Shown piece by piece: positions 1 to 64,000 of a stretch of DNA of 64,000 nt (position 1 is the first letter of the stretch; each line of letters begins with the position of its first letter). Location of the stretch: positions 1 through 64,000 of the forward strand of contig MGUU01000010.1 of NCBI GenBank assembly GCA_001800135.1, given 5' to 3'. Under the pieces are notes generated by a model. It had not been told where the DNA came from. It did no database searches and worked only from the letters and a program-made list of their open reading frames with translations. Position numbers and translations under genes: made by a program. This DNA is from Elusimicrobia bacterium RIFCSPLOWO2_02_FULL_39_32 (lineage in GTDB: Bacteria > Elusimicrobiota > Elusimicrobia > 2-02-FULL-39-32).

Positions 1-81
1 TTCTTTTTCCCTTTCTCCTTTCATCTAAAAAGTGACAGTTCTATTCAATTTAAAAGGTGACATTTCTATTTGAGGTTGACA
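1..81. mobile_element. Terminus of an insertion element (partial, runs off left edge)
   Basis: Read on the minus strand, the segment starts with TGTCAACC at 81 and then carries two near-identical tandem motifs (AATAGAAATGTCACC and AATAGAACTGTCACT) before leaving the window. Terminal TGTCA repeats of this kind are typical of DDE-transposase elements of the IS481/Mu-like type, but no transposase is visible, so the family is inferred. The boundary is supported by the neighbouring restriction-enzyme gene, whose homology stops within one codon of position 81. Confidence 0.6.
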
Positions 82-424
82 GCCTGTAACTGGTTTTAAT
101 ATCTAGAGCGAACTTAATTCTTTCGTCATCTTTGAATACAAAGGAAATATCAGGATAGTAGTTTTGATGGTCAGCCAGGACAATATTGAATGAATACTTT
201 TGAGCAAATTCCAAAATTTTTGGAAATAAATGAATTTCTAAAATCTTTGATAAAATTTTCGTATCAGATGATATAGAGTAAATATTTTTGTAGATGTCTA
301 TAAAACCTTTAATTGTCCATTGTTGATCATTTGAGGAAACATGCTCTACCAAGGAGTCAACAAAATTTTTGAGATATTGCTTAAATTGACCTTTAAGAAC
401 TATTTTTCCATCATCGCATTTCAT
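50..424 (-). pseudogene. EcoRV-family type II restriction endonuclease, truncated by an insertion element
   Basis: The 124-aa product resembles the N-terminal half of EcoRV, a PD-(D/E)xK endonuclease that cuts DNA at a specific palindrome as a homodimer. Recognisable blocks are SSDTKILSKILE (EcoRV GSDTKVLSTIFE), NYYPDISF (NHYPDFTL) and FALDIKTSY (IAIDIKTTY). All catalytic positions seem present: E63, D92, D108 and K110, matching EcoRV E45, D74, D90 and K92. Similarity ends at R114. The last ten residues are encoded by the terminus of the element that begins at 81. EcoRV is about 245 aa, so the half carrying most of the DNA-recognition loops is missing and the protein should be inactive. No partner methyltransferase lies in the window; one could be beyond the left edge. 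The family call is from remembered sequence, not a search. Confidence 0.75.
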
Positions 425-535
425 TTTATGATTTTTTTATCTTTAAACTTTATAATATTTTTTTCCTAATTTTTTTAAATCTGGAGCAACCTTTATCACG
501 CCCTTCTTTAAAGACGCTTTGAGCTTTTGATCAAA

Positions 536-609
536 TGGAGCGGGTGATGGGAATCGAACCCACATCTAAAGCTTGGGAAGCTTTCATTCTACCACTGAAC
601 TACACCCGC
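536..609 (-). tRNA. tRNA-Gly (anticodon CCC)
   Basis: The minus strand folds as a cloverleaf with acceptor GCGGGTG/CACCCGC, D-arm GTTCAGTGGTAGAAT, anticodon stem AAAGC/GCTTT around loop TTCCCAA (anticodon CCC), and T-arm with GGTTCGATTCC. The 3' CCA is present in the DNA (536-538). Its 3' end faces the interrupted restriction gene, the usual orientation for an island inserted at a tRNA. Confidence 0.95.
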
Positions 610-653
610 GAAATAGACTTAAAAAATTATATTTAAAATCTTAGCAAACAGAT

Positions 654-1328
654 TTATTTGTTACAAGCTATTTTTTTAGCTTGGCTAAGAACCTTTAAGA
701 ACATGTTCATGGTTAAAAGGCTCGTTTGGGTATTTTGGCGGCTGGGATGATAAATATCTACAAGAGTTGGTTCCTCTGCAAACAGGTGAACAGCTCCATG
801 TTTAAAAGGATGATGAGATTGTTTTTCCCCCATTAAATAAAGATACCCATCATGAGCAATTTTACCTAGCGCAACAACCACTTTAAGGTTAGGTAATAGT
901 TTAAGTTCTTGACGCGCATATTCTATGCAGGTGCGGATTTCTGGTTGAGTTGGTTTATTTTGCGGCGGCGCGCAACGAACCACAGCAGTGATGTAGGTGT
1001 TAAACAGCTGTAAGCTGTCATTGACATCTTCCGCAGTCGGTCGGTTGGCAAGCCTTAAAGTGTAAAGCGCTTTGAACAAAAATTTTCCAGAAGCATCCCC
1101 TGTAAACATGCGGCCTGTACGGTTAGAACCAAATCTTCCCGGAGCAAGACCCAACAACAAAATTTGAGCTTTAGTATCCCCAAAACCCGGAACAGGTTTG
1201 CACCAATAAGAAGGATAAGTTTTGTGTATGTCTTGTAAATAGTGAACTAATCTTGGACATTTGCGACAAGCAATTACTGTTTTTTGGAATTCTTGGATTG
1301 ATTCAGAACGAATTAACTTTTTTTTCAT
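654..1328 (-). CDS. Uracil-DNA glycosylase, family 5 (UdgB type)
   Basis: This 224-aa cytosolic base-excision repair enzyme removes uracil, and in this family also other deaminated bases, from DNA. Motif 1 is GLAPGRFGSNRTGRMFTGD near residue 60, the form typical of family 5, and motif 2 is HPSRQN near residue 194. Cysteines of an N-terminal CxxCPRL segment (CRKCPRL) and later cysteines (YWC, RCAPP) fit the family's 4Fe-4S cluster. The length is normal. The ORF begins with ATGAAAAAAAAG on the minus strand. It is separated by about 20 bp from the M23 peptidase stop and is co-directional with it, so the two may be cotranscribed. Family 4 is the alternative, but the APG...GRxFTGD form favours family 5. 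Confidence 0.88.
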   Translation of the reverse strand: MKKKLIRSESIQEFQKTVIACRKCPRLVHYLQDIHKTYPSYWCKPVPGFGDTKAQILLLGLAPGRFGSNRTGRMFTGDASGKFLFKALYTLRLANRPTAEDVNDSLQLFNTYITAVVRCAPPQNKPTQPEIRTCIEYARQELKLLPNLKVVVALGKIAHDGYLYLMGEKQSHHPFKHGAVHLFAEEPTLVDIYHPSRQNTQTSLLTMNMFLKVLSQAKKIACNK

Positions 1329-1347
1329 TTAGGTGTGATAGGAGAAC

Positions 1348-2277
1348 TTAATTATAAGAAAATTTATTTAGGAGATAGAGAGGATCTATTGGGGCGCCAT
1401 GAATATAGGTTCCAAAGTGGAGATGCGGGGTATTCACTACTCCAGTGGATCCCACTTCCCCAATCACCTCTCCTTTTTTCACTTTTTTTCCTTTGCGAAC
1501 TAGAATTTTTGAACAATGGAGATAAGCAGTAATAAAGCCTTGACCATGGTCAATCATCACCATGTTCCCTTCCTCTATAAATTCTCCCGCAAGGATTACC
1601 TCCCCATGATTAGCGGCTTTTATAGGAGCGCCTTCAGGCGCTCCTAAGTCTAAGCCCCGGTGGTATCCTTTTTTAAGTTCCCCATCTAAAATTCTTTTTT
1701 CTCCATACAAACTTTCAATTTTTCCTTGAATTGGTTGGAGAAATTCTTTTTCCCATTTTTTAGTTTTACTTTCACTCTTTAAAGCCTGCTTAATTTTTTT
1801 TAGATCTTGTGGACGATCTTCTTTGGAAAGCAGGGACTTTTTCTCTTCAGATAAAACGATCGGTTCTATTGGGAAAGCAGTCGGGATTATTTCTGAATTA
1901 ACAGACATTACGGCTTTATCTTGATCTAAAAGTTTTATGGTTTGTTTTCCTATAGGCGAGTCTGCGGGGATTGCCATAAAACATTCCCAGATAGTGATTT
2001 CACTTGCCTGAGTAGTTTCGCTCTTATTTTTTTTAGTTACAACTTGGTAGCAAGGGACATCTTTCCCTAAAAAATTTAAAGAAAGGTTCGCTTGCGGAGA
2101 AATTACCTCTGATCTTAGATAAATTAGTTCCCCTTGTTTGGCTGACGTGGAAATTTGAACAATTTTAAGATCAGTTGTATGGCTGAAAGATATAAAAAGC
2201 AGGATGGAGGAAAAAACTTTAGCGGGTGAAGGGAATCGAACCCTCGTCTGAACCTTGGCAAGGTCCCATTCTACCAT
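1348..2277 (-). CDS. M23-family metallopeptidase (LytM/peptidoglycan endopeptidase type); start uncertain
   Basis: The C-terminal ~110 residues are an M23 domain: HRGLDLG near residue 207 and PHLHFG near residue 287 supply the zinc ligands (HxxxD and HxH). Such enzymes cleave peptidoglycan cross-links, or act as regulatory LytM factors, in the periplasm. The hydrophobic VFSSILLFISFS segment at residues 21-30 looks like a signal peptide, followed by a ~170-residue linker/beta region. The only upstream ATG (2277) lies inside tRNA-Gly(GCC), so residues 1-20 are probably not coding. No ATG, GTG or TTG follows before the signal segment, and the real start may be a rare codon such as the CTG at 2202. 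The first in-frame ATG after that (about residue 98) would remove the signal. The family is secure; the 5' end is not. Confidence 0.82.
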   Translation of the reverse strand: MVEWDLAKVQTRVRFPSPAKVFSSILLFISFSHTTDLKIVQISTSAKQGELIYLRSEVISPQANLSLNFLGKDVPCYQVVTKKNKSETTQASEITIWECFMAIPADSPIGKQTIKLLDQDKAVMSVNSEIIPTAFPIEPIVLSEEKKSLLSKEDRPQDLKKIKQALKSESKTKKWEKEFLQPIQGKIESLYGEKRILDGELKKGYHRGLDLGAPEGAPIKAANHGEVILAGEFIEEGNMVMIDHGQGFITAYLHCSKILVRKGKKVKKGEVIGEVGSTGVVNTPHLHFGTYIHGAPIDPLYLLNKFSYN

Positions 2278-2291
2278 TGAACCACACCCGC
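2221..2291 (-). tRNA. tRNA-Gly (anticodon GCC)
   Basis: The minus strand gives acceptor GCGGGTG/CACCCGC, D-arm GTTCAATGGTAGAAT, anticodon stem GGACC/GGTTC with loop TTGCCAA (anticodon GCC), and T-loop GGTTCGATTCC. CCA is not encoded, unlike in the other tRNA-Gly at 536-609, consistent with the CCA-adding enzyme encoded at 12.5-13.9 kb. Confidence 0.95.
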
Positions 2292-2335
2292 AAAAATCAT
2301 TTAAAAATTATTCGGGTTAAAAATTTTACAGCGTT

Positions 2336-2770
2336 TTAATGAGAGGAAACTTTTTTAGCCAAAGGTTTTCTGGCTGCGTAACCTTCATCCACTCCATGCC
2401 AGAAGCGGACCTTTTTTTCCCCATACTTCCAGCAAAGGTAAACTTCAGATTCTTCATATTCAGACATGTGTGGAAAATCCACTAAACCAATCTCTAAATC
2501 TTTAATAGTCCCACCTAACTCCACGATCGCGTCCAATTGTTTTTTGGCTTGTTCTAGCAAAAAATGGGCTTGGGAAGTTTTCATTTGCTGGCTGGCAATA
2601 TCTTTTGGGTTCAGCTCTTCCGGCTCTTTTTGATTTTTGCGCAGTTTATGAAGAATGTCCTGAGCATTTTGTCTTAAAGCCCAAAAATTTTGCAAATGAT
2701 CTTCCATGTGAGGGATAAGAACATTCACTTCCTCAGCAGTAAAATAATGAATGGGTTCTAAGCGTGACAT
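2336..2770 (-). CDS. DUF2203 family protein
   Basis: The 144-aa soluble protein matches the DUF2203 pattern: N-terminal YFTAEEVNVLIPHME, a helical middle, then ELGGTIKDLEIGLVDFP and a C-terminal VYLCWKYGEKKVRFWHGVDEGY. The biochemical function of the family is unknown. No Shine-Dalgarno sequence precedes the ATG at 2770. The promoter at 2777-2805 predicts transcription starting at or within a base or two of the start codon, so the mRNA is probably leaderless. It diverges from the prepilin cluster. Confidence 0.8.
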   Translation of the reverse strand: MSRLEPIHYFTAEEVNVLIPHMEDHLQNFWALRQNAQDILHKLRKNQKEPEELNPKDIASQQMKTSQAHFLLEQAKKQLDAIVELGGTIKDLEIGLVDFPHMSEYEESEVYLCWKYGEKKVRFWHGVDEGYAARKPLAKKVSSH

Positions 2771-2776
2771 AAATCA

Positions 2777-2805
2777 ATTATGAATCTTTTTTTATTTACA
2801 GTCAA
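2777..2805 (-). promoter_or_regulatory. Sigma70-type promoter of the DUF2203 gene
   Basis: On the minus strand -35 TTGACT (2805-2800), 17-bp spacer, -10 CATAAT (2782-2777). The expected start point is about 2770, the first base of the ATG. Confidence 0.6.
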
Positions 2806-2819
2806 GGTTTTGTGTGTGG

Positions 2820-2848
2820 TTGAAAAAATCTCTCTTGCAGGTTATACT
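2820..2848 (+). promoter_or_regulatory. Sigma70-type promoter of the prepilin cluster
   Basis: -35 TTGAAA (2820-2825), 17-bp spacer, -10 TATACT (2843-2848). The expected start is about 2855, one base before the ATG at 2856, again predicting a leaderless transcript. It is back to back with the minus-strand promoter 2777-2805. Confidence 0.6.
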
Positions 2849-2855
2849 TAAACTA

Positions 2856-3107
2856 ATGAATCGAAACGACCTACCTCTTAAAAAGATCATTTTAATCATT
2901 CTTATTTTGCTTTTGATTGGGATGATCTCACTTTACCCTCACTATGTCCATTATCTGGAAGAAGTTGTGGCAGAACTCCCTTTAAGCATGATTTTTGAAC
3001 TGCGCAGGGAGTTTTTGAAAAAAATTCTTCTTCCTTTAGGGATGATTCTGTTTTTAACTATCGGATCTTGGTTTTTAGTCAAGAGGGTTTTGTGCAAGAA
3101 AAAATAA
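2856..3107 (+). CDS. Small membrane protein, first gene of the prepilin cluster
   Basis: I do not recognise this 83-aa protein. From the ATG at 2856 it reads MNRNDLPLKKIILIILILL, with one hydrophobic segment at about residues 10-28, a short charged/aromatic stretch (HYVHYLEE, FELRREFLKK) and a second hydrophobic segment at about 57-77 ending in KRVLCKKK, so two transmembrane helices are likely. I prefer 2856 over the upstream ATG at 2814 because the promoter -10 element lies between them. The stop overlaps the start of the following prepilin gene, suggesting translational coupling and a role with the pseudopilin products, but no function can be assigned. Confidence 0.55.
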   Translation: MNRNDLPLKKIILIILILLLIGMISLYPHYVHYLEEVVAELPLSMIFELRREFLKKILLPLGMILFLTIGSWFLVKRVLCKKK

Positions 3108-4924
3108 AAGTCTGGTGGAAACAATCTTCTTATTCCTTGCTTTTTCATGGGATGACCTCTCTCATGGAAAAGTTTGGGCTAGGTAGAATTATTCACTTGT
3201 TTGTGAGAACAAAGGCGAAAAAATTATCCGGACTAGGAGATCAAAAAGGCTTTGGTTTGGTAGAAACGATGATGGCAATCGCTATTTTAGGGATTGTTGT
3301 CATGAGTTTAGCTTCTGTTATGGAATTTGTGACCATCACCTCTGTAAAGTCCAGAGAACAAACCCATGCTGTTAATATTAGCCAAAGATTTTTCACCAGA
3401 TTAAATAACATTCCCTACCCTTATGTTTTTTCCTGTAATTCTTCCTCCGCTAACTATGGTTTAAATGGGACTTTTGGACCTGTGACAAATCAGGTCTCTA
3501 CTTATCCTTATATTGCAGTTTTCAATGAGCTTAGGGCTTTGATGAGTGTGCATAGGTTTGACAAATTTACATTGGATATTAAGTTTGCGATTCGGGATTT
3601 AGGGGATTTAGATTCAGATGGCCAAACAATAGATTTACGATATTTTGCGGATTCTAATGGAGATTTAAGCGATGATTATGATTCTGGGGTTCGTTATTTT
3701 AACCAGAATGGGGATGGAGATTATAGAGATATTTATGGAACTCCACAGATCACAGAAGAGCCGCATACGCGTTTAAAGGAAGCGACTTTAAAGCTCTATA
3801 AAAAAGGTCAGCTTATTTTTCAAGATATTCAACTTATCTCTTGGGAAAAGTTCACAGGAGTGGAAGGAAAAGCAGCTGGCGCAACTTTGACCATTATGGT
3901 TAGTACCCCTTCGGAAAATAGCATAGTTTATTCTTTGGCTCAAACCCATCAACAAAATTCTTATAACCTTACTATCACTAAAACAGCTTCTGAACCAAGC
4001 ATTACTCAAAGAGCGGATGCTTCTCTCCCTCTACGCATTATTGGCGAAACAACTCCTAATGCAACTTTAAGCTGGAAATTAGGAGCTTCCACAAATTCAA
4101 CTTTGGACACATGTTCAGCTGATCTTCTTGGCCAGTTTGATTGCTCGGTTTCTAATTTAACAAACAACCTTGTAGAAGGAACAAATACGCTTTTTGGACA
4201 AGCAACAAAGACTGTTTATTATTCTCCTTGGAATCCCACTACTTTCATTAGGGAACTATCTACGCCTACGATCACTGCCCAGACTCCTACAGGCACGATC
4301 CCAAATCTACAACCAACTGTCAGGGCCACTATCCTAGATCAGCCATTGACTGCAGGGCGAGTTGTATCTGGTATTAATTCAGATTTGATTACCTTTTTTA
4401 ATGGCACAACAACTGTTAATCATACTTATGATAATCTTACAGGTTATGTGACTTGGATAGATAGCATAACAGCTCTTCCCCCTATTCTTTCCGATGGGAG
4501 TTATACCATGATTTTGGAAGGAGGAGATAATGCGGGATATAAAGCTAGAAGTACATGGACATTCACTATTAGTGTAGGGATGACAGACCATTCAGCGCCT
4601 AGTATTTCTAATAAAGATCCAATTGGTATTGCGGCTTCCAATCCACCAACTATTTCCTGCAGGGTTTTTGATAACCAGAGTGGGATTATTTTGAACAGCG
4701 TGGTTTTAAGTTTAGATGGGGTTGTGATGGTAAGTTCAGGAATTGGGAATCTTGCAACTGCTTGCGCTGCGCTAACTCAACAGGATGGATATACTGTTAG
4801 TTATATTCCAGATTCTGTTTTAACCAGTGGATCCCACAGTGTGGCTATTCAGGCAAGTCATTGGGCTACTAATCCAACTAATAAAATTAGCTCTCAAGAT
4901 ACATGGTTATTTAATGTTCCTTAA
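3092..4924 (+). CDS. Large prepilin-like protein with Ca-binding-like and Ig-like regions
   Basis: This protein of about 610 aa has a type IV prepilin/pseudopilin signature near residue 50: KG|FGLVETMMAIAILGIVVM, where the peptidase would cut after the glycine and methylate F, with the glutamate at +5. An Asp/Asn-rich region follows (DLDSDGQTID, SNGDLSDDYDSG, NQNGDGDYRD) that resembles calcium-binding loops. From about residue 300 on there are repeated beta-rich stretches (TPNATLSWKLG, TITAQTPTGTIPNLQPTV, APSISNKDPIGIAASNPPT) suggestive of two or three Ig-like domains. The GTG at 3092 is chosen because AAGAGG lies 5-6 bases upstream (3081-3086); it overlaps the previous gene by 16 bp. At this size it is more likely a minor tip or surface-displayed subunit than a major pilin. 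Confidence 0.75.
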   Translation: MQEKIKVWWKQSSYSLLFHGMTSLMEKFGLGRIIHLFVRTKAKKLSGLGDQKGFGLVETMMAIAILGIVVMSLASVMEFVTITSVKSREQTHAVNISQRFFTRLNNIPYPYVFSCNSSSANYGLNGTFGPVTNQVSTYPYIAVFNELRALMSVHRFDKFTLDIKFAIRDLGDLDSDGQTIDLRYFADSNGDLSDDYDSGVRYFNQNGDGDYRDIYGTPQITEEPHTRLKEATLKLYKKGQLIFQDIQLISWEKFTGVEGKAAGATLTIMVSTPSENSIVYSLAQTHQQNSYNLTITKTASEPSITQRADASLPLRIIGETTPNATLSWKLGASTNSTLDTCSADLLGQFDCSVSNLTNNLVEGTNTLFGQATKTVYYSPWNPTTFIRELSTPTITAQTPTGTIPNLQPTVRATILDQPLTAGRVVSGINSDLITFFNGTTTVNHTYDNLTGYVTWIDSITALPPILSDGSYTMILEGGDNAGYKARSTWTFTISVGMTDHSAPSISNKDPIGIAASNPPTISCRVFDNQSGIILNSVVLSLDGVVMVSSGIGNLATACAALTQQDGYTVSYIPDSVLTSGSHSVAIQASHWATNPTNKISSQDTWLFNVP

Positions 4925-5780
4925 ATTTAAACTTTACACTAGAATCAGAGGATTTAGATCATGTTATAAAATTTGTTTTAGCGAGCAAGGCTCTACCCTT
5001 GTTGAACTCATGATCGCTATTACAGTTACTTTATTTATAGCCTTAGTGATTGGAAATCTTTTTACCTCTACTACCCGTTTTCTTACAGAGAGCGACACAA
5101 AAGTCAAAGCAGATGTTAATTTAAGATTTTCCATGGACAAAGTTGAAACCGCTCTTTTGAACGCGGATTTTTTTTATGTAGCCAGATCCACAGAGGTCTT
5201 ATTTTCCGCAGATCTGATCACAGATAAAGACTATAGCCGAACCAGTGATTTTGATGGAGATGGAATCAATAATTTAAGTGATCCAGATGATGACAATGAT
5301 GCCACCTCCATTCAGCCTTCCACTGCCCAGTGGAGAATAGGGTATGATTTAAAAGATGATGACGATGATAATGACAATCAAGTGGATATGAGGTGGCGTA
5401 TTTATCTTTCAACTCATCAAAAAGTTTTTTATCTGGATTATTCTAAAAATAATGAATCTTGGGGCTCTCATGTAGAGACTTTGGTAGTTAATTTTGTTTC
5501 TACCACAGCTTTTACTTTTTATGGGAGCAAGAATGATCTTTTAAGTCAAGGTGGAGCAAATTTAGACACCAACAACGATGGAATGGTTTCAATTTCAGAA
5601 ATAGATGCGGTGGCTAATGGAGGGAATGGGAATGGAAGGTTAGATACTTTGGCAGAGAGAAATAGAATAGTGACAGTTGGAATATTATTGGATCGGGATT
5701 CGAATAAGGATGGCAAGCGGGATTCACAATTAAGTACAGAGGTGATGCCGCCAGCACTCTATATTAAGAGGCGGCCATGA
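4914..5780 (+). CDS. Prepilin-type (PilW/PulJ-like) protein with Ca-binding-like repeats
   Basis: This 288-aa protein has a prepilin motif near residue 30, SEQG|STLVELMIAITVTLFIALVIG, with the glutamate at +5 and a hydrophobic helix. Acidic loops follow: DFDGDGINNLSDPDDDND, DDDDDNDNQVD and an EF-hand-like DTNNDGMVSISEID, implying calcium-dependent folding or assembly. The ATG at 4914 overlaps the preceding stop (4922-4924), and the next gene starts at ATGA (5777-5780), so the three genes are tightly coupled. In type II secretion and type IV pilus systems, minor pseudopilins of this class form an initiation/tip complex. No ATPase, secretin or peptidase genes are in the window, so the core machine must be elsewhere. 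Confidence 0.72.
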   Translation: MFLKFKLYTRIRGFRSCYKICFSEQGSTLVELMIAITVTLFIALVIGNLFTSTTRFLTESDTKVKADVNLRFSMDKVETALLNADFFYVARSTEVLFSADLITDKDYSRTSDFDGDGINNLSDPDDDNDATSIQPSTAQWRIGYDLKDDDDDNDNQVDMRWRIYLSTHQKVFYLDYSKNNESWGSHVETLVVNFVSTTAFTFYGSKNDLLSQGGANLDTNNDGMVSISEIDAVANGGNGNGRLDTLAERNRIVTVGILLDRDSNKDGKRDSQLSTEVMPPALYIKRRP

Positions 5781-7033
5781 AAATTAGAAAAAGTGACCAA
5801 GGATTTGCATTGGCTATTACAGTTTATGTTTTGCTTTTTGTCTTAGCTTCTTTAACCTATCTTTTAACTAGAACTTCACAAGATGTTAAGACTTCTGACA
5901 TGCATAAAAGATTAAAGAACTCTTCTACTTTAGCTAATAATGTTATTACTGATCTCATGCGCCAGTTCTCGCAAACCTTTCAGGCAGACCACTATGATTC
6001 CAGTCAACTGACTCGCAGCCCTGCTTTTTATACACATGGTTTTTCTTCAGTCACCATCTCTGCGAACGCAAATCAGCATTTTATTTCTTTTTCCGCAGTA
6101 GGCGCTTATGGGCAAGATATCAATCAGCCCCAGAACAAGAAAACCATTGAAGGGGTAATAAAATTTATTTCTGACCTTACCACCTTTGGCACCATGTGGA
6201 ACGGCAACTTTACAACCAGCGCAAGCAACGCTAGTTATATGGGAAGAATGTGGGTGAATGGGAGCTGGAGCATTACTGGACTCAATACGCGCGTGCAAGG
6301 AGGGCCTGTTTTTGTGAATGGGAATATTAGCACAGGAGGAAGCGGCAACCTTGTGATTAATGGAGATCTTTACCGCAGCGGATCTAGGAGCGGGAACATC
6401 ACTGTGAATGGAACTGATAATACCTATGTTCCTTCCATGAATTGGCCTACAATAGATAGAACTTATTTTGATACCTACTCTAATGTTAAAGTCACGCAAA
6501 ATACAACTTTAAGATTTTATTATGATGGAGCGAGTTCAACAGGAACTGTTCGGGTTGGCACCACCACTTATGTTATTCCTTCAACAGGCTTTATTATTTA
6601 CGGCCAAAATTGCACATTGACCTCTTCTGGAACAGTGCGGGGTAGAGTGACCATCGCTTCTATTCGCACCAGCGGAACAAGTGGAGGAAATATTATCATG
6701 GATAATCATTTAAAGTATGCAACCGTAGGTTCAACCAGTTTTGCTAATGTTCAAGACTCGTTTGCGGCTATTGCCTCTAATTCTATTGCTTTTAATAAAA
6801 CCGGATCTGATCTTTATGTGAGCGGAGTTTATTTTGTGGATAGTTCTGGGACAACAGGAATGAGTTCATCTGGTTCCAGCGGCCGGACTTTACGTATTTT
6901 TGGCACTAGAAATAAAGGGATTTGGCTTTCAGGATTTAGCGGAGCGCAAATTACTTTTGATACAAATTTAGATACTTATCCCCCTCCAGGATTGCCAGAA
7001 AGGCCTAATCTTGTGACATGGCACATTAAATAA
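5777..7033 (+). CDS. PilX-like prepilin-associated protein with glycine-rich beta-helix-like body
   Basis: The 418-aa protein opens with MKIRKSDQGFALAITVYVL, then a hydrophobic helix to about residue 28 and a charged helix (TSQDVKTSDMHKRLKNSST). This resembles PilX/GspK-type minor pilins, which lack the +5 glutamate. From residue ~130 to the end it is rich in Gly, Ser, Asn and Thr with short recurring beta-strand units such as GNFTTSASN, VNGSWSITG, GGPVFVNGNISTGGSGN and VINGDLY, resembling a parallel beta-helix or bactofilin-like body. The ATG overlaps the preceding TGA by 4 bases. It is probably exported and anchored by its N-terminal helix in the same pilus-like assembly as the two genes before it. 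Confidence 0.65.
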   Translation: MKIRKSDQGFALAITVYVLLFVLASLTYLLTRTSQDVKTSDMHKRLKNSSTLANNVITDLMRQFSQTFQADHYDSSQLTRSPAFYTHGFSSVTISANANQHFISFSAVGAYGQDINQPQNKKTIEGVIKFISDLTTFGTMWNGNFTTSASNASYMGRMWVNGSWSITGLNTRVQGGPVFVNGNISTGGSGNLVINGDLYRSGSRSGNITVNGTDNTYVPSMNWPTIDRTYFDTYSNVKVTQNTTLRFYYDGASSTGTVRVGTTTYVIPSTGFIIYGQNCTLTSSGTVRGRVTIASIRTSGTSGGNIIMDNHLKYATVGSTSFANVQDSFAAIASNSIAFNKTGSDLYVSGVYFVDSSGTTGMSSSGSSGRTLRIFGTRNKGIWLSGFSGAQITFDTNLDTYPPPGLPERPNLVTWHIK

Positions 7034-7045
7034 TATAATTTTTTT

Positions 7046-7591
7046 ATGGAATGCCCTGTTTGCCACAAAATACAATCTAATGAAAATAATAGCGAATGCC
7101 AGTTCTGCGGTCTTATTTTTGAAAAATGGCTGGCTAAACAAAAACAATCCACGTTAGTTGCTCCTATTCTCCCTCCTCTTCTTGAAATTTCTTCCTCACA
7201 GAAATTTAAAATTAATGTGGATTCTCAGTTAAGAACGCTTTTTGGTCTTTTGCTTTTTTTTGTTCAGCCTCTTGTTCAATGGAGCTATCCAATTTTTTTA
7301 AAATATTTTTTTAATATGATTTATGCGCCTCTTTCCATTATCTGTTTTATTTCTGGAATATGGATTGGGATGTGCGCGGATAAAAGAGGTTATTCTGGAA
7401 TTTTTACAGCTGGCGGAGCTGGTTTGTTGGGTGGATTACTCACTTTTTCTTATCTCATGATTCTTGATCATGGCATCCTACTAGAGAAGATAAAGGTTGC
7501 AACTCCAGTCTTTGGTATCTATGCTAGTCTTACATTTTTAGGAGGTATTTTTTCTTGGGGTTTCAAACGCTACCTTCATATTACTTTATAA
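7046..7591 (+). CDS. Zinc-ribbon membrane protein
   Basis: The 181-aa protein has an N-terminal zinc ribbon, CPVCHKIQ...CQFCGLIFEKW, with two CxxC pairs about 15 residues apart, then four hydrophobic segments (about residues 62-80, 92-110, 120-142 and 155-172). The zinc ribbon probably faces the cytosol. It follows the prepilin genes by 12 bp and may belong to their transcript, although it lacks a visible ribosome-binding site. Function unknown. Confidence 0.6.
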   Translation: MECPVCHKIQSNENNSECQFCGLIFEKWLAKQKQSTLVAPILPPLLEISSSQKFKINVDSQLRTLFGLLLFFVQPLVQWSYPIFLKYFFNMIYAPLSIICFISGIWIGMCADKRGYSGIFTAGGAGLLGGLLTFSYLMILDHGILLEKIKVATPVFGIYASLTFLGGIFSWGFKRYLHITL

Positions 7592-7613
7592 TTACAGATT
7601 GAACAGAGACGGG

Positions 7614-7642
7614 TTGAAGGCAAGGATTTGGTTTGGTAAAAT
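7614..7642 (+). promoter_or_regulatory. Sigma70-type promoter of ispH
   Basis: -35 TTGAAG (7614-7619), 17-bp spacer, -10 TAAAAT (7637-7642). It gives a leader of about 18 nt before the ATG at 7667, with no obvious Shine-Dalgarno sequence. Confidence 0.5.
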
Positions 7643-7666
7643 GTACGAAGTTAATTAACTAATCTT

Positions 7667-8641
7667 ATGGAAACAAAATCAGTTTCAGTTCCTGACAAGC
7701 TTTTTTTAGCCCAGCCCCGTGGTTTTTGCGCTGGGGTGGAGAGAGCTATAGAGATTGTTGAAATCGCGCTTAAAATTTATCCCCCTCCAGTCTATGTTTT
7801 TCATGAAATCGTGCATAATAGTTATGTGGTCAAGGATTTAGGCAGCCGCGGAGCTATCTTTGTAAATTCTGTAGGAGAAACTCCAGATGGTTCTGTTTTA
7901 ATTTTTTCAGCGCATGGGGTTTCGCCGGAAATTCGCGAACAAACCAAAACAAAAAAACTTAAAGTTATTGATGCCACATGTCCTTTAGTAACCAAAGTGC
8001 ATATGGAAGCGATTCTTTTTGCTAAGCAGGGCTGCACCATCCTTTTGGTGGGGCATGATGGACATGATGAAGTGATCGGCACTATGGGAGAAGCTCCGGA
8101 ACGGATTATTTTAGTGGATTCCCCCCAGGATGTGGAAAAATTGCAAGTTGAAGATCCGGAAAAAGTTGCGGTTATTACCCAAACCACTCTTTCTTTAGAT
8201 GATACACGAGACACTATTGAAGCGATTAAAAGAAAATTTCCAAAAGTAATATTTCCGCCAAAAGAAGATATTTGTTATGCCACAACTAATAGACAAACCG
8301 CTGTAAAACAGTTAACCTCGCAAGTGGATTTAATTCTTGTGATAGGCTCTGAAAATTCTTCTAATTCCAAGCGTTTGGCAGAAGTATCTCAAGATAAGGG
8401 TGTAAAAGCTTATTTGATTGATAACGTGACAAAAATCAAAAAGGAATGGTTTGTAGGCGTAAGGAACATAGGGATTACTGCTGGAGCGAGCGCTCCAGAA
8501 CATTTAGTGCAGGAAGTGATTAATTATTTTAGGGAATTAGGCGTGAAAAATATTGGAGAAATCAAAACAGTTTCTGAAAACGTCAAATTTTCTTTACCCT
8601 CAGAACTCACCCAGTTTGATCAAAAGTTAGCCAAAGTTTAA
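7667..8641 (+). CDS. ispH: 4-hydroxy-3-methylbut-2-enyl diphosphate reductase (IspH/LytB)
   Basis: Last step of the MEP pathway: reductive dehydroxylation of HMBPP to IPP and DMAPP by a cytosolic iron-sulfur enzyme. The three cluster cysteines are in RGFCAGVERA (C21), DATCPLVTKVH and EDICYATTNRQ. The conserved histidine motifs HEIVHN and GHDGHDEVIGTMGE and the SAHGVSP loop are present. Length 324 aa is normal for the family. It is monocistronic with its own promoter at 7614-7642 and is convergent with nadA. Its presence shows that isoprenoids are made by the MEP route. Confidence 0.97.
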   Translation: METKSVSVPDKLFLAQPRGFCAGVERAIEIVEIALKIYPPPVYVFHEIVHNSYVVKDLGSRGAIFVNSVGETPDGSVLIFSAHGVSPEIREQTKTKKLKVIDATCPLVTKVHMEAILFAKQGCTILLVGHDGHDEVIGTMGEAPERIILVDSPQDVEKLQVEDPEKVAVITQTTLSLDDTRDTIEAIKRKFPKVIFPPKEDICYATTNRQTAVKQLTSQVDLILVIGSENSSNSKRLAEVSQDKGVKAYLIDNVTKIKKEWFVGVRNIGITAGASAPEHLVQEVINYFRELGVKNIGEIKTVSENVKFSLPSELTQFDQKLAKV

Positions 8642-8659
8642 ACCAATCTTTTTTCTTTC

Positions 8660-8697
8660 CCCTTTGTCCCCAGCGAAGTTGAGGGGCAAGGCCAAGG
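8660..8697. terminator. Possible bidirectional terminator between ispH and nadA
   Basis: An imperfect hairpin, CCTTTGTCCCC with GGGGCAAGG (one bulged base on the left arm), lies between the convergent genes, followed on the plus strand by GTTTTTATTTT and preceded by a T-rich run. The position fits a shared terminator; the stem is imperfect. Confidence 0.35.
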
Positions 8698-8722
8698 GAG
8701 TTTTTATTTTCTAATATTCGGG

Positions 8723-9661
8723 TTATTGTATTTGCATCATTCTTTCTAATGCGATGCGGGCTTTTAGCGCAATCTCCTCAGGCACTTTAACCTCATAAAC
8801 TAAATCCTCTAAAGACCAAAGAACTTTTTCTAATGTATTTTTTTTCATGAACTCGCAGGCCGCTTCTTGGGCTGCGGGGTAAAATGTTTTTAATGGATTT
8901 TCTTTTTTTAAACGGTGTAAAATTCCTGTTTCCGTGGCAATAATAAATTCTTTTGCGTTAGATTCTTTTGCGCGTTTTAATATTCCATCTGTAGAAAGAA
9001 TACGGTCTGCAATTTTCATGCAGGCGGTTAAGCAGCCGCATTCAGGGTGCATAAGAAACTCAGCTTGAGGGTGTTCTTTTTTTAGATCAAAGATAGGTTC
9101 TGGCCGAATGCGCAGATGTGTGTGGCAGGAACCATTCCAAAGATGAATTTTCCTATCTGTTTTTGTGCGCAGCCATTGACCTAAATACATGTCTGGAATA
9201 AAAAGAATCTCTTTATCTTTTGGCAGAGACTCCACTACTTTTAGAGCGTTGCTGGAAGTGCAGCAAATATCAGATTCAGCTTTTACCGCAGCAGAAGTGT
9301 TGACATAAGCTACCACCACCGCATTAGTAAACTCTTTTTTCCATTCTACTAGCTGATCTTTGGTAATACATTCTGCTAAAGAACAACCTGCTTCCAAATC
9401 CGGAACAAGAATTTTTTTGTTGGGGCTAAGCAAGGCTGCGGATTCTGCCATAAAATGAACACCGCATACTAAAATAGTAGAAGCTATAGTTTGGGCTCCG
9501 TATCTAGCCATGGCCAAAGAATCCCCGACAAAGTCAGCAATGTCTTGAATTTCCCCCGCTTGATAATTGTGCGCCACAATGACAGCATCCCGAACTTTCT
9601 TTAGTTCATCAATTTTTTCTACAAGAGTTGTTTCAGTTTTAAGGCTCATGGTTTTATCCAA
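8723..9661 (-). CDS. nadA: Quinolinate synthase (NadA)
   Basis: Condenses iminoaspartate with dihydroxyacetone phosphate to quinolinate in de novo NAD synthesis. The 312-aa product has AHNYQAGEIQDIADFVGDS near the N-terminus, the cluster cysteine in VCGVHFMAES, then PDLEAGCSLAE, the second cysteine region CCTSSNA, and HPECGC for the third 4Fe-4S ligand. The start overlaps the stop of the upstream PHP gene by 8 bp; an alternative ATG lies at residue 5. No nadB or nadC is in the window. It is the last gene of the apparent thiC-PHP-nadA transcript. Confidence 0.95.
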   Translation of the reverse strand: MDKTMSLKTETTLVEKIDELKKVRDAVIVAHNYQAGEIQDIADFVGDSLAMARYGAQTIASTILVCGVHFMAESAALLSPNKKILVPDLEAGCSLAECITKDQLVEWKKEFTNAVVVAYVNTSAAVKAESDICCTSSNALKVVESLPKDKEILFIPDMYLGQWLRTKTDRKIHLWNGSCHTHLRIRPEPIFDLKKEHPQAEFLMHPECGCLTACMKIADRILSTDGILKRAKESNAKEFIIATETGILHRLKKENPLKTFYPAAQEAACEFMKKNTLEKVLWSLEDLVYEVKVPEEIALKARIALERMMQIQ

Positions 9662-10475
9662 ACAATTTTTGTTTTCTATTACAAAGCTTTTCCACTGAAT
9701 CTAAAGGCACTTCATTTTGTCCTAATCCTTCATGTCCTGAACCAGGACCATGATAATCTGATCCGCCTGTGGTTACAAGGTCATGCTTTTTTGCCAGTTC
9801 CACAAAAGCTTTAATCTGTTCTGGGCTATGTTTTGGATAATAGGCTTCTATTCCTTGCAGGCCCAATTTTGCTAAAGCTAAAATAGTTGCTTCAGAAACA
9901 TAATAACCCGGATGCGCAATCACTGGGATTCCTTTTGCCAAAAGAATAGCTTCAATCGCTTTCTGGGGTGTAGGGCCTTCATAAAAAACATAGGCTGGTT
10001 TTCCTTTGCTTAAATATTTGTCAAAGGCTTCTTGTCTGGAAAAAACAACCCCTTTTTCTTTTAGCTTGTCAGCAATAAAAGGTCTGCCTATGGCAGCAGA
10101 GCCTTCTTTGGTATCAAAATCCGATAAAGAAATTTTAATGCCCATATGTTTTAACTTTTCCAACATAGCTTGAGACCTTTTAGCCCTTATTTCTCTATGA
10201 TAAGTTAATACTTTTTGAAATTCTTCATTCGTTTGATCTATAAAATAACCCAAAATATGAACAGAATTCGACTCTTGAGTGTTGATTTCCACAGCAGAGA
10301 TAATTTCCATATTAAGTTCTTTAGCTTTATTGATAGCGCTGAATAAACCGCCGGTGGTATCATGATCTGAAAGAGCAAGATGCGTAATTTGAAGCTCATG
10401 CGCTTTGGCAATCAATTCATCTGGTTCCAAAGTGCCGTCAGAATAAGTGGAGTGTGTGTGGAGATCTACTTTCAT
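9654..10475 (-). CDS. PHP-domain phosphoesterase (TrpH/RNase AM-like)
   Basis: The 273-aa protein begins MKVDLHTHSTYSDGTLEP, the first PHP metal-binding motif, followed by LALSDHDTTGG, EINTQESNSVHILGYF, VIAHPGYY and VTTGGSDYHG, which supply the remaining metal ligands. Relatives hydrolyse nucleoside 3',5'-bisphosphates or act as 5'-3' RNA exonucleases. The substrate here cannot be decided from sequence. It lies between thiC and nadA, overlapping the latter. Confidence 0.85.
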   Translation of the reverse strand: MKVDLHTHSTYSDGTLEPDELIAKAHELQITHLALSDHDTTGGLFSAINKAKELNMEIISAVEINTQESNSVHILGYFIDQTNEEFQKVLTYHREIRAKRSQAMLEKLKHMGIKISLSDFDTKEGSAAIGRPFIADKLKEKGVVFSRQEAFDKYLSKGKPAYVFYEGPTPQKAIEAILLAKGIPVIAHPGYYVSEATILALAKLGLQGIEAYYPKHSPEQIKAFVELAKKHDLVTTGGSDYHGPGSGHEGLGQNEVPLDSVEKLCNRKQKLFG

Positions 10476-10517
10476 TGGAATTGGAGAGTTTTAATTTTAA
10501 GCTGCTCTAATTTTTTG

Positions 10518-12449
<1,932 letters not shown>

Positions 12450-12458
12450 TTAAAAATA

Positions 12459-12486
12459 ATTATATCATACCCGACTTTTTTTTCAA
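12459..12486 (-). promoter_or_regulatory. Strong sigma70-type promoter of thiC
   Basis: Minus strand: -35 TTGAAA (12486-12481), 16-bp spacer, extended -10 TGATATAAT with TATAAT at 12464-12459. Confidence 0.65.
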
Positions 12487-12521
12487 GTATTTAACTTCTG
12501 GGCTGCCCCATCTTCTTTTTT

Positions 12522-13946
12522 TTAAGGCTCTTGTATAATTTTTTTTGCCAGAGTTAGGGCTTCTTCTTGACTATGGATTTCACCCAAAATTGTAGCTTCC
12601 TCCACCTCTTTTAAAATGCGTCCAATCAAAGGGCCAGGAGCAAGAGCTAAATGTTCCATAATAATTTTTCCATTGATCAGTTTAGGTTTTTTATCAACTT
12701 CTTCCAGCTCTTTTTCATAGTGCCAGCGGATTAAATCCTTTACCACTTTTTCATGTGGATCCTTATTTTGGCCTCGTTCCTCTGGAGTAAGATAGGTGTA
12801 GCGGTCTGCCAAAGAAACAATTAAAGCAGGGAGTGCGCTGTTTTTTAAGTCTCTAAAAAATCTGAATTTTGCTTTGTCGCTTAAAGTTGGAGCATGGGCA
12901 AGCCCGCCGGGCCTCATGTGGCTAAGCACCATTTGTGATAAATGACGGGATGCATTAAAACTAAAGCGAAGTCTCTGGCTGATGAGAGAAGTGATTTTAG
13001 CCCCAATATTTTGATGTTCATAAAATCTTAGCCTGCCATTGACGATTTTTGCGGTGGGAGCTTTACCCACATCATGTAAGAGCGTCCCCATCTTCATCAA
13101 AGTGGCCATGGGGTGAGAATCTAAACCCTGCTCTTCAAATAAAAGTTTTTTTAGTTTTTCCTGATCTTCTTGAAATTCGTTTTGCAGATTTTCTAAAATC
13201 CATTCCAAACATGCCACGGCGTCTAAACAATGTCCCCAGACTCCTTTCCCAGGATAATAGTCCAGAGCGCAGTTTCTATTTGGGTCGCTCTCTGGAATAA
13301 TCTGAGAGATTAGGCCAGCTTGGTCTAATTCAACTAGATAGGGATAAGAATGGGGAGTATCTAAAAGCAGCAGAAGCTCTTCTCGAACTCTTTCTTCCGC
13401 AACATTTAAAATTTTTTCCTTATTTTTTTTTATGGTTTCTAAAGTCAATGGCTCAATTTTAAAGTTAAGCTGGGCCGCAATTCTAAAAGCTCTTAATAAT
13501 CTTAAAGGGTCGTCCTCATATATTTTTTCATGGATTTGGCGCACTTTCTTTTCTTTAATATCCCTTTTCCCTTCATAAGGATCCATCAAAGTGTTTCCCT
13601 GTTCCATGTTTTTTGCCAGAGCATTGATAGAAAAATCCCTTAGAGAAAGATCTTCTTCAATGGTTGCTCCTTTAAACCTTGCAAAATCTAGCTGCAGTCC
13701 ATTGTCTAAAACCATGCGGTAAATTTCCCGCTCTTCTTTTAAGGCAAAAAAAGAACTTTTTAGCTCTTTACTTACTTTTTCCGCTATTTTTTTGGGATCA
13801 GAGGAAATGGCAAAATCTAGATCTTTGGTTTTACGGTTTAGTTCCTGATCGCGCAAATAGCCGCCCACAAGGAAACATTCTATTTTTTCTTTTTGCGCGA
13901 ACTTTTGGACAAGGGCAAGGATTTCATATATTTCAAGGCTAGTCAT
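12522..13946 (-). CDS. cca: CCA-adding tRNA nucleotidyltransferase / poly(A) polymerase family with HD domain
   Basis: This 474-aa class II nucleotidyltransferase has LVGGYLRDQ with the DLDF metal motif (residues ~25-46), the ARFKGATIEEDLSLRDFSINALA region, and the RNA-binding stretch DDPLRLLRAFRIAAQLNF. A C-terminal HD domain (TLLHDVGKAP at ~290) could add phosphatase or phosphodiesterase activity. It adds or repairs the tRNA 3' CCA; one of the two tRNA-Gly genes here lacks an encoded CCA. The start overlaps the stop of the upstream receiver-domain gene by 8 bp, implying coupling. Poly(A) polymerase is the alternative specificity and cannot be excluded. Confidence 0.88.
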   Translation of the reverse strand: MTSLEIYEILALVQKFAQKEKIECFLVGGYLRDQELNRKTKDLDFAISSDPKKIAEKVSKELKSSFFALKEEREIYRMVLDNGLQLDFARFKGATIEEDLSLRDFSINALAKNMEQGNTLMDPYEGKRDIKEKKVRQIHEKIYEDDPLRLLRAFRIAAQLNFKIEPLTLETIKKNKEKILNVAEERVREELLLLLDTPHSYPYLVELDQAGLISQIIPESDPNRNCALDYYPGKGVWGHCLDAVACLEWILENLQNEFQEDQEKLKKLLFEEQGLDSHPMATLMKMGTLLHDVGKAPTAKIVNGRLRFYEHQNIGAKITSLISQRLRFSFNASRHLSQMVLSHMRPGGLAHAPTLSDKAKFRFFRDLKNSALPALIVSLADRYTYLTPEERGQNKDPHEKVVKDLIRWHYEKELEEVDKKPKLINGKIIMEHLALAPGPLIGRILKEVEEATILGEIHSQEEALTLAKKIIQEP

Positions 13947-14328
13947 TTAGCATCTCTTCTAGGTCTAAGATCGCTTCTACTTTTTTAATTAATTTTTTAA
14001 AAATAACCGGCTTAATCACAAAGGCTTGCGCCCCATAATGAAAACTTTTCTCCACATCTCCCACATTATCTTTTGCAGTGCACATGATCACAGGAATGGA
14101 GGAGCTTAGAGGATTAGATTTAATTTTTTTTAAAACTTCCCATCCATCCATTTTAGGCATCACAACATCCAAAATAATGAGTTCCGGCCTATTTTTTTGA
14201 ATTTCCCTTAAAGCCTCTTCTCCGCTGTAGCAGCATGCGGTATCAAATTGTTCTTTAGGAAAATTCATTTTCATTAAATCAGCTAAGGGATGATCATCTT
14301 CGATAATTAAAATTTTATGTTTGTCCAT
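13939..14328 (-). CDS. Stand-alone response-regulator receiver domain
   Basis: The 129-aa CheY-like protein has the acidic pair D11/D12, phosphoacceptor D54 in LIILDVVMPKMDGWEV, T84 in IMCTAKDN and K106 in FVIKPV. There is no output domain. No histidine kinase gene is nearby, so the partner is unknown. It overlaps cca, an unusual partner, and may simply share its transcript. Confidence 0.92.
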   Translation of the reverse strand: MDKHKILIIEDDHPLADLMKMNFPKEQFDTACCYSGEEALREIQKNRPELIILDVVMPKMDGWEVLKKIKSNPLSSSIPVIMCTAKDNVGDVEKSFHYGAQAFVIKPVIFKKLIKKVEAILDLEEMLND

Positions 14329-14409
14329 ATTTTATTCCGCCTTGTTATGTTAGTTTATGTTAATTCAAATAATTTTCTTAGATTTTTTATTTGATCAGCA
14401 TCTTCTTTT

Positions 14410-15948
14410 TTATCTAATTTTTTTAAGTTCTTTCTTTAAAATTTTTTGTAGAGCATTTTTAGGCAATTCTTTTCTTATTTCAATATCTCTTGGCCTTTTG
14501 TAAGGAGGAAGCTTTTCTTGGCAGAGTTTTATCAGTTCAGACTTATCTAAGGTTTGGTTTTCTTTTAGCACCACAAAAGCTTTAACGGTTTCATCCCCTT
14601 CTGTATTGGGAATTCCAACCACCGCGGCTTCTGCCACAGCAGGGTGGCTGAGCAGCGCTTCTTCCACCTGAATAGAAAAAACTTTTAAGCCTTTAACAAT
14701 GATCATATCTTTAATTCTATCTTTAATAAAAATAAAGCCTTCAGAATCTATCATTCCCACATCTCCGGTTTTAAACCACCCATCTTTTGTAAAAGCCTCT
14801 TTTGTAGCTTGCTCTTCTTTATAATAGCCTTGCATGATATTTGGACCCTGAATACATATTTCTCCTTCCTCTCCTATTTTTAGTTCCTCTTCATTTTCAT
14901 TTATAATTTTTATTTTTACGTCAGGAATGGGTCTCCCCACGCTTCCTGGTTTTCTCTGATCCAAACTATTGGCAGAAACTACAGGGCTGGTCTCAGAAAG
15001 ACCATAACCTTCTAATAAAGGGATCCCAAATTTTGTTTCAAATTTTTCTTGCACTTCTTTAGACAATGGCGCTGCTCCAGAAATACAGAATTTAACAGTT
15101 CTAAAAAAAAGATATTTAAGAATCCATTTTTTGACGCCTTTGGCCTGTTCTGCCAGCAAAGCAAAAATTTGCGGCACAGCGGCAAAAACAGTTATTTTTT
15201 CTTTGGAGAGAAGTTTTAGCCATGGCTTAGGGGGCCGAATCGCTTCCACAATAACAATAGGGCAGCCTAAATAAAGAGGGATCAGCACATTCGTTGTCCA
15301 TGCAAAGACATGAAACATGGGCAAAAGGCAAATGAATCGCTCTTTTTTTGTTAACCCTAAGGCTTGAATAGAGCCCAACGCGTTAGAGATAAGATTTTTG
15401 TGAGAGAGCATCACCCCCTTAGATTTACCAGTGGTGCCAGAGGTATAAAGGATTAGAGCTGTTTTTTCTGGATCAGAAACTATTTTTATTTCTTTAGAGG
15501 TTTCTTTAAGCAGTTCAGAAAATGGGACAATGTCTGGACGATTTTGAGTTGAAGGCACAAGATCAGTTACCCAAATGGTTTTAAGTTCTGCGCACTGTTT
15601 TTTTGCTTTTAAGATTTCTGGCAAAAAACCGGATTGTGTCACTAAACCACAAGCCCCAACATGGGACAAGATATAAGCTATTTCTTCATTTTTAAGGAAA
15701 AAATTAATGGGTACTGCGGTTGCGCCTAAGCAAGTAAGAGCAAAAGCAGTAAAAATAAATTCAGGAGAATTTTTTAAAAGAAGCCCTACTTTATCCCCTT
15801 CTTGAATGCCTAAGGTAGATAAATTGGCAGCCACCTTTATGATGGTTTGATACAGTTCCTGATAGGGTGTGCTTTTGTCTGCAAAAAATAGAGCTTTTTT
15901 TTCGCTATTTTTTGCAGCGCTTTCTTTTAATAATTGTCCAAGGGTCAT
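14410..15948 (-). CDS. AMP-dependent acyl-CoA synthetase/ligase (long-chain fatty acid type)
   Basis: This 512-aa ANL-superfamily enzyme activates a carboxylic acid with ATP and CoA. Motifs are ILYTSGTTGKSKGVMLSH (P-loop-like A3), GYGLSETSPVV (A5), KTGDVGMIDSEGFIFIKDR (A7/A8), KDMIIVKGLKVF, and the C-terminal catalytic lysine region KNALQKILKKEL. The size and motif set fit FadD-like ligases. It starts 8 bp downstream of the oppF stop and probably belongs to the same directon, so it may act on acids derived from imported peptides or lipids, although this is only context. Confidence 0.9.
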   Translation of the reverse strand: MTLGQLLKESAAKNSEKKALFFADKSTPYQELYQTIIKVAANLSTLGIQEGDKVGLLLKNSPEFIFTAFALTCLGATAVPINFFLKNEEIAYILSHVGACGLVTQSGFLPEILKAKKQCAELKTIWVTDLVPSTQNRPDIVPFSELLKETSKEIKIVSDPEKTALILYTSGTTGKSKGVMLSHKNLISNALGSIQALGLTKKERFICLLPMFHVFAWTTNVLIPLYLGCPIVIVEAIRPPKPWLKLLSKEKITVFAAVPQIFALLAEQAKGVKKWILKYLFFRTVKFCISGAAPLSKEVQEKFETKFGIPLLEGYGLSETSPVVSANSLDQRKPGSVGRPIPDVKIKIINENEEELKIGEEGEICIQGPNIMQGYYKEEQATKEAFTKDGWFKTGDVGMIDSEGFIFIKDRIKDMIIVKGLKVFSIQVEEALLSHPAVAEAAVVGIPNTEGDETVKAFVVLKENQTLDKSELIKLCQEKLPPYKRPRDIEIRKELPKNALQKILKKELKKIR

Positions 15949-15956
15949 GGTTTTTA

Positions 15957-16739
15957 TTATATCTCTAACAAAGGCACAGATGATAGAAGATTTTTTGTGT
16001 AAGCTTCTTTTGGATCATTAAAGATCTGTTCACTGAAGCCTTGTTCCACTATCTCTCCATTTTTTATCACCATCACTTTGTCTGACATTTGCTGCACAAT
16101 AGAAAGATCATGCGCAATTAACAGATAGGAAATGCCAAAATTTTTGTTTAGGTCCATTAAGAGGTTCAAAATCTGGGCTTGGATAGAAAGGTCTAATGCG
16201 GATACTGGTTCATCCGCAATAATTAGTTTTGGCTGCATGGCTAAAGCTCTGGCAATCGCGATTCTTTGCCTTTGACCTCCGGAAAATTGGTGAGGATAAT
16301 CGTTCAGCAGCGCTTGCGGCAGCCCTACTGCATCCAGAAGATTTTTTACTTCTTTTAAAAGCTCTTCTTTCTTGTATAAATTTTTGGATTGTGCAAGAGC
16401 TTCTTTTAAAATAAAACCTATGGAAAGTTTTGGGTTTAAGGATGCGAACGGATCCTGAAAAATAGTTTGCACAGTTTGCGCCCGGGTTTTCAGTTCCAGC
16501 AGTTCTGCTTTTTCCCCTTCAAAATATATTTCTCCGGAAGAGCTTTGAATCAAACCCTGAATCATGCGGCCTATGGTGGATTTCCCGCTGCCAGATTCCC
16601 CCACCAAAGAGACAATTTCTCCTTTTTCAATTGTAAAAGAGACATTTTTTACAGCCTCAATAAAGCCCTGTTTTTTAAAAATTCCTCTTTCAACTGAAAA
16701 GCGTTTAACAAGATTTTTAACTTCTAATAAACTTTTCAT
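15957..16739 (-). CDS. oppF: Oligopeptide ABC transporter ATP-binding protein (OppF-like)
   Basis: The 260-aa ATPase has Walker A GESGSGKST (~residue 45), FQDPFASLNP Q-loop, signature FSGGQRQRIAIARAL, Walker B LIIADEP and switch LIAHDL. It lacks most of the C-terminal oligopeptide/HPY extension found in OppD. The ATG overlaps the oppD stop by 4 bp. With OppD it would energise peptide import through OppBC. Confidence 0.9.
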   Translation of the reverse strand: MKSLLEVKNLVKRFSVERGIFKKQGFIEAVKNVSFTIEKGEIVSLVGESGSGKSTIGRMIQGLIQSSSGEIYFEGEKAELLELKTRAQTVQTIFQDPFASLNPKLSIGFILKEALAQSKNLYKKEELLKEVKNLLDAVGLPQALLNDYPHQFSGGQRQRIAIARALAMQPKLIIADEPVSALDLSIQAQILNLLMDLNKNFGISYLLIAHDLSIVQQMSDKVMVIKNGEIVEQGFSEQIFNDPKEAYTKNLLSSVPLLEI

Positions 16740-17707
16740 GAAAATGGCGCTAAATCACAACTTATTTTTCTATTGAACTTTTTTAGTTCTCTTAAAAGAG
16801 GAACTTTTTTTTTGCATTCTTCAATCGCTTTAGGACAACGCGGGTGAAAGATACAGCCAGATGGGAGAGAAGAAAGGTCAGGCGGGCTGCCGGGAATCAC
16901 AGGCAATTTTTCTTTCTTAAAGCTTTTCCGAGGCAATGATTTTAGCAGTGATTGAGTATAAGGATGTTGCGGATTTTTTAGAATTTCTTGTGTAGATCCT
17001 TCTTCCACAATTTCCCCGCCATAGAGAACCGCTAGTTTTTGAGTGTAAAGCCCAATAAGCCCAAAGTGATGCGTAATAAAAAGAATTGAAATCTTTAAAT
17101 TTTTTTGTAGTTTCATAAGAAGTTCCATAATCTCTTTTTGCACAGTCACATCCAAAGCAGTGGTGGGTTCATCGCAAATAAGAAGTTTTGGACGATTGGC
17201 TAATGCCATGGCGATCATGGCTCTTTGCCTTTGTCCTCCGGAAATCTGATGAGGATAAGAGTTGTAAATTCGTTCTGTTTCTTTAAGCTGCACTTCTTCT
17301 AACAAAGAAAATATTTTTTCTTTTAACTGCAAAGAGCTTGTTTTTAAAGAATGAGTTAGGATGTTTTCTTCAATCTGTTTTCCTATGGGGATCACAGGGT
17401 TTAAGGAGGTAAAAGGATCCTGGAAAATAATAGCGATCTCCTTGCCCCGAATTTGCCGAATCTTTTCAGGTTCCATTTGTAATAGTTCCTTGCCTTCAAA
17501 AAATATTTCTCCATGAGTGATCTTGCCTTCATTGGCGGGAATCAGTCGTAAAATAGAATGAGCCACACTGCTTTTCCCACAGCCAGATTCCCCCACTAAC
17601 CCTAAGGTTTCTTCTTTATCTAAAGTAAGTGAAACATCCCTTAAGGCAGAGATTATTTTCTTGCCTCGAACATATTGCAAAGAAAGATTTTTAATTTCTA
17701 GTAACAT
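16736..17707 (-). CDS. oppD: Oligopeptide ABC transporter ATP-binding protein (OppD-like)
   Basis: The protein has Walker A GESGCGKSS, FQDPFTSLNP, signature ISGGQRQRAMIAMAL, Walker B LLICDEP and FITHHFG. The C-terminal extension carries GCIFHPRCPKAIEEC, the Cys-rich motif of OppD/DppD proteins that can hold an iron-sulfur cluster. I prefer ATG at 17707 (MLLEIKNLSLQY), where family members begin, over the upstream TTG at 17731. The oppC stop lies 70 bp upstream. Confidence 0.9.
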   Translation of the reverse strand: MLLEIKNLSLQYVRGKKIISALRDVSLTLDKEETLGLVGESGCGKSSVAHSILRLIPANEGKITHGEIFFEGKELLQMEPEKIRQIRGKEIAIIFQDPFTSLNPVIPIGKQIEENILTHSLKTSSLQLKEKIFSLLEEVQLKETERIYNSYPHQISGGQRQRAMIAMALANRPKLLICDEPTTALDVTVQKEIMELLMKLQKNLKISILFITHHFGLIGLYTQKLAVLYGGEIVEEGSTQEILKNPQHPYTQSLLKSLPRKSFKKEKLPVIPGSPPDLSSLPSGCIFHPRCPKAIEECKKKVPLLRELKKFNRKISCDLAPFS

Positions 17708-17777
17708 ATCTGAAAGCGTTGCGCTTATCAAATCCTCATATTAAAATGTGGGATAGGATAGCCATAGGTTCCCGCAT

Positions 17778-18611
17778 TTAATTCTGACTCCTTGGATCTA
17801 AAATATCTCTTAAACCCTCGCCTAAAAGATTAAACGCAAGAACTGTAAATAAAATGCAAAGCCCGGGAAATAAAGAAAGCCACCATGCAAAGTGAATATA
17901 ATCTTTTCCTGTGGTAAGAATATTCCCCCAGGAAGGGATGGGAGGCTGGACTCCTAAACCTAAAAAAGAAAGAGAAGATTCAATTAAAATAGCATTGCCT
18001 ACTCCAAGAGTGGCGCTAACTAAAATGGGAGCAGAAACATTGGGAAGCAGATGGAAAAATAGAATTTTTGGAGTAGAAAGCCCCAGAGATTTTGCCGCCA
18101 GGATAAATTCTCTTTCTTTAAAAGAAAGGGTTTCTCCTCTTACTAAACGCGCGAGGCCTGTCCATGAAGTAAAACCAATCACAATCATGACATTGAGAAT
18201 ATTTGGCTCTAAAAAAGCAATGACCATTAAAATAAGAAAAAAAGTTGGGAAACATAGCAATATGTCCACAATTCGCATGAGGGTGGAATCTATCCATTTT
18301 CCAAAATAGCCGGAAACAAGGCCAATGAATGTGCCAAATAAAGTAGCAATAGAAACAGCCACAAATCCTACTGTAAGAGAAATCCTAGAGCCATAAATTA
18401 ATCGGGAAAAAAGATCTCTTCCTAAATCATCTGTGCCTAGTAGATGCAGAATTGAAGGGGATTGGAGACGTTCAAGCAAATTTTGTTCTAAAGGAGCATA
18501 GGGGACAATAAAAGGAGAAAAAAGAGCAAGGCTGCTTAAAATAAAAATAAAAGAGATTCCCCAGAGCGCGAATTTGTTTTGGATAAAACGTTTGATATAG
18601 AGTTTTAGCAT
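17778..18611 (-). CDS. oppC: Oligopeptide ABC transporter permease (OppC-like)
   Basis: This 277-aa inner-membrane permease has an N-terminal helix (FALWGISFIFILSSLALF), the periplasmic LGTDDLGRDLFSRLIYGSRISL motif region of DppC/OppC proteins, and five further helices including the EAA loop (REFILAAKSLGLSTPKILFFHLLPN) that contacts the ATPases. It begins 1 bp from the oppB stop. Confidence 0.93.
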   Translation of the reverse strand: MLKLYIKRFIQNKFALWGISFIFILSSLALFSPFIVPYAPLEQNLLERLQSPSILHLLGTDDLGRDLFSRLIYGSRISLTVGFVAVSIATLFGTFIGLVSGYFGKWIDSTLMRIVDILLCFPTFFLILMVIAFLEPNILNVMIVIGFTSWTGLARLVRGETLSFKEREFILAAKSLGLSTPKILFFHLLPNVSAPILVSATLGVGNAILIESSLSFLGLGVQPPIPSWGNILTTGKDYIHFAWWLSLFPGLCILFTVLAFNLLGEGLRDILDPRSQN

Positions 18612-18612
18612 T

Positions 18613-19584
18613 TTATTTATACCGAATTCTTGGGTCAGCTAAAGCATAGAGCATGTCTGCCAAAAGATTTCCCAGAAGAGTGAGAAACGCTACCATGGTT
18701 CCAATCCCCATCAGCACTGGATAATCCCTAGACATAATCGCTTCAAACCCAAGCCTGCCCATGCCTGGATAAGCAAAAATAGTTTCAAAAATAAAACTTC
18801 CTCCAATGAGCTCTGGCAGCATTAGACCCAGTAAAGTGATAATGGGAATCAAGGCATTCTTAAAAGCATGTTTAAAAATAACCTCTCTTTCTTTTAACCC
18901 TTTGGCTCTGGCAGTGCGAATATAATCTTGATGCAAAACTTCTAACATGCTGGATCTGGTATATCTGGCTAAAGCTGCAAGACCTGTAAGAGCCATCACT
19001 GAGACTGGCAGTAGTAGATGTTGAAGCATGTCCCATGCTTTTTGCAAAAAATTCAGTTCTTCAAAGTTAAGGGAACGGAGCCCAGAGATTGGCAAGAGCC
19101 CTATTTTTAAGCCGAATAGAATCATTAAAAGCAGAGCAAGCCAGAATGTGGGAATAGAAAACCCAAGATAAACAAAAAGAGTGGTTAGTTTATCGAATAG
19201 CGCTCCTTTTTTTGCAGCCGCAGTCATGCCAATTAGGATCGCTAAAGTAAAGATAAGAGATAAAGACAAAAAATTTAAAAGCAGAGTTGCAGGCAATCTT
19301 TCCAGAATTTTATGGATCACTGGCCGGTCATCTTTAAAGGATTTTCCAAAATCAAATTTGGAAAGCCGTTTTAACCATTCCCAGTATTGGATTGGCCAGG
19401 GACGATCTAAACCATAGAGTTTAGTTAATTTTTGTTTAGCTTCTAAACTCATTTTTGCGTTTAGATCTGTAATAAGATCAGTGGGTTTTCCCGGGGCAAG
19501 CTGCATGATAAGAAATGTGAGGAACGTAATTCCTAGAAGTAAAGGCAGCAGTGTCAAGAGCCTTTTAAAAAGATAAGATGCCAT
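18613..19584 (-). CDS. oppB: Oligopeptide ABC transporter permease (OppB-like)
   Basis: This 323-aa permease has [21 protein letters not shown] at the start, six predicted helices, and the EAA loop [20 protein letters not shown]. The C-terminal [20 protein letters not shown] is typical of OppB/DppB. It lies one base from the oppA stop, so the five opp genes are evidently one unit. Confidence 0.93.
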
Positions 19585-19585
19585 G

Positions 19586-21250
19586 CTATTGCGCTGTTAT
19601 TAAAGGATAACGCACTTTATTTTTAGGGACAAACCATTTATCAAAGTTCCAGCCAAATCCAAAACTAGAGAGCGCAACAACCTTCGGTCCAACAAAACGT
19701 TCCTGAACCACAGGCAGAAAATCTGGATAAAAAAGAAAGATATAGGGAATGTCGTCATGCACTAACCCATGCACTTTTCTATAGATTTCTTTTCTTTTTT
19801 GCTGGTCAAAAGTTTTTCTTCCTTCCTCTAGGAGAGCATCCACTTCTAAATTTTGGTAGGAGACAAAATTATATTGACCATCTTTTTTTTGGGAGGAATG
19901 CCAAATATTATAAATATCAGGGTCAGGTGAAAGAGCCCATCCTAGAATAATGGCTTCAAAGTTTTTTTTGTCAATAAAATTTTTAATGAAAGTGGACCAT
20001 TCAACGATCCTTATATTCATTTTAATGCCCACTTTTTTAAGCTGTTCCTGAATAATCTCAGCGGTGAGAGCGCGCATTTTATTTCCCTGATTGGTCATTA
20101 AGGTAAATTCGAAATTTTTTCCATCTTTTTCTAAAATTCCGTCTTGATTAAGATCTTGCCACCCTGCTTCTTGAAGCATCTGTTTGGAGAGCTTTGGGTT
20201 ATATTCAAAATCTTTTACTTCACTGTTAAAGGACCATGAAAGCGGCAAAAATGGTCCGGTTGCGGATTGGCCCATTCCCAGAAGAACAGCCTGCACCAGT
20301 TCTTTTTTTTGCAGCGCATGGGCAAGCGCTAAACGGACTAATTTTTCTTTAAAAATCGGGTGGTTTAGATTAAACCCTAAATAAGTATAAGCTGCTCTTG
20401 GAAAACGGTATTTTTTATATTCTTCAAAAAATTCCGGATAGGCATGGTACTGGTCTGGAGTCAGCACCATGGTATCTATGGATTTATTTCTTAATTCTAA
20501 AAATTCAACCGCGTTGTCCGGAATAATTCTAAAAACATATTTTGCAATATGCGGCCTGCCGTCAAAATATTTTGGATTTGCTTCCAGCGCTATTTTTTCA
20601 TCCACTCTCCATTCTTTAAAAATGTATGGTCCTGTGCCAATGGGTTTTTTGTTAGCTGGATGTTCATTGAACTCTTTTCCCTTTGCCCCTTTAAAAATAT
20701 GTTTTGGAATGATTCCAATTCCCCAGGATTCTAAGGCTGGAACATAGGGTTCTTTATACAGGATGCGGAGGGTATAGGGATCCAGAAGTTCTACTTTTTT
20801 CACCTTTTCATAACTGGAAGAGTGCGGTGTTTTAACTTCTGGATCAATTAATCTTTCAAAAGTGTAGAGCACATCTTCCGCGGTAAAAGCTTGGCCATCA
20901 TGCCACTTTACATTTTTCCTAAGATAGAAGGTAAAGACAAGTCCATCTTTAGATATTTCCCATTTTTCTGCAAGGTCTCCAACCAGTTGAATTTGCGCAT
21001 TGTATTTTACAAGGCCGTTAAAAACCATGCCATTGATAGAGCTAGAGGCGCTGTCAGAAGCTAATACTGGATTTAGATAGGAAGCATCCCCAATTGAGCT
21101 TTCAATAAATGTATCGTCGTAGGCAGGCAGAGATGAGGAGGATTGAAGCTGAGGATTATTATTCTGTTTACAAGCAGTAAAGGTCACTCCTGTGTAAAGA
21201 ATAATAAATAATCGTCTTATCCAATTAGACGCCAATAAATCTAAGTTCAA
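19586..21250 (-). CDS. oppA: Peptide ABC transporter substrate-binding protein (OppA/SBP_bac_5), probable lipoprotein
   Basis: The 554-aa family-5 solute-binding protein has a signal segment ([18 protein letters not shown]) with a possible lipid-attachment cysteine near residue 27, then [24 protein letters not shown], the family signature, [13 protein letters not shown] and the C-terminal FVGPKVVAL region. It would deliver peptides in the periplasm to OppBC. The lipobox is imperfect (FTAC). It starts 7 bp after the stop of the small RAM-domain gene. Confidence 0.92.
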
Positions 21251-21257
21251 TACAATT

Positions 21258-21491
21258 TTAAATTGCTGTAGTGACCAGTGTTTCTGTGGAAGCCACCCCA
21301 GGAATAGCTCGGAGTTTATTCACTACTACATTGGTCATTGAGGGCAGATCATCCGCTTCAATATCGCAAATAAGGTCCCACCTGCCATAAACTCCGGAAA
21401 CATGAGAAACCCCTTTTGTATCTTTAATTTTTCCCAGAGCTGATTTTTCTTTGCCTGCAGATAGACGAATTAAGACAACTCCTGTAGTCAT
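21258..21491 (-). CDS. Stand-alone Lrp/AsnC ligand-binding (RAM) domain protein
   Basis: The 77-aa protein equals the C-terminal effector domain of Lrp/AsnC regulators without the DNA-binding half: VLIRLSAGKEKSALGKI, VSHVSGVYGRWDLICDIEA, and LRAIPGVASTETLVTT. Such free domains oligomerise and bind amino acids. A clear Shine-Dalgarno GAGGAGG precedes the ATG. Its position immediately before oppA suggests it senses amino acids from imported peptides, but this is inference. Confidence 0.85.
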   Translation of the reverse strand: MTTGVVLIRLSAGKEKSALGKIKDTKGVSHVSGVYGRWDLICDIEADDLPSMTNVVVNKLRAIPGVASTETLVTTAI

Positions 21492-21546
21492 TTTATTGCC
21501 TCCTCATTAATCTTTATATTAGGGTCTATTTTAAGCAATATCACTT

Positions 21547-22263
21547 CTATACTTCCAATTTCCTGTACGGCTGGGTATTTGGCTTAACTTGCAGCAGCTC
21601 TTTTGGAAAACCAATCTCTGCCACAATAATTTTTCCAGCCCATTCTTTTCCTTGTTTTGTAAAAAATCCTATTTTAGGAGCGCCCATAGTAACAGTAACA
21701 CTGGCTGAGATAGCAGCTCCGCAGGGTTCGCCAGTATCTCCATCTAATCCAGAAGGAATGTCAACAGCAATCACTTTTTTTTTAGACCCATTAATCAGCT
21801 CTATTGTAGATGCGATCAGCCCTTCTGTTTTTCCTTTAAACCCTGTGCCTAAAATCGCGTCAATCACTAGATCGGAATTTTTAAGTTCCAGCTCAATTTT
21901 GCTTTTTGAAGGAAGAAACTCATAGGGGATATTTAAATTTTTTATGATTTCAAAATTTTCTAAAACAATTCCTTTAAGAGATTCAATCGCTTTTAGAAAA
22001 ATAACCTTGACCTCTTTTTTATTTTCTTTAAGAACTTTTGCAGCTACCAACCCATCTCCCCCATTGTTCCCGCTGCCGCAGAGAATTAATATTTTTGGAG
22101 AAATAATATTGAATGTTTCTTGAAGAACTATTTTGGCTACTTGAGCTCCAGCGTTTTCCATTAAAAGACTTTGTGGAATTTTGTATTCTGCAATCGCAGA
22201 GTTCTCAATTTCTCGCATTTGACTTATAGAAAGAGCCATTGTCTTTAAATTTAGATCTTCCAT
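21547..22263 (-). CDS. nnrE: NAD(P)H-hydrate epimerase (YjeF N-terminal domain)
   Basis: This 238-aa enzyme epimerises damaged NAD(P)HX so that a dehydratase can repair it. It has MREIENSAIAEYKIPQSLLMENAG, the loop ILCGSGNNGGDGLVAAK, DAILGTGFKG and AVDIPSGLDGDTGEP. Only the epimerase half is encoded; the NnrD dehydratase domain usually fused behind it is absent and must be elsewhere or missing. The ATG overlaps the upstream stop as TAATG. Confidence 0.92.
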   Translation of the reverse strand: MEDLNLKTMALSISQMREIENSAIAEYKIPQSLLMENAGAQVAKIVLQETFNIISPKILILCGSGNNGGDGLVAAKVLKENKKEVKVIFLKAIESLKGIVLENFEIIKNLNIPYEFLPSKSKIELELKNSDLVIDAILGTGFKGKTEGLIASTIELINGSKKKVIAVDIPSGLDGDTGEPCGAAISASVTVTMGAPKIGFFTKQGKEWAGKIIVAEIGFPKELLQVKPNTQPYRKLEV

Positions 22264-22757
22264 TAAAAATATTTTGAAAAAAATAAATGAGCAATCGCTC
22301 CTGCTAACGGCGGAAAAATAAGAGAAGAAAGCAGTCTAAAAATCATGAATTTTGGGCTGATTAAAGCGGATTCAATGGGAAGCCTGGCTACTGCCCACAA
22401 TGACCATGCTGTGACATAAGCCACTAAAGTTCCAAGACCTGCCCCAGCTTGATAAAGCGCGGCAACCACTGGAAAACTGGTATAAGGTCCTCCCGGGGTA
22501 ATAGCTCCTGCCAAACAACCAAACCAAATCCCTTTCCAGCCAGATTCTTTTCCCAGCCATTTTGCCACAGCCTCTTTTGGCAGTAAAACTTGAACCAGCC
22601 CAGACATTGCAAAAGCTAAAAGAAGAATAGGAAAAATTTTGATCAATAGACTAAAACCAGATTTCCAGCCAGTCCACATAAGAGCCGGCTCTTTTTTATA
22701 GGCAATGGTAGAGAGAACACCTACAGCGCCAAAAAATATCCAGAATACAAAATTCAT
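22263..22757 (-). CDS. Half-size permease-like membrane protein
   Basis: This 164-aa protein has four hydrophobic segments: VFWIFFGAVGVLSTIAY, LLIKIFPILLLAFAMSGLV, a segment around AITPGGPYTSFPVVAALY, and IFRLLSSLIFPPLAGAIAHLFF. The GPYTSFPVVAALYQAGA region resembles the DUF318/ArsP-type permease family, whose members are about twice as long. It could act as a dimer of halves. Substrate unknown. It is coupled to its neighbours by overlapping start and stop codons on both sides. Confidence 0.6.
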   Translation of the reverse strand: MNFVFWIFFGAVGVLSTIAYKKEPALMWTGWKSGFSLLIKIFPILLLAFAMSGLVQVLLPKEAVAKWLGKESGWKGIWFGCLAGAITPGGPYTSFPVVAALYQAGAGLGTLVAYVTAWSLWAVARLPIESALISPKFMIFRLLSSLIFPPLAGAIAHLFFSKYF

Positions 22758-23110
22758 TCTTTTATCTCTTCCTTTTTTATTTTCTCATTCAATTCTTTTG
22801 ACTTAAAATAGGCTTGAGTAATGGCATAAGCCCAGATACCTAAAAAAGTAAAGCTAATTAAATTTAAGAGATGACGGTCTTTGCCTATGACCTCTTTGGC
22901 TAAAGCTTGAATTTTATCTGGATGAATAACTTCAGTTCTAGGGTCTGGAAGCATGGGGCCTAATGCAATGACAAGCCAGATCATGGGTAAAAGAAAAAGA
23001 GAGGAAGCGATCACAAGCAGGATGGTTCCTTTTTTATATTCTTTGTTATAGATCTGGCCTAAGCCAGGTCCAAGAAAAGATAATAGGATTGAGATAACAA
23101 TTCTTTTCAT
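22754..23110 (-). CDS. Small TM2-like membrane protein
   Basis: The 118-aa protein starts MKRIVISILLSFLGPGLGQIYNKEYKKG, a pattern typical of TM2/DUF5683-like membrane proteins (LGxGQxYN followed by a basic turn), with three hydrophobic helices and a charged C-terminal tail (KSKELNEKIKKEE). Function unknown. The ATG directly follows the stop of a possible 30-codon ORF (TAAATG), and its stop overlaps the next start, making it an early gene of the long minus-strand directon. Confidence 0.6.
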   Translation of the reverse strand: MKRIVISILLSFLGPGLGQIYNKEYKKGTILLVIASSLFLLPMIWLVIALGPMLPDPRTEVIHPDKIQALAKEVIGKDRHLLNLISFTFLGIWAYAITQAYFKSKELNEKIKKEEIKE

Positions 23111-23203
23111 TTAGAGATCAGCAAACATTTTAATTTTTTTGACCATCCCTTGACCAAAGGCAGGCGGTTCTGTTAAAGTATCTATTTTAGCTAATTCGCA
23201 CAC
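23111..23203 (-). CDS. Possible small ORF coupled to the TM2-like gene
   Basis: A GTG-started reading frame of 30 codons (ending PAFGQGMVKKIKMFADL) stops at TAA immediately followed by the ATG of the next gene. The frame stays open upstream to about 23245 with a SKILVCELAKIDTLTEPPAF-like sequence, but no ATG occurs there. AAAGGA lies upstream but too far for ideal spacing. Composition looks protein-like. It could be a leader peptide, a gene with a rare start, or the tail of a broken gene. Confidence 0.3.
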   Translation of the reverse strand: MCELAKIDTLTEPPAFGQGMVKKIKMFADL

Positions 23204-23253
23204 TAGAATTTTGCTGATTCCTTTATTTTTTATGAGCCAACTATTGAAAAGAA

Positions 23254-23264
23254 ATTATATCACA
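23254..23264 (-). promoter_or_regulatory. Extended -10 promoter heading the 23.1-14.4 kb directon
   Basis: The minus strand carries TGATATAAT (TATAAT at 23259-23254 with TGn extension). A good -35 is not obvious. It is placed just before the small ORF and the TM2-like/nnrE/opp gene series. Confidence 0.4.
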
Positions 23265-23330
23265 AAAAAGAAGTGCCTGTATTGAAACTAGAGATTATTA
23301 ATTTATTTAAAAATTTAGTGTTCTTATGTT

Positions 23331-24593
23331 ATGCTTTTTAAGAATAAAATGAAATTAAGTGGAAGAAAATTTTTTCTTTTTGTTCTATCTTTATTCATTT
23401 TCTTTTTCCTATCTCACAATCTCAAAGCGCAAAATAAAAATGATAGGGGTTTCCCTGCTATTTTAGAAGCGGATTTATCCGCCGCAGCCACAGAAGTCTA
23501 TCACCTTCAGTTTAATTCCGCAGAACGCCATCTGCATCATGCCATGGTCTTACTTCCAGACCATCCTGCGTCTTATTTTTTTATGACTATGCTTCGCTGG
23601 TATCAATTTACTTACGATTCTTTAGAATATCGGAATCCTGTTTTAGAAAAAGCATTAGAGTTTGAAGCTGAGCGCACCATCACAGTCGCCAAGAGGTATC
23701 TAAAGAAAAATAAGAATGAAGCAACAGGGTTTCTTTACTTAGGCGGAGCTTTAGGCGCAAAAGGGTGGTACCGTGTGATCCGCGGTCAATGGATCAGAGC
23801 TTATTTTGACGGGAAAAAAGGGTACTCTTTAATGCGTAAAGTCATAGAGATTGACCCTGAACTTTACGATGCTTATTTAGGCATTGGCATGTATGAATAT
23901 TATGCCGCGACTTTGGGACCCGCGTTGCGGGCTTTAGCCTCTTTTTCCATTCGGGGAGATAAATGGGCTGCACTTCGTAGTCTGCAACTGGCGCAATATA
24001 AAAGTCGTTATGTGCGTTTAGAAGCTGCTTATTTTCTTTGGAGCGGGGCAATGGATGAGGGGCGGCTGGCAGATGCTAAAGAAATAATGGAAGTTCTCAC
24101 TCAATCTTATCCAGAAAGCCCTCTTTTTCGTTGGTGCGAAATTCAAACTCTTTTTTATCAGAAAAAATGGGTGGAGACCATTTTAAAAGGAGAAAAATAT
24201 AGCGCGGATGCGTTAAAAGCGTCTCAATCTGGAAATTCTGTCAATCCTTTTAATTTATTGCTGGCTAAAGTCTATTACCATTGCGGAGCCGCTGCTTTTA
24301 ACCTAAGGCATTACGATAGAGCTAAATTTTATTTTAAGAAAGCGATTGAGCAGCATGCTGAATTCGTTGGTTGGAAAGCGATGGCGATTTTAAGAATGGG
24401 CGAACTCTTGGATATGGAAGGAAAAAGAAAAGAGGCTATTGAGAATTATAAAAAAGTTTTAGATTTGCCAAAAGCTTGGAATTCCCAAAGGTTAGCTAAA
24501 GAACGCATTAAAAAACCTTATCAGATGAATCGTCGCAACGGAAACAACTTCATCTCTTCCCCCCTGCAGCTCTGGAATGCGGAGTTGCAATAA
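23331..24593 (+). CDS. Secreted tetratricopeptide-repeat protein
   Basis: The 420-aa protein has an N-terminal signal (RKFFLFVLSLFIFFFLSHNLKAQ, cleavage likely after KAQ) and TPR-type helical repeats, e.g. EVYHLQFNSAERHLHHAMVLLPDHPASYFF, DPELYDAYLGIGMYEYY, FNLRHYDRAKFYFKKAIEQHAEF and RMGELLDMEGKRKEAIENYKKVL. It is likely periplasmic and mediates protein contacts; no enzymatic motif is seen. Two close ATGs exist (23331 and 23349); neither has a strong ribosome-binding site. It diverges from the opp directon and is followed by a toxin-antitoxin pair. Confidence 0.75.
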   Translation: MLFKNKMKLSGRKFFLFVLSLFIFFFLSHNLKAQNKNDRGFPAILEADLSAAATEVYHLQFNSAERHLHHAMVLLPDHPASYFFMTMLRWYQFTYDSLEYRNPVLEKALEFEAERTITVAKRYLKKNKNEATGFLYLGGALGAKGWYRVIRGQWIRAYFDGKKGYSLMRKVIEIDPELYDAYLGIGMYEYYAATLGPALRALASFSIRGDKWAALRSLQLAQYKSRYVRLEAAYFLWSGAMDEGRLADAKEIMEVLTQSYPESPLFRWCEIQTLFYQKKWVETILKGEKYSADALKASQSGNSVNPFNLLLAKVYYHCGAAAFNLRHYDRAKFYFKKAIEQHAEFVGWKAMAILRMGELLDMEGKRKEAIENYKKVLDLPKAWNSQRLAKERIKKPYQMNRRNGNNFISSPLQLWNAELQ

Positions 24594-24601
24594 ACTAACT
24601 C

Positions 24602-24670
24602 GAACTAAAAGTGCGGCATTGAACTAGGATTATTTCGAAGAGGGTAGCTTATAGGGTGCGCTCTTAGTTC
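24602..24670. repeat. Imperfect inverted repeat after the TPR gene
   Basis: GAACTAAAAGTGCG at 24602-24615 and TGCGCTCTTAGTTC at 24657-24670 are imperfect inverted copies separated by 41 bases. It could be a weak terminator or the remnant of a small element. No poly-T tract follows the right arm. Confidence 0.3.
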
Positions 24671-24734
24671 AAATTTGTGTGAGGCGCATCCGAAATATAA
24701 TATCAATTTAGGACTGGTATTTTTTGGAATGTGG

Positions 24735-24743
24735 TGTTATAAT
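24735..24743 (+). promoter_or_regulatory. Extended -10 promoter of the AbrB/PIN pair
   Basis: TGTTATAAT includes TATAAT at 24738-24743 with a TGn extension and no good -35. It gives a leader of about 27 nt containing AAGGAGG before the ATG at 24777. Confidence 0.5.
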
Positions 24744-24776
24744 TATTAGGTAAGATTTTCTTACAAGGAGGTCTCT

Positions 24777-25046
24777 ATGAAAACAATGGAAGTGACCACA
24801 ATATCTTCAAAAGGTCAAGTTGTTATTCCTGCAACCGTTAGGAAGGAGATGCACTTGTCTAATGGTTCAAAGCTATTGGTGTTGACTGAAGGGAATAATT
24901 TGCTCTTGAAGCCCCTTTACAAACCACGGCTACAGGTGTTTGAGGCATTAATTCGTCGTAGCCAACGATATACAAAAGAAGTAGGGTTAAGAAAAAGCGA
25001 TGTAAAGAAAGCGATTAAGAAAGTTCGTCGTGAAAGTCGTCCTTGA
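24777..25046 (+). CDS. AbrB/MazE-fold antitoxin (SpoVT-AbrB domain)
   Basis: The 89-aa DNA-binding antitoxin has a swapped-hairpin AbrB domain: VTTISSKGQVVIPATVRKEMHLSNGSKLLVL..NLLLKP (residues 5-45). A basic C-terminal tail (KSDVKKAIKKVRRESRP) probably binds the toxin. It has a consensus Shine-Dalgarno AAGGAGG. Its end overlaps the start of the PIN gene by 17 bp, the usual arrangement for VapBC-like modules with autorepression. Confidence 0.88.
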   Translation: MKTMEVTTISSKGQVVIPATVRKEMHLSNGSKLLVLTEGNNLLLKPLYKPRLQVFEALIRRSQRYTKEVGLRKSDVKKAIKKVRRESRP

Positions 25047-25428
25047 CACCAACGTTTTAGTGTCAGGCATATTCTGGAGGGGTACCTCTAGAAGTATTCT
25101 TGAACTTTGGGCTAGGGAACAACTGGAAGTTCTAGTGAGCCCTCTTATCCTTAAAGAATATGAACGGGTGATTTTCGAGGTGGAAAGCGAGAAGCGGACT
25201 GGCCTAACGGAAGAATGGTGGAAATTCATCATCCATCATTCAATACTCATTTACCCTGAAGAAACATTACACATCTGCCGGGATCCGGATGATGACAAGT
25301 TTCTTAACTGTGCTGTAAATGCTGGCGCAAGATATTTAGTGAGCGGAGACGATGACCTTTTGGTACTCAAAGAAATCTATGGTATTCCTATTTTAAAACC
25401 AAGGGAGTTTCTAAATTATAAGTCTTAA
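25030..25428 (+). CDS. PIN-domain toxin (VapC-like ribonuclease)
   Basis: The 132-aa protein starts at GTG 25030, just inside the antitoxin gene. The PIN acidic residues are visible: D5 in VVLDTNVLVSG, E in LILKEYERV, D in CRDPDDDKFLNCA, and D in LVSGDDDLL. PIN toxins of this class cleave RNA, often tRNA, and are neutralised by the cognate antitoxin. The subfamily matches the 'putative toxin, PIN family' group rather than classical short VapC. Confidence 0.88.
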   Translation: MKVVLDTNVLVSGIFWRGTSRSILELWAREQLEVLVSPLILKEYERVIFEVESEKRTGLTEEWWKFIIHHSILIYPEETLHICRDPDDDKFLNCAVNAGARYLVSGDDDLLVLKEIYGIPILKPREFLNYKS

Positions 25429-25918
25429 GCGTTAAAAAAAAGTGTTACGAGCGGTGAGAAACTTCCTCAATTAGAGCGGTTTATAATTTCTCCACATCTT
25501 TTTTGGTTTATCTTCAAACATATTAAATGTTTGTGGAGCATTTTTTTCAATACCTGCCTTAATTCAATTTCAACTAATTCTAGGAAATCACCCACTGCTA
25601 GAACGATTTTTTCTGAAAAAAATTGGTTATTTTTTTCATGAAAATTTTCATTTTTGTCACAAAAAATTTACAAATAGTTGAAGACAGATCGCCTTAGTTT
25701 GAGATATACTTTTAATGGAAGATTCTGTAAGGACTTCTAGGGATCATCCTAAGCCTGTCCTCAAGCAAAGTTTTGAGGGCAAAGTTTTGGGATCAAAGCC
25801 GCTGGATGTTTGATTCTCTCTTTGTGTTAGAGAAGAAATCAGCGCAGTTTGAGGGTTAAAATCTCTAGGAACCTTAAAGAATCTCTTTATTGGAGTTAGG
25901 ATGTAAACGATTACACTT
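25429..25918 (+). other. 490-bp non-coding region upstream of the 1038-aa gene, with possible structured leader
   Basis: No credible ORF is present. AT-rich up to about 25.7 kb, including the shared motif at 25653-25679. The part from about 25.72 kb contains short hairpins: CCTCAA...TTGAGG around 25.76 kb, then GGCAAAG...CAAAGCC at about 25.78-25.80 kb, loosely reminiscent of the leader before the 6992-aa gene. It probably holds the promoter and a long 5' UTR; I cannot fix a promoter with confidence. Confidence 0.4.
25653..25679 (+). promoter_or_regulatory. Shared upstream motif, copy A
   Basis: A 27-bp element beginning TTTGTCACAAAAA and ending AAATAGTT. It differs at only two positions from the element at 57238-57264 and is related to the one at 50725-50752. 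All three lie upstream of large secreted-protein genes. Confidence 0.5.
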
Positions 25919-28900
25919 ATGAAACTACTTATGAAAATTCTTTTTACTCAATTTGTCGCAATTTACTGGAAGAAGTTTGTTTCTCTTACAGTGGTAGGTT
26001 CTTTATTGTTGAGTGTGATTGGGCCTGTAGTTGAAGCTAGAACTATTGCAAGACAAACAGTGTCTGATGTTTCCAATATTGAAAGGGATGAGAGAGAGCG
26101 CGGATTTGGGAGTTACAAACTGAGGAGACAGCTTTTATCTTCTAGGCTTGTAGAAGCTGAGAATAAAGTGATTCAGATGGCTGAGTCAAGGATTCCTGCA
26201 GAACAACTCCCCACAGCCATTGCTGAGTATAAGAGAGGGTTAAAGAGAAAAGGGATATTGAGAGTTGAATCTAGACCTCGTGGTTTAAGAGGATCGCAGT
26301 TTAGGATTAGTAGTTTAAGGCGTTCTATAGGGAGCATAACATCATTGCATAGAGGACGTATAGGGCGGGCGATAGATAGACTGACAACATTGCATGGAAG
26401 GCGTGTATGGGATTCTATAGAGAGCATGACAGCATTGCATGCAGGGACTATTTTGATGCATTTACGCAATATCTTTGATAACTATTCTTTATTTCATATG
26501 CCGCCAACAATCATTAACAATCCACAAACATTTGCTTATTTATTTAGAGCTGCATTAGACGGGAACAGGGATCAAGTTAATAAAATCACAAGCTATGTGC
26601 CACATGTAGCAAGGAAAGATAGCAAATGGGAATATATTACAGAGATGGGAATAAGCAATCAAACCCTTTTTCCTAGACTCTTAACTAGGATCATGGAAGG
26701 TTATGTAGAACAGTGGAAGGTAAAATCAAAAGATACTACACATGAGAGGAGAGTAGATGAAGAATGGGTTGAGTTCATAACAAAAGCAGATCGCACTATA
26801 GGAGATTATCATCTGACACCTTATACTGATGAAGAACTTATGTTGGAAGGTAAATTTAGATCAATCTATAGAGAATTAACAAACAGGGAAGGCAAGTATG
26901 CTTATTTTGGGTTAGATCATGTATTTGTTAGTCTTTATGATGGGCCTGGATTTATCTGGAGTGAAGATGTTTTTCAGCTGGCTTATTATTATACCCGACA
27001 GACTAAGCTAAATGCTTTTGATAGAGCAATTGGTCGTGATAAAGGTCTTAAAGATAAGGACTATGAAAGAAAGGGATATTTTTGGATAGACCGCAGATAC
27101 GCGCATATTCTGATAGAGTACGGCAAGAAACATGGAGAAGAAGCGCTAATGAAGTTGTTACGAACGCATGCGATGCGAGAACTTGGGCTTCGAGCCTGGA
27201 TCCATACACGAGGAAGAAAGGGACCATACAGAACCTATGACATGGCTCATGACGAAGTTTTAAATGATCCAGAACAAAAAGAGTTATTGGAGTTTGCAAA
27301 AAGAGCAGCGAACGATATTCGGTTAGGAGGTTTTCCAGACTATCTGTTTGTGAGGAACTTGGTGGACACATTAGATGATCGGATTGCAGTGGTTCCAGAG
27401 AATCCGTTAGGATTGTTTGGCGAGTATCTGATTACTTTAAATATGATAGTAAGAGGACGGAGGTCACACACACCTAGTTCAGCAAGAACTTTAAAGGATA
27501 TATTCAGGATGATTAGAAGAGATCAAGATCTTTATTTAGAGTATAAGAAAGAGGTAGAAGAGCTATTACAGAAAGAGATGGGTTCGCATATTAGTTTAGA
27601 GGAGCTGATAAAGAGAGAGAGGGAAGGGACTAGGGATCAGTTAGAGGCAGTTAGAGAGAGGTATAACGAGATGTTAAAGGAAAAAGAGAAACAGGGAGTG
27701 ATACGATCCTTTGCGTTAAGGTATCCTAGATTTGCCAGGCTGTTTGGACCAGAGATGATAGTAAACAATATCGAGGCTTTATTAGACTTAGAAAAGAGAG
27801 TAGAGAAGTCTGTTGAGGATGATGGGTGGACAGACCCAGGCAAACTAATCTTTGATATATTTAGTGAACTGTTTAGAAAAGTAACAGAACTTGTAACTTC
27901 AGATAATTTCATGGAAGTTGCAGAAGATTTATTTAAGGTGATGAAGATGTATAGAATAGCGAATGCAAGTAATGATGTATATGAACCCCTGAATGAGTTA
28001 GGTTTCATGATGAAATATTTTGGAGCTAAACGAGCTAAAAAGAAGTTTCATCAGATGGTTGGATTCTATAGCAAGATGCCAGTATTCTGCTGGTCTTTAT
28101 TTAAGAAACGTATTCGATTAGAAGAACGTTTAAGATGGTTACATCCAGACACATACCGCAGGATGGAAGAAGAGAAGAAATATAATAGTAGCGTGCATTG
28201 GATGAAACGGATGAGAGATGAACATTTAGAGACATGGTATAGTTGGATATTGTATGTAGGTGTTATACCAGTGGCAGCTTATATTTTATCTGGAGGAGCA
28301 GCGTATAGTTATGATGGATACAGCATGTTACATGCTAGTCTCAATATCTGGAACGAGATCGTTCGTTCTATATCTTCATTACTGCCTTATTTTACAGTAG
28401 GAGTAGTTTCTGTATCTTTTGGCGCTACATTGGATAAATGGAATCAGGGATTAGATGCTAAATCCAATCTAAACTCTCCAAAGAATGATGTTCAACAAGC
28501 GGTTATGGATATAGCAGAAAAAGCAGGAGATGAAGAGGGATTGGTACAAGCGATATTGACTCCAACGTTGTATCAAGCGCTAAAAGGGATAGTAGAAGAT
28601 CAGTCTTTAAGGGTTCTGATCCATCGAGCAGATTTAATGTCCCAAATAAAGAGTCTCAAAAGATTAATGGAGGAGAATAAAGGAGAAAAAGGAGAACAAG
28701 GAGAAAAGAGGTTTGAACCTGTGATTATTATTAATCGTGAGAATAAGGAAGAAGAGGAAAATGAAGTAAAGATGGAGTTAAGGAATCATGGGATAGATGT
28801 AGAGAAGGTAAAGATTTTAGATCAAGTATCAAGAGAAGATGGGAGATTTAGTTTGAAAGCGTTATTTGTGGATCATCCAGAACTAATAGAAGATGGGTAC

Positions 28901-29035
28901 TCATTGTGGGTTATCAATACTAATAGTTGGGTAGAGCTGATCGCTGAGGTACTGAATCCCATGCAGTTAATGAATGGGATAGATTTGGTTGAACTAGATA
29001 TGAAAGCGGAAGTGGCAGTAGAAATTGCGCAATAA
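25919..29035 (+). CDS. Large secreted or anchored protein of unknown function (1038 aa)
   Basis: I do not recognise the family. Residues ~20-42 form a signal peptide or anchor (VSLTVVGSLLLSVIGPVVEA). Residues 133-177 contain three 15-residue repeats with the pattern SI..[IL]T.LH.GR. The long middle is charged and helical (Lys/Glu/Arg-rich), with one strong hydrophobic stretch near 755-775 (WILYVGVIPVAAYILSGGAAY) and another near 820 (LLPYFTVGVVSVSFGA), so the chain probably spans the membrane. The last ~110 residues (VIIINRENKEEE ... DMKAEVAVEIAQ) resemble only loosely the C-terminal domain shared by the two giant proteins. No catalytic motif is seen. The start has no strong ribosome-binding site; a second ATG lies four codons downstream. 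The shared upstream motif links it to the giant genes. Confidence 0.6.
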   Translation: MKLLMKILFTQFVAIYWKKFVSLTVVGSLLLSVIGPVVEARTIARQTVSDVSNIERDERERGFGSYKLRRQLLSSRLVEAENKVIQMAESRIPAEQLPTAIAEYKRGLKRKGILRVESRPRGLRGSQFRISSLRRSIGSITSLHRGRIGRAIDRLTTLHGRRVWDSIESMTALHAGTILMHLRNIFDNYSLFHMPPTIINNPQTFAYLFRAALDGNRDQVNKITSYVPHVARKDSKWEYITEMGISNQTLFPRLLTRIMEGYVEQWKVKSKDTTHERRVDEEWVEFITKADRTIGDYHLTPYTDEELMLEGKFRSIYRELTNREGKYAYFGLDHVFVSLYDGPGFIWSEDVFQLAYYYTRQTKLNAFDRAIGRDKGLKDKDYERKGYFWIDRRYAHILIEYGKKHGEEALMKLLRTHAMRELGLRAWIHTRGRKGPYRTYDMAHDEVLNDPEQKELLEFAKRAANDIRLGGFPDYLFVRNLVDTLDDRIAVVPENPLGLFGEYLITLNMIVRGRRSHTPSSARTLKDIFRMIRRDQDLYLEYKKEVEELLQKEMGSHISLEELIKREREGTRDQLEAVRERYNEMLKEKEKQGVIRSFALRYPRFARLFGPEMIVNNIEALLDLEKRVEKSVEDDGWTDPGKLIFDIFSELFRKVTELVTSDNFMEVAEDLFKVMKMYRIANASNDVYEPLNELGFMMKYFGAKRAKKKFHQMVGFYSKMPVFCWSLFKKRIRLEERLRWLHPDTYRRMEEEKKYNSSVHWMKRMRDEHLETWYSWILYVGVIPVAAYILSGGAAYSYDGYSMLHASLNIWNEIVRSISSLLPYFTVGVVSVSFGATLDKWNQGLDAKSNLNSPKNDVQQAVMDIAEKAGDEEGLVQAILTPTLYQALKGIVEDQSLRVLIHRADLMSQIKSLKRLMEENKGEKGEQGEKRFEPVIIINRENKEEEENEVKMELRNHGIDVEKVKILDQVSREDGRFSLKALFVDHPELIEDGYSLWVINTNSWVELIAEVLNPMQLMNGIDLVELDMKAEVAVEIAQ
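26315..26449 (+). repeat. Three 45-bp repeats encoding a 15-residue unit
   Basis: Three consecutive units encode LRRSIGSITSLHRGR, IGRAIDRLTTLHGRR and VWDSIESMTALHAGT. They have diverged in sequence but kept the period, indicating an old internal duplication in the 1038-aa protein. Confidence 0.6.
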
Positions 29036-29150
29036 TTCCGGACTTTGACACTTGAGTTATTGGTTTCCGATGGGGAGGCATAGTTTAGACGGAACGGAGC
29101 GCGTGGACTATGGCTGAATCACAGCTTTCATCCGCTAGGAATTTCATAAA

Positions 29151-29402
29151 CTATTTTTTGGTTGAATGTTTTATTGGTTCAATGACTAAAGTTTCCTCAT
29201 GCGCGATTGTATCTGCAGCATAGCGAACCGCAGCTTGAATATCTTGTTTGGTAAGATGAGGATAGGCTTCAAGCAGTTCAGTTTCAGTTGATCCTTCACT
29301 CATTTTTCTTAATATCAATTCAACTGGGATGCGTGTTCCTTTAATAACAGGTTTGCCCAGCATGATCTTTGGGTTGACTTCAATTCTGTCCAGTACAATC
29401 AT
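29151..29402 (-). CDS. DUF433 antitoxin-like protein (orphan)
   Basis: The 83-aa protein has the DUF433 pattern IEVNPKIMLGKPVIKGTRIPVELILRKMSEG....LEAYPHLTKQDIQAAVRYA, a small helix-turn-helix fold usually paired with a DUF5615/Mut7-C PIN-like toxin. The ATG at 29402 is chosen because GGAGG lies 8 bases upstream; the longer frame to 29453 lacks a ribosome-binding site. No partner toxin follows: only 115 bp separate it from the convergent end of the 1038-aa gene. It may be an orphan left by decay of a toxin-antitoxin pair. Confidence 0.8.
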   Translation of the reverse strand: MIVLDRIEVNPKIMLGKPVIKGTRIPVELILRKMSEGSTETELLEAYPHLTKQDIQAAVRYAADTIAHEETLVIEPIKHSTKK

Positions 29403-29523
29403 TGGCATATACCTCCAATATCGTCTTTTAGTTATGATACTACATGAGATCATTTCTTCTCAAGTGAAAAAAGATTGAAGAGCAGAGCTTGTTATAGGAT
29501 ACTCCACAGTCATTTGAGAGAGA

Positions 29524-32500
29524 TCACTGCTGCAACGCCAATACTTCTCTTGCATGCAAAGTATCTGTAATCTCTTTACTGATCTCAACTACTTGCAAAT
29601 GAGACAAGATCATATAAATCTGGATTTTAGATTCCCATTTGTTTTTGTATCTGTTCATATTGTCTGTAAAGAGTGTAAGAGATAGTTCTTTTAAAGGATC
29701 GGTTGAGCCAACTCGTTCTTTTATTTTATTAATTAATATCTCATTCACATCATCTGGATCCATTTCTATAGAAGGATCAATTTCTGGTTTCCCTTTTTGT
29801 TTGATTAAAGATATAAGGTCAGTTCTAGTTCCTACCACAAAATGAATGTTTTTGTTGAGTTGTTGAGCTACCTCTAAATGACCTTGATCTTCTAAGGTTC
29901 TTTTTACTCTTTCAATTGTTTCAGGGTTTAGAGAGTCTTGGTTGGTGATTAGAGGCACAAGAACTCCCTTAATGTTTTCTGTTTTTCCTGACCATGCTTT
30001 AACTATTTGTTGAGCATTGAGCTCAATCTGATCTTGTGATGGGTTAGGGTTAGAAACATCTATCGCTGCTGTAACTCTATGGTTTTCTAGTTCTTGTATA
30101 GTATTTAAACTATTTACTTCTTTCATATTAGATTTAAGAGAAATCAATCTTTGTTTAGATTTAGTTTGAGCTGATTGCCAGAGTTTTCTGACCATATCTC
30201 TCTGTAGTTGTGACACTTTAGATTGAGGAGCGACTATAGCAGCAAACCCTTCATATGCCATCACCATCTGGTCTTTGGTGAGAGCAGATATTCCCTGTTC
30301 TGGAGTTATCGCCAAATCTCTATACAAACTATTCTGAGCTAGAGACTCTATGACCTTTTCTGACCATACTCCAAATGATTCTCTCATCTTGTTTTGATCT
30401 AACCTAGATAACCTCTCTAAACTATGTATAAGTTGAGAAACTTCTTGTTCAGAACTATATCTTAATATTCGCAACAGAGCTATTCTCTCATCATCCAGAT
30501 ATGATCGTTCACCCAGATTATTTAGATCACCGAGTTCATCAAGATTAGATAAATCAGATAGAGCTGGAACAGTAAGAGGTTCCTCTCCTTTAAATAGAGC
30601 AGCTATTTGCATGATTTTAAGAGATTGTACTAGGTTTTGGTATTGATCTGACACCTGCAATCTTTCTAAAGATTTATAATCCGCTACTTTATTTAATAAA
30701 CCGCCTCTTATGATCTCTGGAATCAGGTTCTTAGGGAAAGATACTCCCTGTTTCTTTTTAGTTTCTAGTTCATGAATCAGAGACTTTACATTCTGTTCTA
30801 TGAGTGGTTCTCTGGTATCTCTTATAAACCCAACAAAACTTTTGACGATTCCAAACCTAACAAAACCTCTATCTATTACAAGAGATAAATAGCTGGTGAT
30901 TCTAAACAAAAGGTTAGAGAGAGAATGAACAACTGTATTAGGGATCAGCATAGGTAACACCAACAACAGAGCTGATTTATCTAATAAAGATAACTCGTTC
31001 CATCTGTTGAGGTTAAATATTTTACTTTCTATCTCTTTTACTTGAGATAAATGAACTCCAGAGATGAGAGATATAGTTCCTACAATATAAATCAGATATT
31101 TTATATCTGGCATTAAATAACCAGTAAGTACAATGAATCCAATCATAGAGAGCCACACTAACCCAATCCCAACAGCTAAGACTCCTGCTCTCCAACCCAT
31201 AGTTTTATGATCTTGATAGAACTTAAAAGGATTAAATGAATCAAAGAACTCGTACATAGGAGCAAACAGTATTTCTGTACTCCATGAGTAAGGAGATAAC
31301 CCTATTTCTGATGCAGCAGCTCTGGTTTCTGGTAAAGTCATGGCAACTCTATCTTTTGTCATTTCTCTTTTCTGTTTCTGATCTTTTATTGATTCGCTAT
31401 CTTTTCCAGTCTCTTTCCTTTTTGCAGCTGGCTTCTTTGGAAACAGAACTAGTTTCGCTTCTTGAGATTTTATCTTTTGAGCTGTTCTGTACAGTTTCAT
31501 GAACTCATGCCAGTTTTCTGGTTTAAAGTTAATTGCTTTTTTTTCAGAATTCCCGTATCTATGATATACTTTTTCTAACTTTTCTTGATCTTCTTTACTC
31601 ATTTTTGATTGAACAGAATCTATGGTATCCATCATACTTATAATCTGGAATCTGGAGCTGACCTGCACACCTGACTTTTTTAGAGAAATAATATCTTTGT
31701 TTGATATATGGAACACTGTGATCGCAGGACTAAAATGGTTTTTTAATAAATGGTCAAGCGCGGATATTTGAGTAGTTAGTTTGGCGATTTCTTTTTTTAA
31801 TTCAGCGATCTGTTTTTGATCTTGTTTTGTGGATTTTCCTTTTACTTTAAGTTCTTTAAGCTCGTTTTCAAGTATTTCAAGGTCTGCTTCATATTGTTTT
31901 TTTGCATTCTTCGCATACGTTTTTAAATTCTCTTTAAACTTTTTATCCAACTCTGTTTTAAGGTTCTCTAACATCGTTTCAAAGTCTTCTCCTACAATAA
32001 TCTCTCTATCTAAAACAACAAAGAAACTATCTGGCGGAGCTCTAGCAGAAATAGCTCCTTGTTCTGGTTGAGATATGGTGATTCCTTGTCTTTTTAGAGC
32101 AGCTTGCAGCTCTTTATAGACCATCTGAATCACTTCGTTCATCTGCTCATAGTCTAATACTGTATTCATGTTATGAGCTGCTCTAACACTTGCCATTGCT
32201 GCGTTGAGACCATAGTCGGACATTTTAACTAAATAAACATTTTCTTTTTTATTTCCAGGTTTACTCAATCGTTCTCTTAACCCTTGTTCTGTATGCGCGC
32301 CTGTAAGAGCATCTATTCCTTGTGGAATAAGACCCGACTTCTCTGCTTCTAGTTTCTTACGTTCATCCCACACTTTTTTTCTAGTAAGAGCTTTACTTAT
32401 GTTTGCTTTAATCTGGTTTGCCTGTATTTCTGCTTCTTCTCTCACCTTTTCTGCTTCTTTATAGTTTCCTTGACTCGCTAGTTCTGTTGCTTCTTTTTCT

Positions 32501-35500
32501 GAGTCTTCAATCATTTGCTCTTTTGCCTTTTTTACTTGTTCTTCATCCATGAACTTCTCATTTATACCTAACACATACGCTTGGTCTTTGCCATTCTCTT
32601 TTGCTATTTTTAATAGATCATTAGCAAACCTGATTCCCCAACTATAAGACTCTTCTAACCGTTCTGGTCTGATACTGTCTGTTGTAGGGTCTATCCACTG
32701 ATCTTTAAGCCCTTCTATTTGTAGAAGATTCCAATAATCTTCGTGTAGTTTCTCTGCAAGGTACTTTAATTCCTGATCAGCATTCCCAGCTCCCACAGAC
32801 ATTCTAAACTCTACTTTGTATGATCTTACAGCTCCTTTGATGTTTCCAAGTTCAGGGAATATTTCTATAATTTGTTGTGTCATTGCGTTATTTAATTCAT
32901 TAATCTTTTTCTCTCTACTTCTTTTAGTAAATCTCCATATCTTGCCTCTCTCGACTAATAGGTTGTACCCATCCTCATGACGGATCATCATCCGAGCCCC
33001 TTTTAGAGCTTGTAAGGCTTCTACCTCATCATCAGACAACTCTTTCTCTGTTTTGATCTTAAATACCACATACCTGTCATCTAACTCATTTTTAAATCTC
33101 TTAACAGCGTCACCTAAATCCCTTGTGCTAGGCTTTAACAAAATATATTTGCGGAACCAATGGATAATATGGTTGATCCATGTTTCTAGATATTTTAGGT
33201 ACTTATTTTCTGTTTCCAAGACTATAGTCCAATCATCCCATTCTGGAATAAACTCATCTCCACCTACATACGCGTGCACTTGGTTTTTGAACGCTTTGTT
33301 TATTGCATGTCTTACTTTCCTAAACAAGGTCTCATCTTGATGATCAAAGACAACATTATTTGAATCAGATTTAGTTAATCCTCCAATCAGATCTTTGCCA
33401 AAGAAATCGTTCATCTTACTAATATTGTCTATATCTCCTATAGCGAACCCAAATGATCTTCTGCCAGATTCTCCTTTTAGTTTCCCTAATTGTTCTATTC
33501 TTCTTTTTTTGCCTTGTTCTAATGAAGTGAGCGGGTCGCCAACTCCTTTTTTTTGACGATAAACCAGATTTCTAATTAACTCTGAGAGAAATTCACTAAA
33601 AGTTTGGGTTAGTTTTACTACTAAAGCACGAGATTGCTTCGCCTCCTGTCTCTCTCTTTCTCTTTGCTCTCTTTTAGCTTTCTCTGTTTTAAATGAGCCA
33701 ATTGAAACAATGTTAGATTTCTTTTTATCTTTAGAAGGTTCTGCTGTTTCTATAGAGAGCTCTGGAGGCGGAGGCGCTCTGGCATGGATCAGTCCAGCAT
33801 AAGCTACCATGAACTGCGGATCAGCAAACAGGTTCTGAACCTGCTGACCAGAGAGACGATAGAGTCTGGCTCCTTCAGAGCCAGCAAGAACATCTTCTGT
33901 GCGTTTGCTGGTTAGATGAGAAGAGTCGCCTATCATAGAACCAAGAGTTAAAGAGCTGGGTTTACGATCTCCTTTTCCTTCCAATATTTCTAAACTTCCC
34001 TGTAATAAGATATAGACGTCATGAGACTGATCTTCTTTTATAGAGATAATCTCCTCTCCTTTAGATTTAGTGACTTCTACAAAAGAGCCATTTGGATTTG
34101 TTTTTAAATAGTGGATTAGAGCCTGTATCATATTGATTTGATATTGGCTCAACTTTTCTTGATTCAGATGATCTCTTAACCCTTCTTCTAACTGCGCTCC
34201 CTCCTGCGTTTCTCTCTCTTCTCTTGCCTGTTCCCCTCTTTGACCTGACGTGTCTGGTAAAAATTTGGTTGGGAACACGTTTTTAATCATGCCCAATAGG
34301 AACATAAACATTTTTTGCGCAAGTTTTTCGATGATGTTCAATTTCTTATCAGACACCTGTGGTGGAACCAACAGACTTAATTGTTCAATCTGTTCTCTTT
34401 TTCTTTTGTTTAAATCTGTATCTTCTCTTGTATCCACACCCACACGGCTTTCTGCTTCTTTTTCACTCGCATTCACATATTCAATTCCAATCTTTCTGTG
34501 ATTAAACCTCAGACTTTGATACGCAGTCTCCATTCTTTCTAGCTGGAACTTATGAAGTTTTTGTGGAATGTTTCTATTAGAATCATTGAGAACTGCTTGA
34601 ACCACTAATTTCTTAAACATCCCTAACATCCATCTCTTTTCTTTTACAGATTGAGAGAATAGCATTCCAGCAAAGTGCGGGTAGTCTTTGCCATTGTGTT
34701 CTCTTACATAGACTTCCATCAGATCAAATTCATTGTTAGATTGAGATTCAGCTTGTTCTTGTGTAAATCCCTCAACTACTTGCAAGCGATGCGCATAGAC
34801 TTTTTTTGTTATTTCCATCTCTTGGATGAGTTGAGCTCTTACTTTAATAAGAGATTCACCTACTTTTTTGCCATCTTTCAGATAAGCTTCTTCCATTCTT
34901 CTTAAGTACTCAATAAAGAAAGGGTTGGTCTGATACTTATAAAGACGGCTATACGCAACAGAATCAAGGTTATCTGCCATACGAACAAGGAAATTAAGAA
35001 TATCTTGCTTGTTAGAAGCATTACGCAGTTTATGTTTCCCTGTTCCGCGCAACCCATCTTTTGTTACTTCCTCTTTGTCTGATCCATGATCTTTAACTAC
35101 TATCAATAAATCTTGCATTGCGCTCGCGCTGCCTAAAGCGTTCCCATCTAAATCTCTTAATCCAAGAATAAAGTCTAACTGATTGACTAGAGTAGGACCT
35201 CCTTCTTTTCCATCTAATGGGATCTCTGCTAAAGTTACTCCCAAAACTGTATGGTAGCCTTTCTCAGATTTATATCCTTCAGCGATCTTGTCTCCTTGAT
35301 CCTTTATCTGACTAGCAGTTTTGTCCGCTTCATCTATAGCTTTCGTTAATATGCCATACCCTATATCATGCAGCCAAGCAGAAAAGAAAGCTAAAGGAAT
35401 TCCTGATTCTCCATAACTATCTTCTAAATTAGCCTGAATGGTACGAGATGCGGAGATAATGTTCCCCACCTCTTTTCTTACATTTAATGAATGTTTAATG

Positions 35501-38500
35501 CTGTGAGGCACAAATGGCAGCTCTAAATCCGCTTCATCTTGCAGAATCAAGAAATGAAATATGGTCATCACTAATACAGCAGATTCTCTTTGTTTGGCAG
35601 GATCATCTCTTACTTGTTCAAGGTTAAGAAGACGGTCATAATCTTCTAACAAAAGTGACCGAGCTTCTTCCATAGAGTTCGTTCTTGCCTGTTTTAAGTT
35701 TGCATACTCTTTTTTATTTAAACTTTGATTCATTCTATTTGTCATCAAATCTGTTAATTTATCTTTTAATTCATTTGCTAAAGCACGAGCCACCAAAGGG
35801 GACTGCTGCGCTGAGTGCGTCTGCGACGCCTCCTGTAGAGAAGTTTTATTTAAAGAGGCGATATCCTCTAATATGGAAGGAGCGATCCTAGTCATCTCCT
35901 GATTTGCGATTCCCAGCTCTTGCTCTTTAATCTTTTGATTAAACTCATTCTCTGCAACTTCCTGTTCTTGCTGCTGAATCTGAAGATTAAGTTTTCTTTC
36001 TCTAAAACCTGCCAGATTTAGCCATATTCCAATCTGCCTAGTAATAGGATTGTTCCATCCAGCTAAACCAGTTCCAGTTTTACGATCTAGGGAGTTAGCA
36101 GGATTCAAAGATTGAACTGCTATAACAGCAGAGATCAGGAGGGTCCTTATGTTGGGGATCCAATTCACTGGATGAATCCATTCTCTGATCTTGGCAGAGG
36201 GAGTAACGCTTGTAACAGCAGGTTTATCAGCTCCAGCGCTTGTAACCGCGCTCTTACCTGTGGGTGCAGCAGCAGAGCTTGAGGCGCCATCTCTTTTTTC
36301 TTGAGCTTTTTTAAATGAAGTGATTTTAGAGCCTTGGGCTTTTTTGACTGCCGCGATCTGCCTCTCTGGAGGAGAAGGTAGAATGCTAATCTTATTTTGT
36401 GGTGTTATCTGTGTTGGTGGTAAAGCCGCAGGAAGGTCTGGAGTCATCTGTGTGTCTGGTGTTACTAATGGTGTCAAAATTTTAGTAACGCCAAGCCGTT
36501 GTTTTATAGTTACCTTTGTTGAGGGCGGGATTTGAGCAATGCTCAGCCTATACTGTTGAGGCGCAAACCAGTTAAAAACTCCATGCAGCCCGCCAGCTAA
36601 TAGATAGGTGAGCAAGTCTTGTACAATCTTTGAACTAATTTCTAAACCAAAAGGTTGAACCATGTTCTGAATAAATGGTAAAGCATGAGGTAAGAGATAA
36701 GGAGTGAGGAACGATGAGAGAAGGATTGCAGCAGAAGAGATCACCATAGTTGCGACAAATCTAACAATGAATATGTGGCTCTTGCTTGTTTCAAGAGCAG
36801 GAGCTTTAGGTTCTGTTTCTGTTTCTTTAATAAGAGGTGGAGCTCGTGACTCTTCTGGTGTTGTATCTTTATCTTGATAGATTTCATGCAAGAGAGCAAA
36901 TAGAAACGCTCCCACAGGCACGGAAATCCATATTCCTAACACAGGCGCTAAGGCTAAAGAAAATCCTGGCAATCCCCACAACTCTAAAATAGGAATGACT
37001 GTTGAAACAAATAGACGATTATTCAATAAGTTCTGACTAAAGAGTTTTTGCCAGATAGGCAGTACCAATGGGACTATCCAGCGAGCAGTAGCGCCAGCTG
37101 TTTCCAACTGAGGACTCAAAGACTCAGGAGTTTCATTGAGTTGTTCTAGAGCTAAGATTCTGTTTAAAATATCTAGCGGCAAGGTATGGTTTAAATCAGG
37201 TTTTTGTGAGAGAATGATTCTTAACGCATTCACGATCCCGTCGTAAGTTAGAGATCCAACTTTTTCTTTTTCTAACCGGTTCAGCAAACTCATAACAATT
37301 AGTTCGGTTCGTTCTAGCTCACCTTCTAAAGCCATCTTTGCTAACTCTTGGGCCAAACTGGCGATCGCATCTTTTGGCTTAGATTCAGATTGAGTTTGAA
37401 GAAAACGATTTAAATCATTTATTGCCACACTTAATACAATTAATTCTTCCTTTATTTGTTCTACGTTGGAAGAATTAAAATCAGAACCTAGAATCATCTC
37501 ATAAACCATTTTGGTTCTTTTCATATAGGTTAGATTTTCCTTGAGAAGAGCTAAACCATGCTCTACTCCCAACCTTTCTAGAAAAGTTTGGAAAATAAAA
37601 TGATTTTCTCCTAAATCTCCTTTCAAATAACCATAATATTGAATAAGGGTTGGTATAGAATTTCCTAAAGCTATTTTTGGACCGCCTAAATCAATCATAA
37701 CAGCTCGCCCGTTTAATATTAAATTATCTTCATTAATATCCATTGGCATCATTAGAGGAATCATTGGCATAGTGTCATCTGCGTTCTCATCATAGAGAAA
37801 ATCTTGGTTAGGTGTTAGCTTTGCGATATCCAGAAGGGTCTCTATCACTGCCTTGCGTTTCTCTGGACTAAATTGGCCTTGATTTATTAGTTCAGCTACA
37901 GTGGGGCCTTCAATGAATTCTAAAAGAATATAGTCTCTTTTCCCATATTGACCAGAGTCAATCAGTCTTGGAACTAATCCACTATTCCAAAGCCGCTCAA
38001 AATCTTCAATCTCTTCTTCTTTAATTCCTGTCAGTGTTGTTTCTTTGGTGACTCCTAACACCAAATGCACAGTTGGGCTTAAAGAAACTTTAAAGACCCA
38101 CTTATTCATGTTCATGTCGTTTCCTAAAGGGGTGAATGTGATATTAGAGAGTGAAATCTCATTAGAATTAAATGTAACACCTGGAATTTGATTTATTTTA
38201 TGGATGATCGCAGCTAGAGGAGAATCTGATTTTTTTCCAGAAAAAATCAGTTCAACTAATTGTTGCACATCTTTTTTTGCAAGTTCTTGATCACTGCTTC
38301 CTAATGGAGGAAGAAACCCTGTAATCGTCTTGATCTTTGGTTCTGCTGCAAGAGGTGTTGGAAGAGTTCCTGTGATAGAAGCTACAGGCAGACCAGTGAG
38401 AAGCGCAATGGTATTGTAGAGTGAGTGAAGTCCGAAATTAAGGAGAATCCCCATGCCAAATAATTTCAATGATGCAATAATGCCAGCTTGCAAACTTGTA

Positions 38501-41500
38501 ATAGTTCCAACATCTCCAACAAACGGAATCTGAATTCCCAACATAAATAAAATAGCCGGGACGAACATCGCCGCGGCTAGAGTAAATCCTACAACCCTTA
38601 ATATCTTTTTCTCTTCCTCTGTCCTTCCCTTGTGAGCTCCGCTAAATACATACGAACTCTTTAAAGCCCACTGTACCACCATTGGTACAACAATAGGAAC
38701 GGTTAATATTGTGATCGGCAAGTTGACAAATAGAGAAGCAAATCCTATGATTGCACCAATCCTTAAACCAAGTAAAACCAGACCCTTCATGGAAAGCAAA
38801 TCTGTTTTCCTAATTGGCGCTACTTCACTTGCAATTTCTGCCTTTACTAATGATTGATGCAGCTTTTGACCAACTATGGGAATAAAGTAAAGTGCCTCCC
38901 AGTTAACACCAAAGATGGTATATCCTACATAAAGCACTGCAAGCGCTGCGCTAACCACTGCGCGTAAAATCGGGTTCTTTATATTCTTTGTACTCCTCTC
39001 TATCCATTCTTTTATCTTCTTGTCTGCTATGGAAGCAGATGGCGCCTGTTGTTGATCCTGTGGAAACAATACTCGGGCGATCCCTTCAGGAGTTAAATGT
39101 TCCAATAGGTACCCAGCAGTTCCAAGAGCTTTATTAAAAGTAATAAGCTCATCTGGTAAAGTACCCCCTGCTTCCTCAACCAGATTTAATAGATAGAGAA
39201 GCCTCTCAGTAAAATTTTGTGAGTGCGCTAAAAACCCCTTTACTTTATTCAAGCTAATGCGAATTCTGCCATTTTGATTCATTTTTTCAAGCAAACGCGC
39301 AATATCTTCGCTATTTGGCAATCCAAAAGTTTTGGGAATAAATGGAAGGTTCTGGATGGATCCGCTTTGAACAAAGATAATGAGTTGAAGCAATGTTTCT
39401 CTATTTTGTTTTGAAAGTGATCCCATTAATCCAACGTCAATAAAACTTAAAGCTCGATTTTCGCTGACCAAAATATTCCCCCCGTGCGGATCCGCGTGAA
39501 AAAAACCATCAATGAAAATTTCTTTTAATAACTCTTCAGCCGCAGCTTCTTTTGCTTTGGAAGGATCAATCCCCATAGCTTTGATCGCGGCTTCATCGCT
39601 CACAGGAACGCCATCAATTAATTCTTCTATCATGACCAGATTATTTTTTACTTCAGTTGAATTAGGAACGTAAACAGTGAATTGAGAAGGCGAACCTGAG
39701 CCCGGAATCCAGCGTTTAAGCATAGATAGAAAACCTAACGATAGTTCTGGAGCCTGCCTATTCTTGATATTTTGCTTTAATTTCTTTTGGTTAGCAGCTT
39801 CTTGCCAAAAATCTAATTCCTGCAAAATTAATTCATGAATTTTTTTAACCATATTCTCTGGAAGTTGAATTTTTTTGCGCGCAAGCTCTGTTTGCATCGC
39901 TTCTAATACATGAGACAATAGCTGAAGTTCCTCCTCAATTCGTTTTTCCACATCCGGGCGCTTGATTTTAACCACCACTTTACGCCCGTCTTTCATGGTA
40001 GCTTTATAAACCATTTTGATTGACGCGCTTCCCAAAGGTTCATCCAGAGATTGGAATGTGTCATAAAAATTACCAAAAGCGATCTCTAAGGCTCCAAAAG
40101 CAGCGCCTTTATTTAAAGCAGGAGCTTTGGTTTTAAGAGAATCTAACTCTAATTTTATATGTTTGGGCAGATCCAAATTTGAACTGGCAAGAAATTGGCC
40201 TACCTTAATGCCCACGAACCCAAGCGATTCCAAGAACGCTCTAACCGCCTTAGCTTCCCGGATTTCAGAAGACAAACTCGGTTCTCCGCTCAATTTTTTC
40301 ATCTGAACAAACAGCTGTTTTAGAATTTGTTCTTTACGGCTTTCAGAGGCTTTGGAAAATATTGACAAGTAAATATCTTTAAACAGGGAAATTCTATTTG
40401 AATCCGCGCCCTGAGGAATAAGGCTGTCAAAAATAGAGTTTAAAAATTGAGACGATGTTGCTGGATCGCTTAAGATTCCTTTATCTCCAAATAGGAAAAA
40501 TGATAAGGCGTTTTCAAAAGCGCTTTTTCCAACATCTTTATAATGTTTGCCATCTTGAATTCCAGCGCTCCTTAAACTATCAAAATTAATCCGGTACAAT
40601 TCCTCTAAAATAGTTAAGAAGTCTGGTTTTTTGTTTTCAAAGCCCATAAACCATAAAAGGAATTCCATTTTTTGATTGCTCTTGAAAGAATAATTCTGAA
40701 AGATTGTTTTAAGCAGATCATGGCCAAAAATAGTTTTTCTTGCTTCCTCTTTCCTAACATTGTCCTGAAACTCAAGCAAGAGATTTTGCGCTTTTTCCAA
40801 CTGTTTTGGATGCTGAACCCGCGTATTGATAAAGTGCTGCAAAAGATCGTCCCGAATATAACTGAAATCAGGGAAATAATAGAGAATGCGTTCAAGCTCA
40901 TAATCAAAATCTTTGAACTTATTAGGATCCAGATCTTTCTCTAATTCCAGAGCCTTTAACGCATGTTTTTGTTTAAGAGCTTCACTGGAAAATAAAGAGA
41001 TCACCTCAATGATCTCTTGAGGAGAGAATGAGGATGATTCCAAGAGGATGTCCAAATATTGATCTCGGATAGGGGAGGCTCTCGGGTATAATGCCATTAT
41101 ATGTTCCAATTTTTTGCTAAATGTTAAACTAGGGTCTTTGAACAAAGAACCTAATGATTGCGAGAAAATATTCGCAATTAGAAACTCAACATAGGCTTCT
41201 TCTCCTCCAGCTACATGAAACTGGAAAGGAGTAAATTGAGAAGAGTCAAACCCTTTGGGGATATACACATAAACAGGTTCCCTTAAATTAGGGTCATACT
41301 GATCCGGATCTAACAAAACATCCTGACTTTTTTCTGCTTTTCTTCGATCAGCCGTAGCAAGAAATTGACCGCTTACTACATCGCCTGCCATATATCTCAT
41401 GCTCTCTTCATTCGCTTCCTTAAGTTTTTTATCCCAAATCAGATGTTTTTGAATTTTTTCTGCCAGAGAGAGAAGATTTTTCTGTTCTTCTAAAATAATA

Positions 41501-44500
41501 TTGTCCCTTATAATTTTTTGCAAATAGTTTGGTTCCATAACCTTTTTCATATCCAGTTGTCTTGTTCCCCTTGGCAAAACATCTTTTATGTTTTCAAGCA
41601 AAAGCGCGTATAAGGCAAAATTACGAAATATGGATGGAGGCAATTCTTCCGCAAGTTCATTTAATCTTTCTTCATACGATCCGGGAATTTGGCGCACAAA
41701 TCCAAATGCTTTTTCAAACATCTCATCCACTGGTCCATCATTAAAAAACTGGCGCGCTAAAGAAAGAGGTCTGGCAGGAGCTTTATGATACTTTCTTTGT
41801 TTCCATGCTACGCGGCGCAAATCTCTATAACCCCCATTATCAATCTTTTCCCACTCCAGCACCTGAAATAGCTCTCCGACAAATGCCTTATAATAGGAAA
41901 CAACCGATTCATATTCCCCTGGATCAAACATCATGGGACGCATGCCGATATTATTGGTATCTACTCCAAGATTGCGCATAAAACTTTCAATGCCAATACC
42001 AGAGATCGTCTCATCCCAACTATCCATCCCGCCTATCTGTACGACTCTTAACGATCTCATTTCTTCCATGCTAGGGAATTTGAGACCTCCTTTTTTCTCA
42101 GCATACTCTGGGAGAGCTTTCAGAGCTAAGTATAAAGCTTCGAAATCTTCTTTAGAAAATTTTTCTGGATGATCTAGTCCTTCAAATTCTTTGTATTGAT
42201 CTGTAAAAGGAGGAAGATATCTCTCACTGGTTTGCGCAGTATAGGGGTAAAGATAGGGGTCAAATGAATCTCCTCTGCCCCACTTCTTAAGTTTGGCAAA
42301 AAGTGTTTTAGCATTGTCCGAGTCTCTTTTTAAAAGAACATGCCTCAATATCCATGGGTTCTCGCCAGAACCAATAGAAAAAAGATAGATCAATTTTTGC
42401 ATTGGAAAACTCGCTTGCGTTAGATTCTTGATCCCCATCTCTTTTTCTAAGAGAGCCATGCGCTGATTCATAAATTTTGTAAGCTCTTCAGTCTGAGGCG
42501 CTTTTAGAATTGTGGTTTTTAAGAAACGATCTAGAGGTGTGCTAAAAAATATGCTCGTCTTAAGTTTATGGTCGCTTTTTTTAAGTTCTTGTTCAAAAAA
42601 TTGAACCGCTTCTTCAAAAAACTTAAATTTTTCAACTTCAGTCAGCTGGTAATGGGCAATGAGATGTTCCAATACAGAGACCATCAAATTTTCATAAAAA
42701 TCTCCTGGTTCTCTAAATAGCGCGGCAAATACTTTTAGATCATCCATAAGATCACCGGAAAAATTGGATAATTTTCCATTAGGATAAGATTCTATTTCTA
42801 TTTGGATATATTCAGAAAGCTTGTCTTGATGATAATTGTATCGGGCATCTTTAATTAGATCTACAATAGCCGATTTATCTATTTCACCAGTTTGTGCTAA
42901 TTTTATTAATCCTTGAAGCATCTCCTGATACCTTGTGGCTCTTATAGAATCATTTAACAACAATTTCTCTTGACGTACCAAATAGCCCTTAAGTCCTTTT
43001 GATCCGAAAGATAATTGCTTTAGTTGGCTAATCAGTTGAGGAAGATAAATTTCCCTATTTTTAGGATTTGATTTGAGATGCAGCCATAAATACCAGGCAA
43101 AATCATTGTTGTAAACATGGAAAAGAGTTTTATTAACTGGATCTAGACCATCTTTAACATCTTCTTGTAACTTTGGTTTGACCTGTTTTATTCTTTGCCG
43201 ATGGCTCTCTAATGCAGCTGCCATTTCCAAAATCATTTGAATAGGTATATTTTCTTTCTCTATCCGATCCTCTATCTCTTCCATTACTGAATCAATCCAG
43301 ATTTCAACAAAGTTATCATGTAGAGAATATTGGCTCCCTCTGGATAATCCATAAAACCAATATTTATAGTTAAAATATTCGCTGGATGTGTTGCATTCAA
43401 CTATTGCAGGAAGTTTAATTTTTAGAAGTTTGTGGAGTTGTTCAAAATTAAGATTACGAATTGTATTTTTTAATTGTTCTTTTTGGTCATCATAAACTAT
43501 AGAAGAATATCCGGTAAATCTCTGTATGGATGTAAAAATAAATACATAATAGGGAAGCAGACTTCGATCTTTAGCGACCCACTGATCTGCTTTTAGGTCT
43601 GCCAAGAGGTAAGCGTCTTTAAATGGAAGATCAGCGCTGGTTTTAGATTTTTCATAAGCATAGATCAAAAGGTATTCCAAATCTTCAATGCTTTTCACTT
43701 TATTGTTTAGAAGAAATTTAAAATCATCCAGAGTGTTCATATTTTTAACAGCTTCCCTAAAGTTTAGATTTTGAGAACCCTGCAATATCTCATTTCTTGC
43801 TCCATCAGAAAAAGGAGTTGGTTCTTTAAAGAAACTTCTCCAATAAAAGTTGTTGAGGAGATTCTCTAGTCTTCGGATGCGTTCTTTAATTTGAGGATGG
43901 GTTCCAAATCTCTGTGACAATTTTTTTAAGAAATTAAGGGTTGGATCCTTGCTTTCCTTTTCCAAATCCTCACTTATTCGTTTAAAGAGGAATTGCGCTT
44001 CACTTAAAGCAAACCCAATTTTTCCATTACTTTGCTCGTAAACTTTGTCCAATAGTTTTATTGCTCTCCAATCCGCATCATACTCGTCCGTATATCTTTC
44101 CACATAGGTTTCAGGAATGTCTTTAATTGTTTTGGCAAGATTAGCTTTCCCGTCATCTACATCTTCACGGTTTTGAAGAATATGAGTAATTTCATGCGCA
44201 ATCACAAATGCAAGCGCATCCTTTGCGCCTCCTTTATTTATGAGATATTTCAAAAGTCCCACATTTATAAATATATGGTTAGAATGGGAGAGAATAAAGG
44301 CATTGACCTGTTCAGTTTCAACCAGATGAACAATAAAATAGTTTGGATTAAGACCAGCTGCTTGCAATATAAGATCAGTCATCTCTTTCACTTCTTGATA
44401 AGTTTGTCTCATCTCATCTGATTTATCATCTATAATCCCCAGAGATTCATGGTAATAATCCAGAATGCGCTCGTTTCTTGCTTTTGCGATCTGATACTTT

Positions 44501-47500
44501 TCTTCGCTTTGAGGCACATTCTTAGAGAGGGTATATCCCTGACCAAATGGCCGAGATCCAGGAATCTGAAAAGATCTTTTATCTTCATCCTTATCAGCAT
44601 CAGCGCTAATATCCGCAGCAGGCGCTTTTTGCAGAAATTTTCCTAAAGCAATAAACCCAAATTGTTCAAATAATCTGCCAAGATTATGAACTATCAAAGT
44701 AACAAAAGCATTCCAGCTTGAGTGTAAGACCATATTGGCAATAAGCCCAAACATAAGCGCCTTGCCTAAATTAGAGATAGTCCCAATCCCCCCTGCCATT
44801 CCGTCACCTAAATTAGATATTCCCCCAATCCATGGGAATGAAAAATCACCGATGATTGGGATCGGCATTCCCATCAAAACAAAAATAGCAGGAGCTACCA
44901 ATACCCCTGCTAATATGAAGCCTACTCCAAACAAAACCGCTTTCTGAAGAGGTGTCCTTCCTTTATGCGCTCCGCTAAATACATACGCGCTCGCAAGGCT
45001 CCATGCCACCACTGCTGCAATCGCAGGAATTACTGCTGACATTCCTAAGTTTGAAGCTATGATCCCTCCAGTAACCGCAAAAGAAAAAATTGTGATGCCT
45101 ACCAGTGTCCATTTTCCAGCGTGTTTTACTTCTCCAGCAATCCCTTTTTTAACTAGAAAAGTCTGCGCTAGCATGTTCACTCCAAGAATCTGATAGACCA
45201 CCTCCCAAATCACCCCAAAGATGGTGTAGAGCTTATAAAGGATTGGATGCTTTTTATCAAACTCTATTTCCCTCAGCCATTTATCTAGAATAGAGGCTGG
45301 GATAGTTGAAAACTTTTGGATAAGGTCTTGAATTCTATCACTAGAAAAAATACGGATTCCGCCTGAGCGGAGCGCGTATCTTGTAAAACCTGCTGATTTT
45401 TTAGATGCTTCAACTTGAGTGACTTTAATGCCTTTCTTAAAATATTCATTTAAAACCAATTTAACAATTTCCTCTAGTTCTTTGCCACGATTTTTTTCAG
45501 ATTTTAATACTTCAAAGCAGACTGACAAAAATACCTCCCAGTTTATTTCAGCAACTTGTTTTTGGATAGCAGCCAGCTGCGCTCTTCCCCCTTCATGAAC
45601 CTCATTCGAATAATAGATGGCAGACTCAACAGTGTTATAATGAAAATTGTAATTAAATATTTTCATAAAATTTTGAGCGTCTAAACCTAAACCCTTAAAA
45701 ACATTTGTGAATAAGAACGTATGTATATCTGAAATAAATTCATGAATAATTCCAGCTTTTAAATTATTAGAAGAATAGTTATGTTGGTCCCATAAAATTC
45801 GATGTCCAAGTTCATGCGCGACAATTTGAAAAAATAAAGCTGTTTTTTTCTCCCGGCCTTCTAAAAGTCCGCCGCCTAGAGTAAACCCGCTGGTAGCGTT
45901 GCCCCAATAAGCGCGAACTCTTGCGTTAGAGATTCTTTTTGCGGTCTTGAGGAAATTTTCCGAAGAGGAGAATGAACCCGCTTCTTTTTGCAAGACCAGC
46001 AGGGTCGCCATGACTAGAACTTTAGCTTCTTCATCTTGCAGGTAGATGTCATTAAAAAGCTGTTCAATTTTAGCATCGTCATCGCTGGCAATCGCATCCC
46101 CAATCAGATTTTTTGCTTCGTCTGCAAGCAGTTCGATCATCTCTTCAAATTTATTTTCATTTTCAGCGTGAAAATATTGAGATGAATACCATGTGAAAGC
46201 ATAAATCCTAATTTTTCCTCTAAACTCTTTACTTGAAATAATGTTGTCCAAGAGCGCTTTGCGATTGGGGTCCTTATGGTGACGTAGCAAAATCAGATAA
46301 GCAGTTCTCTCTTTAATTTTCACTTCTTTATTTCTTAAAATTGCAATAATTTCTTCATCTGTTGGATTCCCAACAAAAATCTTCATTAGGATTTGCCGCT
46401 CGTGCTCTGTAAGTTCTGGTTCTAACTTAGAGAGCAGATATGAAATTACTGGCTCGGTTCCCATCTCAATAAAAGGGGTTAAATTGGATATATTTTCCGC
46501 GGCTGCGTTTATATCCCAATCCTCATTTTTAATGACTTCGATCAAGTTATTGAGAATATTCCAGCCGTCTTTATTTTTTTCAAGCTCTTTACTGGAAAGC
46601 GCTTCATAAGCTGTTGAAGATAAGATATTTATTTGAGTTTCAATTTGTTTCATAACTTCTTCTTTTCTCGCTTTAATCTTGATTAAGTACCACTCCTGTA
46701 ACGGTTCAATCGTTTTTTGATGAGCATTAATTGCATTCAGTTTTTTCAATAAGGGATTCATGATCTCTTCCACAAAGTTCTGTGTCCCAAATCTTCTGTA
46801 TGTTTGAGATGTGATTTCTCTTAACTGGTCTAACTCTTTTATATCGTCATAGAGTTTCCAATGAGCAGTTAAAAGCCTAATCATTGTTATCAAAACTTCT
46901 TGATTCATTTCCTCTTTTTTCAATTGATTTTTTAACTCGTTCCACAACAAATTAAATAGACCTCTAGATTTATCGTTTAATATGAAATCTCCATAAATAT
47001 TTTCTATAAGCCCTCGGTCAGGAGAAGATAGCAAGTCTTCTAAGAGAAGAGAATGAAGCTTTGTTAGATGATCCTCCGCAATCATAGATAGGTGAAAAAT
47101 ATTATTGAGTAAATTTATTTCATCATCGGAAACTTTGGATGGATCGAATTTCCTTTGCACCATTAATTTATATAGCCTGTAATTATTTTCTATTGTTATT
47201 TCTAATGCTTTGTGATCAAAATTAAGGTAAGTGCCCAATCCAATTAAAATTCCAATTATAGTTCCTAAATAAGTAGGGTTAAAGACCATCTCATTGACTA
47301 GTAAATTCGGCAGAGATAACCCAATGGAAAGCGCAAAGGTTACTATGCCTGCTCCTGTAAATAGCCCTATTGCTGCGCTGGCAAGGATCCATCTGATTTT
47401 CATCGCATAAAGCGTTTTTTGATTTTCCGTTAGTTTTGGCGATAAGAACGAGAGGATTGGCATCAAAAAAAAATTTAGGAATGACCCCCCAACCTCCAAT

Positions 47501-50500
47501 AAAAATACCCAAACTAATCCATAAGCTTTTTCCAAACCTGCGCCAAATACAACGGAAAATTCTTTAGGAGTGAATGTTAATTGAAATAGAATGTTATTAG
47601 GTTGGATGATGCGGAGGGTGTTTTTAATATTTTCAAAAATTGTACGATCAATCTCCAAAACTTTATAGGACTGCCATTTATCTTCAGTTACCTTTACTCC
47701 AATCGTAGCCAATCCCAGATATTTAGACAGCGATTCAGGAATCCAACCATTGAGATAAGCCCAATTAAAAGCTCCATGCAGGATAGAAGCAGAGAGCCAG
47801 GCAACAACATCTCCTCCTAAAGCTGCACCCACCAAATAACCCACTGCAAAAAGAGTTGCGGGTATTAATCGTAACCCAATATCTTTAAGGCTTCCTTCAT
47901 AGTGAAATGCCGCAAAGATCGGAATAGCTGCTATAAGGAAAATAAAGATGCCTGCATAACTAAAAAGAGACAAATGTAGGAGGTGTGTAATCAGAAGATG
48001 CGGTAAAGTTAAGAATACAGCGCTTTCTAAAGTGGAAGCTCCTATTACAGAGTAAATCTTAGTTTTAAAGATCTTTCCATGGCGATATAAAATGTTCGCT
48101 GCTTTTGGCAAAAATTCTTCTTTGCCTTTATAAATGTTAAAAGTATGGTTACCAAGTTCAACTGTTTTATAAACAGGACCAGAATCTTCTCCTATCCCTG
48201 GACTTACTTTCGAATCTCTATGCGCAATATCATAAGTCAGAAGGCTATTTTTGTGATTTTTTAAACCAAAGAGTTTGACTGACACCACTAACTTCTGAAT
48301 CACTCCTTCTTTATTTCTTGCTTCTTGCAGAATCTTAAACAAAATATCCTGAGTTGTTTTAAATCCATCTGCTGATTTTACTTTTTCCACCCATCCTGAC
48401 TTTTGTTTAGAAATATTATCTTCCATATCTTCATCTATATTGGTTACCTCTCTACCCAATTCCAATACTAATTTAACAATCAATAAAGATTCGCTGATCC
48501 TTTCTAACACACTAAAAATAGGAGACCACTCTTGAGTTTCTTTTCCTATAGGGGTTGATGTGCCTAATGGGGATTTAAGATGGATCCTTTCTCCAGTAAA
48601 GAGTTTTTCTAAAGGAGTTTTATCTCTGCGGAAAATTTCCAGATATTCTGTGCCGCTTCCCTCCACGACCCCTAGTTTTGGAGCCAACACACAATACGCG
48701 ATCTGCTTGCTTTTAAGGATTTCTGTCATGCCAGAGGTATGGAATCCACCGCTCACTAAGACTGCAACTTCATTGGCAGAGTTAGTTCCCTTTATCCCCA
48801 CTTTTTTTAAAAGGTTGTTGACCAGAGCTTGGTTACGCGCGATTCCTGCCTGGTTAAACTCTTCAAATGGTTGTAAAGATTGAATATCTAAAGAAACAAG
48901 TTCGCTGATATTTTTTTTCCTTTTTTGATACTCTGCCCATTCCTCTGGACTTAACTGAAAATGCACTAACTTGTTGAGCAGCTCTAAATCTTGTGCTTTT
49001 TGAACTAACTCTTTTTCTTTAGGATTTTGAATGAAGGATTCAATTTTCTCTTTTTCTAATTGACTGATTTCTTCAAATAACTCTTCACTTTTGATTTTGT
49101 CACTCATCAATACATACCGAATATAGTTATCCATCTGTGGATAGTCAGATAGCTTAACTTTATAGGCTTGACACAAATCCTTTAAGTATTGATAAAACGC
49201 TCCGTAAGAGATATTCCCCACACGATAAGCTAAACTTGCAGAGACTAACTCATTCATCTCTTGTTTTGAAAGTTTCTCTACCAATTCATTGGTTAAAGCT
49301 CTTCTTTCTCGTTCAACTTTGTCAAAATTTAAGGATTCTTCCAAAGATAAAGCCTCCATATACCTTTGAATCATGGAGGCTTTTTGGGGGTTCCATTTTT
49401 GAGTTAGAATTTTAAGAAAAAGGTTTAACTTGATCTCTTCTCTGTTATATTGGCTAATAGCTTTATCAAGTTTTTTAAGTTCCTGATTAAATATATTTTC
49501 TTTAAGCTGCTCAATCTCTTTTTCTAATTTTTTAAGAGTTTGTTTTCCTTTTTTTTCTAATGGCACGGAATTTTTAAATGCCTTGATATGCTTTAGATAC
49601 AAATCTTCATCCTCAACTCCCCAAAAAAGAAATGGCTGGATCATCTCCTCTTTGATTGAGCTTGAGGAGTTATCTCCTTGCTCTTTTACTTCCCCATCTC
49701 TATCTTGAGAGGAAGGTTTATCTGATTTACTTTCTTTTTTTAATCCATAAGTCATCCCTACATATTCTGGACCAGAAATAAAAGATTCTTTTAATAAATA
49801 GTTTGCCACCTCTTTTACAATCTGTTTGTTGGGAAATAAACGATAAAGACTAAAATTAAATGGGCCGGAAGCTCCTTCCAACCCTACAATCAGCCTACCT
49901 GTAGCCCGCGGCGAAAAACTCCTCTCTAAAGATTCAATGATCTTGGCAATGTTCTTTTGAGCTTCTTGGTTCTCATGCACATCCTGAATATGTACAACCA
50001 TAAAATCTCCTGGTTTCCAGCCAGAAGGCAAATAAAGGTCTGTTAAACGAGCATAATGAATAGAAAGGGATTTAAACCAACTTGGCAGAGTTTCTAAACG
50101 AGATTGGACTTGAGACGGTAGTTTGAGATTTGTTTGTCCAATCGTGGTTTTGGGAATAGAGTTGGGTAGAAGATTAAGATTTAAGGATGGAATCTGTGAA
50201 GCTAAACTATTTTCTACTTGTGGAGCTTGAACTTTTGCTATTAAAGTTTCTTCTTGATTCTTGTTTTCTCCTTCTTCTTCAAGGCTGGTCTGTTGTAAGC
50301 GATTAGCTGCTGCTCTTCTCTCTTCCCATAGTTTCGCATATTGCTTCTCTCTTCTGGATTGCGCTACAGGCTCTATCACTCCATACGCTACCTGTATATA
50401 AAAAAAGACTACTGCCATACTTAGGGAAGTAGCGCGCAGCCATGATGAATGATGAGGATGAGAATTATTTTTTATCATAACTTTTGGCAGCCCAACCAAC

Positions 50501-50502
50501 AT
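29524..50502 (-). CDS. Giant multidomain envelope protein, 6992 aa (proteases, UbiB kinase, HD, cNMP-binding, GGDEF)
   Basis: A single uninterrupted 20.98-kb ORF. In order (approximate residues): signal/anchor 21-42 (SLSMAVVFFYIQVAYG); HIQDVHEN domain 130-640 with GLEGA and GGFHTSGM (587), possibly of the EreA/ChaN/TraB type; membrane region 830-1150 with LHGAFN at 908; helical region; zinc motif AHELGH at 1566; membrane module with SGAHKGRT (1848) and LHSSWN (1928); M48 peptidase with AHEITH (2101), EYDAD and THPQIKERI; long unassigned helical region; UbiB/ABC1 kinase 3430-3700 with KVGQ, VVVKIKRPDV, ELDFWQEA, HADPHGGN and IDVG; second SGAHKGRT module (3957) with LHSLYN (4028); degenerate kinase-like DINEDNLI...MIDLGG (4257); membrane module with LHGVFN (4640); Ala/Ser/Pro-rich linker; HD domain (AWLHDIG, 5046); cNMP-binding domain 5460-5570; GGDEF domain with YVGGDEF (5746); degenerate second GGDEF starting DALTG (6065); coiled coil 6190-6250; membrane segments ~6414-6474; C-terminal domain 6800-6992 shared with the 57.7-kb giant. 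The start is uncertain: ATG 50502 lies inside the leader RNA, and ATG 50478 (MIKNNSH) is the likelier one. Function unknown. Confidence 0.85.
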   Translation of the reverse strand: MLVGLPKVMIKNNSHPHHSSWLRATSLSMAVVFFYIQVAYGVIEPVAQSRREKQYAKLWEERRAAANRLQQTSLEEEGENKNQEETLIAKVQAPQVENSLASQIPSLNLNLLPNSIPKTTIGQTNLKLPSQVQSRLETLPSWFKSLSIHYARLTDLYLPSGWKPGDFMVVHIQDVHENQEAQKNIAKIIESLERSFSPRATGRLIVGLEGASGPFNFSLYRLFPNKQIVKEVANYLLKESFISGPEYVGMTYGLKKESKSDKPSSQDRDGEVKEQGDNSSSSIKEEMIQPFLFWGVEDEDLYLKHIKAFKNSVPLEKKGKQTLKKLEKEIEQLKENIFNQELKKLDKAISQYNREEIKLNLFLKILTQKWNPQKASMIQRYMEALSLEESLNFDKVERERRALTNELVEKLSKQEMNELVSASLAYRVGNISYGAFYQYLKDLCQAYKVKLSDYPQMDNYIRYVLMSDKIKSEELFEEISQLEKEKIESFIQNPKEKELVQKAQDLELLNKLVHFQLSPEEWAEYQKRKKNISELVSLDIQSLQPFEEFNQAGIARNQALVNNLLKKVGIKGTNSANEVAVLVSGGFHTSGMTEILKSKQIAYCVLAPKLGVVEGSGTEYLEIFRRDKTPLEKLFTGERIHLKSPLGTSTPIGKETQEWSPIFSVLERISESLLIVKLVLELGREVTNIDEDMEDNISKQKSGWVEKVKSADGFKTTQDILFKILQEARNKEGVIQKLVVSVKLFGLKNHKNSLLTYDIAHRDSKVSPGIGEDSGPVYKTVELGNHTFNIYKGKEEFLPKAANILYRHGKIFKTKIYSVIGASTLESAVFLTLPHLLITHLLHLSLFSYAGIFIFLIAAIPIFAAFHYEGSLKDIGLRLIPATLFAVGYLVGAALGGDVVAWLSASILHGAFNWAYLNGWIPESLSKYLGLATIGVKVTEDKWQSYKVLEIDRTIFENIKNTLRIIQPNNILFQLTFTPKEFSVVFGAGLEKAYGLVWVFLLEVGGSFLNFFLMPILSFLSPKLTENQKTLYAMKIRWILASAAIGLFTGAGIVTFALSIGLSLPNLLVNEMVFNPTYLGTIIGILIGLGTYLNFDHKALEITIENNYRLYKLMVQRKFDPSKVSDDEINLLNNIFHLSMIAEDHLTKLHSLLLEDLLSSPDRGLIENIYGDFILNDKSRGLFNLLWNELKNQLKKEEMNQEVLITMIRLLTAHWKLYDDIKELDQLREITSQTYRRFGTQNFVEEIMNPLLKKLNAINAHQKTIEPLQEWYLIKIKARKEEVMKQIETQINILSSTAYEALSSKELEKNKDGWNILNNLIEVIKNEDWDINAAAENISNLTPFIEMGTEPVISYLLSKLEPELTEHERQILMKIFVGNPTDEEIIAILRNKEVKIKERTAYLILLRHHKDPNRKALLDNIISSKEFRGKIRIYAFTWYSSQYFHAENENKFEEMIELLADEAKNLIGDAIASDDDAKIEQLFNDIYLQDEEAKVLVMATLLVLQKEAGSFSSSENFLKTAKRISNARVRAYWGNATSGFTLGGGLLEGREKKTALFFQIVAHELGHRILWDQHNYSSNNLKAGIIHEFISDIHTFLFTNVFKGLGLDAQNFMKIFNYNFHYNTVESAIYYSNEVHEGGRAQLAAIQKQVAEINWEVFLSVCFEVLKSEKNRGKELEEIVKLVLNEYFKKGIKVTQVEASKKSAGFTRYALRSGGIRIFSSDRIQDLIQKFSTIPASILDKWLREIEFDKKHPILYKLYTIFGVIWEVVYQILGVNMLAQTFLVKKGIAGEVKHAGKWTLVGITIFSFAVTGGIIASNLGMSAVIPAIAAVVAWSLASAYVFSGAHKGRTPLQKAVLFGVGFILAGVLVAPAIFVLMGMPIPIIGDFSFPWIGGISNLGDGMAGGIGTISNLGKALMFGLIANMVLHSSWNAFVTLIVHNLGRLFEQFGFIALGKFLQKAPAADISADADKDEDKRSFQIPGSRPFGQGYTLSKNVPQSEEKYQIAKARNERILDYYHESLGIIDDKSDEMRQTYQEVKEMTDLILQAAGLNPNYFIVHLVETEQVNAFILSHSNHIFINVGLLKYLINKGGAKDALAFVIAHEITHILQNREDVDDGKANLAKTIKDIPETYVERYTDEYDADWRAIKLLDKVYEQSNGKIGFALSEAQFLFKRISEDLEKESKDPTLNFLKKLSQRFGTHPQIKERIRRLENLLNNFYWRSFFKEPTPFSDGARNEILQGSQNLNFREAVKNMNTLDDFKFLLNNKVKSIEDLEYLLIYAYEKSKTSADLPFKDAYLLADLKADQWVAKDRSLLPYYVFIFTSIQRFTGYSSIVYDDQKEQLKNTIRNLNFEQLHKLLKIKLPAIVECNTSSEYFNYKYWFYGLSRGSQYSLHDNFVEIWIDSVMEEIEDRIEKENIPIQMILEMAAALESHRQRIKQVKPKLQEDVKDGLDPVNKTLFHVYNNDFAWYLWLHLKSNPKNREIYLPQLISQLKQLSFGSKGLKGYLVRQEKLLLNDSIRATRYQEMLQGLIKLAQTGEIDKSAIVDLIKDARYNYHQDKLSEYIQIEIESYPNGKLSNFSGDLMDDLKVFAALFREPGDFYENLMVSVLEHLIAHYQLTEVEKFKFFEEAVQFFEQELKKSDHKLKTSIFFSTPLDRFLKTTILKAPQTEELTKFMNQRMALLEKEMGIKNLTQASFPMQKLIYLFSIGSGENPWILRHVLLKRDSDNAKTLFAKLKKWGRGDSFDPYLYPYTAQTSERYLPPFTDQYKEFEGLDHPEKFSKEDFEALYLALKALPEYAEKKGGLKFPSMEEMRSLRVVQIGGMDSWDETISGIGIESFMRNLGVDTNNIGMRPMMFDPGEYESVVSYYKAFVGELFQVLEWEKIDNGGYRDLRRVAWKQRKYHKAPARPLSLARQFFNDGPVDEMFEKAFGFVRQIPGSYEERLNELAEELPPSIFRNFALYALLLENIKDVLPRGTRQLDMKKVMEPNYLQKIIRDNIILEEQKNLLSLAEKIQKHLIWDKKLKEANEESMRYMAGDVVSGQFLATADRRKAEKSQDVLLDPDQYDPNLREPVYVYIPKGFDSSQFTPFQFHVAGGEEAYVEFLIANIFSQSLGSLFKDPSLTFSKKLEHIMALYPRASPIRDQYLDILLESSSFSPQEIIEVISLFSSEALKQKHALKALELEKDLDPNKFKDFDYELERILYYFPDFSYIRDDLLQHFINTRVQHPKQLEKAQNLLLEFQDNVRKEEARKTIFGHDLLKTIFQNYSFKSNQKMEFLLWFMGFENKKPDFLTILEELYRINFDSLRSAGIQDGKHYKDVGKSAFENALSFFLFGDKGILSDPATSSQFLNSIFDSLIPQGADSNRISLFKDIYLSIFSKASESRKEQILKQLFVQMKKLSGEPSLSSEIREAKAVRAFLESLGFVGIKVGQFLASSNLDLPKHIKLELDSLKTKAPALNKGAAFGALEIAFGNFYDTFQSLDEPLGSASIKMVYKATMKDGRKVVVKIKRPDVEKRIEEELQLLSHVLEAMQTELARKKIQLPENMVKKIHELILQELDFWQEAANQKKLKQNIKNRQAPELSLGFLSMLKRWIPGSGSPSQFTVYVPNSTEVKNNLVMIEELIDGVPVSDEAAIKAMGIDPSKAKEAAAEELLKEIFIDGFFHADPHGGNILVSENRALSFIDVGLMGSLSKQNRETLLQLIIFVQSGSIQNLPFIPKTFGLPNSEDIARLLEKMNQNGRIRISLNKVKGFLAHSQNFTERLLYLLNLVEEAGGTLPDELITFNKALGTAGYLLEHLTPEGIARVLFPQDQQQAPSASIADKKIKEWIERSTKNIKNPILRAVVSAALAVLYVGYTIFGVNWEALYFIPIVGQKLHQSLVKAEIASEVAPIRKTDLLSMKGLVLLGLRIGAIIGFASLFVNLPITILTVPIVVPMVVQWALKSSYVFSGAHKGRTEEEKKILRVVGFTLAAAMFVPAILFMLGIQIPFVGDVGTITSLQAGIIASLKLFGMGILLNFGLHSLYNTIALLTGLPVASITGTLPTPLAAEPKIKTITGFLPPLGSSDQELAKKDVQQLVELIFSGKKSDSPLAAIIHKINQIPGVTFNSNEISLSNITFTPLGNDMNMNKWVFKVSLSPTVHLVLGVTKETTLTGIKEEEIEDFERLWNSGLVPRLIDSGQYGKRDYILLEFIEGPTVAELINQGQFSPEKRKAVIETLLDIAKLTPNQDFLYDENADDTMPMIPLMMPMDINEDNLILNGRAVMIDLGGPKIALGNSIPTLIQYYGYLKGDLGENHFIFQTFLERLGVEHGLALLKENLTYMKRTKMVYEMILGSDFNSSNVEQIKEELIVLSVAINDLNRFLQTQSESKPKDAIASLAQELAKMALEGELERTELIVMSLLNRLEKEKVGSLTYDGIVNALRIILSQKPDLNHTLPLDILNRILALEQLNETPESLSPQLETAGATARWIVPLVLPIWQKLFSQNLLNNRLFVSTVIPILELWGLPGFSLALAPVLGIWISVPVGAFLFALLHEIYQDKDTTPEESRAPPLIKETETEPKAPALETSKSHIFIVRFVATMVISSAAILLSSFLTPYLLPHALPFIQNMVQPFGLEISSKIVQDLLTYLLAGGLHGVFNWFAPQQYRLSIAQIPPSTKVTIKQRLGVTKILTPLVTPDTQMTPDLPAALPPTQITPQNKISILPSPPERQIAAVKKAQGSKITSFKKAQEKRDGASSSAAAPTGKSAVTSAGADKPAVTSVTPSAKIREWIHPVNWIPNIRTLLISAVIAVQSLNPANSLDRKTGTGLAGWNNPITRQIGIWLNLAGFRERKLNLQIQQQEQEVAENEFNQKIKEQELGIANQEMTRIAPSILEDIASLNKTSLQEASQTHSAQQSPLVARALANELKDKLTDLMTNRMNQSLNKKEYANLKQARTNSMEEARSLLLEDYDRLLNLEQVRDDPAKQRESAVLVMTIFHFLILQDEADLELPFVPHSIKHSLNVRKEVGNIISASRTIQANLEDSYGESGIPLAFFSAWLHDIGYGILTKAIDEADKTASQIKDQGDKIAEGYKSEKGYHTVLGVTLAEIPLDGKEGGPTLVNQLDFILGLRDLDGNALGSASAMQDLLIVVKDHGSDKEEVTKDGLRGTGKHKLRNASNKQDILNFLVRMADNLDSVAYSRLYKYQTNPFFIEYLRRMEEAYLKDGKKVGESLIKVRAQLIQEMEITKKVYAHRLQVVEGFTQEQAESQSNNEFDLMEVYVREHNGKDYPHFAGMLFSQSVKEKRWMLGMFKKLVVQAVLNDSNRNIPQKLHKFQLERMETAYQSLRFNHRKIGIEYVNASEKEAESRVGVDTREDTDLNKRKREQIEQLSLLVPPQVSDKKLNIIEKLAQKMFMFLLGMIKNVFPTKFLPDTSGQRGEQAREERETQEGAQLEEGLRDHLNQEKLSQYQINMIQALIHYLKTNPNGSFVEVTKSKGEEIISIKEDQSHDVYILLQGSLEILEGKGDRKPSSLTLGSMIGDSSHLTSKRTEDVLAGSEGARLYRLSGQQVQNLFADPQFMVAYAGLIHARAPPPPELSIETAEPSKDKKKSNIVSIGSFKTEKAKREQRERERQEAKQSRALVVKLTQTFSEFLSELIRNLVYRQKKGVGDPLTSLEQGKKRRIEQLGKLKGESGRRSFGFAIGDIDNISKMNDFFGKDLIGGLTKSDSNNVVFDHQDETLFRKVRHAINKAFKNQVHAYVGGDEFIPEWDDWTIVLETENKYLKYLETWINHIIHWFRKYILLKPSTRDLGDAVKRFKNELDDRYVVFKIKTEKELSDDEVEALQALKGARMMIRHEDGYNLLVERGKIWRFTKRSREKKINELNNAMTQQIIEIFPELGNIKGAVRSYKVEFRMSVGAGNADQELKYLAEKLHEDYWNLLQIEGLKDQWIDPTTDSIRPERLEESYSWGIRFANDLLKIAKENGKDQAYVLGINEKFMDEEQVKKAKEQMIEDSEKEATELASQGNYKEAEKVREEAEIQANQIKANISKALTRKKVWDERKKLEAEKSGLIPQGIDALTGAHTEQGLRERLSKPGNKKENVYLVKMSDYGLNAAMASVRAAHNMNTVLDYEQMNEVIQMVYKELQAALKRQGITISQPEQGAISARAPPDSFFVVLDREIIVGEDFETMLENLKTELDKKFKENLKTYAKNAKKQYEADLEILENELKELKVKGKSTKQDQKQIAELKKEIAKLTTQISALDHLLKNHFSPAITVFHISNKDIISLKKSGVQVSSRFQIISMMDTIDSVQSKMSKEDQEKLEKVYHRYGNSEKKAINFKPENWHEFMKLYRTAQKIKSQEAKLVLFPKKPAAKRKETGKDSESIKDQKQKREMTKDRVAMTLPETRAAASEIGLSPYSWSTEILFAPMYEFFDSFNPFKFYQDHKTMGWRAGVLAVGIGLVWLSMIGFIVLTGYLMPDIKYLIYIVGTISLISGVHLSQVKEIESKIFNLNRWNELSLLDKSALLLVLPMLIPNTVVHSLSNLLFRITSYLSLVIDRGFVRFGIVKSFVGFIRDTREPLIEQNVKSLIHELETKKKQGVSFPKNLIPEIIRGGLLNKVADYKSLERLQVSDQYQNLVQSLKIMQIAALFKGEEPLTVPALSDLSNLDELGDLNNLGERSYLDDERIALLRILRYSSEQEVSQLIHSLERLSRLDQNKMRESFGVWSEKVIESLAQNSLYRDLAITPEQGISALTKDQMVMAYEGFAAIVAPQSKVSQLQRDMVRKLWQSAQTKSKQRLISLKSNMKEVNSLNTIQELENHRVTAAIDVSNPNPSQDQIELNAQQIVKAWSGKTENIKGVLVPLITNQDSLNPETIERVKRTLEDQGHLEVAQQLNKNIHFVVGTRTDLISLIKQKGKPEIDPSIEMDPDDVNEILINKIKERVGSTDPLKELSLTLFTDNMNRYKNKWESKIQIYMILSHLQVVEISKEITDTLHAREVLALQQ

Positions 50503-50620
50503 CCCCGATTTGCTTTAGTTCGGGATTAGTCTTGTGCCCGCATCTTTAATGCAGGCCCGCCATTCAAGGCGGGGCTTTGCGTACTCTAGCTTTCGCTAGA
50601 GGTTGCCTTTATCGAGTTAC
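50486..50620 (-). ncRNA. Candidate structured leader RNA resembling a c-di-GMP-I (GEMM) riboswitch
   Basis: On the minus strand, AAAGGCAACC is followed by the hairpin CTCTAGC-GAAA-GCTAGAG and then TACGCAAAGCC (50607-50573). This reproduces the GEMM core (GGCAAACC, GNRA-capped stem, GACGCAAAGCC). Further stems follow: CCCGCC/GGCGGG, CCTGCAT/ATGCGGG and ATCCCGA/TCGGGGAT, ending GGGCTGCC, near the start of the giant gene. The second half does not follow the GEMM consensus closely, as two hairpins intervene before CTAA. No terminator is seen, so control would be at translation. The class is a hypothesis; the presence of a structured leader is better supported. Confidence 0.42.
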
Positions 50621-50631
50621 TATAAAGAACG

Positions 50632-50658
50632 CGCGTAAGAATGCTAAATTCTTACGCG
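50632..50658 (-). promoter_or_regulatory. Perfect 11-bp hairpin in the leader of the giant gene
   Basis: CGCGTAAGAAT and ATTCTTACGCG flank a 5-nt loop a few bases after the predicted transcription start. No T-tract follows, so it is more likely an mRNA 5' stability or protein-binding element than a terminator. Confidence 0.6.
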
Positions 50659-50673
50659 TTCGATCATACAGTA

Positions 50674-50702
50674 AATTTAACAGGGAAACTAGGAAGAGTC
50701 AA
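50674..50702 (-). promoter_or_regulatory. Sigma70-type promoter of the giant gene
   Basis: Minus strand -35 TTGACT (50702-50697), 17-bp spacer ending TGT, -10 TAAATT (50679-50674), with an extended -10 TGn. The predicted start near 50667 gives a 165-190 nt leader. Confidence 0.6.
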
Positions 50703-50724
50703 GGGGGTAAAAAAAGTGTTGCAG

Positions 50725-50752
50725 TTTCGTTACAAAAAGTTTTGAAAAAGTT
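50725..50752 (+). promoter_or_regulatory. Shared upstream motif, copy C (diverged, inverted relative to its gene)
   Basis: TTTCGTTACAAAAAG followed by TTTTGAAAAAGTT aligns with copies A and B with a one-base insertion. It lies just upstream of the -35 of the 6992-aa gene but on the opposite strand. Confidence 0.35.
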
Positions 50753-50764
50753 TTTTTCCTGTTG

Positions 50765-51202
50765 TTAAGAAAAATTCAATATTTTAATAGATGAATCTTT
50801 TTTAAGTCGTTTAATAAGTTCTTGATCAAATGTTCCTAATGTTCCATGGAGACTTTTAGCCAAGGCTGCAAAGAAAGCATCATAGATTGTAATATGATAA
50901 AGAAAAACCATTTTAACAGACATAGAAAATAGAGATCGAAGAGGAACTTCTTTTAAACTAAGATTTTGTAATTCTTTGAAAGCTTGCAGAATATCTTTTT
51001 CGCCAAAACCGCGGCTACGATTCTTCCAAAAAACGTGCGTTAATTCATATCGAAGTAATTCTGGAGCTACTAAAGACCACTTTTCTTGAATAATTTCATC
51101 TAGCACTCGATCCGCTAATTCTGAATCGGGTTCTTGAATAAACCACTTTACAACTAAGGAAGTGTCTGGGATGAGAATTTCTTTTTGGAATTTAGCTGCC
51201 AT
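50765..51202 (-). CDS. vapC: VapC-like PIN-domain toxin
   Basis: The 145-aa PIN ribonuclease shows the acidic set D in LIPDTSLVVKWF, E in LLRYELTHVFW, D in TIYDAFFAALA and D in GTFDQELI. The order and spacing fit VapC. The start overlaps the stop of the upstream ribbon-helix-helix-like gene by 11 bp. It probably cleaves RNA and is held inactive by that antitoxin. Confidence 0.87.
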   Translation of the reverse strand: MAAKFQKEILIPDTSLVVKWFIQEPDSELADRVLDEIIQEKWSLVAPELLRYELTHVFWKNRSRGFGEKDILQAFKELQNLSLKEVPLRSLFSMSVKMVFLYHITIYDAFFAALAKSLHGTLGTFDQELIKRLKKDSSIKILNFS

Positions 51203-51470
51203 GATCTCTTAAATTTCTAATCACTAGTTCACTTTTTATCTTTGTTTTTTGTCTTAGACTCTTAAACTTTCTTATTCTATCCACAACCTCACTTACTGGC
51301 TCAGTGGGTAAAAAAATAGTTCCATTTAAATAACTCTCTACCAAGTCCCTAAAAATTTCAGTTAGATTTTTAGATCTCTCTTGCGCCTTTTTTTTTAACT
51401 CATCCAGATTTTTTTTCTCTAAGGTTACATGGAAGCGGACTGGCTGATGAAGCAAGGCAACTCTAGACAT
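51192..51470 (-). CDS. vapB: VapB-like ribbon-helix-helix antitoxin
   Basis: The 92-aa protein starts MSRVALLHQPVRFHVTLEKKNLDELKKKAQERSKNLTE, a beta-strand plus two helices typical of a ribbon-helix-helix DNA-binding antitoxin, with a C-terminal toxin-binding tail rich in Lys/Arg. ATG 51470 is chosen over GTG 51479 because AAGGAGG lies 8 bases upstream of the ATG and abuts the GTG. Its promoter is at 51497-51525. Confidence 0.8.
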   Translation of the reverse strand: MSRVALLHQPVRFHVTLEKKNLDELKKKAQERSKNLTEIFRDLVESYLNGTIFLPTEPVSEVVDRIRKFKSLRQKTKIKSELVIRNLRDHGS

Positions 51471-51496
51471 ATAAGACACCTCCTTTCTATGTGCTT

Positions 51497-51525
51497 ATTA
51501 TACACCAATAATTCCCAGGAGTCAA
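51497..51525 (-). promoter_or_regulatory. Consensus sigma70-type promoter of the vapBC-like pair
   Basis: Minus strand -35 TTGACT (51525-51520), 17-bp spacer, -10 TATAAT (51502-51497). The leader of about 20 nt contains the Shine-Dalgarno sequence. Confidence 0.75.
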
Positions 51526-51551
51526 TAAGGGGGCTGTTGCAAAATTGGTTT

Positions 51552-53441
51552 TTACATCCATTTTTTGTGCCAGAGCACAAAATTCAAGATGGCCCATAAC
51601 CTGCGGTGGTGGTCGCATTTTTTTTCAAGATGTTCTTGCAACAATTGGTTCACAGCTTCTGGACGAAGAAGTCCAATGCTTTTTAGGTTTTCATAGGAAA
51701 GAATTTCTTGAAAAAATGGTTTAAGTGTCCCCGCGATCCACTGGGGCAAAGGAGGAGAAAATCCTTTTTTCTTGCCATGAATAATTTCTTTAGGAAGCCG
51801 ATCTTCCAATAATTTGCGGAGAGTCCATTTGGTAGTGAGTCCTCTTAGTTTGTAATGAGAAGGGATTGTCGCGGCAAACTCCACAATCCTATGATCTAGA
51901 ATAGGGACCCGCACTTCTAGGGCATGGGCCATGCTCATGCGGTCAGACTTTACTAAAAATTCATCCAGCAAATAGGTTTTTTGGTCTAGGTATAGTAATT
52001 TTTCAAGATCAATCCCTGATCCAATTTTTTCAAGAACCATTTTAAAACTTTCAAATCCATCATGACCGTTTTTTTCTGCCAAGAAATTTTGGCTATAAAG
52101 ATTATTTTTGTCGTCTTCAGTAAATATCTCTTTCCAAGAAAAGTGGCTTCTTTCCACACTGCTTTCAGCTCCTCGCACAAACTGTTTTAGCTTAAATTCC
52201 CAGCTAATTCTATCCCAGGAAACTGGTATTTTTTCCACTAACTTGGAAAATGGCTTTCGTAAAAAAAGAGGAAGCTTTTTGTAATAGGGAGCGTATTGGG
52301 TAGCGATATAGGTGGGGTATCCTGCAAAGAGTTCGTCCCCCCCCTCGCCAGATAGAGCCACTGTGATATGTTTGCGAGCTGCTTGGCAAAGGAGATAAGT
52401 AGGGATAGCAGAACTATCAGCAAAAGGTTCATCAAAAAAATCATTTAACTTTAAAATAATCTCTTGAACATTGGGTTCAAGCAAAATTTCCTGATGTTCT
52501 GATCCGCAAACTTCTGCCAGGGCTTTTGCTCCATCTTTTTCGCTATAGGACTCTTCCGGAAAATGCACAGTAAATGATTTTATTTTTTGAGAGGAAACTC
52601 TGGAAGCGTAATAAAGAATGGCGGCGGAATCTAGCCCGCTAGAAAGAAAAAGGCCGGAAGGCACATCCGAGCGCAACTGGAGTTTTAAAGAATCCATAAA
52701 AAGCTGATCTAAATTTTCTTTGTAGTGGTTCCATCCTAAATCTGGCAGGGAAGAAAAAAGAGCTCTTTCCCAGTAGGTTTCATTTTGCGCGTTTTTTTTA
52801 TTAAGGTCGCAGAGCAAAAAATGGCCGGGCTCTAATTTTTTAATGCTTTTAAAAATAGAGCGTGGTTGAGGCACATACAGCAAAGAAAAATAATCGTCTA
52901 AAGCAAAGAGATCCAATTCTTTTGAACAATCAGGATCTTGCAGCAAGGCTTTAATTTCTGAAGCAAAAGCAATGCCTTTAAAGTCTGCTCTATAGTACAG
53001 AGGCTTTATGCCTAAGCGGTCCCTGGCTAAAATCAGTCTTTTCTTTTTTTGATCCCAAAGAGAAATTGCAAACATGCCGTTTAAATGTTCTAAAAATTTT
53101 AAATCATATTCTTCATAAGCATGGGCAATGGTTTCAGTGTCAGAATTTGTGCTAAAGCTATGCCCTTTTAGTTCCAGCTCTTTTCTTAGTTCCAGGTAGT
53201 TATAAATTTCTCCATTTAAAACCACTACAACATCTTTGGTTTCATTAAAAATTGGTTGGGAGCCGCTCACAAGATCTATAATTTTTAAGCGGCGGATAGC
53301 CATCCCGAAATTTTTTTCTGGCGCAATATAAAGACCTTCTTCATCCGGACCCCGATGGAAAAGTTTGGAATTCATTTTTTGAATCAGTTCCTGATGGATA
53401 TTGTTTTCAAAATAAGAAAGTTTACCTGTGATTCCGCACAT
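51552..53441 (-). CDS. asnB: Asparagine synthase, glutamine-hydrolysing
   Basis: The 629-aa protein has a class II glutamine amidotransferase domain (MCGITGKL, catalytic Cys2; HRGPDEEG; NGEIYNYLELR; LNGMFAISLWD) and an ATP-PPi synthetase domain (SSGLDSAAILY, SGEGGDELFAGY, RVPILDHRIVEFA). It converts aspartate and glutamine to asparagine; paralogues also amidate cell-surface sugars or peptides. It is last in a six-gene minus-strand operon and adjoins the MEMO gene with no gap. Confidence 0.95.
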   Translation of the reverse strand: MCGITGKLSYFENNIHQELIQKMNSKLFHRGPDEEGLYIAPEKNFGMAIRRLKIIDLVSGSQPIFNETKDVVVVLNGEIYNYLELRKELELKGHSFSTNSDTETIAHAYEEYDLKFLEHLNGMFAISLWDQKKKRLILARDRLGIKPLYYRADFKGIAFASEIKALLQDPDCSKELDLFALDDYFSLLYVPQPRSIFKSIKKLEPGHFLLCDLNKKNAQNETYWERALFSSLPDLGWNHYKENLDQLFMDSLKLQLRSDVPSGLFLSSGLDSAAILYYASRVSSQKIKSFTVHFPEESYSEKDGAKALAEVCGSEHQEILLEPNVQEIILKLNDFFDEPFADSSAIPTYLLCQAARKHITVALSGEGGDELFAGYPTYIATQYAPYYKKLPLFLRKPFSKLVEKIPVSWDRISWEFKLKQFVRGAESSVERSHFSWKEIFTEDDKNNLYSQNFLAEKNGHDGFESFKMVLEKIGSGIDLEKLLYLDQKTYLLDEFLVKSDRMSMAHALEVRVPILDHRIVEFAATIPSHYKLRGLTTKWTLRKLLEDRLPKEIIHGKKKGFSPPLPQWIAGTLKPFFQEILSYENLKSIGLLRPEAVNQLLQEHLEKKCDHHRRLWAILNFVLWHKKWM

Positions 53442-54293
53442 TTATTGGATCATCACCCCCGCATAACCCACTGCAAATTCAGATTTTTTTCCTGTTAGAT
53501 CGCTGGAAGTCGCATAGCCCAGAAGTTCCGCGTTTTTTGCTCCCAGAAGTTTTGCGGTCTCAAGCATGACTGCTGTAGGTCCAGCCCCGCACATGGTTAT
53601 ATTTTGTTCCTCAACCACTTTTAAAAGATTTTCTGGGTTTATCTGTAAAATTTCCTCTATTGCCATTCTATCTTGCTTTTCAGCAAATCCGCTGGCGCTT
53701 ATTTTTTTTGGAACCTCTTGCCCATAATTTTGGCCGCAGTGGGTCATGTCGCTAGAGCTAATAACGCAAAAGTTTTGATCTGGATTTTTTTTGATTGTTT
53801 CAGCTAGAGTTTTTGCTAGAGACCATGCAATTTCTTTGCATACCTCTAAACGATAATCTCGCATCTCTATGGGAACAATTTTAGCGTTTGGAGAGATCGC
53901 TTGTAAAAATGGTATTTGAACTTCAATCGCATGCTCATACAGATGGGCTTCGGTATCCGCTTTAATCTCTTTAGAATTTTGAAGGAGTTCCAAAGAAAAT
54001 TCAGATGCTATTTTTATTGGGCCTAAAGGCATTTCCCATTCTCCTTCAGAAAATAGGCTTGTGGGAGTTCCTAATCCAGTATGATTTGTTCCTAAAATGA
54101 TGACAGTATCCGCTTGCGAGATTTGAGAATAAACTTTACCAGCTATTTTTCCTGAATAGATCCACCCTGCATGAGGCGCTAAAGCAAAAAAGAATTGTTT
54201 TTTAGATTTTAAAGAAGGGTTTGTGAAATATTTTTTAATTTCATCTAAAGTTTCTGGATACCACTGGCTGCAATAAGCTTTACGCAGAGGCAT
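53442..54293 (-). CDS. MEMO-family protein (AmmeMemoRadiSam system protein B)
   Basis: The 283-aa protein matches MEMO1: YCSQWYPETLDEI, LAPHAGWIYSGKIAGKVYSQI, VIILGTNHTG, EGEWEMPLGPIKI, EHAIEVQIPFLQ and SSSDMTHCG. The conserved His/Asp/Cys residues form a metal site; the reaction is not established. It normally occurs with an AMMECR1 protein and a radical-SAM partner, neither of which is in the window. It is directly upstream of asnB, probably in the same transcript. Confidence 0.92.
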   Translation of the reverse strand: MPLRKAYCSQWYPETLDEIKKYFTNPSLKSKKQFFFALAPHAGWIYSGKIAGKVYSQISQADTVIILGTNHTGLGTPTSLFSEGEWEMPLGPIKIASEFSLELLQNSKEIKADTEAHLYEHAIEVQIPFLQAISPNAKIVPIEMRDYRLEVCKEIAWSLAKTLAETIKKNPDQNFCVISSSDMTHCGQNYGQEVPKKISASGFAEKQDRMAIEEILQINPENLLKVVEEQNITMCGAGPTAVMLETAKLLGAKNAELLGYATSSDLTGKKSEFAVGYAGVMIQ

Positions 54294-54298
54294 AAAGC

Positions 54299-54862
54299 TT
54301 AGAGGTTTTTAACTAAAAAGATAAAAAATGCGGTAAAGAGAAAGAAGCAGGGAAAAATAAAAAGAGGTGAAAATTCTAAGAGGGTTGCTTTAAAGAATGA
54401 TACAGAATAAACAGTTTGAATAGTTTTCACAGAAAGAAGAAAGGTCCAAAATATAAAAACTATGCAAATCAAAATAAGAAGAAAGCCATTGGTTCCTTGT
54501 AAAATTAATGTAAAAGGAAAAAATAGGTAAAAGGGAATGAAACTATAGGAGGATAGAATAAGGGAGTCCGTAATTTTTTCTTCAAGTTCTTTTTTTAAGA
54601 TTTGCGCCCAAAAATGAACCCACATTACTTTTAAAGACAAAACAAAGAAGAGGATAACTGTTCCAATTAGGAATAGGATAGAAAACTTAGAGATTGTAAA
54701 AGAAACAGGGAAGGATAAAAAAACGCTTAAAAATAAAGAAAAGAATGAAGTTGTAAATATTAAAAACGATTCTTTAAGGTTTGAACCTTGTTTAATTTTA
54801 AGCAGGGTTTCATTCGGGTGAAAATACAGATCTAAAATATTTTCTATTAGTTGTAATCCCAT
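54299..54862 (-). CDS. Yip1-like multi-pass membrane protein
   Basis: This 187-aa protein has an N-terminal amphipathic part (YFHPNETLLKIKQGSNLKESFLIF, like the P.E....I.....L..A.. start of Yip1-domain proteins) and five hydrophobic segments (about residues 32-56, 62-82, 98-120, 125-147 and 160-183). It is rich in Phe/Leu/Ile. It overlaps the sppA stop by 16 bp. A membrane-organising role is possible but not shown. Confidence 0.55.
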   Translation of the reverse strand: MGLQLIENILDLYFHPNETLLKIKQGSNLKESFLIFTTSFFSLFLSVFLSFPVSFTISKFSILFLIGTVILFFVLSLKVMWVHFWAQILKKELEEKITDSLILSSYSFIPFYLFFPFTLILQGTNGFLLILICIVFIFWTFLLSVKTIQTVYSVSFFKATLLEFSPLFIFPCFFLFTAFFIFLVKNL

Positions 54863-55797
54863 AAATAGGCAAACCTGATTCCAAATTTATTTAGAGGTTC
54901 TTCCCAGATTTTTCCTTTATTTTCACTTTTTAGAATAGAGAAAAATTTTTCAAAGGGATCTTCCTCGCGCAAAATTTTTGGTTTTTCTTTCAATCCGGAG
55001 ATCTCCCCAGCTTTAAGGATCGCTGCTTCTAAATTGCCAAGCTCATCAATTAAACCAGCATCTTTGGCCTGGGCACCGGAAAAAATCCTGCCGTCAGCCA
55101 ACTCCAGCAGCTTTGCTTTTTCCATTTTTCTCCCTTTTAATATCGCCTCAATAAATTGGTTATATGCGTCATTAATAATGGAGCGGATAATCTCTCTTTC
55201 TTTTTCTGTCATTTGCCTGAAAGGGGAGCCAATGTCTTTGTGCTCTTTTGATTGTATTGTCTCCACCCTTACTCCTATTTTTTTAAATAGTTCCTGTAAA
55301 TTTCCAATTTTAAAAATCACGCCTATGGATCCAGTAATGGTTCCCGGGTCTGCCATAATTTTGTCTGCCGCAGAGGCGATATAGTAACCGCCAGAGGCAG
55401 CCACTTCCCCCATGGAAGCGATCACTTTTTTGCCTGATCTTTTTAATCTCCAGACCTCATCATAAATTTCTTGCACAGCTCCCACGCTCCCGCCGGGCGA
55501 GTTAATCCTTAAAACCACGGCTTTCACATCTTTATCCTCAGAGAGTTTTTTTAATTTTTTAACTACTTGATCCGCTGAATTTTTGGAATGCCAAGAATCA
55601 TTGGAGATGGAGATGACTCCATAAAGAGGCACTATGGCAATGACAGGCTGCGGTTCTTTAATTTTTGAGAAAAATGAAAGAAACTGAAAATCCCTTGCTC
55701 CATTTTTTGGTTTACAAAATAGCTGCCCAAGGCCAATCAATATAGCCAAGCCATAAAGGGTTAGGATCAAGAGTAAACTTTTTTTATTTTCTCTCAT
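54847..55797 (-). CDS. sppA: Signal peptide peptidase SppA, short form (S49 family)
   Basis: The 316-aa protein has an N-terminal membrane anchor (LLLILTLYGLAILIGLGQLF) and the S49 fold: AVVLRINSPGGSVGA, then VAASGGYYIASAADKI with the nucleophile Ser near residue 134 and the catalytic Lys in HKDIGSPF near residue 187. It degrades cleaved signal peptides in the membrane. With several secreted proteins encoded nearby, this function fits. It overlaps both neighbours. Confidence 0.93.
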   Translation of the reverse strand: MRENKKSLLLILTLYGLAILIGLGQLFCKPKNGARDFQFLSFFSKIKEPQPVIAIVPLYGVISISNDSWHSKNSADQVVKKLKKLSEDKDVKAVVLRINSPGGSVGAVQEIYDEVWRLKRSGKKVIASMGEVAASGGYYIASAADKIMADPGTITGSIGVIFKIGNLQELFKKIGVRVETIQSKEHKDIGSPFRQMTEKEREIIRSIINDAYNQFIEAILKGRKMEKAKLLELADGRIFSGAQAKDAGLIDELGNLEAAILKAGEISGLKEKPKILREEDPFEKFFSILKSENKGKIWEEPLNKFGIRFAYLWDYN

Positions 55798-56332
55798 CTT
55801 TTTTTTCAGATTCTATTGAACCCGTGGAGTTTAATAAAGAATAAGAAGCGCCTTTTTTATCCAACTGTTCAGCGATTCCAGCTGTTGGAGGGGAAGGAGG
55901 CTTTTCCTTTATTCTTTTTTCTAAATTTTTCTCAATTTCTTTAGATATTGCTAAAGCTTCTTTGCGAATCGTGGAATGGTCCAATTTTAAAGATTCAGCG
56001 ATTTTTTTAAGGCCTGTTCCTTTTTCTCTTTCTTTGATTAATTCTTCCAAAGATTTTCCGGATTTTTTTGCCATTAGGATTAAGCGGATTAGCTCTCTTC
56101 TGCCAAACCCTTTGGAAACAGATTCGCTTAAAAGTTTTTCATCCGATGAGAATTTTTTGACCAGGGTCTCTATAAAAGGATCCAAACTTTTTTTTTCAAC
56201 TATTTTTTTCGTGTTTTCTTCTTCAATTTTAGGGAATGAGTAAAGATCCTCTTGCGCTATCCCCTTCATTTTAAAATTTGAAAGCAGAAAGACCATAAAC
56301 AAAAAATAAAAGAGTAAAATTGTTCTTCTCAT
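55784..56332 (-). CDS. Secreted hypothetical protein, lysine/glutamate-rich
   Basis: Unrecognised 182-aa protein. A signal peptide (RTILLFYFLFMVFLLSNFKMKGIAQ) is followed by a charged helical body; residues ~75-140 (GFGRRELIRLILMAKKSGKSLEELIKEREKGTGLKKIAESLKLDHS shown here only as a region) look like a small helical domain, then a Pro-rich hinge and a polar tail. It overlaps pcm and sppA by short stop-start overlaps, so it is translationally coupled to both. Confidence 0.6.
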   Translation of the reverse strand: MRRTILLFYFLFMVFLLSNFKMKGIAQEDLYSFPKIEEENTKKIVEKKSLDPFIETLVKKFSSDEKLLSESVSKGFGRRELIRLILMAKKSGKSLEELIKEREKGTGLKKIAESLKLDHSTIRKEALAISKEIEKNLEKRIKEKPPSPPTAGIAEQLDKKGASYSLLNSTGSIESEKKDERK

Positions 56333-57069
56333 TTTTTCCTAGGATTTTCTCCAACCATGGGCACAAACCGCACAGGAGCAAGAGATTCTTTATGGAGCCT
56401 GCCATATGACTTTTTAAGCAGTAAAAGTTCTTGAACCTCGCCTGAAAGACCTATTGGAATAACCATTCTTCCTTCTTCTTTAAGTTGTTCTAATAAAGAC
56501 GGAGGAACATCTTCTGGAGCGCAAGTAACAATAATTGCGTCAAATGGGGCGAATTCCTTCCATCCTAAATAGCCATCCCCTGTTTTGACCTGAATCTTTT
56601 CATAACCAGTTTGTTTTAAATTTTTTTTGGCAAATTTAGCTAGCTCCGGAATAATTTCTATGGAATAGGTTTCTGCGCCCAGTTCTGCCAAGAGCGCGGC
56701 TTGATAACCCGAACCAGTGCCAATTTCTAAGACCTTTTCCCCGGGTTTTAAGCTTAAGACTTCTGTCATTAAAGCCACGATGTAGGGTTGGGAGATGGTC
56801 TGTTGAAAACCTATGGAAACTGGTTTATCTTCATAGGCCTGGCTCCAAGATTCCTTAGGGATAAATAGGTGCCTGGGGACTTTTTCCAGAGCTTTTATTA
56901 CTTTAGGGTCCTTAATTTTTCTCTGGATGACCTGCTCTAGCACCATCTTTTTTCTTTGTTGAGAGAAATCAGGCTGGTTCACAAGAGATTCGCTAGAACT
57001 AATTTTTTTGTCTTGACAGGACACAAAGAAAAGAAGCCCAGCATATAGTAAAGTTTTTTCAACCCTCAT
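56329..57069 (-). CDS. pcm: Protein-L-isoaspartate O-methyltransferase, probable lipoprotein
   Basis: The 246-aa enzyme has PCMT motifs RHLFIPKESWSQAYEDKPVSIG, QTISQPYIVALM, and SAM-binding VLEIGTGSGYQAALLAELGA, followed by IPIG near the end. It starts repair of isoaspartyl damage by methylating the isoaspartate. Unusually it begins with a signal sequence and a lipobox-like LLFFVSC, so it would be anchored in the envelope. SAM is cytosolic, so either the cysteine segment is an anchor facing inward or the enzyme acts outside on imported substrate. First gene of the pcm-sppA-MEMO-asnB operon. Confidence 0.9.
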   Translation of the reverse strand: MRVEKTLLYAGLLFFVSCQDKKISSSESLVNQPDFSQQRKKMVLEQVIQRKIKDPKVIKALEKVPRHLFIPKESWSQAYEDKPVSIGFQQTISQPYIVALMTEVLSLKPGEKVLEIGTGSGYQAALLAELGAETYSIEIIPELAKFAKKNLKQTGYEKIQVKTGDGYLGWKEFAPFDAIIVTCAPEDVPPSLLEQLKEEGRMVIPIGLSGEVQELLLLKKSYGRLHKESLAPVRFVPMVGENPRKK

Positions 57070-57222
57070 TTTTAAGGAATTATTTAAATCTTATTTTCTA
57101 ATGTGCCATTTAATTTTAAAGTATATCATAAAAAAATAAGGTAGAAATATTCAAAACAATCTTTAAAGCGCGATAAAACTAAAATTTTTTTATTTTAAAA
57201 ATAGGATTTTTTAGAGAGAAAA

Positions 57223-57234
57223 TGTAACGTTACA
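57223..57234. promoter_or_regulatory. Perfect palindrome, possible operator
   Basis: TGTAACGTTACA is a perfect 12-bp palindrome, 4 bases before copy B of the shared motif. The half-site GTTACA also occurs in copy C at 50.73 kb, and GTCACA in copies A and B. Confidence 0.45.
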
Positions 57235-57237
57235 AAA

Positions 57238-57264
57238 TTTGTCACAAAAAGTTTACAAAAAGTT
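57238..57264 (+). promoter_or_regulatory. Shared upstream motif, copy B
   Basis: 27-bp element beginning TTTGTCACAAAAA and ending AAAAAGTT. It is identical to copy A (25653-25679) at 25 of 27 positions. Confidence 0.5.
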
Positions 57265-57306
57265 AGAGAAAAGTTTCGCGCACTTCATTTATAAGCTAGC
57301 TTGAAG

Positions 57307-57372
57307 TTTAGTTGTAAGGCAAGTGGAGTTATAGAGTAGTTTAAAATTTAGTTGCAGGAGAGTGGAGTTACA
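57307..57372 (+). repeat. Two-copy direct repeat, period 40 bp
   Basis: Two copies share TTTAGTTG, then AGTGGAGTTA, at 57307-57333 and 57347-57372, differing mainly in the middle. They lie where a promoter or leader of the downstream gene would be. Confidence 0.5.
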
Positions 57373-57464
57373 ACGCAAGTTGAAAGGAGAATGAAAGTGA
57401 AAAAATTTAAAAAAGGAGAGGTTACCCTAAAATGTGATTGAGATAACCTTATAGGTTTACGACA

Positions 57465-57689
57465 ATGAGAACTTTCACCAGCAAATACCAGCAATTTGTA
57501 GGAACCAGATTTTCCCTGCCGATCTTTCTAGATTGGTTTAATCTAGAAACCATCCAGAAAAAATTAACAGTTCTAAAGTTATGTTACAGAACCTATCAAT
57601 GGGTTCTATTCTTTCTTTTTGGAGGCTTTAAAAAGAGCCCCCCACAAATAGAAAGCGGGAACCTTGCAACAGTTCCCGCTTTTACGACA
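57465..57689 (+). promoter_or_regulatory. Structured leader of the second giant gene (attenuator-like)
   Basis: The frame is open here, but the segment looks like RNA rather than protein. It has the hairpins TCTAGATT/AATCTAGA (57.53 kb), AGAACC/GGTTCT (57.59 kb) and GGAGGCT/AGCCCCC (57.62-57.64 kb), and then a terminator-like hairpin (57652-57683). Its first 30 bases are duplicated just after that hairpin. An alternative reading is a 75-residue N-terminal extension. Confidence 0.5.
57652..57683 (+). terminator. Intrinsic-terminator-like hairpin before the likely start of the second giant gene
   Basis: AAAGCGGGAAC and GTTCCCGCTTT form an 11-bp stem around a 9-nt loop, followed by a T tract (57680-57683). 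It is placed 7 bases before the ATG at 57690, so it could attenuate transcription into the gene. Confidence 0.6.
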
Positions 57690-60600
57690 ATGAGGAACTC
57701 CACCAGCAGTAGAGTTCTATTAATATATAGCAGAGGTAACAGAATTTGTCAAGCCCCTAAATTTCAATCTAAATATAAATGGAAACAATGCGTTTCTTTA
57801 GCTTTAGCCGCAATTTTCTTTTACGTTAATATAGCTTTTGGCGCAATAGAACCAGCTCAAAAGCTCTGGAAAGAACGCAGAGCCGCTCTTTTAAAAATAG
57901 AAAAGAAAAAGCCAATTCATGAAACATCTGATTTTTTTGTAGATTCACCTCTAAACCCTAATTCAATCCCACAAGGAAGCTTAACGCAACTTCCTCTGAC
58001 GCCTCAGGCGGCCAGTCAAAAAATAACTCATCTTACGCAGCTTCCTTCCTTACAAGATCAGTTCTGCCCCAACCCCCTTCCTAAGAATGAGTTAGGGTTT
58101 AGTAGGTTGAATTTAAAATCATTTTTATCAGGAACAGTTCCTATTTTAAAGCATGGAGGAGGCATCAATTCTTGGATACAATCTTTGCCAAGTGAATGCG
58201 CGGATATTAAGGAAGTTTATTTCCCTGCTGAATGGAAGTCTGGGGATTTGATAGTTATGCACATTCAGGATGCGCATGAGAATTTCCAGGCTCAAGCTAA
58301 TATCGCAAAAATATTAGAGTCTCTTACAAAAAAGGGTCAGGATAAAATTGTTGTAGGTTTGGAGGGAGCTCAAGGCAAATTAAATTTTACACCCTATCGC
58401 TCTTTTCCAGACAAAGGGATTATTAAGGATGTGGCGGATTATTTTTTAAAAAATTCCATGATTTCCGGAGCGGAATATGCAGGTCTGACATTGAACCCTG
58501 AGGGCTCTGATCAAAGCTCTCTTTTATTCTCAGGCATAGAGGATGAAAAACTTTACTCCAATCATGTTAGAGCTTTTAAAGATTCTGTCCTTGAAGAAAA
58601 AGAGGCGAAGAAAATTATTTTAGAGTTGCAGAACTCTTTAAACCTGCTTAAAACCAAAATATTAAATTCAGATTTAAAAGAGTTAGACCAAAATATGACT
58701 TTGCACTATAAAGGACAGATTAAGCTAAGCCAATACCTTAAAGTCCTTACTCAGGATGGAATTCCTTCTGATTCAGAGATGATTCACAAATTCATGAATG
58801 CTTTAAACTTAGAAGAAACCTTAAACTATGAGCAGGTAGAGAAAGAAAGAAGAGCTTTAACCAATAGTTTAGTGGAAAAGCTCCCTAAGCTAGAGTTGAA
58901 TAAACTGATTTCCTCTAGTCTTTCATATAGGTTGGGAAATATCAGTTACGGCGCTTTTTATCAATATTTAAAAGATTTGTGTCAGGCTTATGGGGTGGGT
59001 TTAGCCAAAGTCCCAGAGATGGACAAATATGTTCGATATGTTCTATTAACTGGAACGATCCATGCAGAATCATTATTTAAGGAAATAACGCGGTTGGAAG
59101 AAAAGACTGTTCAACGGCTTGTTGTAAATCAGAAAGAGAAAAGTGTGATAAGACTTTCTCAAGATATAAGATTGTTAGAAAAACTTATAAGTTTTAGTTT
59201 GAGTCCTGAGGAGTGGGAGGAATATAAGAAAAGAAGGGATGAGATTCAAAGAGTTGGAAAAAGGATGAGTGAATTTAAGATTTTATCCAAAGGTTTTTTA
59301 GAGGTTTTTTCCAAGAACCAAATTGAAGCGAGCCCGCCTAAGAGAATAGCTATTTCAGAGCAGACCTTTTTAGAATCTTTAAGTTCTTTTGAAAAATTTA
59401 ATCAGTTTGCGATTCAGAGGAACAATGCCTTAGTGGAAAATCTTTTAGCTCAAGAGGCTTCTTTTCAATCTAGAGTTCCAAATCTTGCGATTGGCTTTTC
59501 TGTTCAACAAGGCTTGCCTCAGCGCTCAACACCACGAGCCGCGGAATCGCGCGATGTGGCTAGAGTCGCGGTGCTTATTGCCGGCGGATTTCATACTTCT
59601 GGGATGACTCAAAACCTTCGAAATCGAAAGATCGCTTATGCAGTAGTCAGTCCAAGATTGGAAATTAGCCAAAAGAAAGGAACAGCATATCTTGAGATTT
59701 TTAATAGAGAAAAAATGCCTTTAGAAAAACTGTTTAGTGGAGAGCGCATTACTCTTAAATCCAGTTCCCCGTTTGCGCCTGTGGGCAAAATTTTAAATCA
59801 AATTGTTCCTGCTTTGGAGGGAGCATTTCTCTCATTTGCCATGGGGTTATTTATAAAAAAGGCACTTCTTAAGATAACTAATTTGGATAAAAGCGTTAAG
59901 AAACAGATTGAAAGGGAAATAATTGATTGGTTTAGCATGTTAAAAGAGGAGAACAGCTTTCACACCATTAAGAATTTAAAAATAAAAGATTTAGTTGAGA
60001 TAGAAAGGGATTCAAAAGGCGTTTTCAAAAAAGGCCGTTTGCATTTTGAATTTTATGGAAAAAGTCCGGACAAAGAGAAAAAGAGAGTGGAAGTTTTCTT
60101 GACGATCTTAGACAGCTCACTTAAAGATAAGAGCGATCTTCAATCTCCAAAAAATATCTCTGTTCAAATTAAAGATAGTATTCTCATCCTCAGCGGGCCC
60201 GAGCCCGGATTCTTTGAAAAAAGTTTAGCTTCAATGAAACTGGTAAAACAATCTTTTTATCAGCTGACGCAAGAGTTGAGCAAAAAAATAGTTGAGGAGC
60301 TTAAGATACTAAAAGTTCAAACTTTGGCTGCATCCCATTTATTTTTAAGATCTTTAAAGCCTATCTTAGCTGTGCTATTGGTTGTAAGTTGTAAATTGCA
60401 AACAGGTCCAATCACTGTGTCTCCTTTAACCGGGCAGCAAACTAAATTAGAAAAAGCTGTTGGAGAGTCTTTGGAATCAGAAAAAAAACCTGTAGAAATC
60501 CGCTGGAGAAGGTCCATGTTATTAGGAACTGATGGTTCACCCATAAGCTCTCCAGAGATTCCATCTTACGCTGTGGATGTAATGCCATATTTGAATCTTG

Positions 60601-63548
60601 CGCCTAAAGGAGAAATCGAGTTTGAAAATTTTAGCAACGCGCTTTTAAAACTCTATGCTTCTCAAGGGTGGTTGCAAACCTACATACCTTCAATCAATTT
60701 AGAAAAGATGCCTTTACTTTATATTACTGCAAAGGTTTCAAGAGACACACATTTTGAATTTGAGTTAAAAAATCTTTATGAAGCAAGCATTTTAGGAGGG
60801 ATTGTGGATAAGGTGCCTAAAGTGATGATTCAACTGCCCTATAATAATGGGCAGCCATACACAAGCGTGATTGATTTGCGGGAAGATTTAAAACTATCCA
60901 GGGAAAGAAACAAAGAAACAAGATTGATGTTTATATCAGATCCTAAAGCTTATATTGAGATATCGAGAATTGCTTTTGCTCCAGTTGAAGCTCCTGCCAC
61001 TCCTCCAGAAAAAACGAATCCTGTGATTCTATCTCCTATACAAGTATTGCCATTTATAAAACCATTGGAACGCGTGGAAGGACTTTTCGATCTCTCCAGT
61101 CCAACTCGTCTTTGGATGCGTCACTCATTTGGCTATTTTGGAATAAAGATTATTCCTATTGATCTTAATTTAAGACCTAGTCTTTATATAACAGGTAGAA
61201 CAAATAGTGATATGCAATTTGAAATGGAGATGAGGAATGGAGGAGAGAATACAGTAGGAAAAGATATGGATAATGTTAGAAAAATAATGGTGCCATTTCG
61301 CAATAGTTCTCAGAAACTAAACACAATATTTATTGATTTAAGAAGCTGGTTTTTAGATCCGAATATGATCAATATGCTTTACTTTTCTGATCCTCAATCC
61401 ATATCTGGTGACGCTGGAGGATGGATAGATATCAATAGCATAGTTTTTAGTCAGCCTCTACCTTTTTACGATGAAGAGGAGACTGTTAATCCCTCTTTGC
61501 CTTTGCCAGGAACTTACATTAATGTCCTCCCTCATCTGACTTTTCTCAATAAGGGACAGGTTAAACTTGGCTATTGGTCAGGTTGGATCGAAAGCAGGAT
61601 GCCAGCGGTCAATTTAGAAGAATATTCTGATCTTTATATTATTGCAAGAACCACAGCAAAAACTAGGTTTAAATTGGAGTTAAAGAACAAATATTATGAA
61701 CGTCTGGTAGGTCAAATATTAGATGGGGTTCATAAGATACCTATTGAATTGCCCAATACTCATAGTTTATACCGTCCAATTAAGATTGATTTAAGGGGCA
61801 GATTTATTTCAGCGTCAAAGAGAATAGCTGAAAATATAGCAATCTCTGATCCTGCCGGTGGAATAGAGATTGCACAAATCTCTTTTGCTAAGCCTAAACC
61901 ATTTAATTTGGTGGAGACATTAATCGCAATGGTTCTCTGGACATTGGTTGGAGGATTTGGAGTTATTTTATCAGGAATATTACCCAATAGTGGGTTACAC
62001 ATTTTAGATTTAATTTTAAAGATAAGTTCAGGAATCATTGGTTTTTATGGATTAGCAGGAGGATTGTTTTATGCCCGCCATGGATTTTTAGGATTTCTTG
62101 CTCTGGTATCTGCTAGATATTTTGCTCAAAGCTATGGCAAAGATTTAAACCTAGCTAAAGGAGTAAAAGAGGAATTGAAAAAATATGGAATCCCACTTAA
62201 CTCACTTGCAGTAGTTGAACAATTAAGCGGAGCCGGCATTACCACATTTGCTCAAACCCATCAAGAGAAAGGAAAAGTAGAAATTTTATGGTGGCTGGTA
62301 ACTAAATGGAAGCAGTTTGACTATTTAAGAAAAATCATGCTTTCGATTGTATTGGCTCATGAAAAAGAAAGAATCCTTGGACGCGATACCATTCGTATCT
62401 ACCTCACTAAACCTTTAGTTTCCCTCCAAACACAATTAACTGCTAACAAAAAATTAAAATCCAAAAAAGAACTTATCCCGCTTGTTTTGAAATCTTTAAT
62501 TTCTGAAATAGGGAGAGTGAAATTAAATAGTTTAGCTGTTGCCGATGGTTTTGCGCAAGCGCATCATACTCTTAAGATTTTACAGTTTTCCTCTATTTTT
62601 AATGCTCCCCTTAAAAAAACGTTTGCCCGTCAAAATAAAATGATCCAGCCAGAAAATTTTATGAGGACTGTGCGCTATATGTCCCAAGAGGACTCATTAG
62701 AAGCATTGAGTTCGTTTAGAGAATTCTATCTCAAGAATCCTATTTTGGCAAAAGAATCCTTTGGCATTTTTTTAGAGAAACTTTTTAGACAAGGAGGAGA
62801 AGCTGAATATTTAGACCCATCCAATGCCATGGGTTTTAAAGAGACTTTAAAAAATGTTGAACTCTTTATTTCCCTGCTTGTTCCGCAAGCCAGATTAACC
62901 AAAGAACAAAAAAGCATATTGGCAGAGGTATGGAAAAACGGAGCAAGAAAAGCTGAAGAGTTATCCTATTCAAAATCAAATGACGTTGAGGAAGAACTTG
63001 TGCCGCAAGATGCTGAAAGCTTGCTTGCAAATCTTTTTGATTTTTCTGATGGGTTACACTCTTTAGATAAACTCAGCGTCTTAGCTAAAAGAATCACTCT
63101 GGCAGTTAATAGGGAGAAAAATAGCGGGAAGAAAATGATCCTTCCTATTATTACTAACAAAGATTCGATTGATATTGAAAGCTTAAAATATCAGTTAAAG
63201 AAGGAGTTCCCGGATATTACAGAAGAGATATTAAGGAAGGTTTCATTTGGAGAATTCGTCATCACCCGCCAAGACCTTTTATCCAGGCAGAATGCCGATC
63301 CCTTAATTGAGATGGATACTGACCTTATTTATGAGATTCTAAGAGAAAGGCTTAAAAAATCTCCAATCTATAGGGGTTTGGAGTTTAACCTACAGATATT
63401 TACGGACAATCCTCACAGATTTAAGGAGAGCTGGAAAATAAGACAGCTCCAGTTGTTCATCATTGTATCAGGTAGGAAAGTGATTGAATATTTTAAAGAA
63501 ATGGAAGAGTCGCTTCATGCAAGAAGAACTCTTTCAATTCAGCAGTAA
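57690..63548 (+). CDS. Second giant envelope protein (1952 aa from the preferred start; 2027 aa from 57465)
   Basis: Residue numbers below are from 57465; subtract 75 for the preferred start. A signal/anchor (VSLALAAIFFYVNIAFGAIEP, ~112-130) matches that of the 6992-aa protein, as does the following KLWKERRAA. Next comes the HIQDAHEN domain (266) with GLEGA, the long conserved block ISYGAFYQYLKDLCQAYG, and GGFHTSGM (707). A membrane segment with a cysteine follows (ILAVLLVVSC, ~974). Three tandem beta-rich domains of ~130-150 residues (about 1026-1176, 1196-1336, 1352-1479) each end in an ISDP/FSDP...I.I..I.F motif and could bind ligands or carbohydrate. Two or three helices lie at 1484-1549. 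A helical part has AHEKER, resembling a degenerate zinc-protease motif. The C-terminal domain (1862-2027) shares ITN.DS, LFTDN-like and LHAR..L..QQ with the 6992-aa protein. ATG 57690 is preferred because a terminator-like hairpin precedes it. Confidence 0.75.
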   Translation: MRNSTSSRVLLIYSRGNRICQAPKFQSKYKWKQCVSLALAAIFFYVNIAFGAIEPAQKLWKERRAALLKIEKKKPIHETSDFFVDSPLNPNSIPQGSLTQLPLTPQAASQKITHLTQLPSLQDQFCPNPLPKNELGFSRLNLKSFLSGTVPILKHGGGINSWIQSLPSECADIKEVYFPAEWKSGDLIVMHIQDAHENFQAQANIAKILESLTKKGQDKIVVGLEGAQGKLNFTPYRSFPDKGIIKDVADYFLKNSMISGAEYAGLTLNPEGSDQSSLLFSGIEDEKLYSNHVRAFKDSVLEEKEAKKIILELQNSLNLLKTKILNSDLKELDQNMTLHYKGQIKLSQYLKVLTQDGIPSDSEMIHKFMNALNLEETLNYEQVEKERRALTNSLVEKLPKLELNKLISSSLSYRLGNISYGAFYQYLKDLCQAYGVGLAKVPEMDKYVRYVLLTGTIHAESLFKEITRLEEKTVQRLVVNQKEKSVIRLSQDIRLLEKLISFSLSPEEWEEYKKRRDEIQRVGKRMSEFKILSKGFLEVFSKNQIEASPPKRIAISEQTFLESLSSFEKFNQFAIQRNNALVENLLAQEASFQSRVPNLAIGFSVQQGLPQRSTPRAAESRDVARVAVLIAGGFHTSGMTQNLRNRKIAYAVVSPRLEISQKKGTAYLEIFNREKMPLEKLFSGERITLKSSSPFAPVGKILNQIVPALEGAFLSFAMGLFIKKALLKITNLDKSVKKQIEREIIDWFSMLKEENSFHTIKNLKIKDLVEIERDSKGVFKKGRLHFEFYGKSPDKEKKRVEVFLTILDSSLKDKSDLQSPKNISVQIKDSILILSGPEPGFFEKSLASMKLVKQSFYQLTQELSKKIVEELKILKVQTLAASHLFLRSLKPILAVLLVVSCKLQTGPITVSPLTGQQTKLEKAVGESLESEKKPVEIRWRRSMLLGTDGSPISSPEIPSYAVDVMPYLNLAPKGEIEFENFSNALLKLYASQGWLQTYIPSINLEKMPLLYITAKVSRDTHFEFELKNLYEASILGGIVDKVPKVMIQLPYNNGQPYTSVIDLREDLKLSRERNKETRLMFISDPKAYIEISRIAFAPVEAPATPPEKTNPVILSPIQVLPFIKPLERVEGLFDLSSPTRLWMRHSFGYFGIKIIPIDLNLRPSLYITGRTNSDMQFEMEMRNGGENTVGKDMDNVRKIMVPFRNSSQKLNTIFIDLRSWFLDPNMINMLYFSDPQSISGDAGGWIDINSIVFSQPLPFYDEEETVNPSLPLPGTYINVLPHLTFLNKGQVKLGYWSGWIESRMPAVNLEEYSDLYIIARTTAKTRFKLELKNKYYERLVGQILDGVHKIPIELPNTHSLYRPIKIDLRGRFISASKRIAENIAISDPAGGIEIAQISFAKPKPFNLVETLIAMVLWTLVGGFGVILSGILPNSGLHILDLILKISSGIIGFYGLAGGLFYARHGFLGFLALVSARYFAQSYGKDLNLAKGVKEELKKYGIPLNSLAVVEQLSGAGITTFAQTHQEKGKVEILWWLVTKWKQFDYLRKIMLSIVLAHEKERILGRDTIRIYLTKPLVSLQTQLTANKKLKSKKELIPLVLKSLISEIGRVKLNSLAVADGFAQAHHTLKILQFSSIFNAPLKKTFARQNKMIQPENFMRTVRYMSQEDSLEALSSFREFYLKNPILAKESFGIFLEKLFRQGGEAEYLDPSNAMGFKETLKNVELFISLLVPQARLTKEQKSILAEVWKNGARKAEELSYSKSNDVEEELVPQDAESLLANLFDFSDGLHSLDKLSVLAKRITLAVNREKNSGKKMILPIITNKDSIDIESLKYQLKKEFPDITEEILRKVSFGEFVITRQDLLSRQNADPLIEMDTDLIYEILRERLKKSPIYRGLEFNLQIFTDNPHRFKESWKIRQLQLFIIVSGRKVIEYFKEMEESLHARRTLSIQQ

Positions 63549-63641
63549 AAGAGAGCTTCAAGTTTAAGTCCTAGAGATGTTAGATGAAAGAATGCTAGAC
63601 AGATGAACTTGGCTCTTCTAAAAAACAGGAGGTAAACGACA

Positions 63642-64000
63642 ATGAATACCAAACCAGCAAAGAAGTTAGTGACAGTAGTACTAGGAATTGCAATTGCAAT
63701 GTCATTACAAGGCATCGCATTTTGCGGTCAGAGCGCGTTAGTGGATATTGTGATGACCATACAAAATCTATCCATACAGCGCTTAAGTGAAAACTCCATA
63801 GCAGTGATGGCTGCACCGGGTGTTGCCCAAGTTACTGATAGAACCATCTTTAAGAATGATGGTAACGGCACAGTAAACTATGCGATTAAAGTCGCAAATA
63901 CTGTGGGAACATGGAGTCTGGTAAGCACAGTCCCACAAGCGAATCAGTATCGTTTATACGCGCTTTGGCATCAGTGGGATCAAAAACCAGCTGTGAATGA
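63642..64000 (+). CDS. Secreted protein, 5' part only (runs off right edge)
   Basis: At least 119 codons are open to the window end. A Shine-Dalgarno AGGAGG precedes ATG 63642, and the start MNTKPAKKLVTVVLGIAIAM plus SLQGIAFCG is a good signal peptide. The mature part (VAQVTDRTIFKNDGNGTVNYAIKVANTVGTWS) is polar and beta-like, with no recognised domain. It lies 93 bp after the second giant gene and shares the ACGACAATGA start context with two sites in that gene's leader, so the two may be expressed together. Confidence 0.7.
   Translation, partial: MNTKPAKKLVTVVLGIAIAMSLQGIAFCGQSALVDIVMTIQNLSIQRLSENSIAVMAAPGVAQVTDRTIFKNDGNGTVNYAIKVANTVGTWSLVSTVPQANQYRLYALWHQWDQKPAVN

What the first reader, a model, noticed from the sequence alone, without database searches (positions are those of the whole stretch)
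29524..50502. A 6992-residue protein fusing proteases, kinases and nucleotide-signalling domains
M48 and HELGH zinc motifs, a UbiB/ABC1 kinase, an HD domain, a cNMP-binding domain and a GGDEF domain occur in one uninterrupted frame with a signal/anchor and several membrane modules. I know no described protein with this combination. The ORF keeps meaningful motifs over its full length, so it is unlikely to be spurious.
Basis: partly seen in the sequence, partly recalled or inferred. Interest (0 to 1): 0.92.

Follow-up and report, generated by a model that had tools for sequence, protein, structure and literature searches.

The report
Exported giant multi-enzyme mosaic protein
A groundwater bacterium of the phylum Elusimicrobiota devotes about a seventh of its genome to some twenty giant proteins (up to 13,470 residues) that share the same two ends, carry export signals, are almost free of cysteine, and hold different sets of enzymes in between; the 6,992-residue protein in this window is one of them and is real.

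Summary
The frame is real: 29524..50502 (-), 6,992 aa, one stop at its end. It is not a one-off. The genome (Elusimicrobiota; named relatives) carries 22 copies of its N-terminal head. The 21 ORFs I extracted run from 2,027 to 13,470 aa and make up 14.8% of the genome. Members share a signal peptide, a head with an invariant Tiki-superfamily catalytic set (D-x-H, E, R, H), and in at least 15 of 24 an alpha/beta tail ending at the C-terminus. The middles are shuffled enzyme modules: here proteases, a UbiB kinase, HD, cNMP and GGDEF; in paralogues isocitrate lyase, malate synthase, AceK, GAPDH, TIM, SecA and others. Orthologous giants in a sister species stay open under purifying selection along their length (dN/dS 0.19-0.26), with in-frame module gain and loss. 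Cysteine is purged: 4 in 6,992 here, 0.12% in the family against 1.42% and 0.67% in other ORFs; several surviving cysteines are catalytic. Best reading: Sec-exported multi-enzymes working outside the producer's cytoplasm, perhaps on another cell. Frame and family are well supported; localisation and function are inferred.

The parts
29524..50502 (-). giant ORF, 6,992 aa (start perhaps M9 at 50478)
   Evidence: single stop
50374..50478 (-). Sec signal-peptide-like N-terminus ending AYG/VIEP, followed by the family's WxERR motif (aa 59)
   Evidence: alignment of paralogue N-termini; heuristic scan
48523..50082 (-). head domain (aa 141-660), Tiki/ChaN-like; D174, H176, E209, R556, H588
   Evidence: 21-sequence alignment; residues invariant; AF2 pLDDT 79; weak PF04187 hits in 5 of 21 heads
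47308..48018 (-). hydrophobic cluster 1 (aa 829-1065)
   Evidence: hydropathy
45283..46065 (-). HELGH metallopeptidase-like module (HELGH..HEFISD, aa 1563-1592)
   Evidence: motif; no Pfam hit
44680..45249 (-). CPBP-like membrane module (aa 1752-1941), shared with the 13,470-aa paralogue
   Evidence: CPBP likeness read by eye
43633..44535 (-). M48 peptidase module, HEITH at aa 2103
   Evidence: Pfam 6.8e-11
39370..40128 (-). UbiB/ABC1 kinase module (aa 3459-3711); Lys, HADPHGGN and Asp retained
   Evidence: Pfam 9.9e-48; solved ABC1/COQ8 relatives
38371..39036 (-). second CPBP-like membrane module (aa 3823-4044)
   Evidence: CPBP likeness read by eye
37393..38223 (-). APH-like kinase fold (aa 4094-4370), read by eye
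   Evidence: sequence reading; no significant Pfam hit
36688..36981 (-). hydrophobic cluster 4 (aa 4508-4605)
34321..35955 (-). HD-domain region (aa 4850-5394), HDIG at 5045, ADNLD at 5176
   Evidence: motif; 44% identity to paralogue C16:363358
33823..34062 (-). cNMP-binding domain (aa 5481-5560)
   Evidence: Pfam 3.9e-5, below cut-off; paralogue 3.7e-11
32443..33555 (-). GGDEF domain with insertion (DIDNISKMND..GGDEF)
   Evidence: motif
31549..31839 (-). second, degenerate GGDEF-like region (Pfam DEDDh_C 1.8e-5, below cut-off)
30904..31191 (-). hydrophobic cluster 5 (aa 6438-6533)
29527..30309 (-). conserved alpha/beta tail (aa 6732-6992) ending ...LALQQ
   Evidence: leave-one-out HMM with control; AF2 pLDDT 80
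57465..63548 (+). second family member in the window (2,027 aa): same head and tail, different middle
   Evidence: ortholog in G001 with dN/dS 0.26
25919..29035 (+). 1,038-aa signal-peptide ORF next to the giant, inside the same lineage-specific block
24594..51551 (.). 27-kb block present here and replaced by 2.7 kb with other genes in the sister species

Best explanation
The ORF makes one giant protein of an Elusimicrobiota family built as: Sec signal peptide + WxERR + Tiki-type hydrolase head + interchangeable enzyme and membrane modules + alpha/beta tail. Shown: the continuous frame, the family and its shared ends, whole-length purifying selection on orthologous members, modular in-frame gain and loss, retained catalytic residues, and near-total cysteine loss. 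Inferred: the protein is exported through Sec and kept at the envelope by its hydrophobic clusters and perhaps its tail. Its modules work outside the producer's cytoplasm as a linked set of hydrolases, kinases and signalling or metabolic enzymes. Because UbiB, SecA, isocitrate lyase, GAPDH and radical-SAM modules need ATP, metabolites or reduced iron-sulfur clusters, the compartment that fits best is the cytoplasm or surface of another cell (prey, host or partner). That last step is the weakest.
For: Family and ends. Signal peptide and WxERR. Cysteine purge: 4 in 6,992 aa (expected 47-99), 0.122% over 25 giants against 1.42% in ORFs without and 0.67% in ORFs with an SP-like N-terminus; also in G001 (0.143%) and in head-bearing ORFs of other Elusimicrobia (0.317% against 0.916%). 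Catalytic cysteines survive: KKCGH is one of 2 Cys in a 6,135-aa giant, SCTTG (GAPDH-like) one of 5 in a 4,084-aa giant, CEADCIFC (radical-SAM-like) three of 8. SecA core with GEGKS, DEVDS and GRGTDI intact. Selection: dN/dS 0.19-0.26, dS 0.19-0.45, every 300-codon window below 0.55. Ortholog pairs mostly 77-91% identical over long blocks with in-frame block differences.
Against: Enzymes that need cytosolic cofactors are odd outside the cell; no secretion route was tied to the family (TolC-like OEP proteins exist, but nothing links them to it). No membrane topology was solved; hydropathy was crude. The focal gene has no close ortholog (it is missing from its syntenic place in G001), so selection on its middle is inferred from paralogues and from about 50% identity of aa 1953-3823 to another family's genome. 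Some modules are degenerate (first TIM repeat). No proteome or transcript data.
Confidence: 0.45

Rival explanations
1. Membrane-anchored metabolon facing the producer's own cytoplasm: the N-terminus is an anchor or only the head is outside, and the enzyme modules sit between transmembrane clusters on the cytosolic side, channelling metabolism or signalling.
For: Modules need ATP, cyclic nucleotides, isocitrate, SAM; intact ATPase and catalytic motifs. Several hydrophobic clusters. Isocitrate lyase and UbiB folds occur only inside long multi-domain frames in this genome and its sister, so they could serve normal metabolism.
Against: Does not explain a tenfold cysteine loss that includes the kinase, HD, cNMP and GGDEF modules; signal peptides look cleavable (AxA before WxERR); TIM and SecA have normal standalone copies.
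Confidence: 0.22
2. Polyprotein: the giant is cut by its own Tiki, HELGH, M48 or CPBP-like modules into separate working enzymes.
For: Several protease-like modules in one chain; the M48 modules found by similarity in other giants also carry HExxH.
Against: No recurring cleavage motif was sought; several paralogues have no recognised protease apart from the head; the CPBP-like modules seem to lack the usual glutamates (reading of the sequence). Compatible with the main explanation rather than exclusive.
Confidence: 0.15
3. Enzyme folds reused as inert building blocks of a giant surface coat or adhesin, as proposed for giant proteins of Omnitrophota.
For: Giant, SP-bearing, membrane-rich, cysteine-poor, in a phylum known for giant genes (PMC10066038, PMC12057145). 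Some modules are degenerate (first TIM repeat).
Against: Catalytic residues, including cysteines in otherwise cysteine-poor chains, are kept; no adhesin or carbohydrate-binding domain found in this protein.
Confidence: 0.15
4. Assembly chimera or chance open frame.
For: Single metagenome-assembled genome; no full ortholog of this one gene.
Against: Five other frames full of stops; same head, tail and module order in paralogues and in other genomes; purifying selection on sister giants.
Confidence: 0.01

Closest known systems
Giant ORFs of Omnitrophota, e.g. the 39,678-aa protein of Ca. Velamenicoccus archaeovorus (PMC10066038)
   Same: Very long single frames with many transmembrane segments in a neighbouring phylum; function unknown; predatory or symbiotic role proposed.
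   Different: Those are described as having few annotated domains, poorly conserved, or as carrying adhesion domains. Here a defined head and tail bracket recognisable enzymes, and members are conserved between species.
Huge proteins of Elusimicrobia in surveys (PMC11573180; giant genes in Elusimicrobia noted in PMC12057145)
   Same: Same phylum; this family is probably part of what those surveys counted.
   Different: The surveys give numbers, not architecture; PMC11573180 says no COG could be assigned for this phylum's huge proteins. Head, tail, cysteine loss and enzyme content were not found described there.
MARTX-type multi-effector toxins (Tiki-fold effector RRSP, PMC6254334)
   Same: Giant exported multidomain protein with several enzymes including a Tiki-fold hydrolase.
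   Different: Sec-type signal peptide, no RTX repeats or cysteine protease domain seen, modules are mostly housekeeping-type enzymes. A functional analogy only.
Tiki/TraB/ChaN/EreA superfamily
   Same: Head has the acid-x-H, E, R, H set in the expected order on alternating strands and helices.
   Different: Long helical insertion (about 290 residues); only weak Pfam ChaN hits; no PDB fold hit.

Membership tests
Tiki/ChaN superfamily (head domain) | Two conserved His, two acidic residues and a basic residue at the active site | tested here: met
   D/E174, H176, E209, R556, H588 conserved (position 174 D in 20, E in 1; the rest invariant) in 21 of 21 heads, compared with RRSP E3900, H3902, E3930, R4001, H4030 (PMC6254334)
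Tiki/ChaN superfamily (head domain) | Profile match to a superfamily model | tested here: inconclusive
   PF04187 ChaN in 5 of 21 heads, best 3.8e-5; none in the focal head at E<=10
Tiki/ChaN superfamily (head domain) | Fold match to a solved member | tested here: inconclusive
   Foldseek vs PDB: no hit with E<=0.001; hits dominated by the long helices
Peptidase family M48 (module aa 1990-2290) | HExxH zinc site in a matching profile | tested here: met
   Pfam 6.8e-11; HEITH; profile covered only 5-79 of 186
UbiB/ABC1 atypical kinases | Profile match plus KxGQ, catalytic Lys, metal-binding DPHxxN and Asp | tested here: met
   Pfam 9.9e-48; KVGQ, VVVKI, HADPHGGN, DVG in place of DFG
Diguanylate cyclase (GGDEF) | GGDEF profile match | tested here: not met
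   GGDEF and DIDN..ND motifs present but no Pfam GGDEF hit at E<=1; activity not testable
MARTX toxins | RTX repeats and cysteine protease autoprocessing domain | tested here: not met
   Neither appears in the Pfam scan of this protein; signal peptide-like N-terminus instead
Giant surface proteins of Omnitrophota | Adhesion or carbohydrate-binding domains | tested here: not met
   No such Pfam domain in this protein
Giant surface proteins of Omnitrophota | Location at the cell surface | not testable with these tools
   Signal peptide and cysteine loss point outside the cytoplasm but do not locate the protein

The most novel reading that the evidence does not exclude
A bacterial lineage exports a large set of cysteine-purged chains of working housekeeping-type enzymes (glyoxylate-cycle, glycolytic, SecA motor, UbiB kinases, proteases) and uses them inside or on other cells: a metabolic multi-effector system unlike known toxins or adhesins.
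Probability: 0.22. Interest if true: 0.95.

Novelty: new variant of a known kind. Interest (0 to 1): 0.82.

Why it matters
Giant bacterial proteins are mostly counted, not understood, because they lack recognisable domains. This family has recognisable, catalytically intact modules, shared ends that define membership, orthologs with measurable selection, and a compositional fingerprint (cysteine loss) that points to the compartment. That makes the question of what giant proteins of Elusimicrobiota do directly testable module by module, and it asks why metabolic enzymes and even a SecA motor would be built into signal-peptide-bearing chains.

Tried and rejected
Omnitrophota as host: suggested by the literature on giant ORFs, rejected because all 79 best head relatives are Elusimicrobiota. 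Fold search of the head and tail gave no significant PDB match, and the tail none among viral structures, so the tail has no named fold. A first iterative profile of the tail drifted into the helical part of the head and was replaced by a leave-one-out test with random-window control. A simple motif search suggested the SecA module had lost its Walker A; alignment showed GEGKS, so that was withdrawn. An apparent split of the G012 homolog into two ORFs coincides with a run of Ns and is not evidence of a frameshift. PDB search by sequence of the first half found nothing. The viral-contig scan with the tail could not run. Promoter and terminator scans inside the ORF gave no clear excess over shuffles.

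Full report
THE OBSERVATION. The other five frames over the same DNA contain 317-614 stops and no open run above 121 codons; codon-position base composition is coding-like throughout. All motifs named are there. Pfam confirms M48 (6.8e-11) and ABC1/UbiB (9.9e-48) and supports cNMP-binding just below cut-off; HELGH, HD and GGDEF rest on motifs and on a paralogue.

IT IS ONE OF A FAMILY. The first 700 residues match 20-odd other very long ORFs in the same 2.52-Mb genome. A profile of the head finds 22 copies here, 24 in the sister genome, and 7-39 in 18 further genomes of the class, with none in the remaining 21 of 41. The 21 head-bearing ORFs I could extract are 2,027-13,470 aa long and occupy 374,634 nt, 14.8% of the genome; 11 extracted giants exceed 5,000 aa. 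In public genomes the 79 best head relatives are all Elusimicrobiota. In other Elusimicrobia loci the head again lies near the N-terminus.

SHARED ENDS. The N-termini read as a basic stretch, a hydrophobic core and a typical signal-peptidase site (for example PFAQA or PFAEA), then WxERR in 20 of 25. The head (aa 141-660) has an alpha/beta core interrupted by a long helical insertion (AF2 pLDDT 79). An acid-x-His, Glu, Arg and His set is conserved in 21 of 21 heads, in the order reported for the active site of Tiki-fold enzymes (PMC6254334). Pfam sees ChaN/Tiki weakly in five heads; fold search was uninformative. The last ~85 residues are recognised at or next to the C-terminus by profiles built without the tested protein in at least 15 of 24 giants. 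With real tails 16 of 24 held-out sequences score above 6 bits; with random internal windows 0, 1 and 0 do. The tail is predicted as an alpha/beta domain (pLDDT 80) with no significant structural match. It is commonest in this genus (15 and 17 copies) and thins out quickly, so the head defines the wider family and the tail this branch.

THE MIDDLES ARE SHUFFLED ENZYMES. M48 and UbiB modules recur in this order three times in the 13,470-aa paralogue and in two more paralogues, and the whole stretch aa 1953-3823 recurs at about 50% identity in another family's genome, behind a signal-peptide-like start and a weakly matching head. HD, cNMP and GGDEF occur in another order in the 6,540-aa paralogue. 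Elsewhere in the family Pfam finds isocitrate lyase, malate synthase, AceK, glutamate dehydrogenase, fructose-bisphosphatase, TIM, GAPDH, independent phosphoglycerate mutase, pyruvate phosphate dikinase, SecA, AprA-type methyltransferase, PP2C, ARMT1, patatin and others. TIM and SecA also have ordinary standalone genes; isocitrate lyase occurs only in a giant, and ABC1/UbiB only in long multi-domain frames, in both species.

SELECTION AND TURNOVER. About 14 giants have recognisable orthologs in the sister species, mostly 77-91% identical over long blocks, with whole modules gained or lost in frame. For eight pairs dN/dS is 0.19-0.26 at dS 0.19-0.45, and every 300-codon window is below 0.55: the whole length is constrained. 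The focal giant itself is accessory. In G001 the neighbours at 51552-63548 and 22263-24593 lie next to each other (ordinary genes 87-98% identical), with only 2.7 kb of other genes between them. A G001 relative joins a similar head directly to the equivalent of aa 4457-4891 before its contig ends. So for the focal middle, constraint is inferred from paralogues and the G012 unit, not measured on an ortholog.

CYSTEINE. The focal protein has 4 cysteines in 6,992 residues and none after residue 2370. The 25 giants average 0.122% against 1.42% in other ORFs without and 0.67% in other ORFs with a signal-like N-terminus. The sister genome and other Elusimicrobia show the same trend. Low cysteine content is a general trait of type 5 secreted proteins (PMC8151025). 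Several survivors are catalytic: KKCGH of isocitrate lyase is one of two cysteines in 6,135 residues; SCTTG, the GAPDH active-site motif, is one of five in 4,084; CEADCIFC, a radical-SAM cluster motif, is three of eight. The SecA copy keeps GEGKS, DEVDS and GRGTDI. This argues for exported chains whose enzymes still work; some modules, such as the first TIM repeat, are degenerate.

MECHANISM. Shown: frame, family, ends, selection on family members, turnover, cysteine loss, retained catalytic residues. Inferred: Sec export, retention at the envelope, activity outside the producer's cytoplasm. Most speculative: activity in or on another cell, favoured because several modules need ATP or cytosolic substrates. 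The main rival is a membrane-bound set of enzymes facing the producer's own cytoplasm; it fits the cofactors but not the cysteine loss or the cleavable-looking signal peptides.

NOVELTY. Giant proteins in this and neighbouring phyla are known (PMC10066038, PMC11573180, PMC12057145). I found no description of this head-enzymes-tail family; the library searched lacks preprints and most subscription papers. I file it as a new variant of a known kind.

Noticed in passing
window 24594-51551: A 27-kb block (giant, 1,038-aa neighbour, VapBC-like pair at 50765-51479) is absent from the syntenic place in the sister species; the toxin-antitoxin-like pair next to the giant may mark a mobile or addictive block.
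   Followed up: partly
L175 (G001:C24) 161-3618: Ortholog of the 1,038-aa neighbour (56%) lies 195 bp from a 70-codon match to the giant (aa 4854-4943) in a short frame: a likely remnant.
   Followed up: partly
L056, L057, L058, L059, L047 (contigs C12, C15, C17, C27, C11): A second group of long ORFs with repeated GGDEF-like matches, several at contig ends, perhaps broken by the repeats.
   Followed up: no
L052 (G000:C8), 4,084-aa giant, aa 1100-1720: Tandem TIM-like repeats, the first without the active-site His, the second with GHSE and AYEP, a third starting with GNWKMN.
   Followed up: partly
L049/L048 (G000:C25), 4,429-aa giant, aa 2137-2704: A second SecA motor core (35% identical to the normal SecA, Walker A kept) inside a signal-peptide-bearing giant.
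   Followed up: partly
window 3068-7033 (+): Three consecutive ORFs with prepilin-like N-termini, probably type IV pilus minor pilins.
   Followed up: no
C10:79715-85474 and C16:4818-9545 of G000: Two large ORFs ending in a FlgD-like/type IX-like sorting tail (GxxVASGVYF).
   Followed up: no
G000 and G001, whole genome: All ABC1/UbiB hits lie in frames of more than 2,500 codons; no standalone UbiB gene was found.
   Followed up: yes

Follow-up and report, generated by a model that had tools for sequence, protein, structure and literature searches.

The segment from about 57302 to 57740 on the plus strand of the window, by which we mean the whole 64,000-nucleotide stretch analysed (contig C10 of a 2.5 Mb genome), is probably an untranslated, folded leader, one that would gate the expression of an exported giant protein. 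The nominal gene, 57465-63548 (+), is an open reading frame of 2027 amino acids, and its first 225 nucleotides (57465-57689) fall within this leader; they are very probably untranslated, the open frame across them being accidental. That the leader is regulatory, a proposal argued from analogy, is put forward more tentatively.

The preliminary description had allowed that the open frame across 57465-57689 may be accidental, and codon usage, the pattern of substitution and the N-termini of paralogues all back this suggestion. The codon-usage score of the stretch is -0.104 per codon, close to the intergenic mean of -0.088, and none of the genuine 75-codon blocks of the window scores as low (minimum -0.049, mean 0.215). 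From 57693 to 57740 the score is -0.434, lower than at all 20 of the 20 gene starts tested; from 57741 it is 0.015 and then rises. The sister genome, a groundwater MAG of an Elusimicrobia bacterium and the sole close relative compared, has ten differences over 57465-57689, seven nonsynonymous and three synonymous, giving a dN/dS of 0.65 against 0.22 just downstream. A 7:3 ratio is as expected under neutrality and suggests no protein constraint. Coding-type codon usage and purifying selection, by which a translated N-terminal extension would be recognized, are thus both missing from this stretch.

We considered the possibility that translation does begin at ATG 57465 and that the protein truly carries an N-terminal extension of at least 75 residues. 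The sister keeps this frame open without indels, and an open frame of 225 nucleotides arises in only about 4% of shuffles, but the codon usage is outside the coding range, the substitutions are those just described, no ribosome-binding site precedes either ATG 57465 or ATG 57690, the signal peptide would sit about 109 residues into the protein, and a protein-based scan of genome contigs found the N-terminal region to be common to the sister only, with no other homologue. We regard such an extension as improbable. The high identity of the leader to its counterpart in the sister was also considered as proof of constraint and set aside, because silent divergence is equally low in the neighbouring coding blocks, as far as 58140. 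Over 57465-59265, silent divergence from the sister jumps near position 58140, from some 0.06-0.1 to about 0.6, which suggests recombination or gene conversion among paralogues.

The 2027-residue product has no match in Pfam, but it belongs to a large paralogous family, with 31 matches within its own genome and the motif HIQDAHENFQAQANIAK; we take the protein to be ChaN-like. Alignment to the paralogues begins at about residue 97 of the nominal protein, and the signal peptide of the paralogues corresponds to residues 107-125 or so, while their own N-termini lie only about 10-25 residues ahead of it. The coding region proper is likely to be 57741-63548 (+), a signal peptide followed by the ChaN-like giant protein, with the coding signal coming up from about 57741-57765. 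A Shine-Dalgarno-like AGAGG at 57732-57736 (+) is conserved in the sister, where it is followed by an ATG at 57741. The window has AGA at 57741 instead, which leaves the true start in doubt; it could possibly be at about 57741, at an in-frame ATT at 57744 or at ATG 57690. The last of these is itself doubtful as a start, as the coding signal begins near 57741. The start of the giant gene is corrected by about 75 to 93 residues.

Not noted in the preliminary description is a direct repeat of 28 nucleotides, one copy of which (57456-57483, +; TTTACGACAATGAG..CACCAGCA) contains the nominal start ATG 57465 and the other (57681-57708, +) ATG 57690. The copies are 86% identical, in frame and exactly 225 bp (75 codons) apart, and the repeat scores 39, compared with a maximum of 32 in 2000 shuffles. 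Local duplication of the start region would be the simplest history of both ATGs. A paralogue on contig C11, which has a short leader, has a similar start context (ACGACCAGAATGAGAAC). It may be, then, that the leader is a non-regulatory relic, in which a 225-bp tandem duplication of the start region pushed a leader with incidental hairpins between promoter and gene. The in-frame repeat across both ATGs and the C11 start context would both fit such a history, and the upstream 40-nucleotide repeats (discussed below) likewise point to local duplication; the folding of the leader is nevertheless strong beyond chance, and its upstream and downstream (U and D) repeats are complementary (P about 0.02). 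We consider a relic possible, although somewhat unlikely.

Upstream of the leader lies a promoter box at 57229-57269 (+), made up of 11-bp direct repeats (GTTACAAAATTTGTCACAAAAAGTTTACAAAAAGTTAGAGA) with OmpR/PhoB-type spacing and a matrix score of 35. Its consensus, CGTTACAAAATTGTTACAAAAATGTTACAAAAAGTTTAAGA, has 39 matches in G000 and 43 in G001, the sister pair, at no more than one mismatch, while a reversed-pattern control gave one match in each. Among the loci examined, this box (about 40 per genome) mostly precedes genes for exported proteins, of which many are large. Within the window, copies are found at 25644-25684 (+), 50706-50746 (+) and 57229-57269 (+). The leader of another gene downstream of a box (L095) carries an inserted long inverted repeat (CCCGACTTTTGCATTAGAAAATGG...) that is missing in the sister copy (L094); it behaves as a small mobile element would. 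A Pho regulon was considered for the box, as one paralogue adjoins pstB/phoU-like genes, but no box turned up at the pstS locus examined and the idea was rejected. A likely -10 element, TATAAG, is at 57290-57295 (+). As the spacing from the box to TATAAG equals that to TATAAA or TATAAT in the paralogues, we infer a transcript start near 57302 and a leader of about 440 nucleotides. Within this leader, a putative short lysine-rich ORF, MKVKKFKKGEVTLKCD, follows AAAGGAG at 57391-57441 (+), or may begin at GTG 57397; the sister retains it, apart from a single L-to-P change. A -1 frameshift from this ORF into the giant frame was dropped as an idea, since the frame hits TAA at 57429.

The leader folds better than chance, and its hairpins are real. 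For 57440-57700 the z score is -4.05 and for 57620-57690 it is -5.06, with none of 200 shuffles as stable in either case. Three upstream hairpins hold up: TTTCTAGATTG/TAATCTAGAAA at 57525-57549 (+) has a pair probability of 0.87, AGAACCTA/TGGGTTCT at 57588-57607 (+; 57588-57595 with 57600-57607) has one of 0.94, both being identical in the sister, and GGCTTT/AGAGCC lies at 57624-57639 (+). In the last of these, two sister changes are both pairing-neutral (U-G to C-G and G-C to G-U), the one encouraging case. Downstream, 57651-57662 (GAAAGCGGGAAC) pairs with 57672-57683 (GTTCCCGCTTTT) in a stable G+C-rich hairpin of 12 bp (57651-57683, +), with 57650-57685 folding at -18.2 kcal/mol, and an alternative hairpin, GGAACTC/GAGTTCT, is predicted at 57694-57718 (+). 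Covariation in homologous leaders, which the preliminary description had proposed as a check, was not found: the leader is present in two genomes only, and seven of the ten sister differences at predicted paired positions break the pair while three keep it. The differences do not avoid predicted paired sites (P 0.61).

The 12-bp hairpin had been called a terminator, an 11-bp stem plus T tract ending six bases before ATG 57690. The stem stands, at 12 bp, and so does the spacing (ACGACA), but the T tract does not: the run is TTTT only, it is the 3' end of the stem itself, paired to AAA(G), and ACGAC comes next. The d'Aubenton-Carafa score of 57651-57683 is -12 on the plus strand, whereas genuine terminators just ahead of the start codons of two paralogues, on contigs C16 and C25, score +12 and +21. 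The lack of a real U tract makes the reading as an intrinsic (Rho-independent) terminator weak, and the hairpin is no convincing plus-strand terminator of the giant gene. A terminator scan lists the stem on the minus strand only, where it scores +4.3, and the hairpin might act there as a terminator for antisense transcripts from inside the giant gene; no known minus-strand gene or promoter feeds the hairpin, however, the tail TTTCTATTTGTG is also modest, and we think this decidedly improbable.

Competition between hairpins, also suggested earlier, fares differently in the two species. With AGAACCTA/TGGGTTCT as segments 1 and 2 of a possible attenuator and the 12-bp hairpin as segments 3 and 4, a pairing between segment 2 (57600-57614) and segment 3 (57651-57664) is possible. 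For a transcript ending at 57666, 2:3 is the favoured fold here; in the sister it is not, so that competition is energetically possible in the window without being the preferred intermediate in its relative. The completed 3:4 hairpin is better than 2:3 by about 10 kcal/mol in both. Three sister changes, at 57609-57612, lie beside the core of segment 2, and the competing and long-range elements are otherwise invariant. A predicted long-range pairing involves two direct repeats near the 5' end, U1 (57317-57346, +) and U2 (57356-57385, +), both containing GTGGAGTTA, to which AACTCCAC at 57696-57703 is complementary. Predicted pairing between U2 and 57696-57703 has a mean probability of 0.75 here and 0.64 in the sister, and a helix of this length occurs in 2% of shuffles (P about 0.02).

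Could the leader be a riboswitch or transcription attenuator that responds to an unknown ligand and uses 57651-57683 as its intrinsic terminator? The alternative pairings (1:2 and 3:4 versus 2:3) can be drawn and folded, and the hairpin is just before the ribosome-binding region, like the terminators found in the C16 and C25 leaders, so the arrangement of an attenuator, as first described, is plausible by layout and analogy. The terminator is weak, however, with only UUUU, inside the stem, and a score of -12, and the sister does not favour the 2:3 pairing. Searches of 57050-57900 against Rfam, at gathering level and up to E 10, gave nothing credible, including no c-di-GMP-I match (RF01051/RF03167) to E 10. 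Searches of 60 genomes with the leader DNA and covariance models found only G000 and G001; the leader is a single locus per genome, found in this genus only. As neither the leader nor its repeat motif recurs in the genome, a repeat or mobile element was discarded. With no covarying aptamer, no recurrence at many loci and no Rfam match, the proposal of a riboswitch of unknown class is unsupported, and we judge the reading as an attenuator or riboswitch with this terminator unlikely.

The reading that we prefer is a long folded 5' leader, from about 57302 to about 57740, with the protein made from about 57741 (possibly 57690). Such a leader would lower or gate expression of the giant protein. 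The 12-bp hairpin may keep the ribosome-binding region folded, and the GUGGAGUU repeats, two of them near the 5' end, may contribute by pairing with AACUCCAC at 57696-57703, just after ATG 57690. Segment 2 (GGGUUCUAUUCUUUC) might transiently hold segment 3 (GAAAGCGGGAACC) until segment 4 is made. We infer the gating step from this layout and from the paralogues having c-di-GMP-I switches at the same place. A most improbable variant would be a genus-specific switch, in which the two upstream GUGGAGUU copies and two downstream complements on the start-codon-like ACGACAAUGAG motif replace the c-di-GMP riboswitch of the paralogues and sense some other signal.

RNA regulation is plausible for this family, because c-di-GMP-I aptamers occupy the corresponding position in four paralogues of this genome, among them the window's first giant gene, and at least two of the leaders, C16 and C25, have genuine terminators as well. 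The aptamers match at up to 73.6-75.4 bits. The one at 50483-50617 (-), immediately ahead of the first giant gene (29524-50502), has an inserted hairpin and is of c-di-GMP-I type at 33.8 bits, compared with the Rfam cut-off of 35 (c-di-GMP-I-GGC, 30.5 bits). The C16/C10 paralogue leader (L053, L054) has a conserved short ORF (MKRDKTIRLNCFWNETKMLQRA.. / MKIDKTLKLNCFWNETKMLQRA..) ahead of its c-di-GMP-I aptamer. The giant gene is placed in a family of large exported proteins, in an Elusimicrobiota-type genome, with one common promoter box and c-di-GMP-I riboswitches in several members. RNA control of huge surface proteins becomes testable, and the present leader is one candidate.

Transcription attenuators of the trp/his type have segments 1:2:3:4 and a short upstream ORF. 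The present leader resembles them in its adjacent complementary segments with two alternative pairings and in its short upstream ORF, but its final hairpin lacks a U tract, nothing connects its short ORF with what the giant gene does, and the sister does not favour its alternative pairing. Elusimicrobiota have been described as rich in huge proteins (PMC11573180), and the gene downstream of the leader likewise belongs to a very large signal-peptide family, comparable to the huge exported proteins of Elusimicrobiota and Omnitrophota in that paper, the consulted passages of which do not treat their leaders or regulation. The c-di-GMP-I riboswitches of the paralogues (RF01051, RF03167) differ from the present leader, which is without their core AAGGCAAA...GACGCAAAGCC and has a weak U tract, but like them it is placed between promoter and signal peptide, and it shares with the C16 and C25 leaders a hairpin, there a terminator, just ahead of the start codon.
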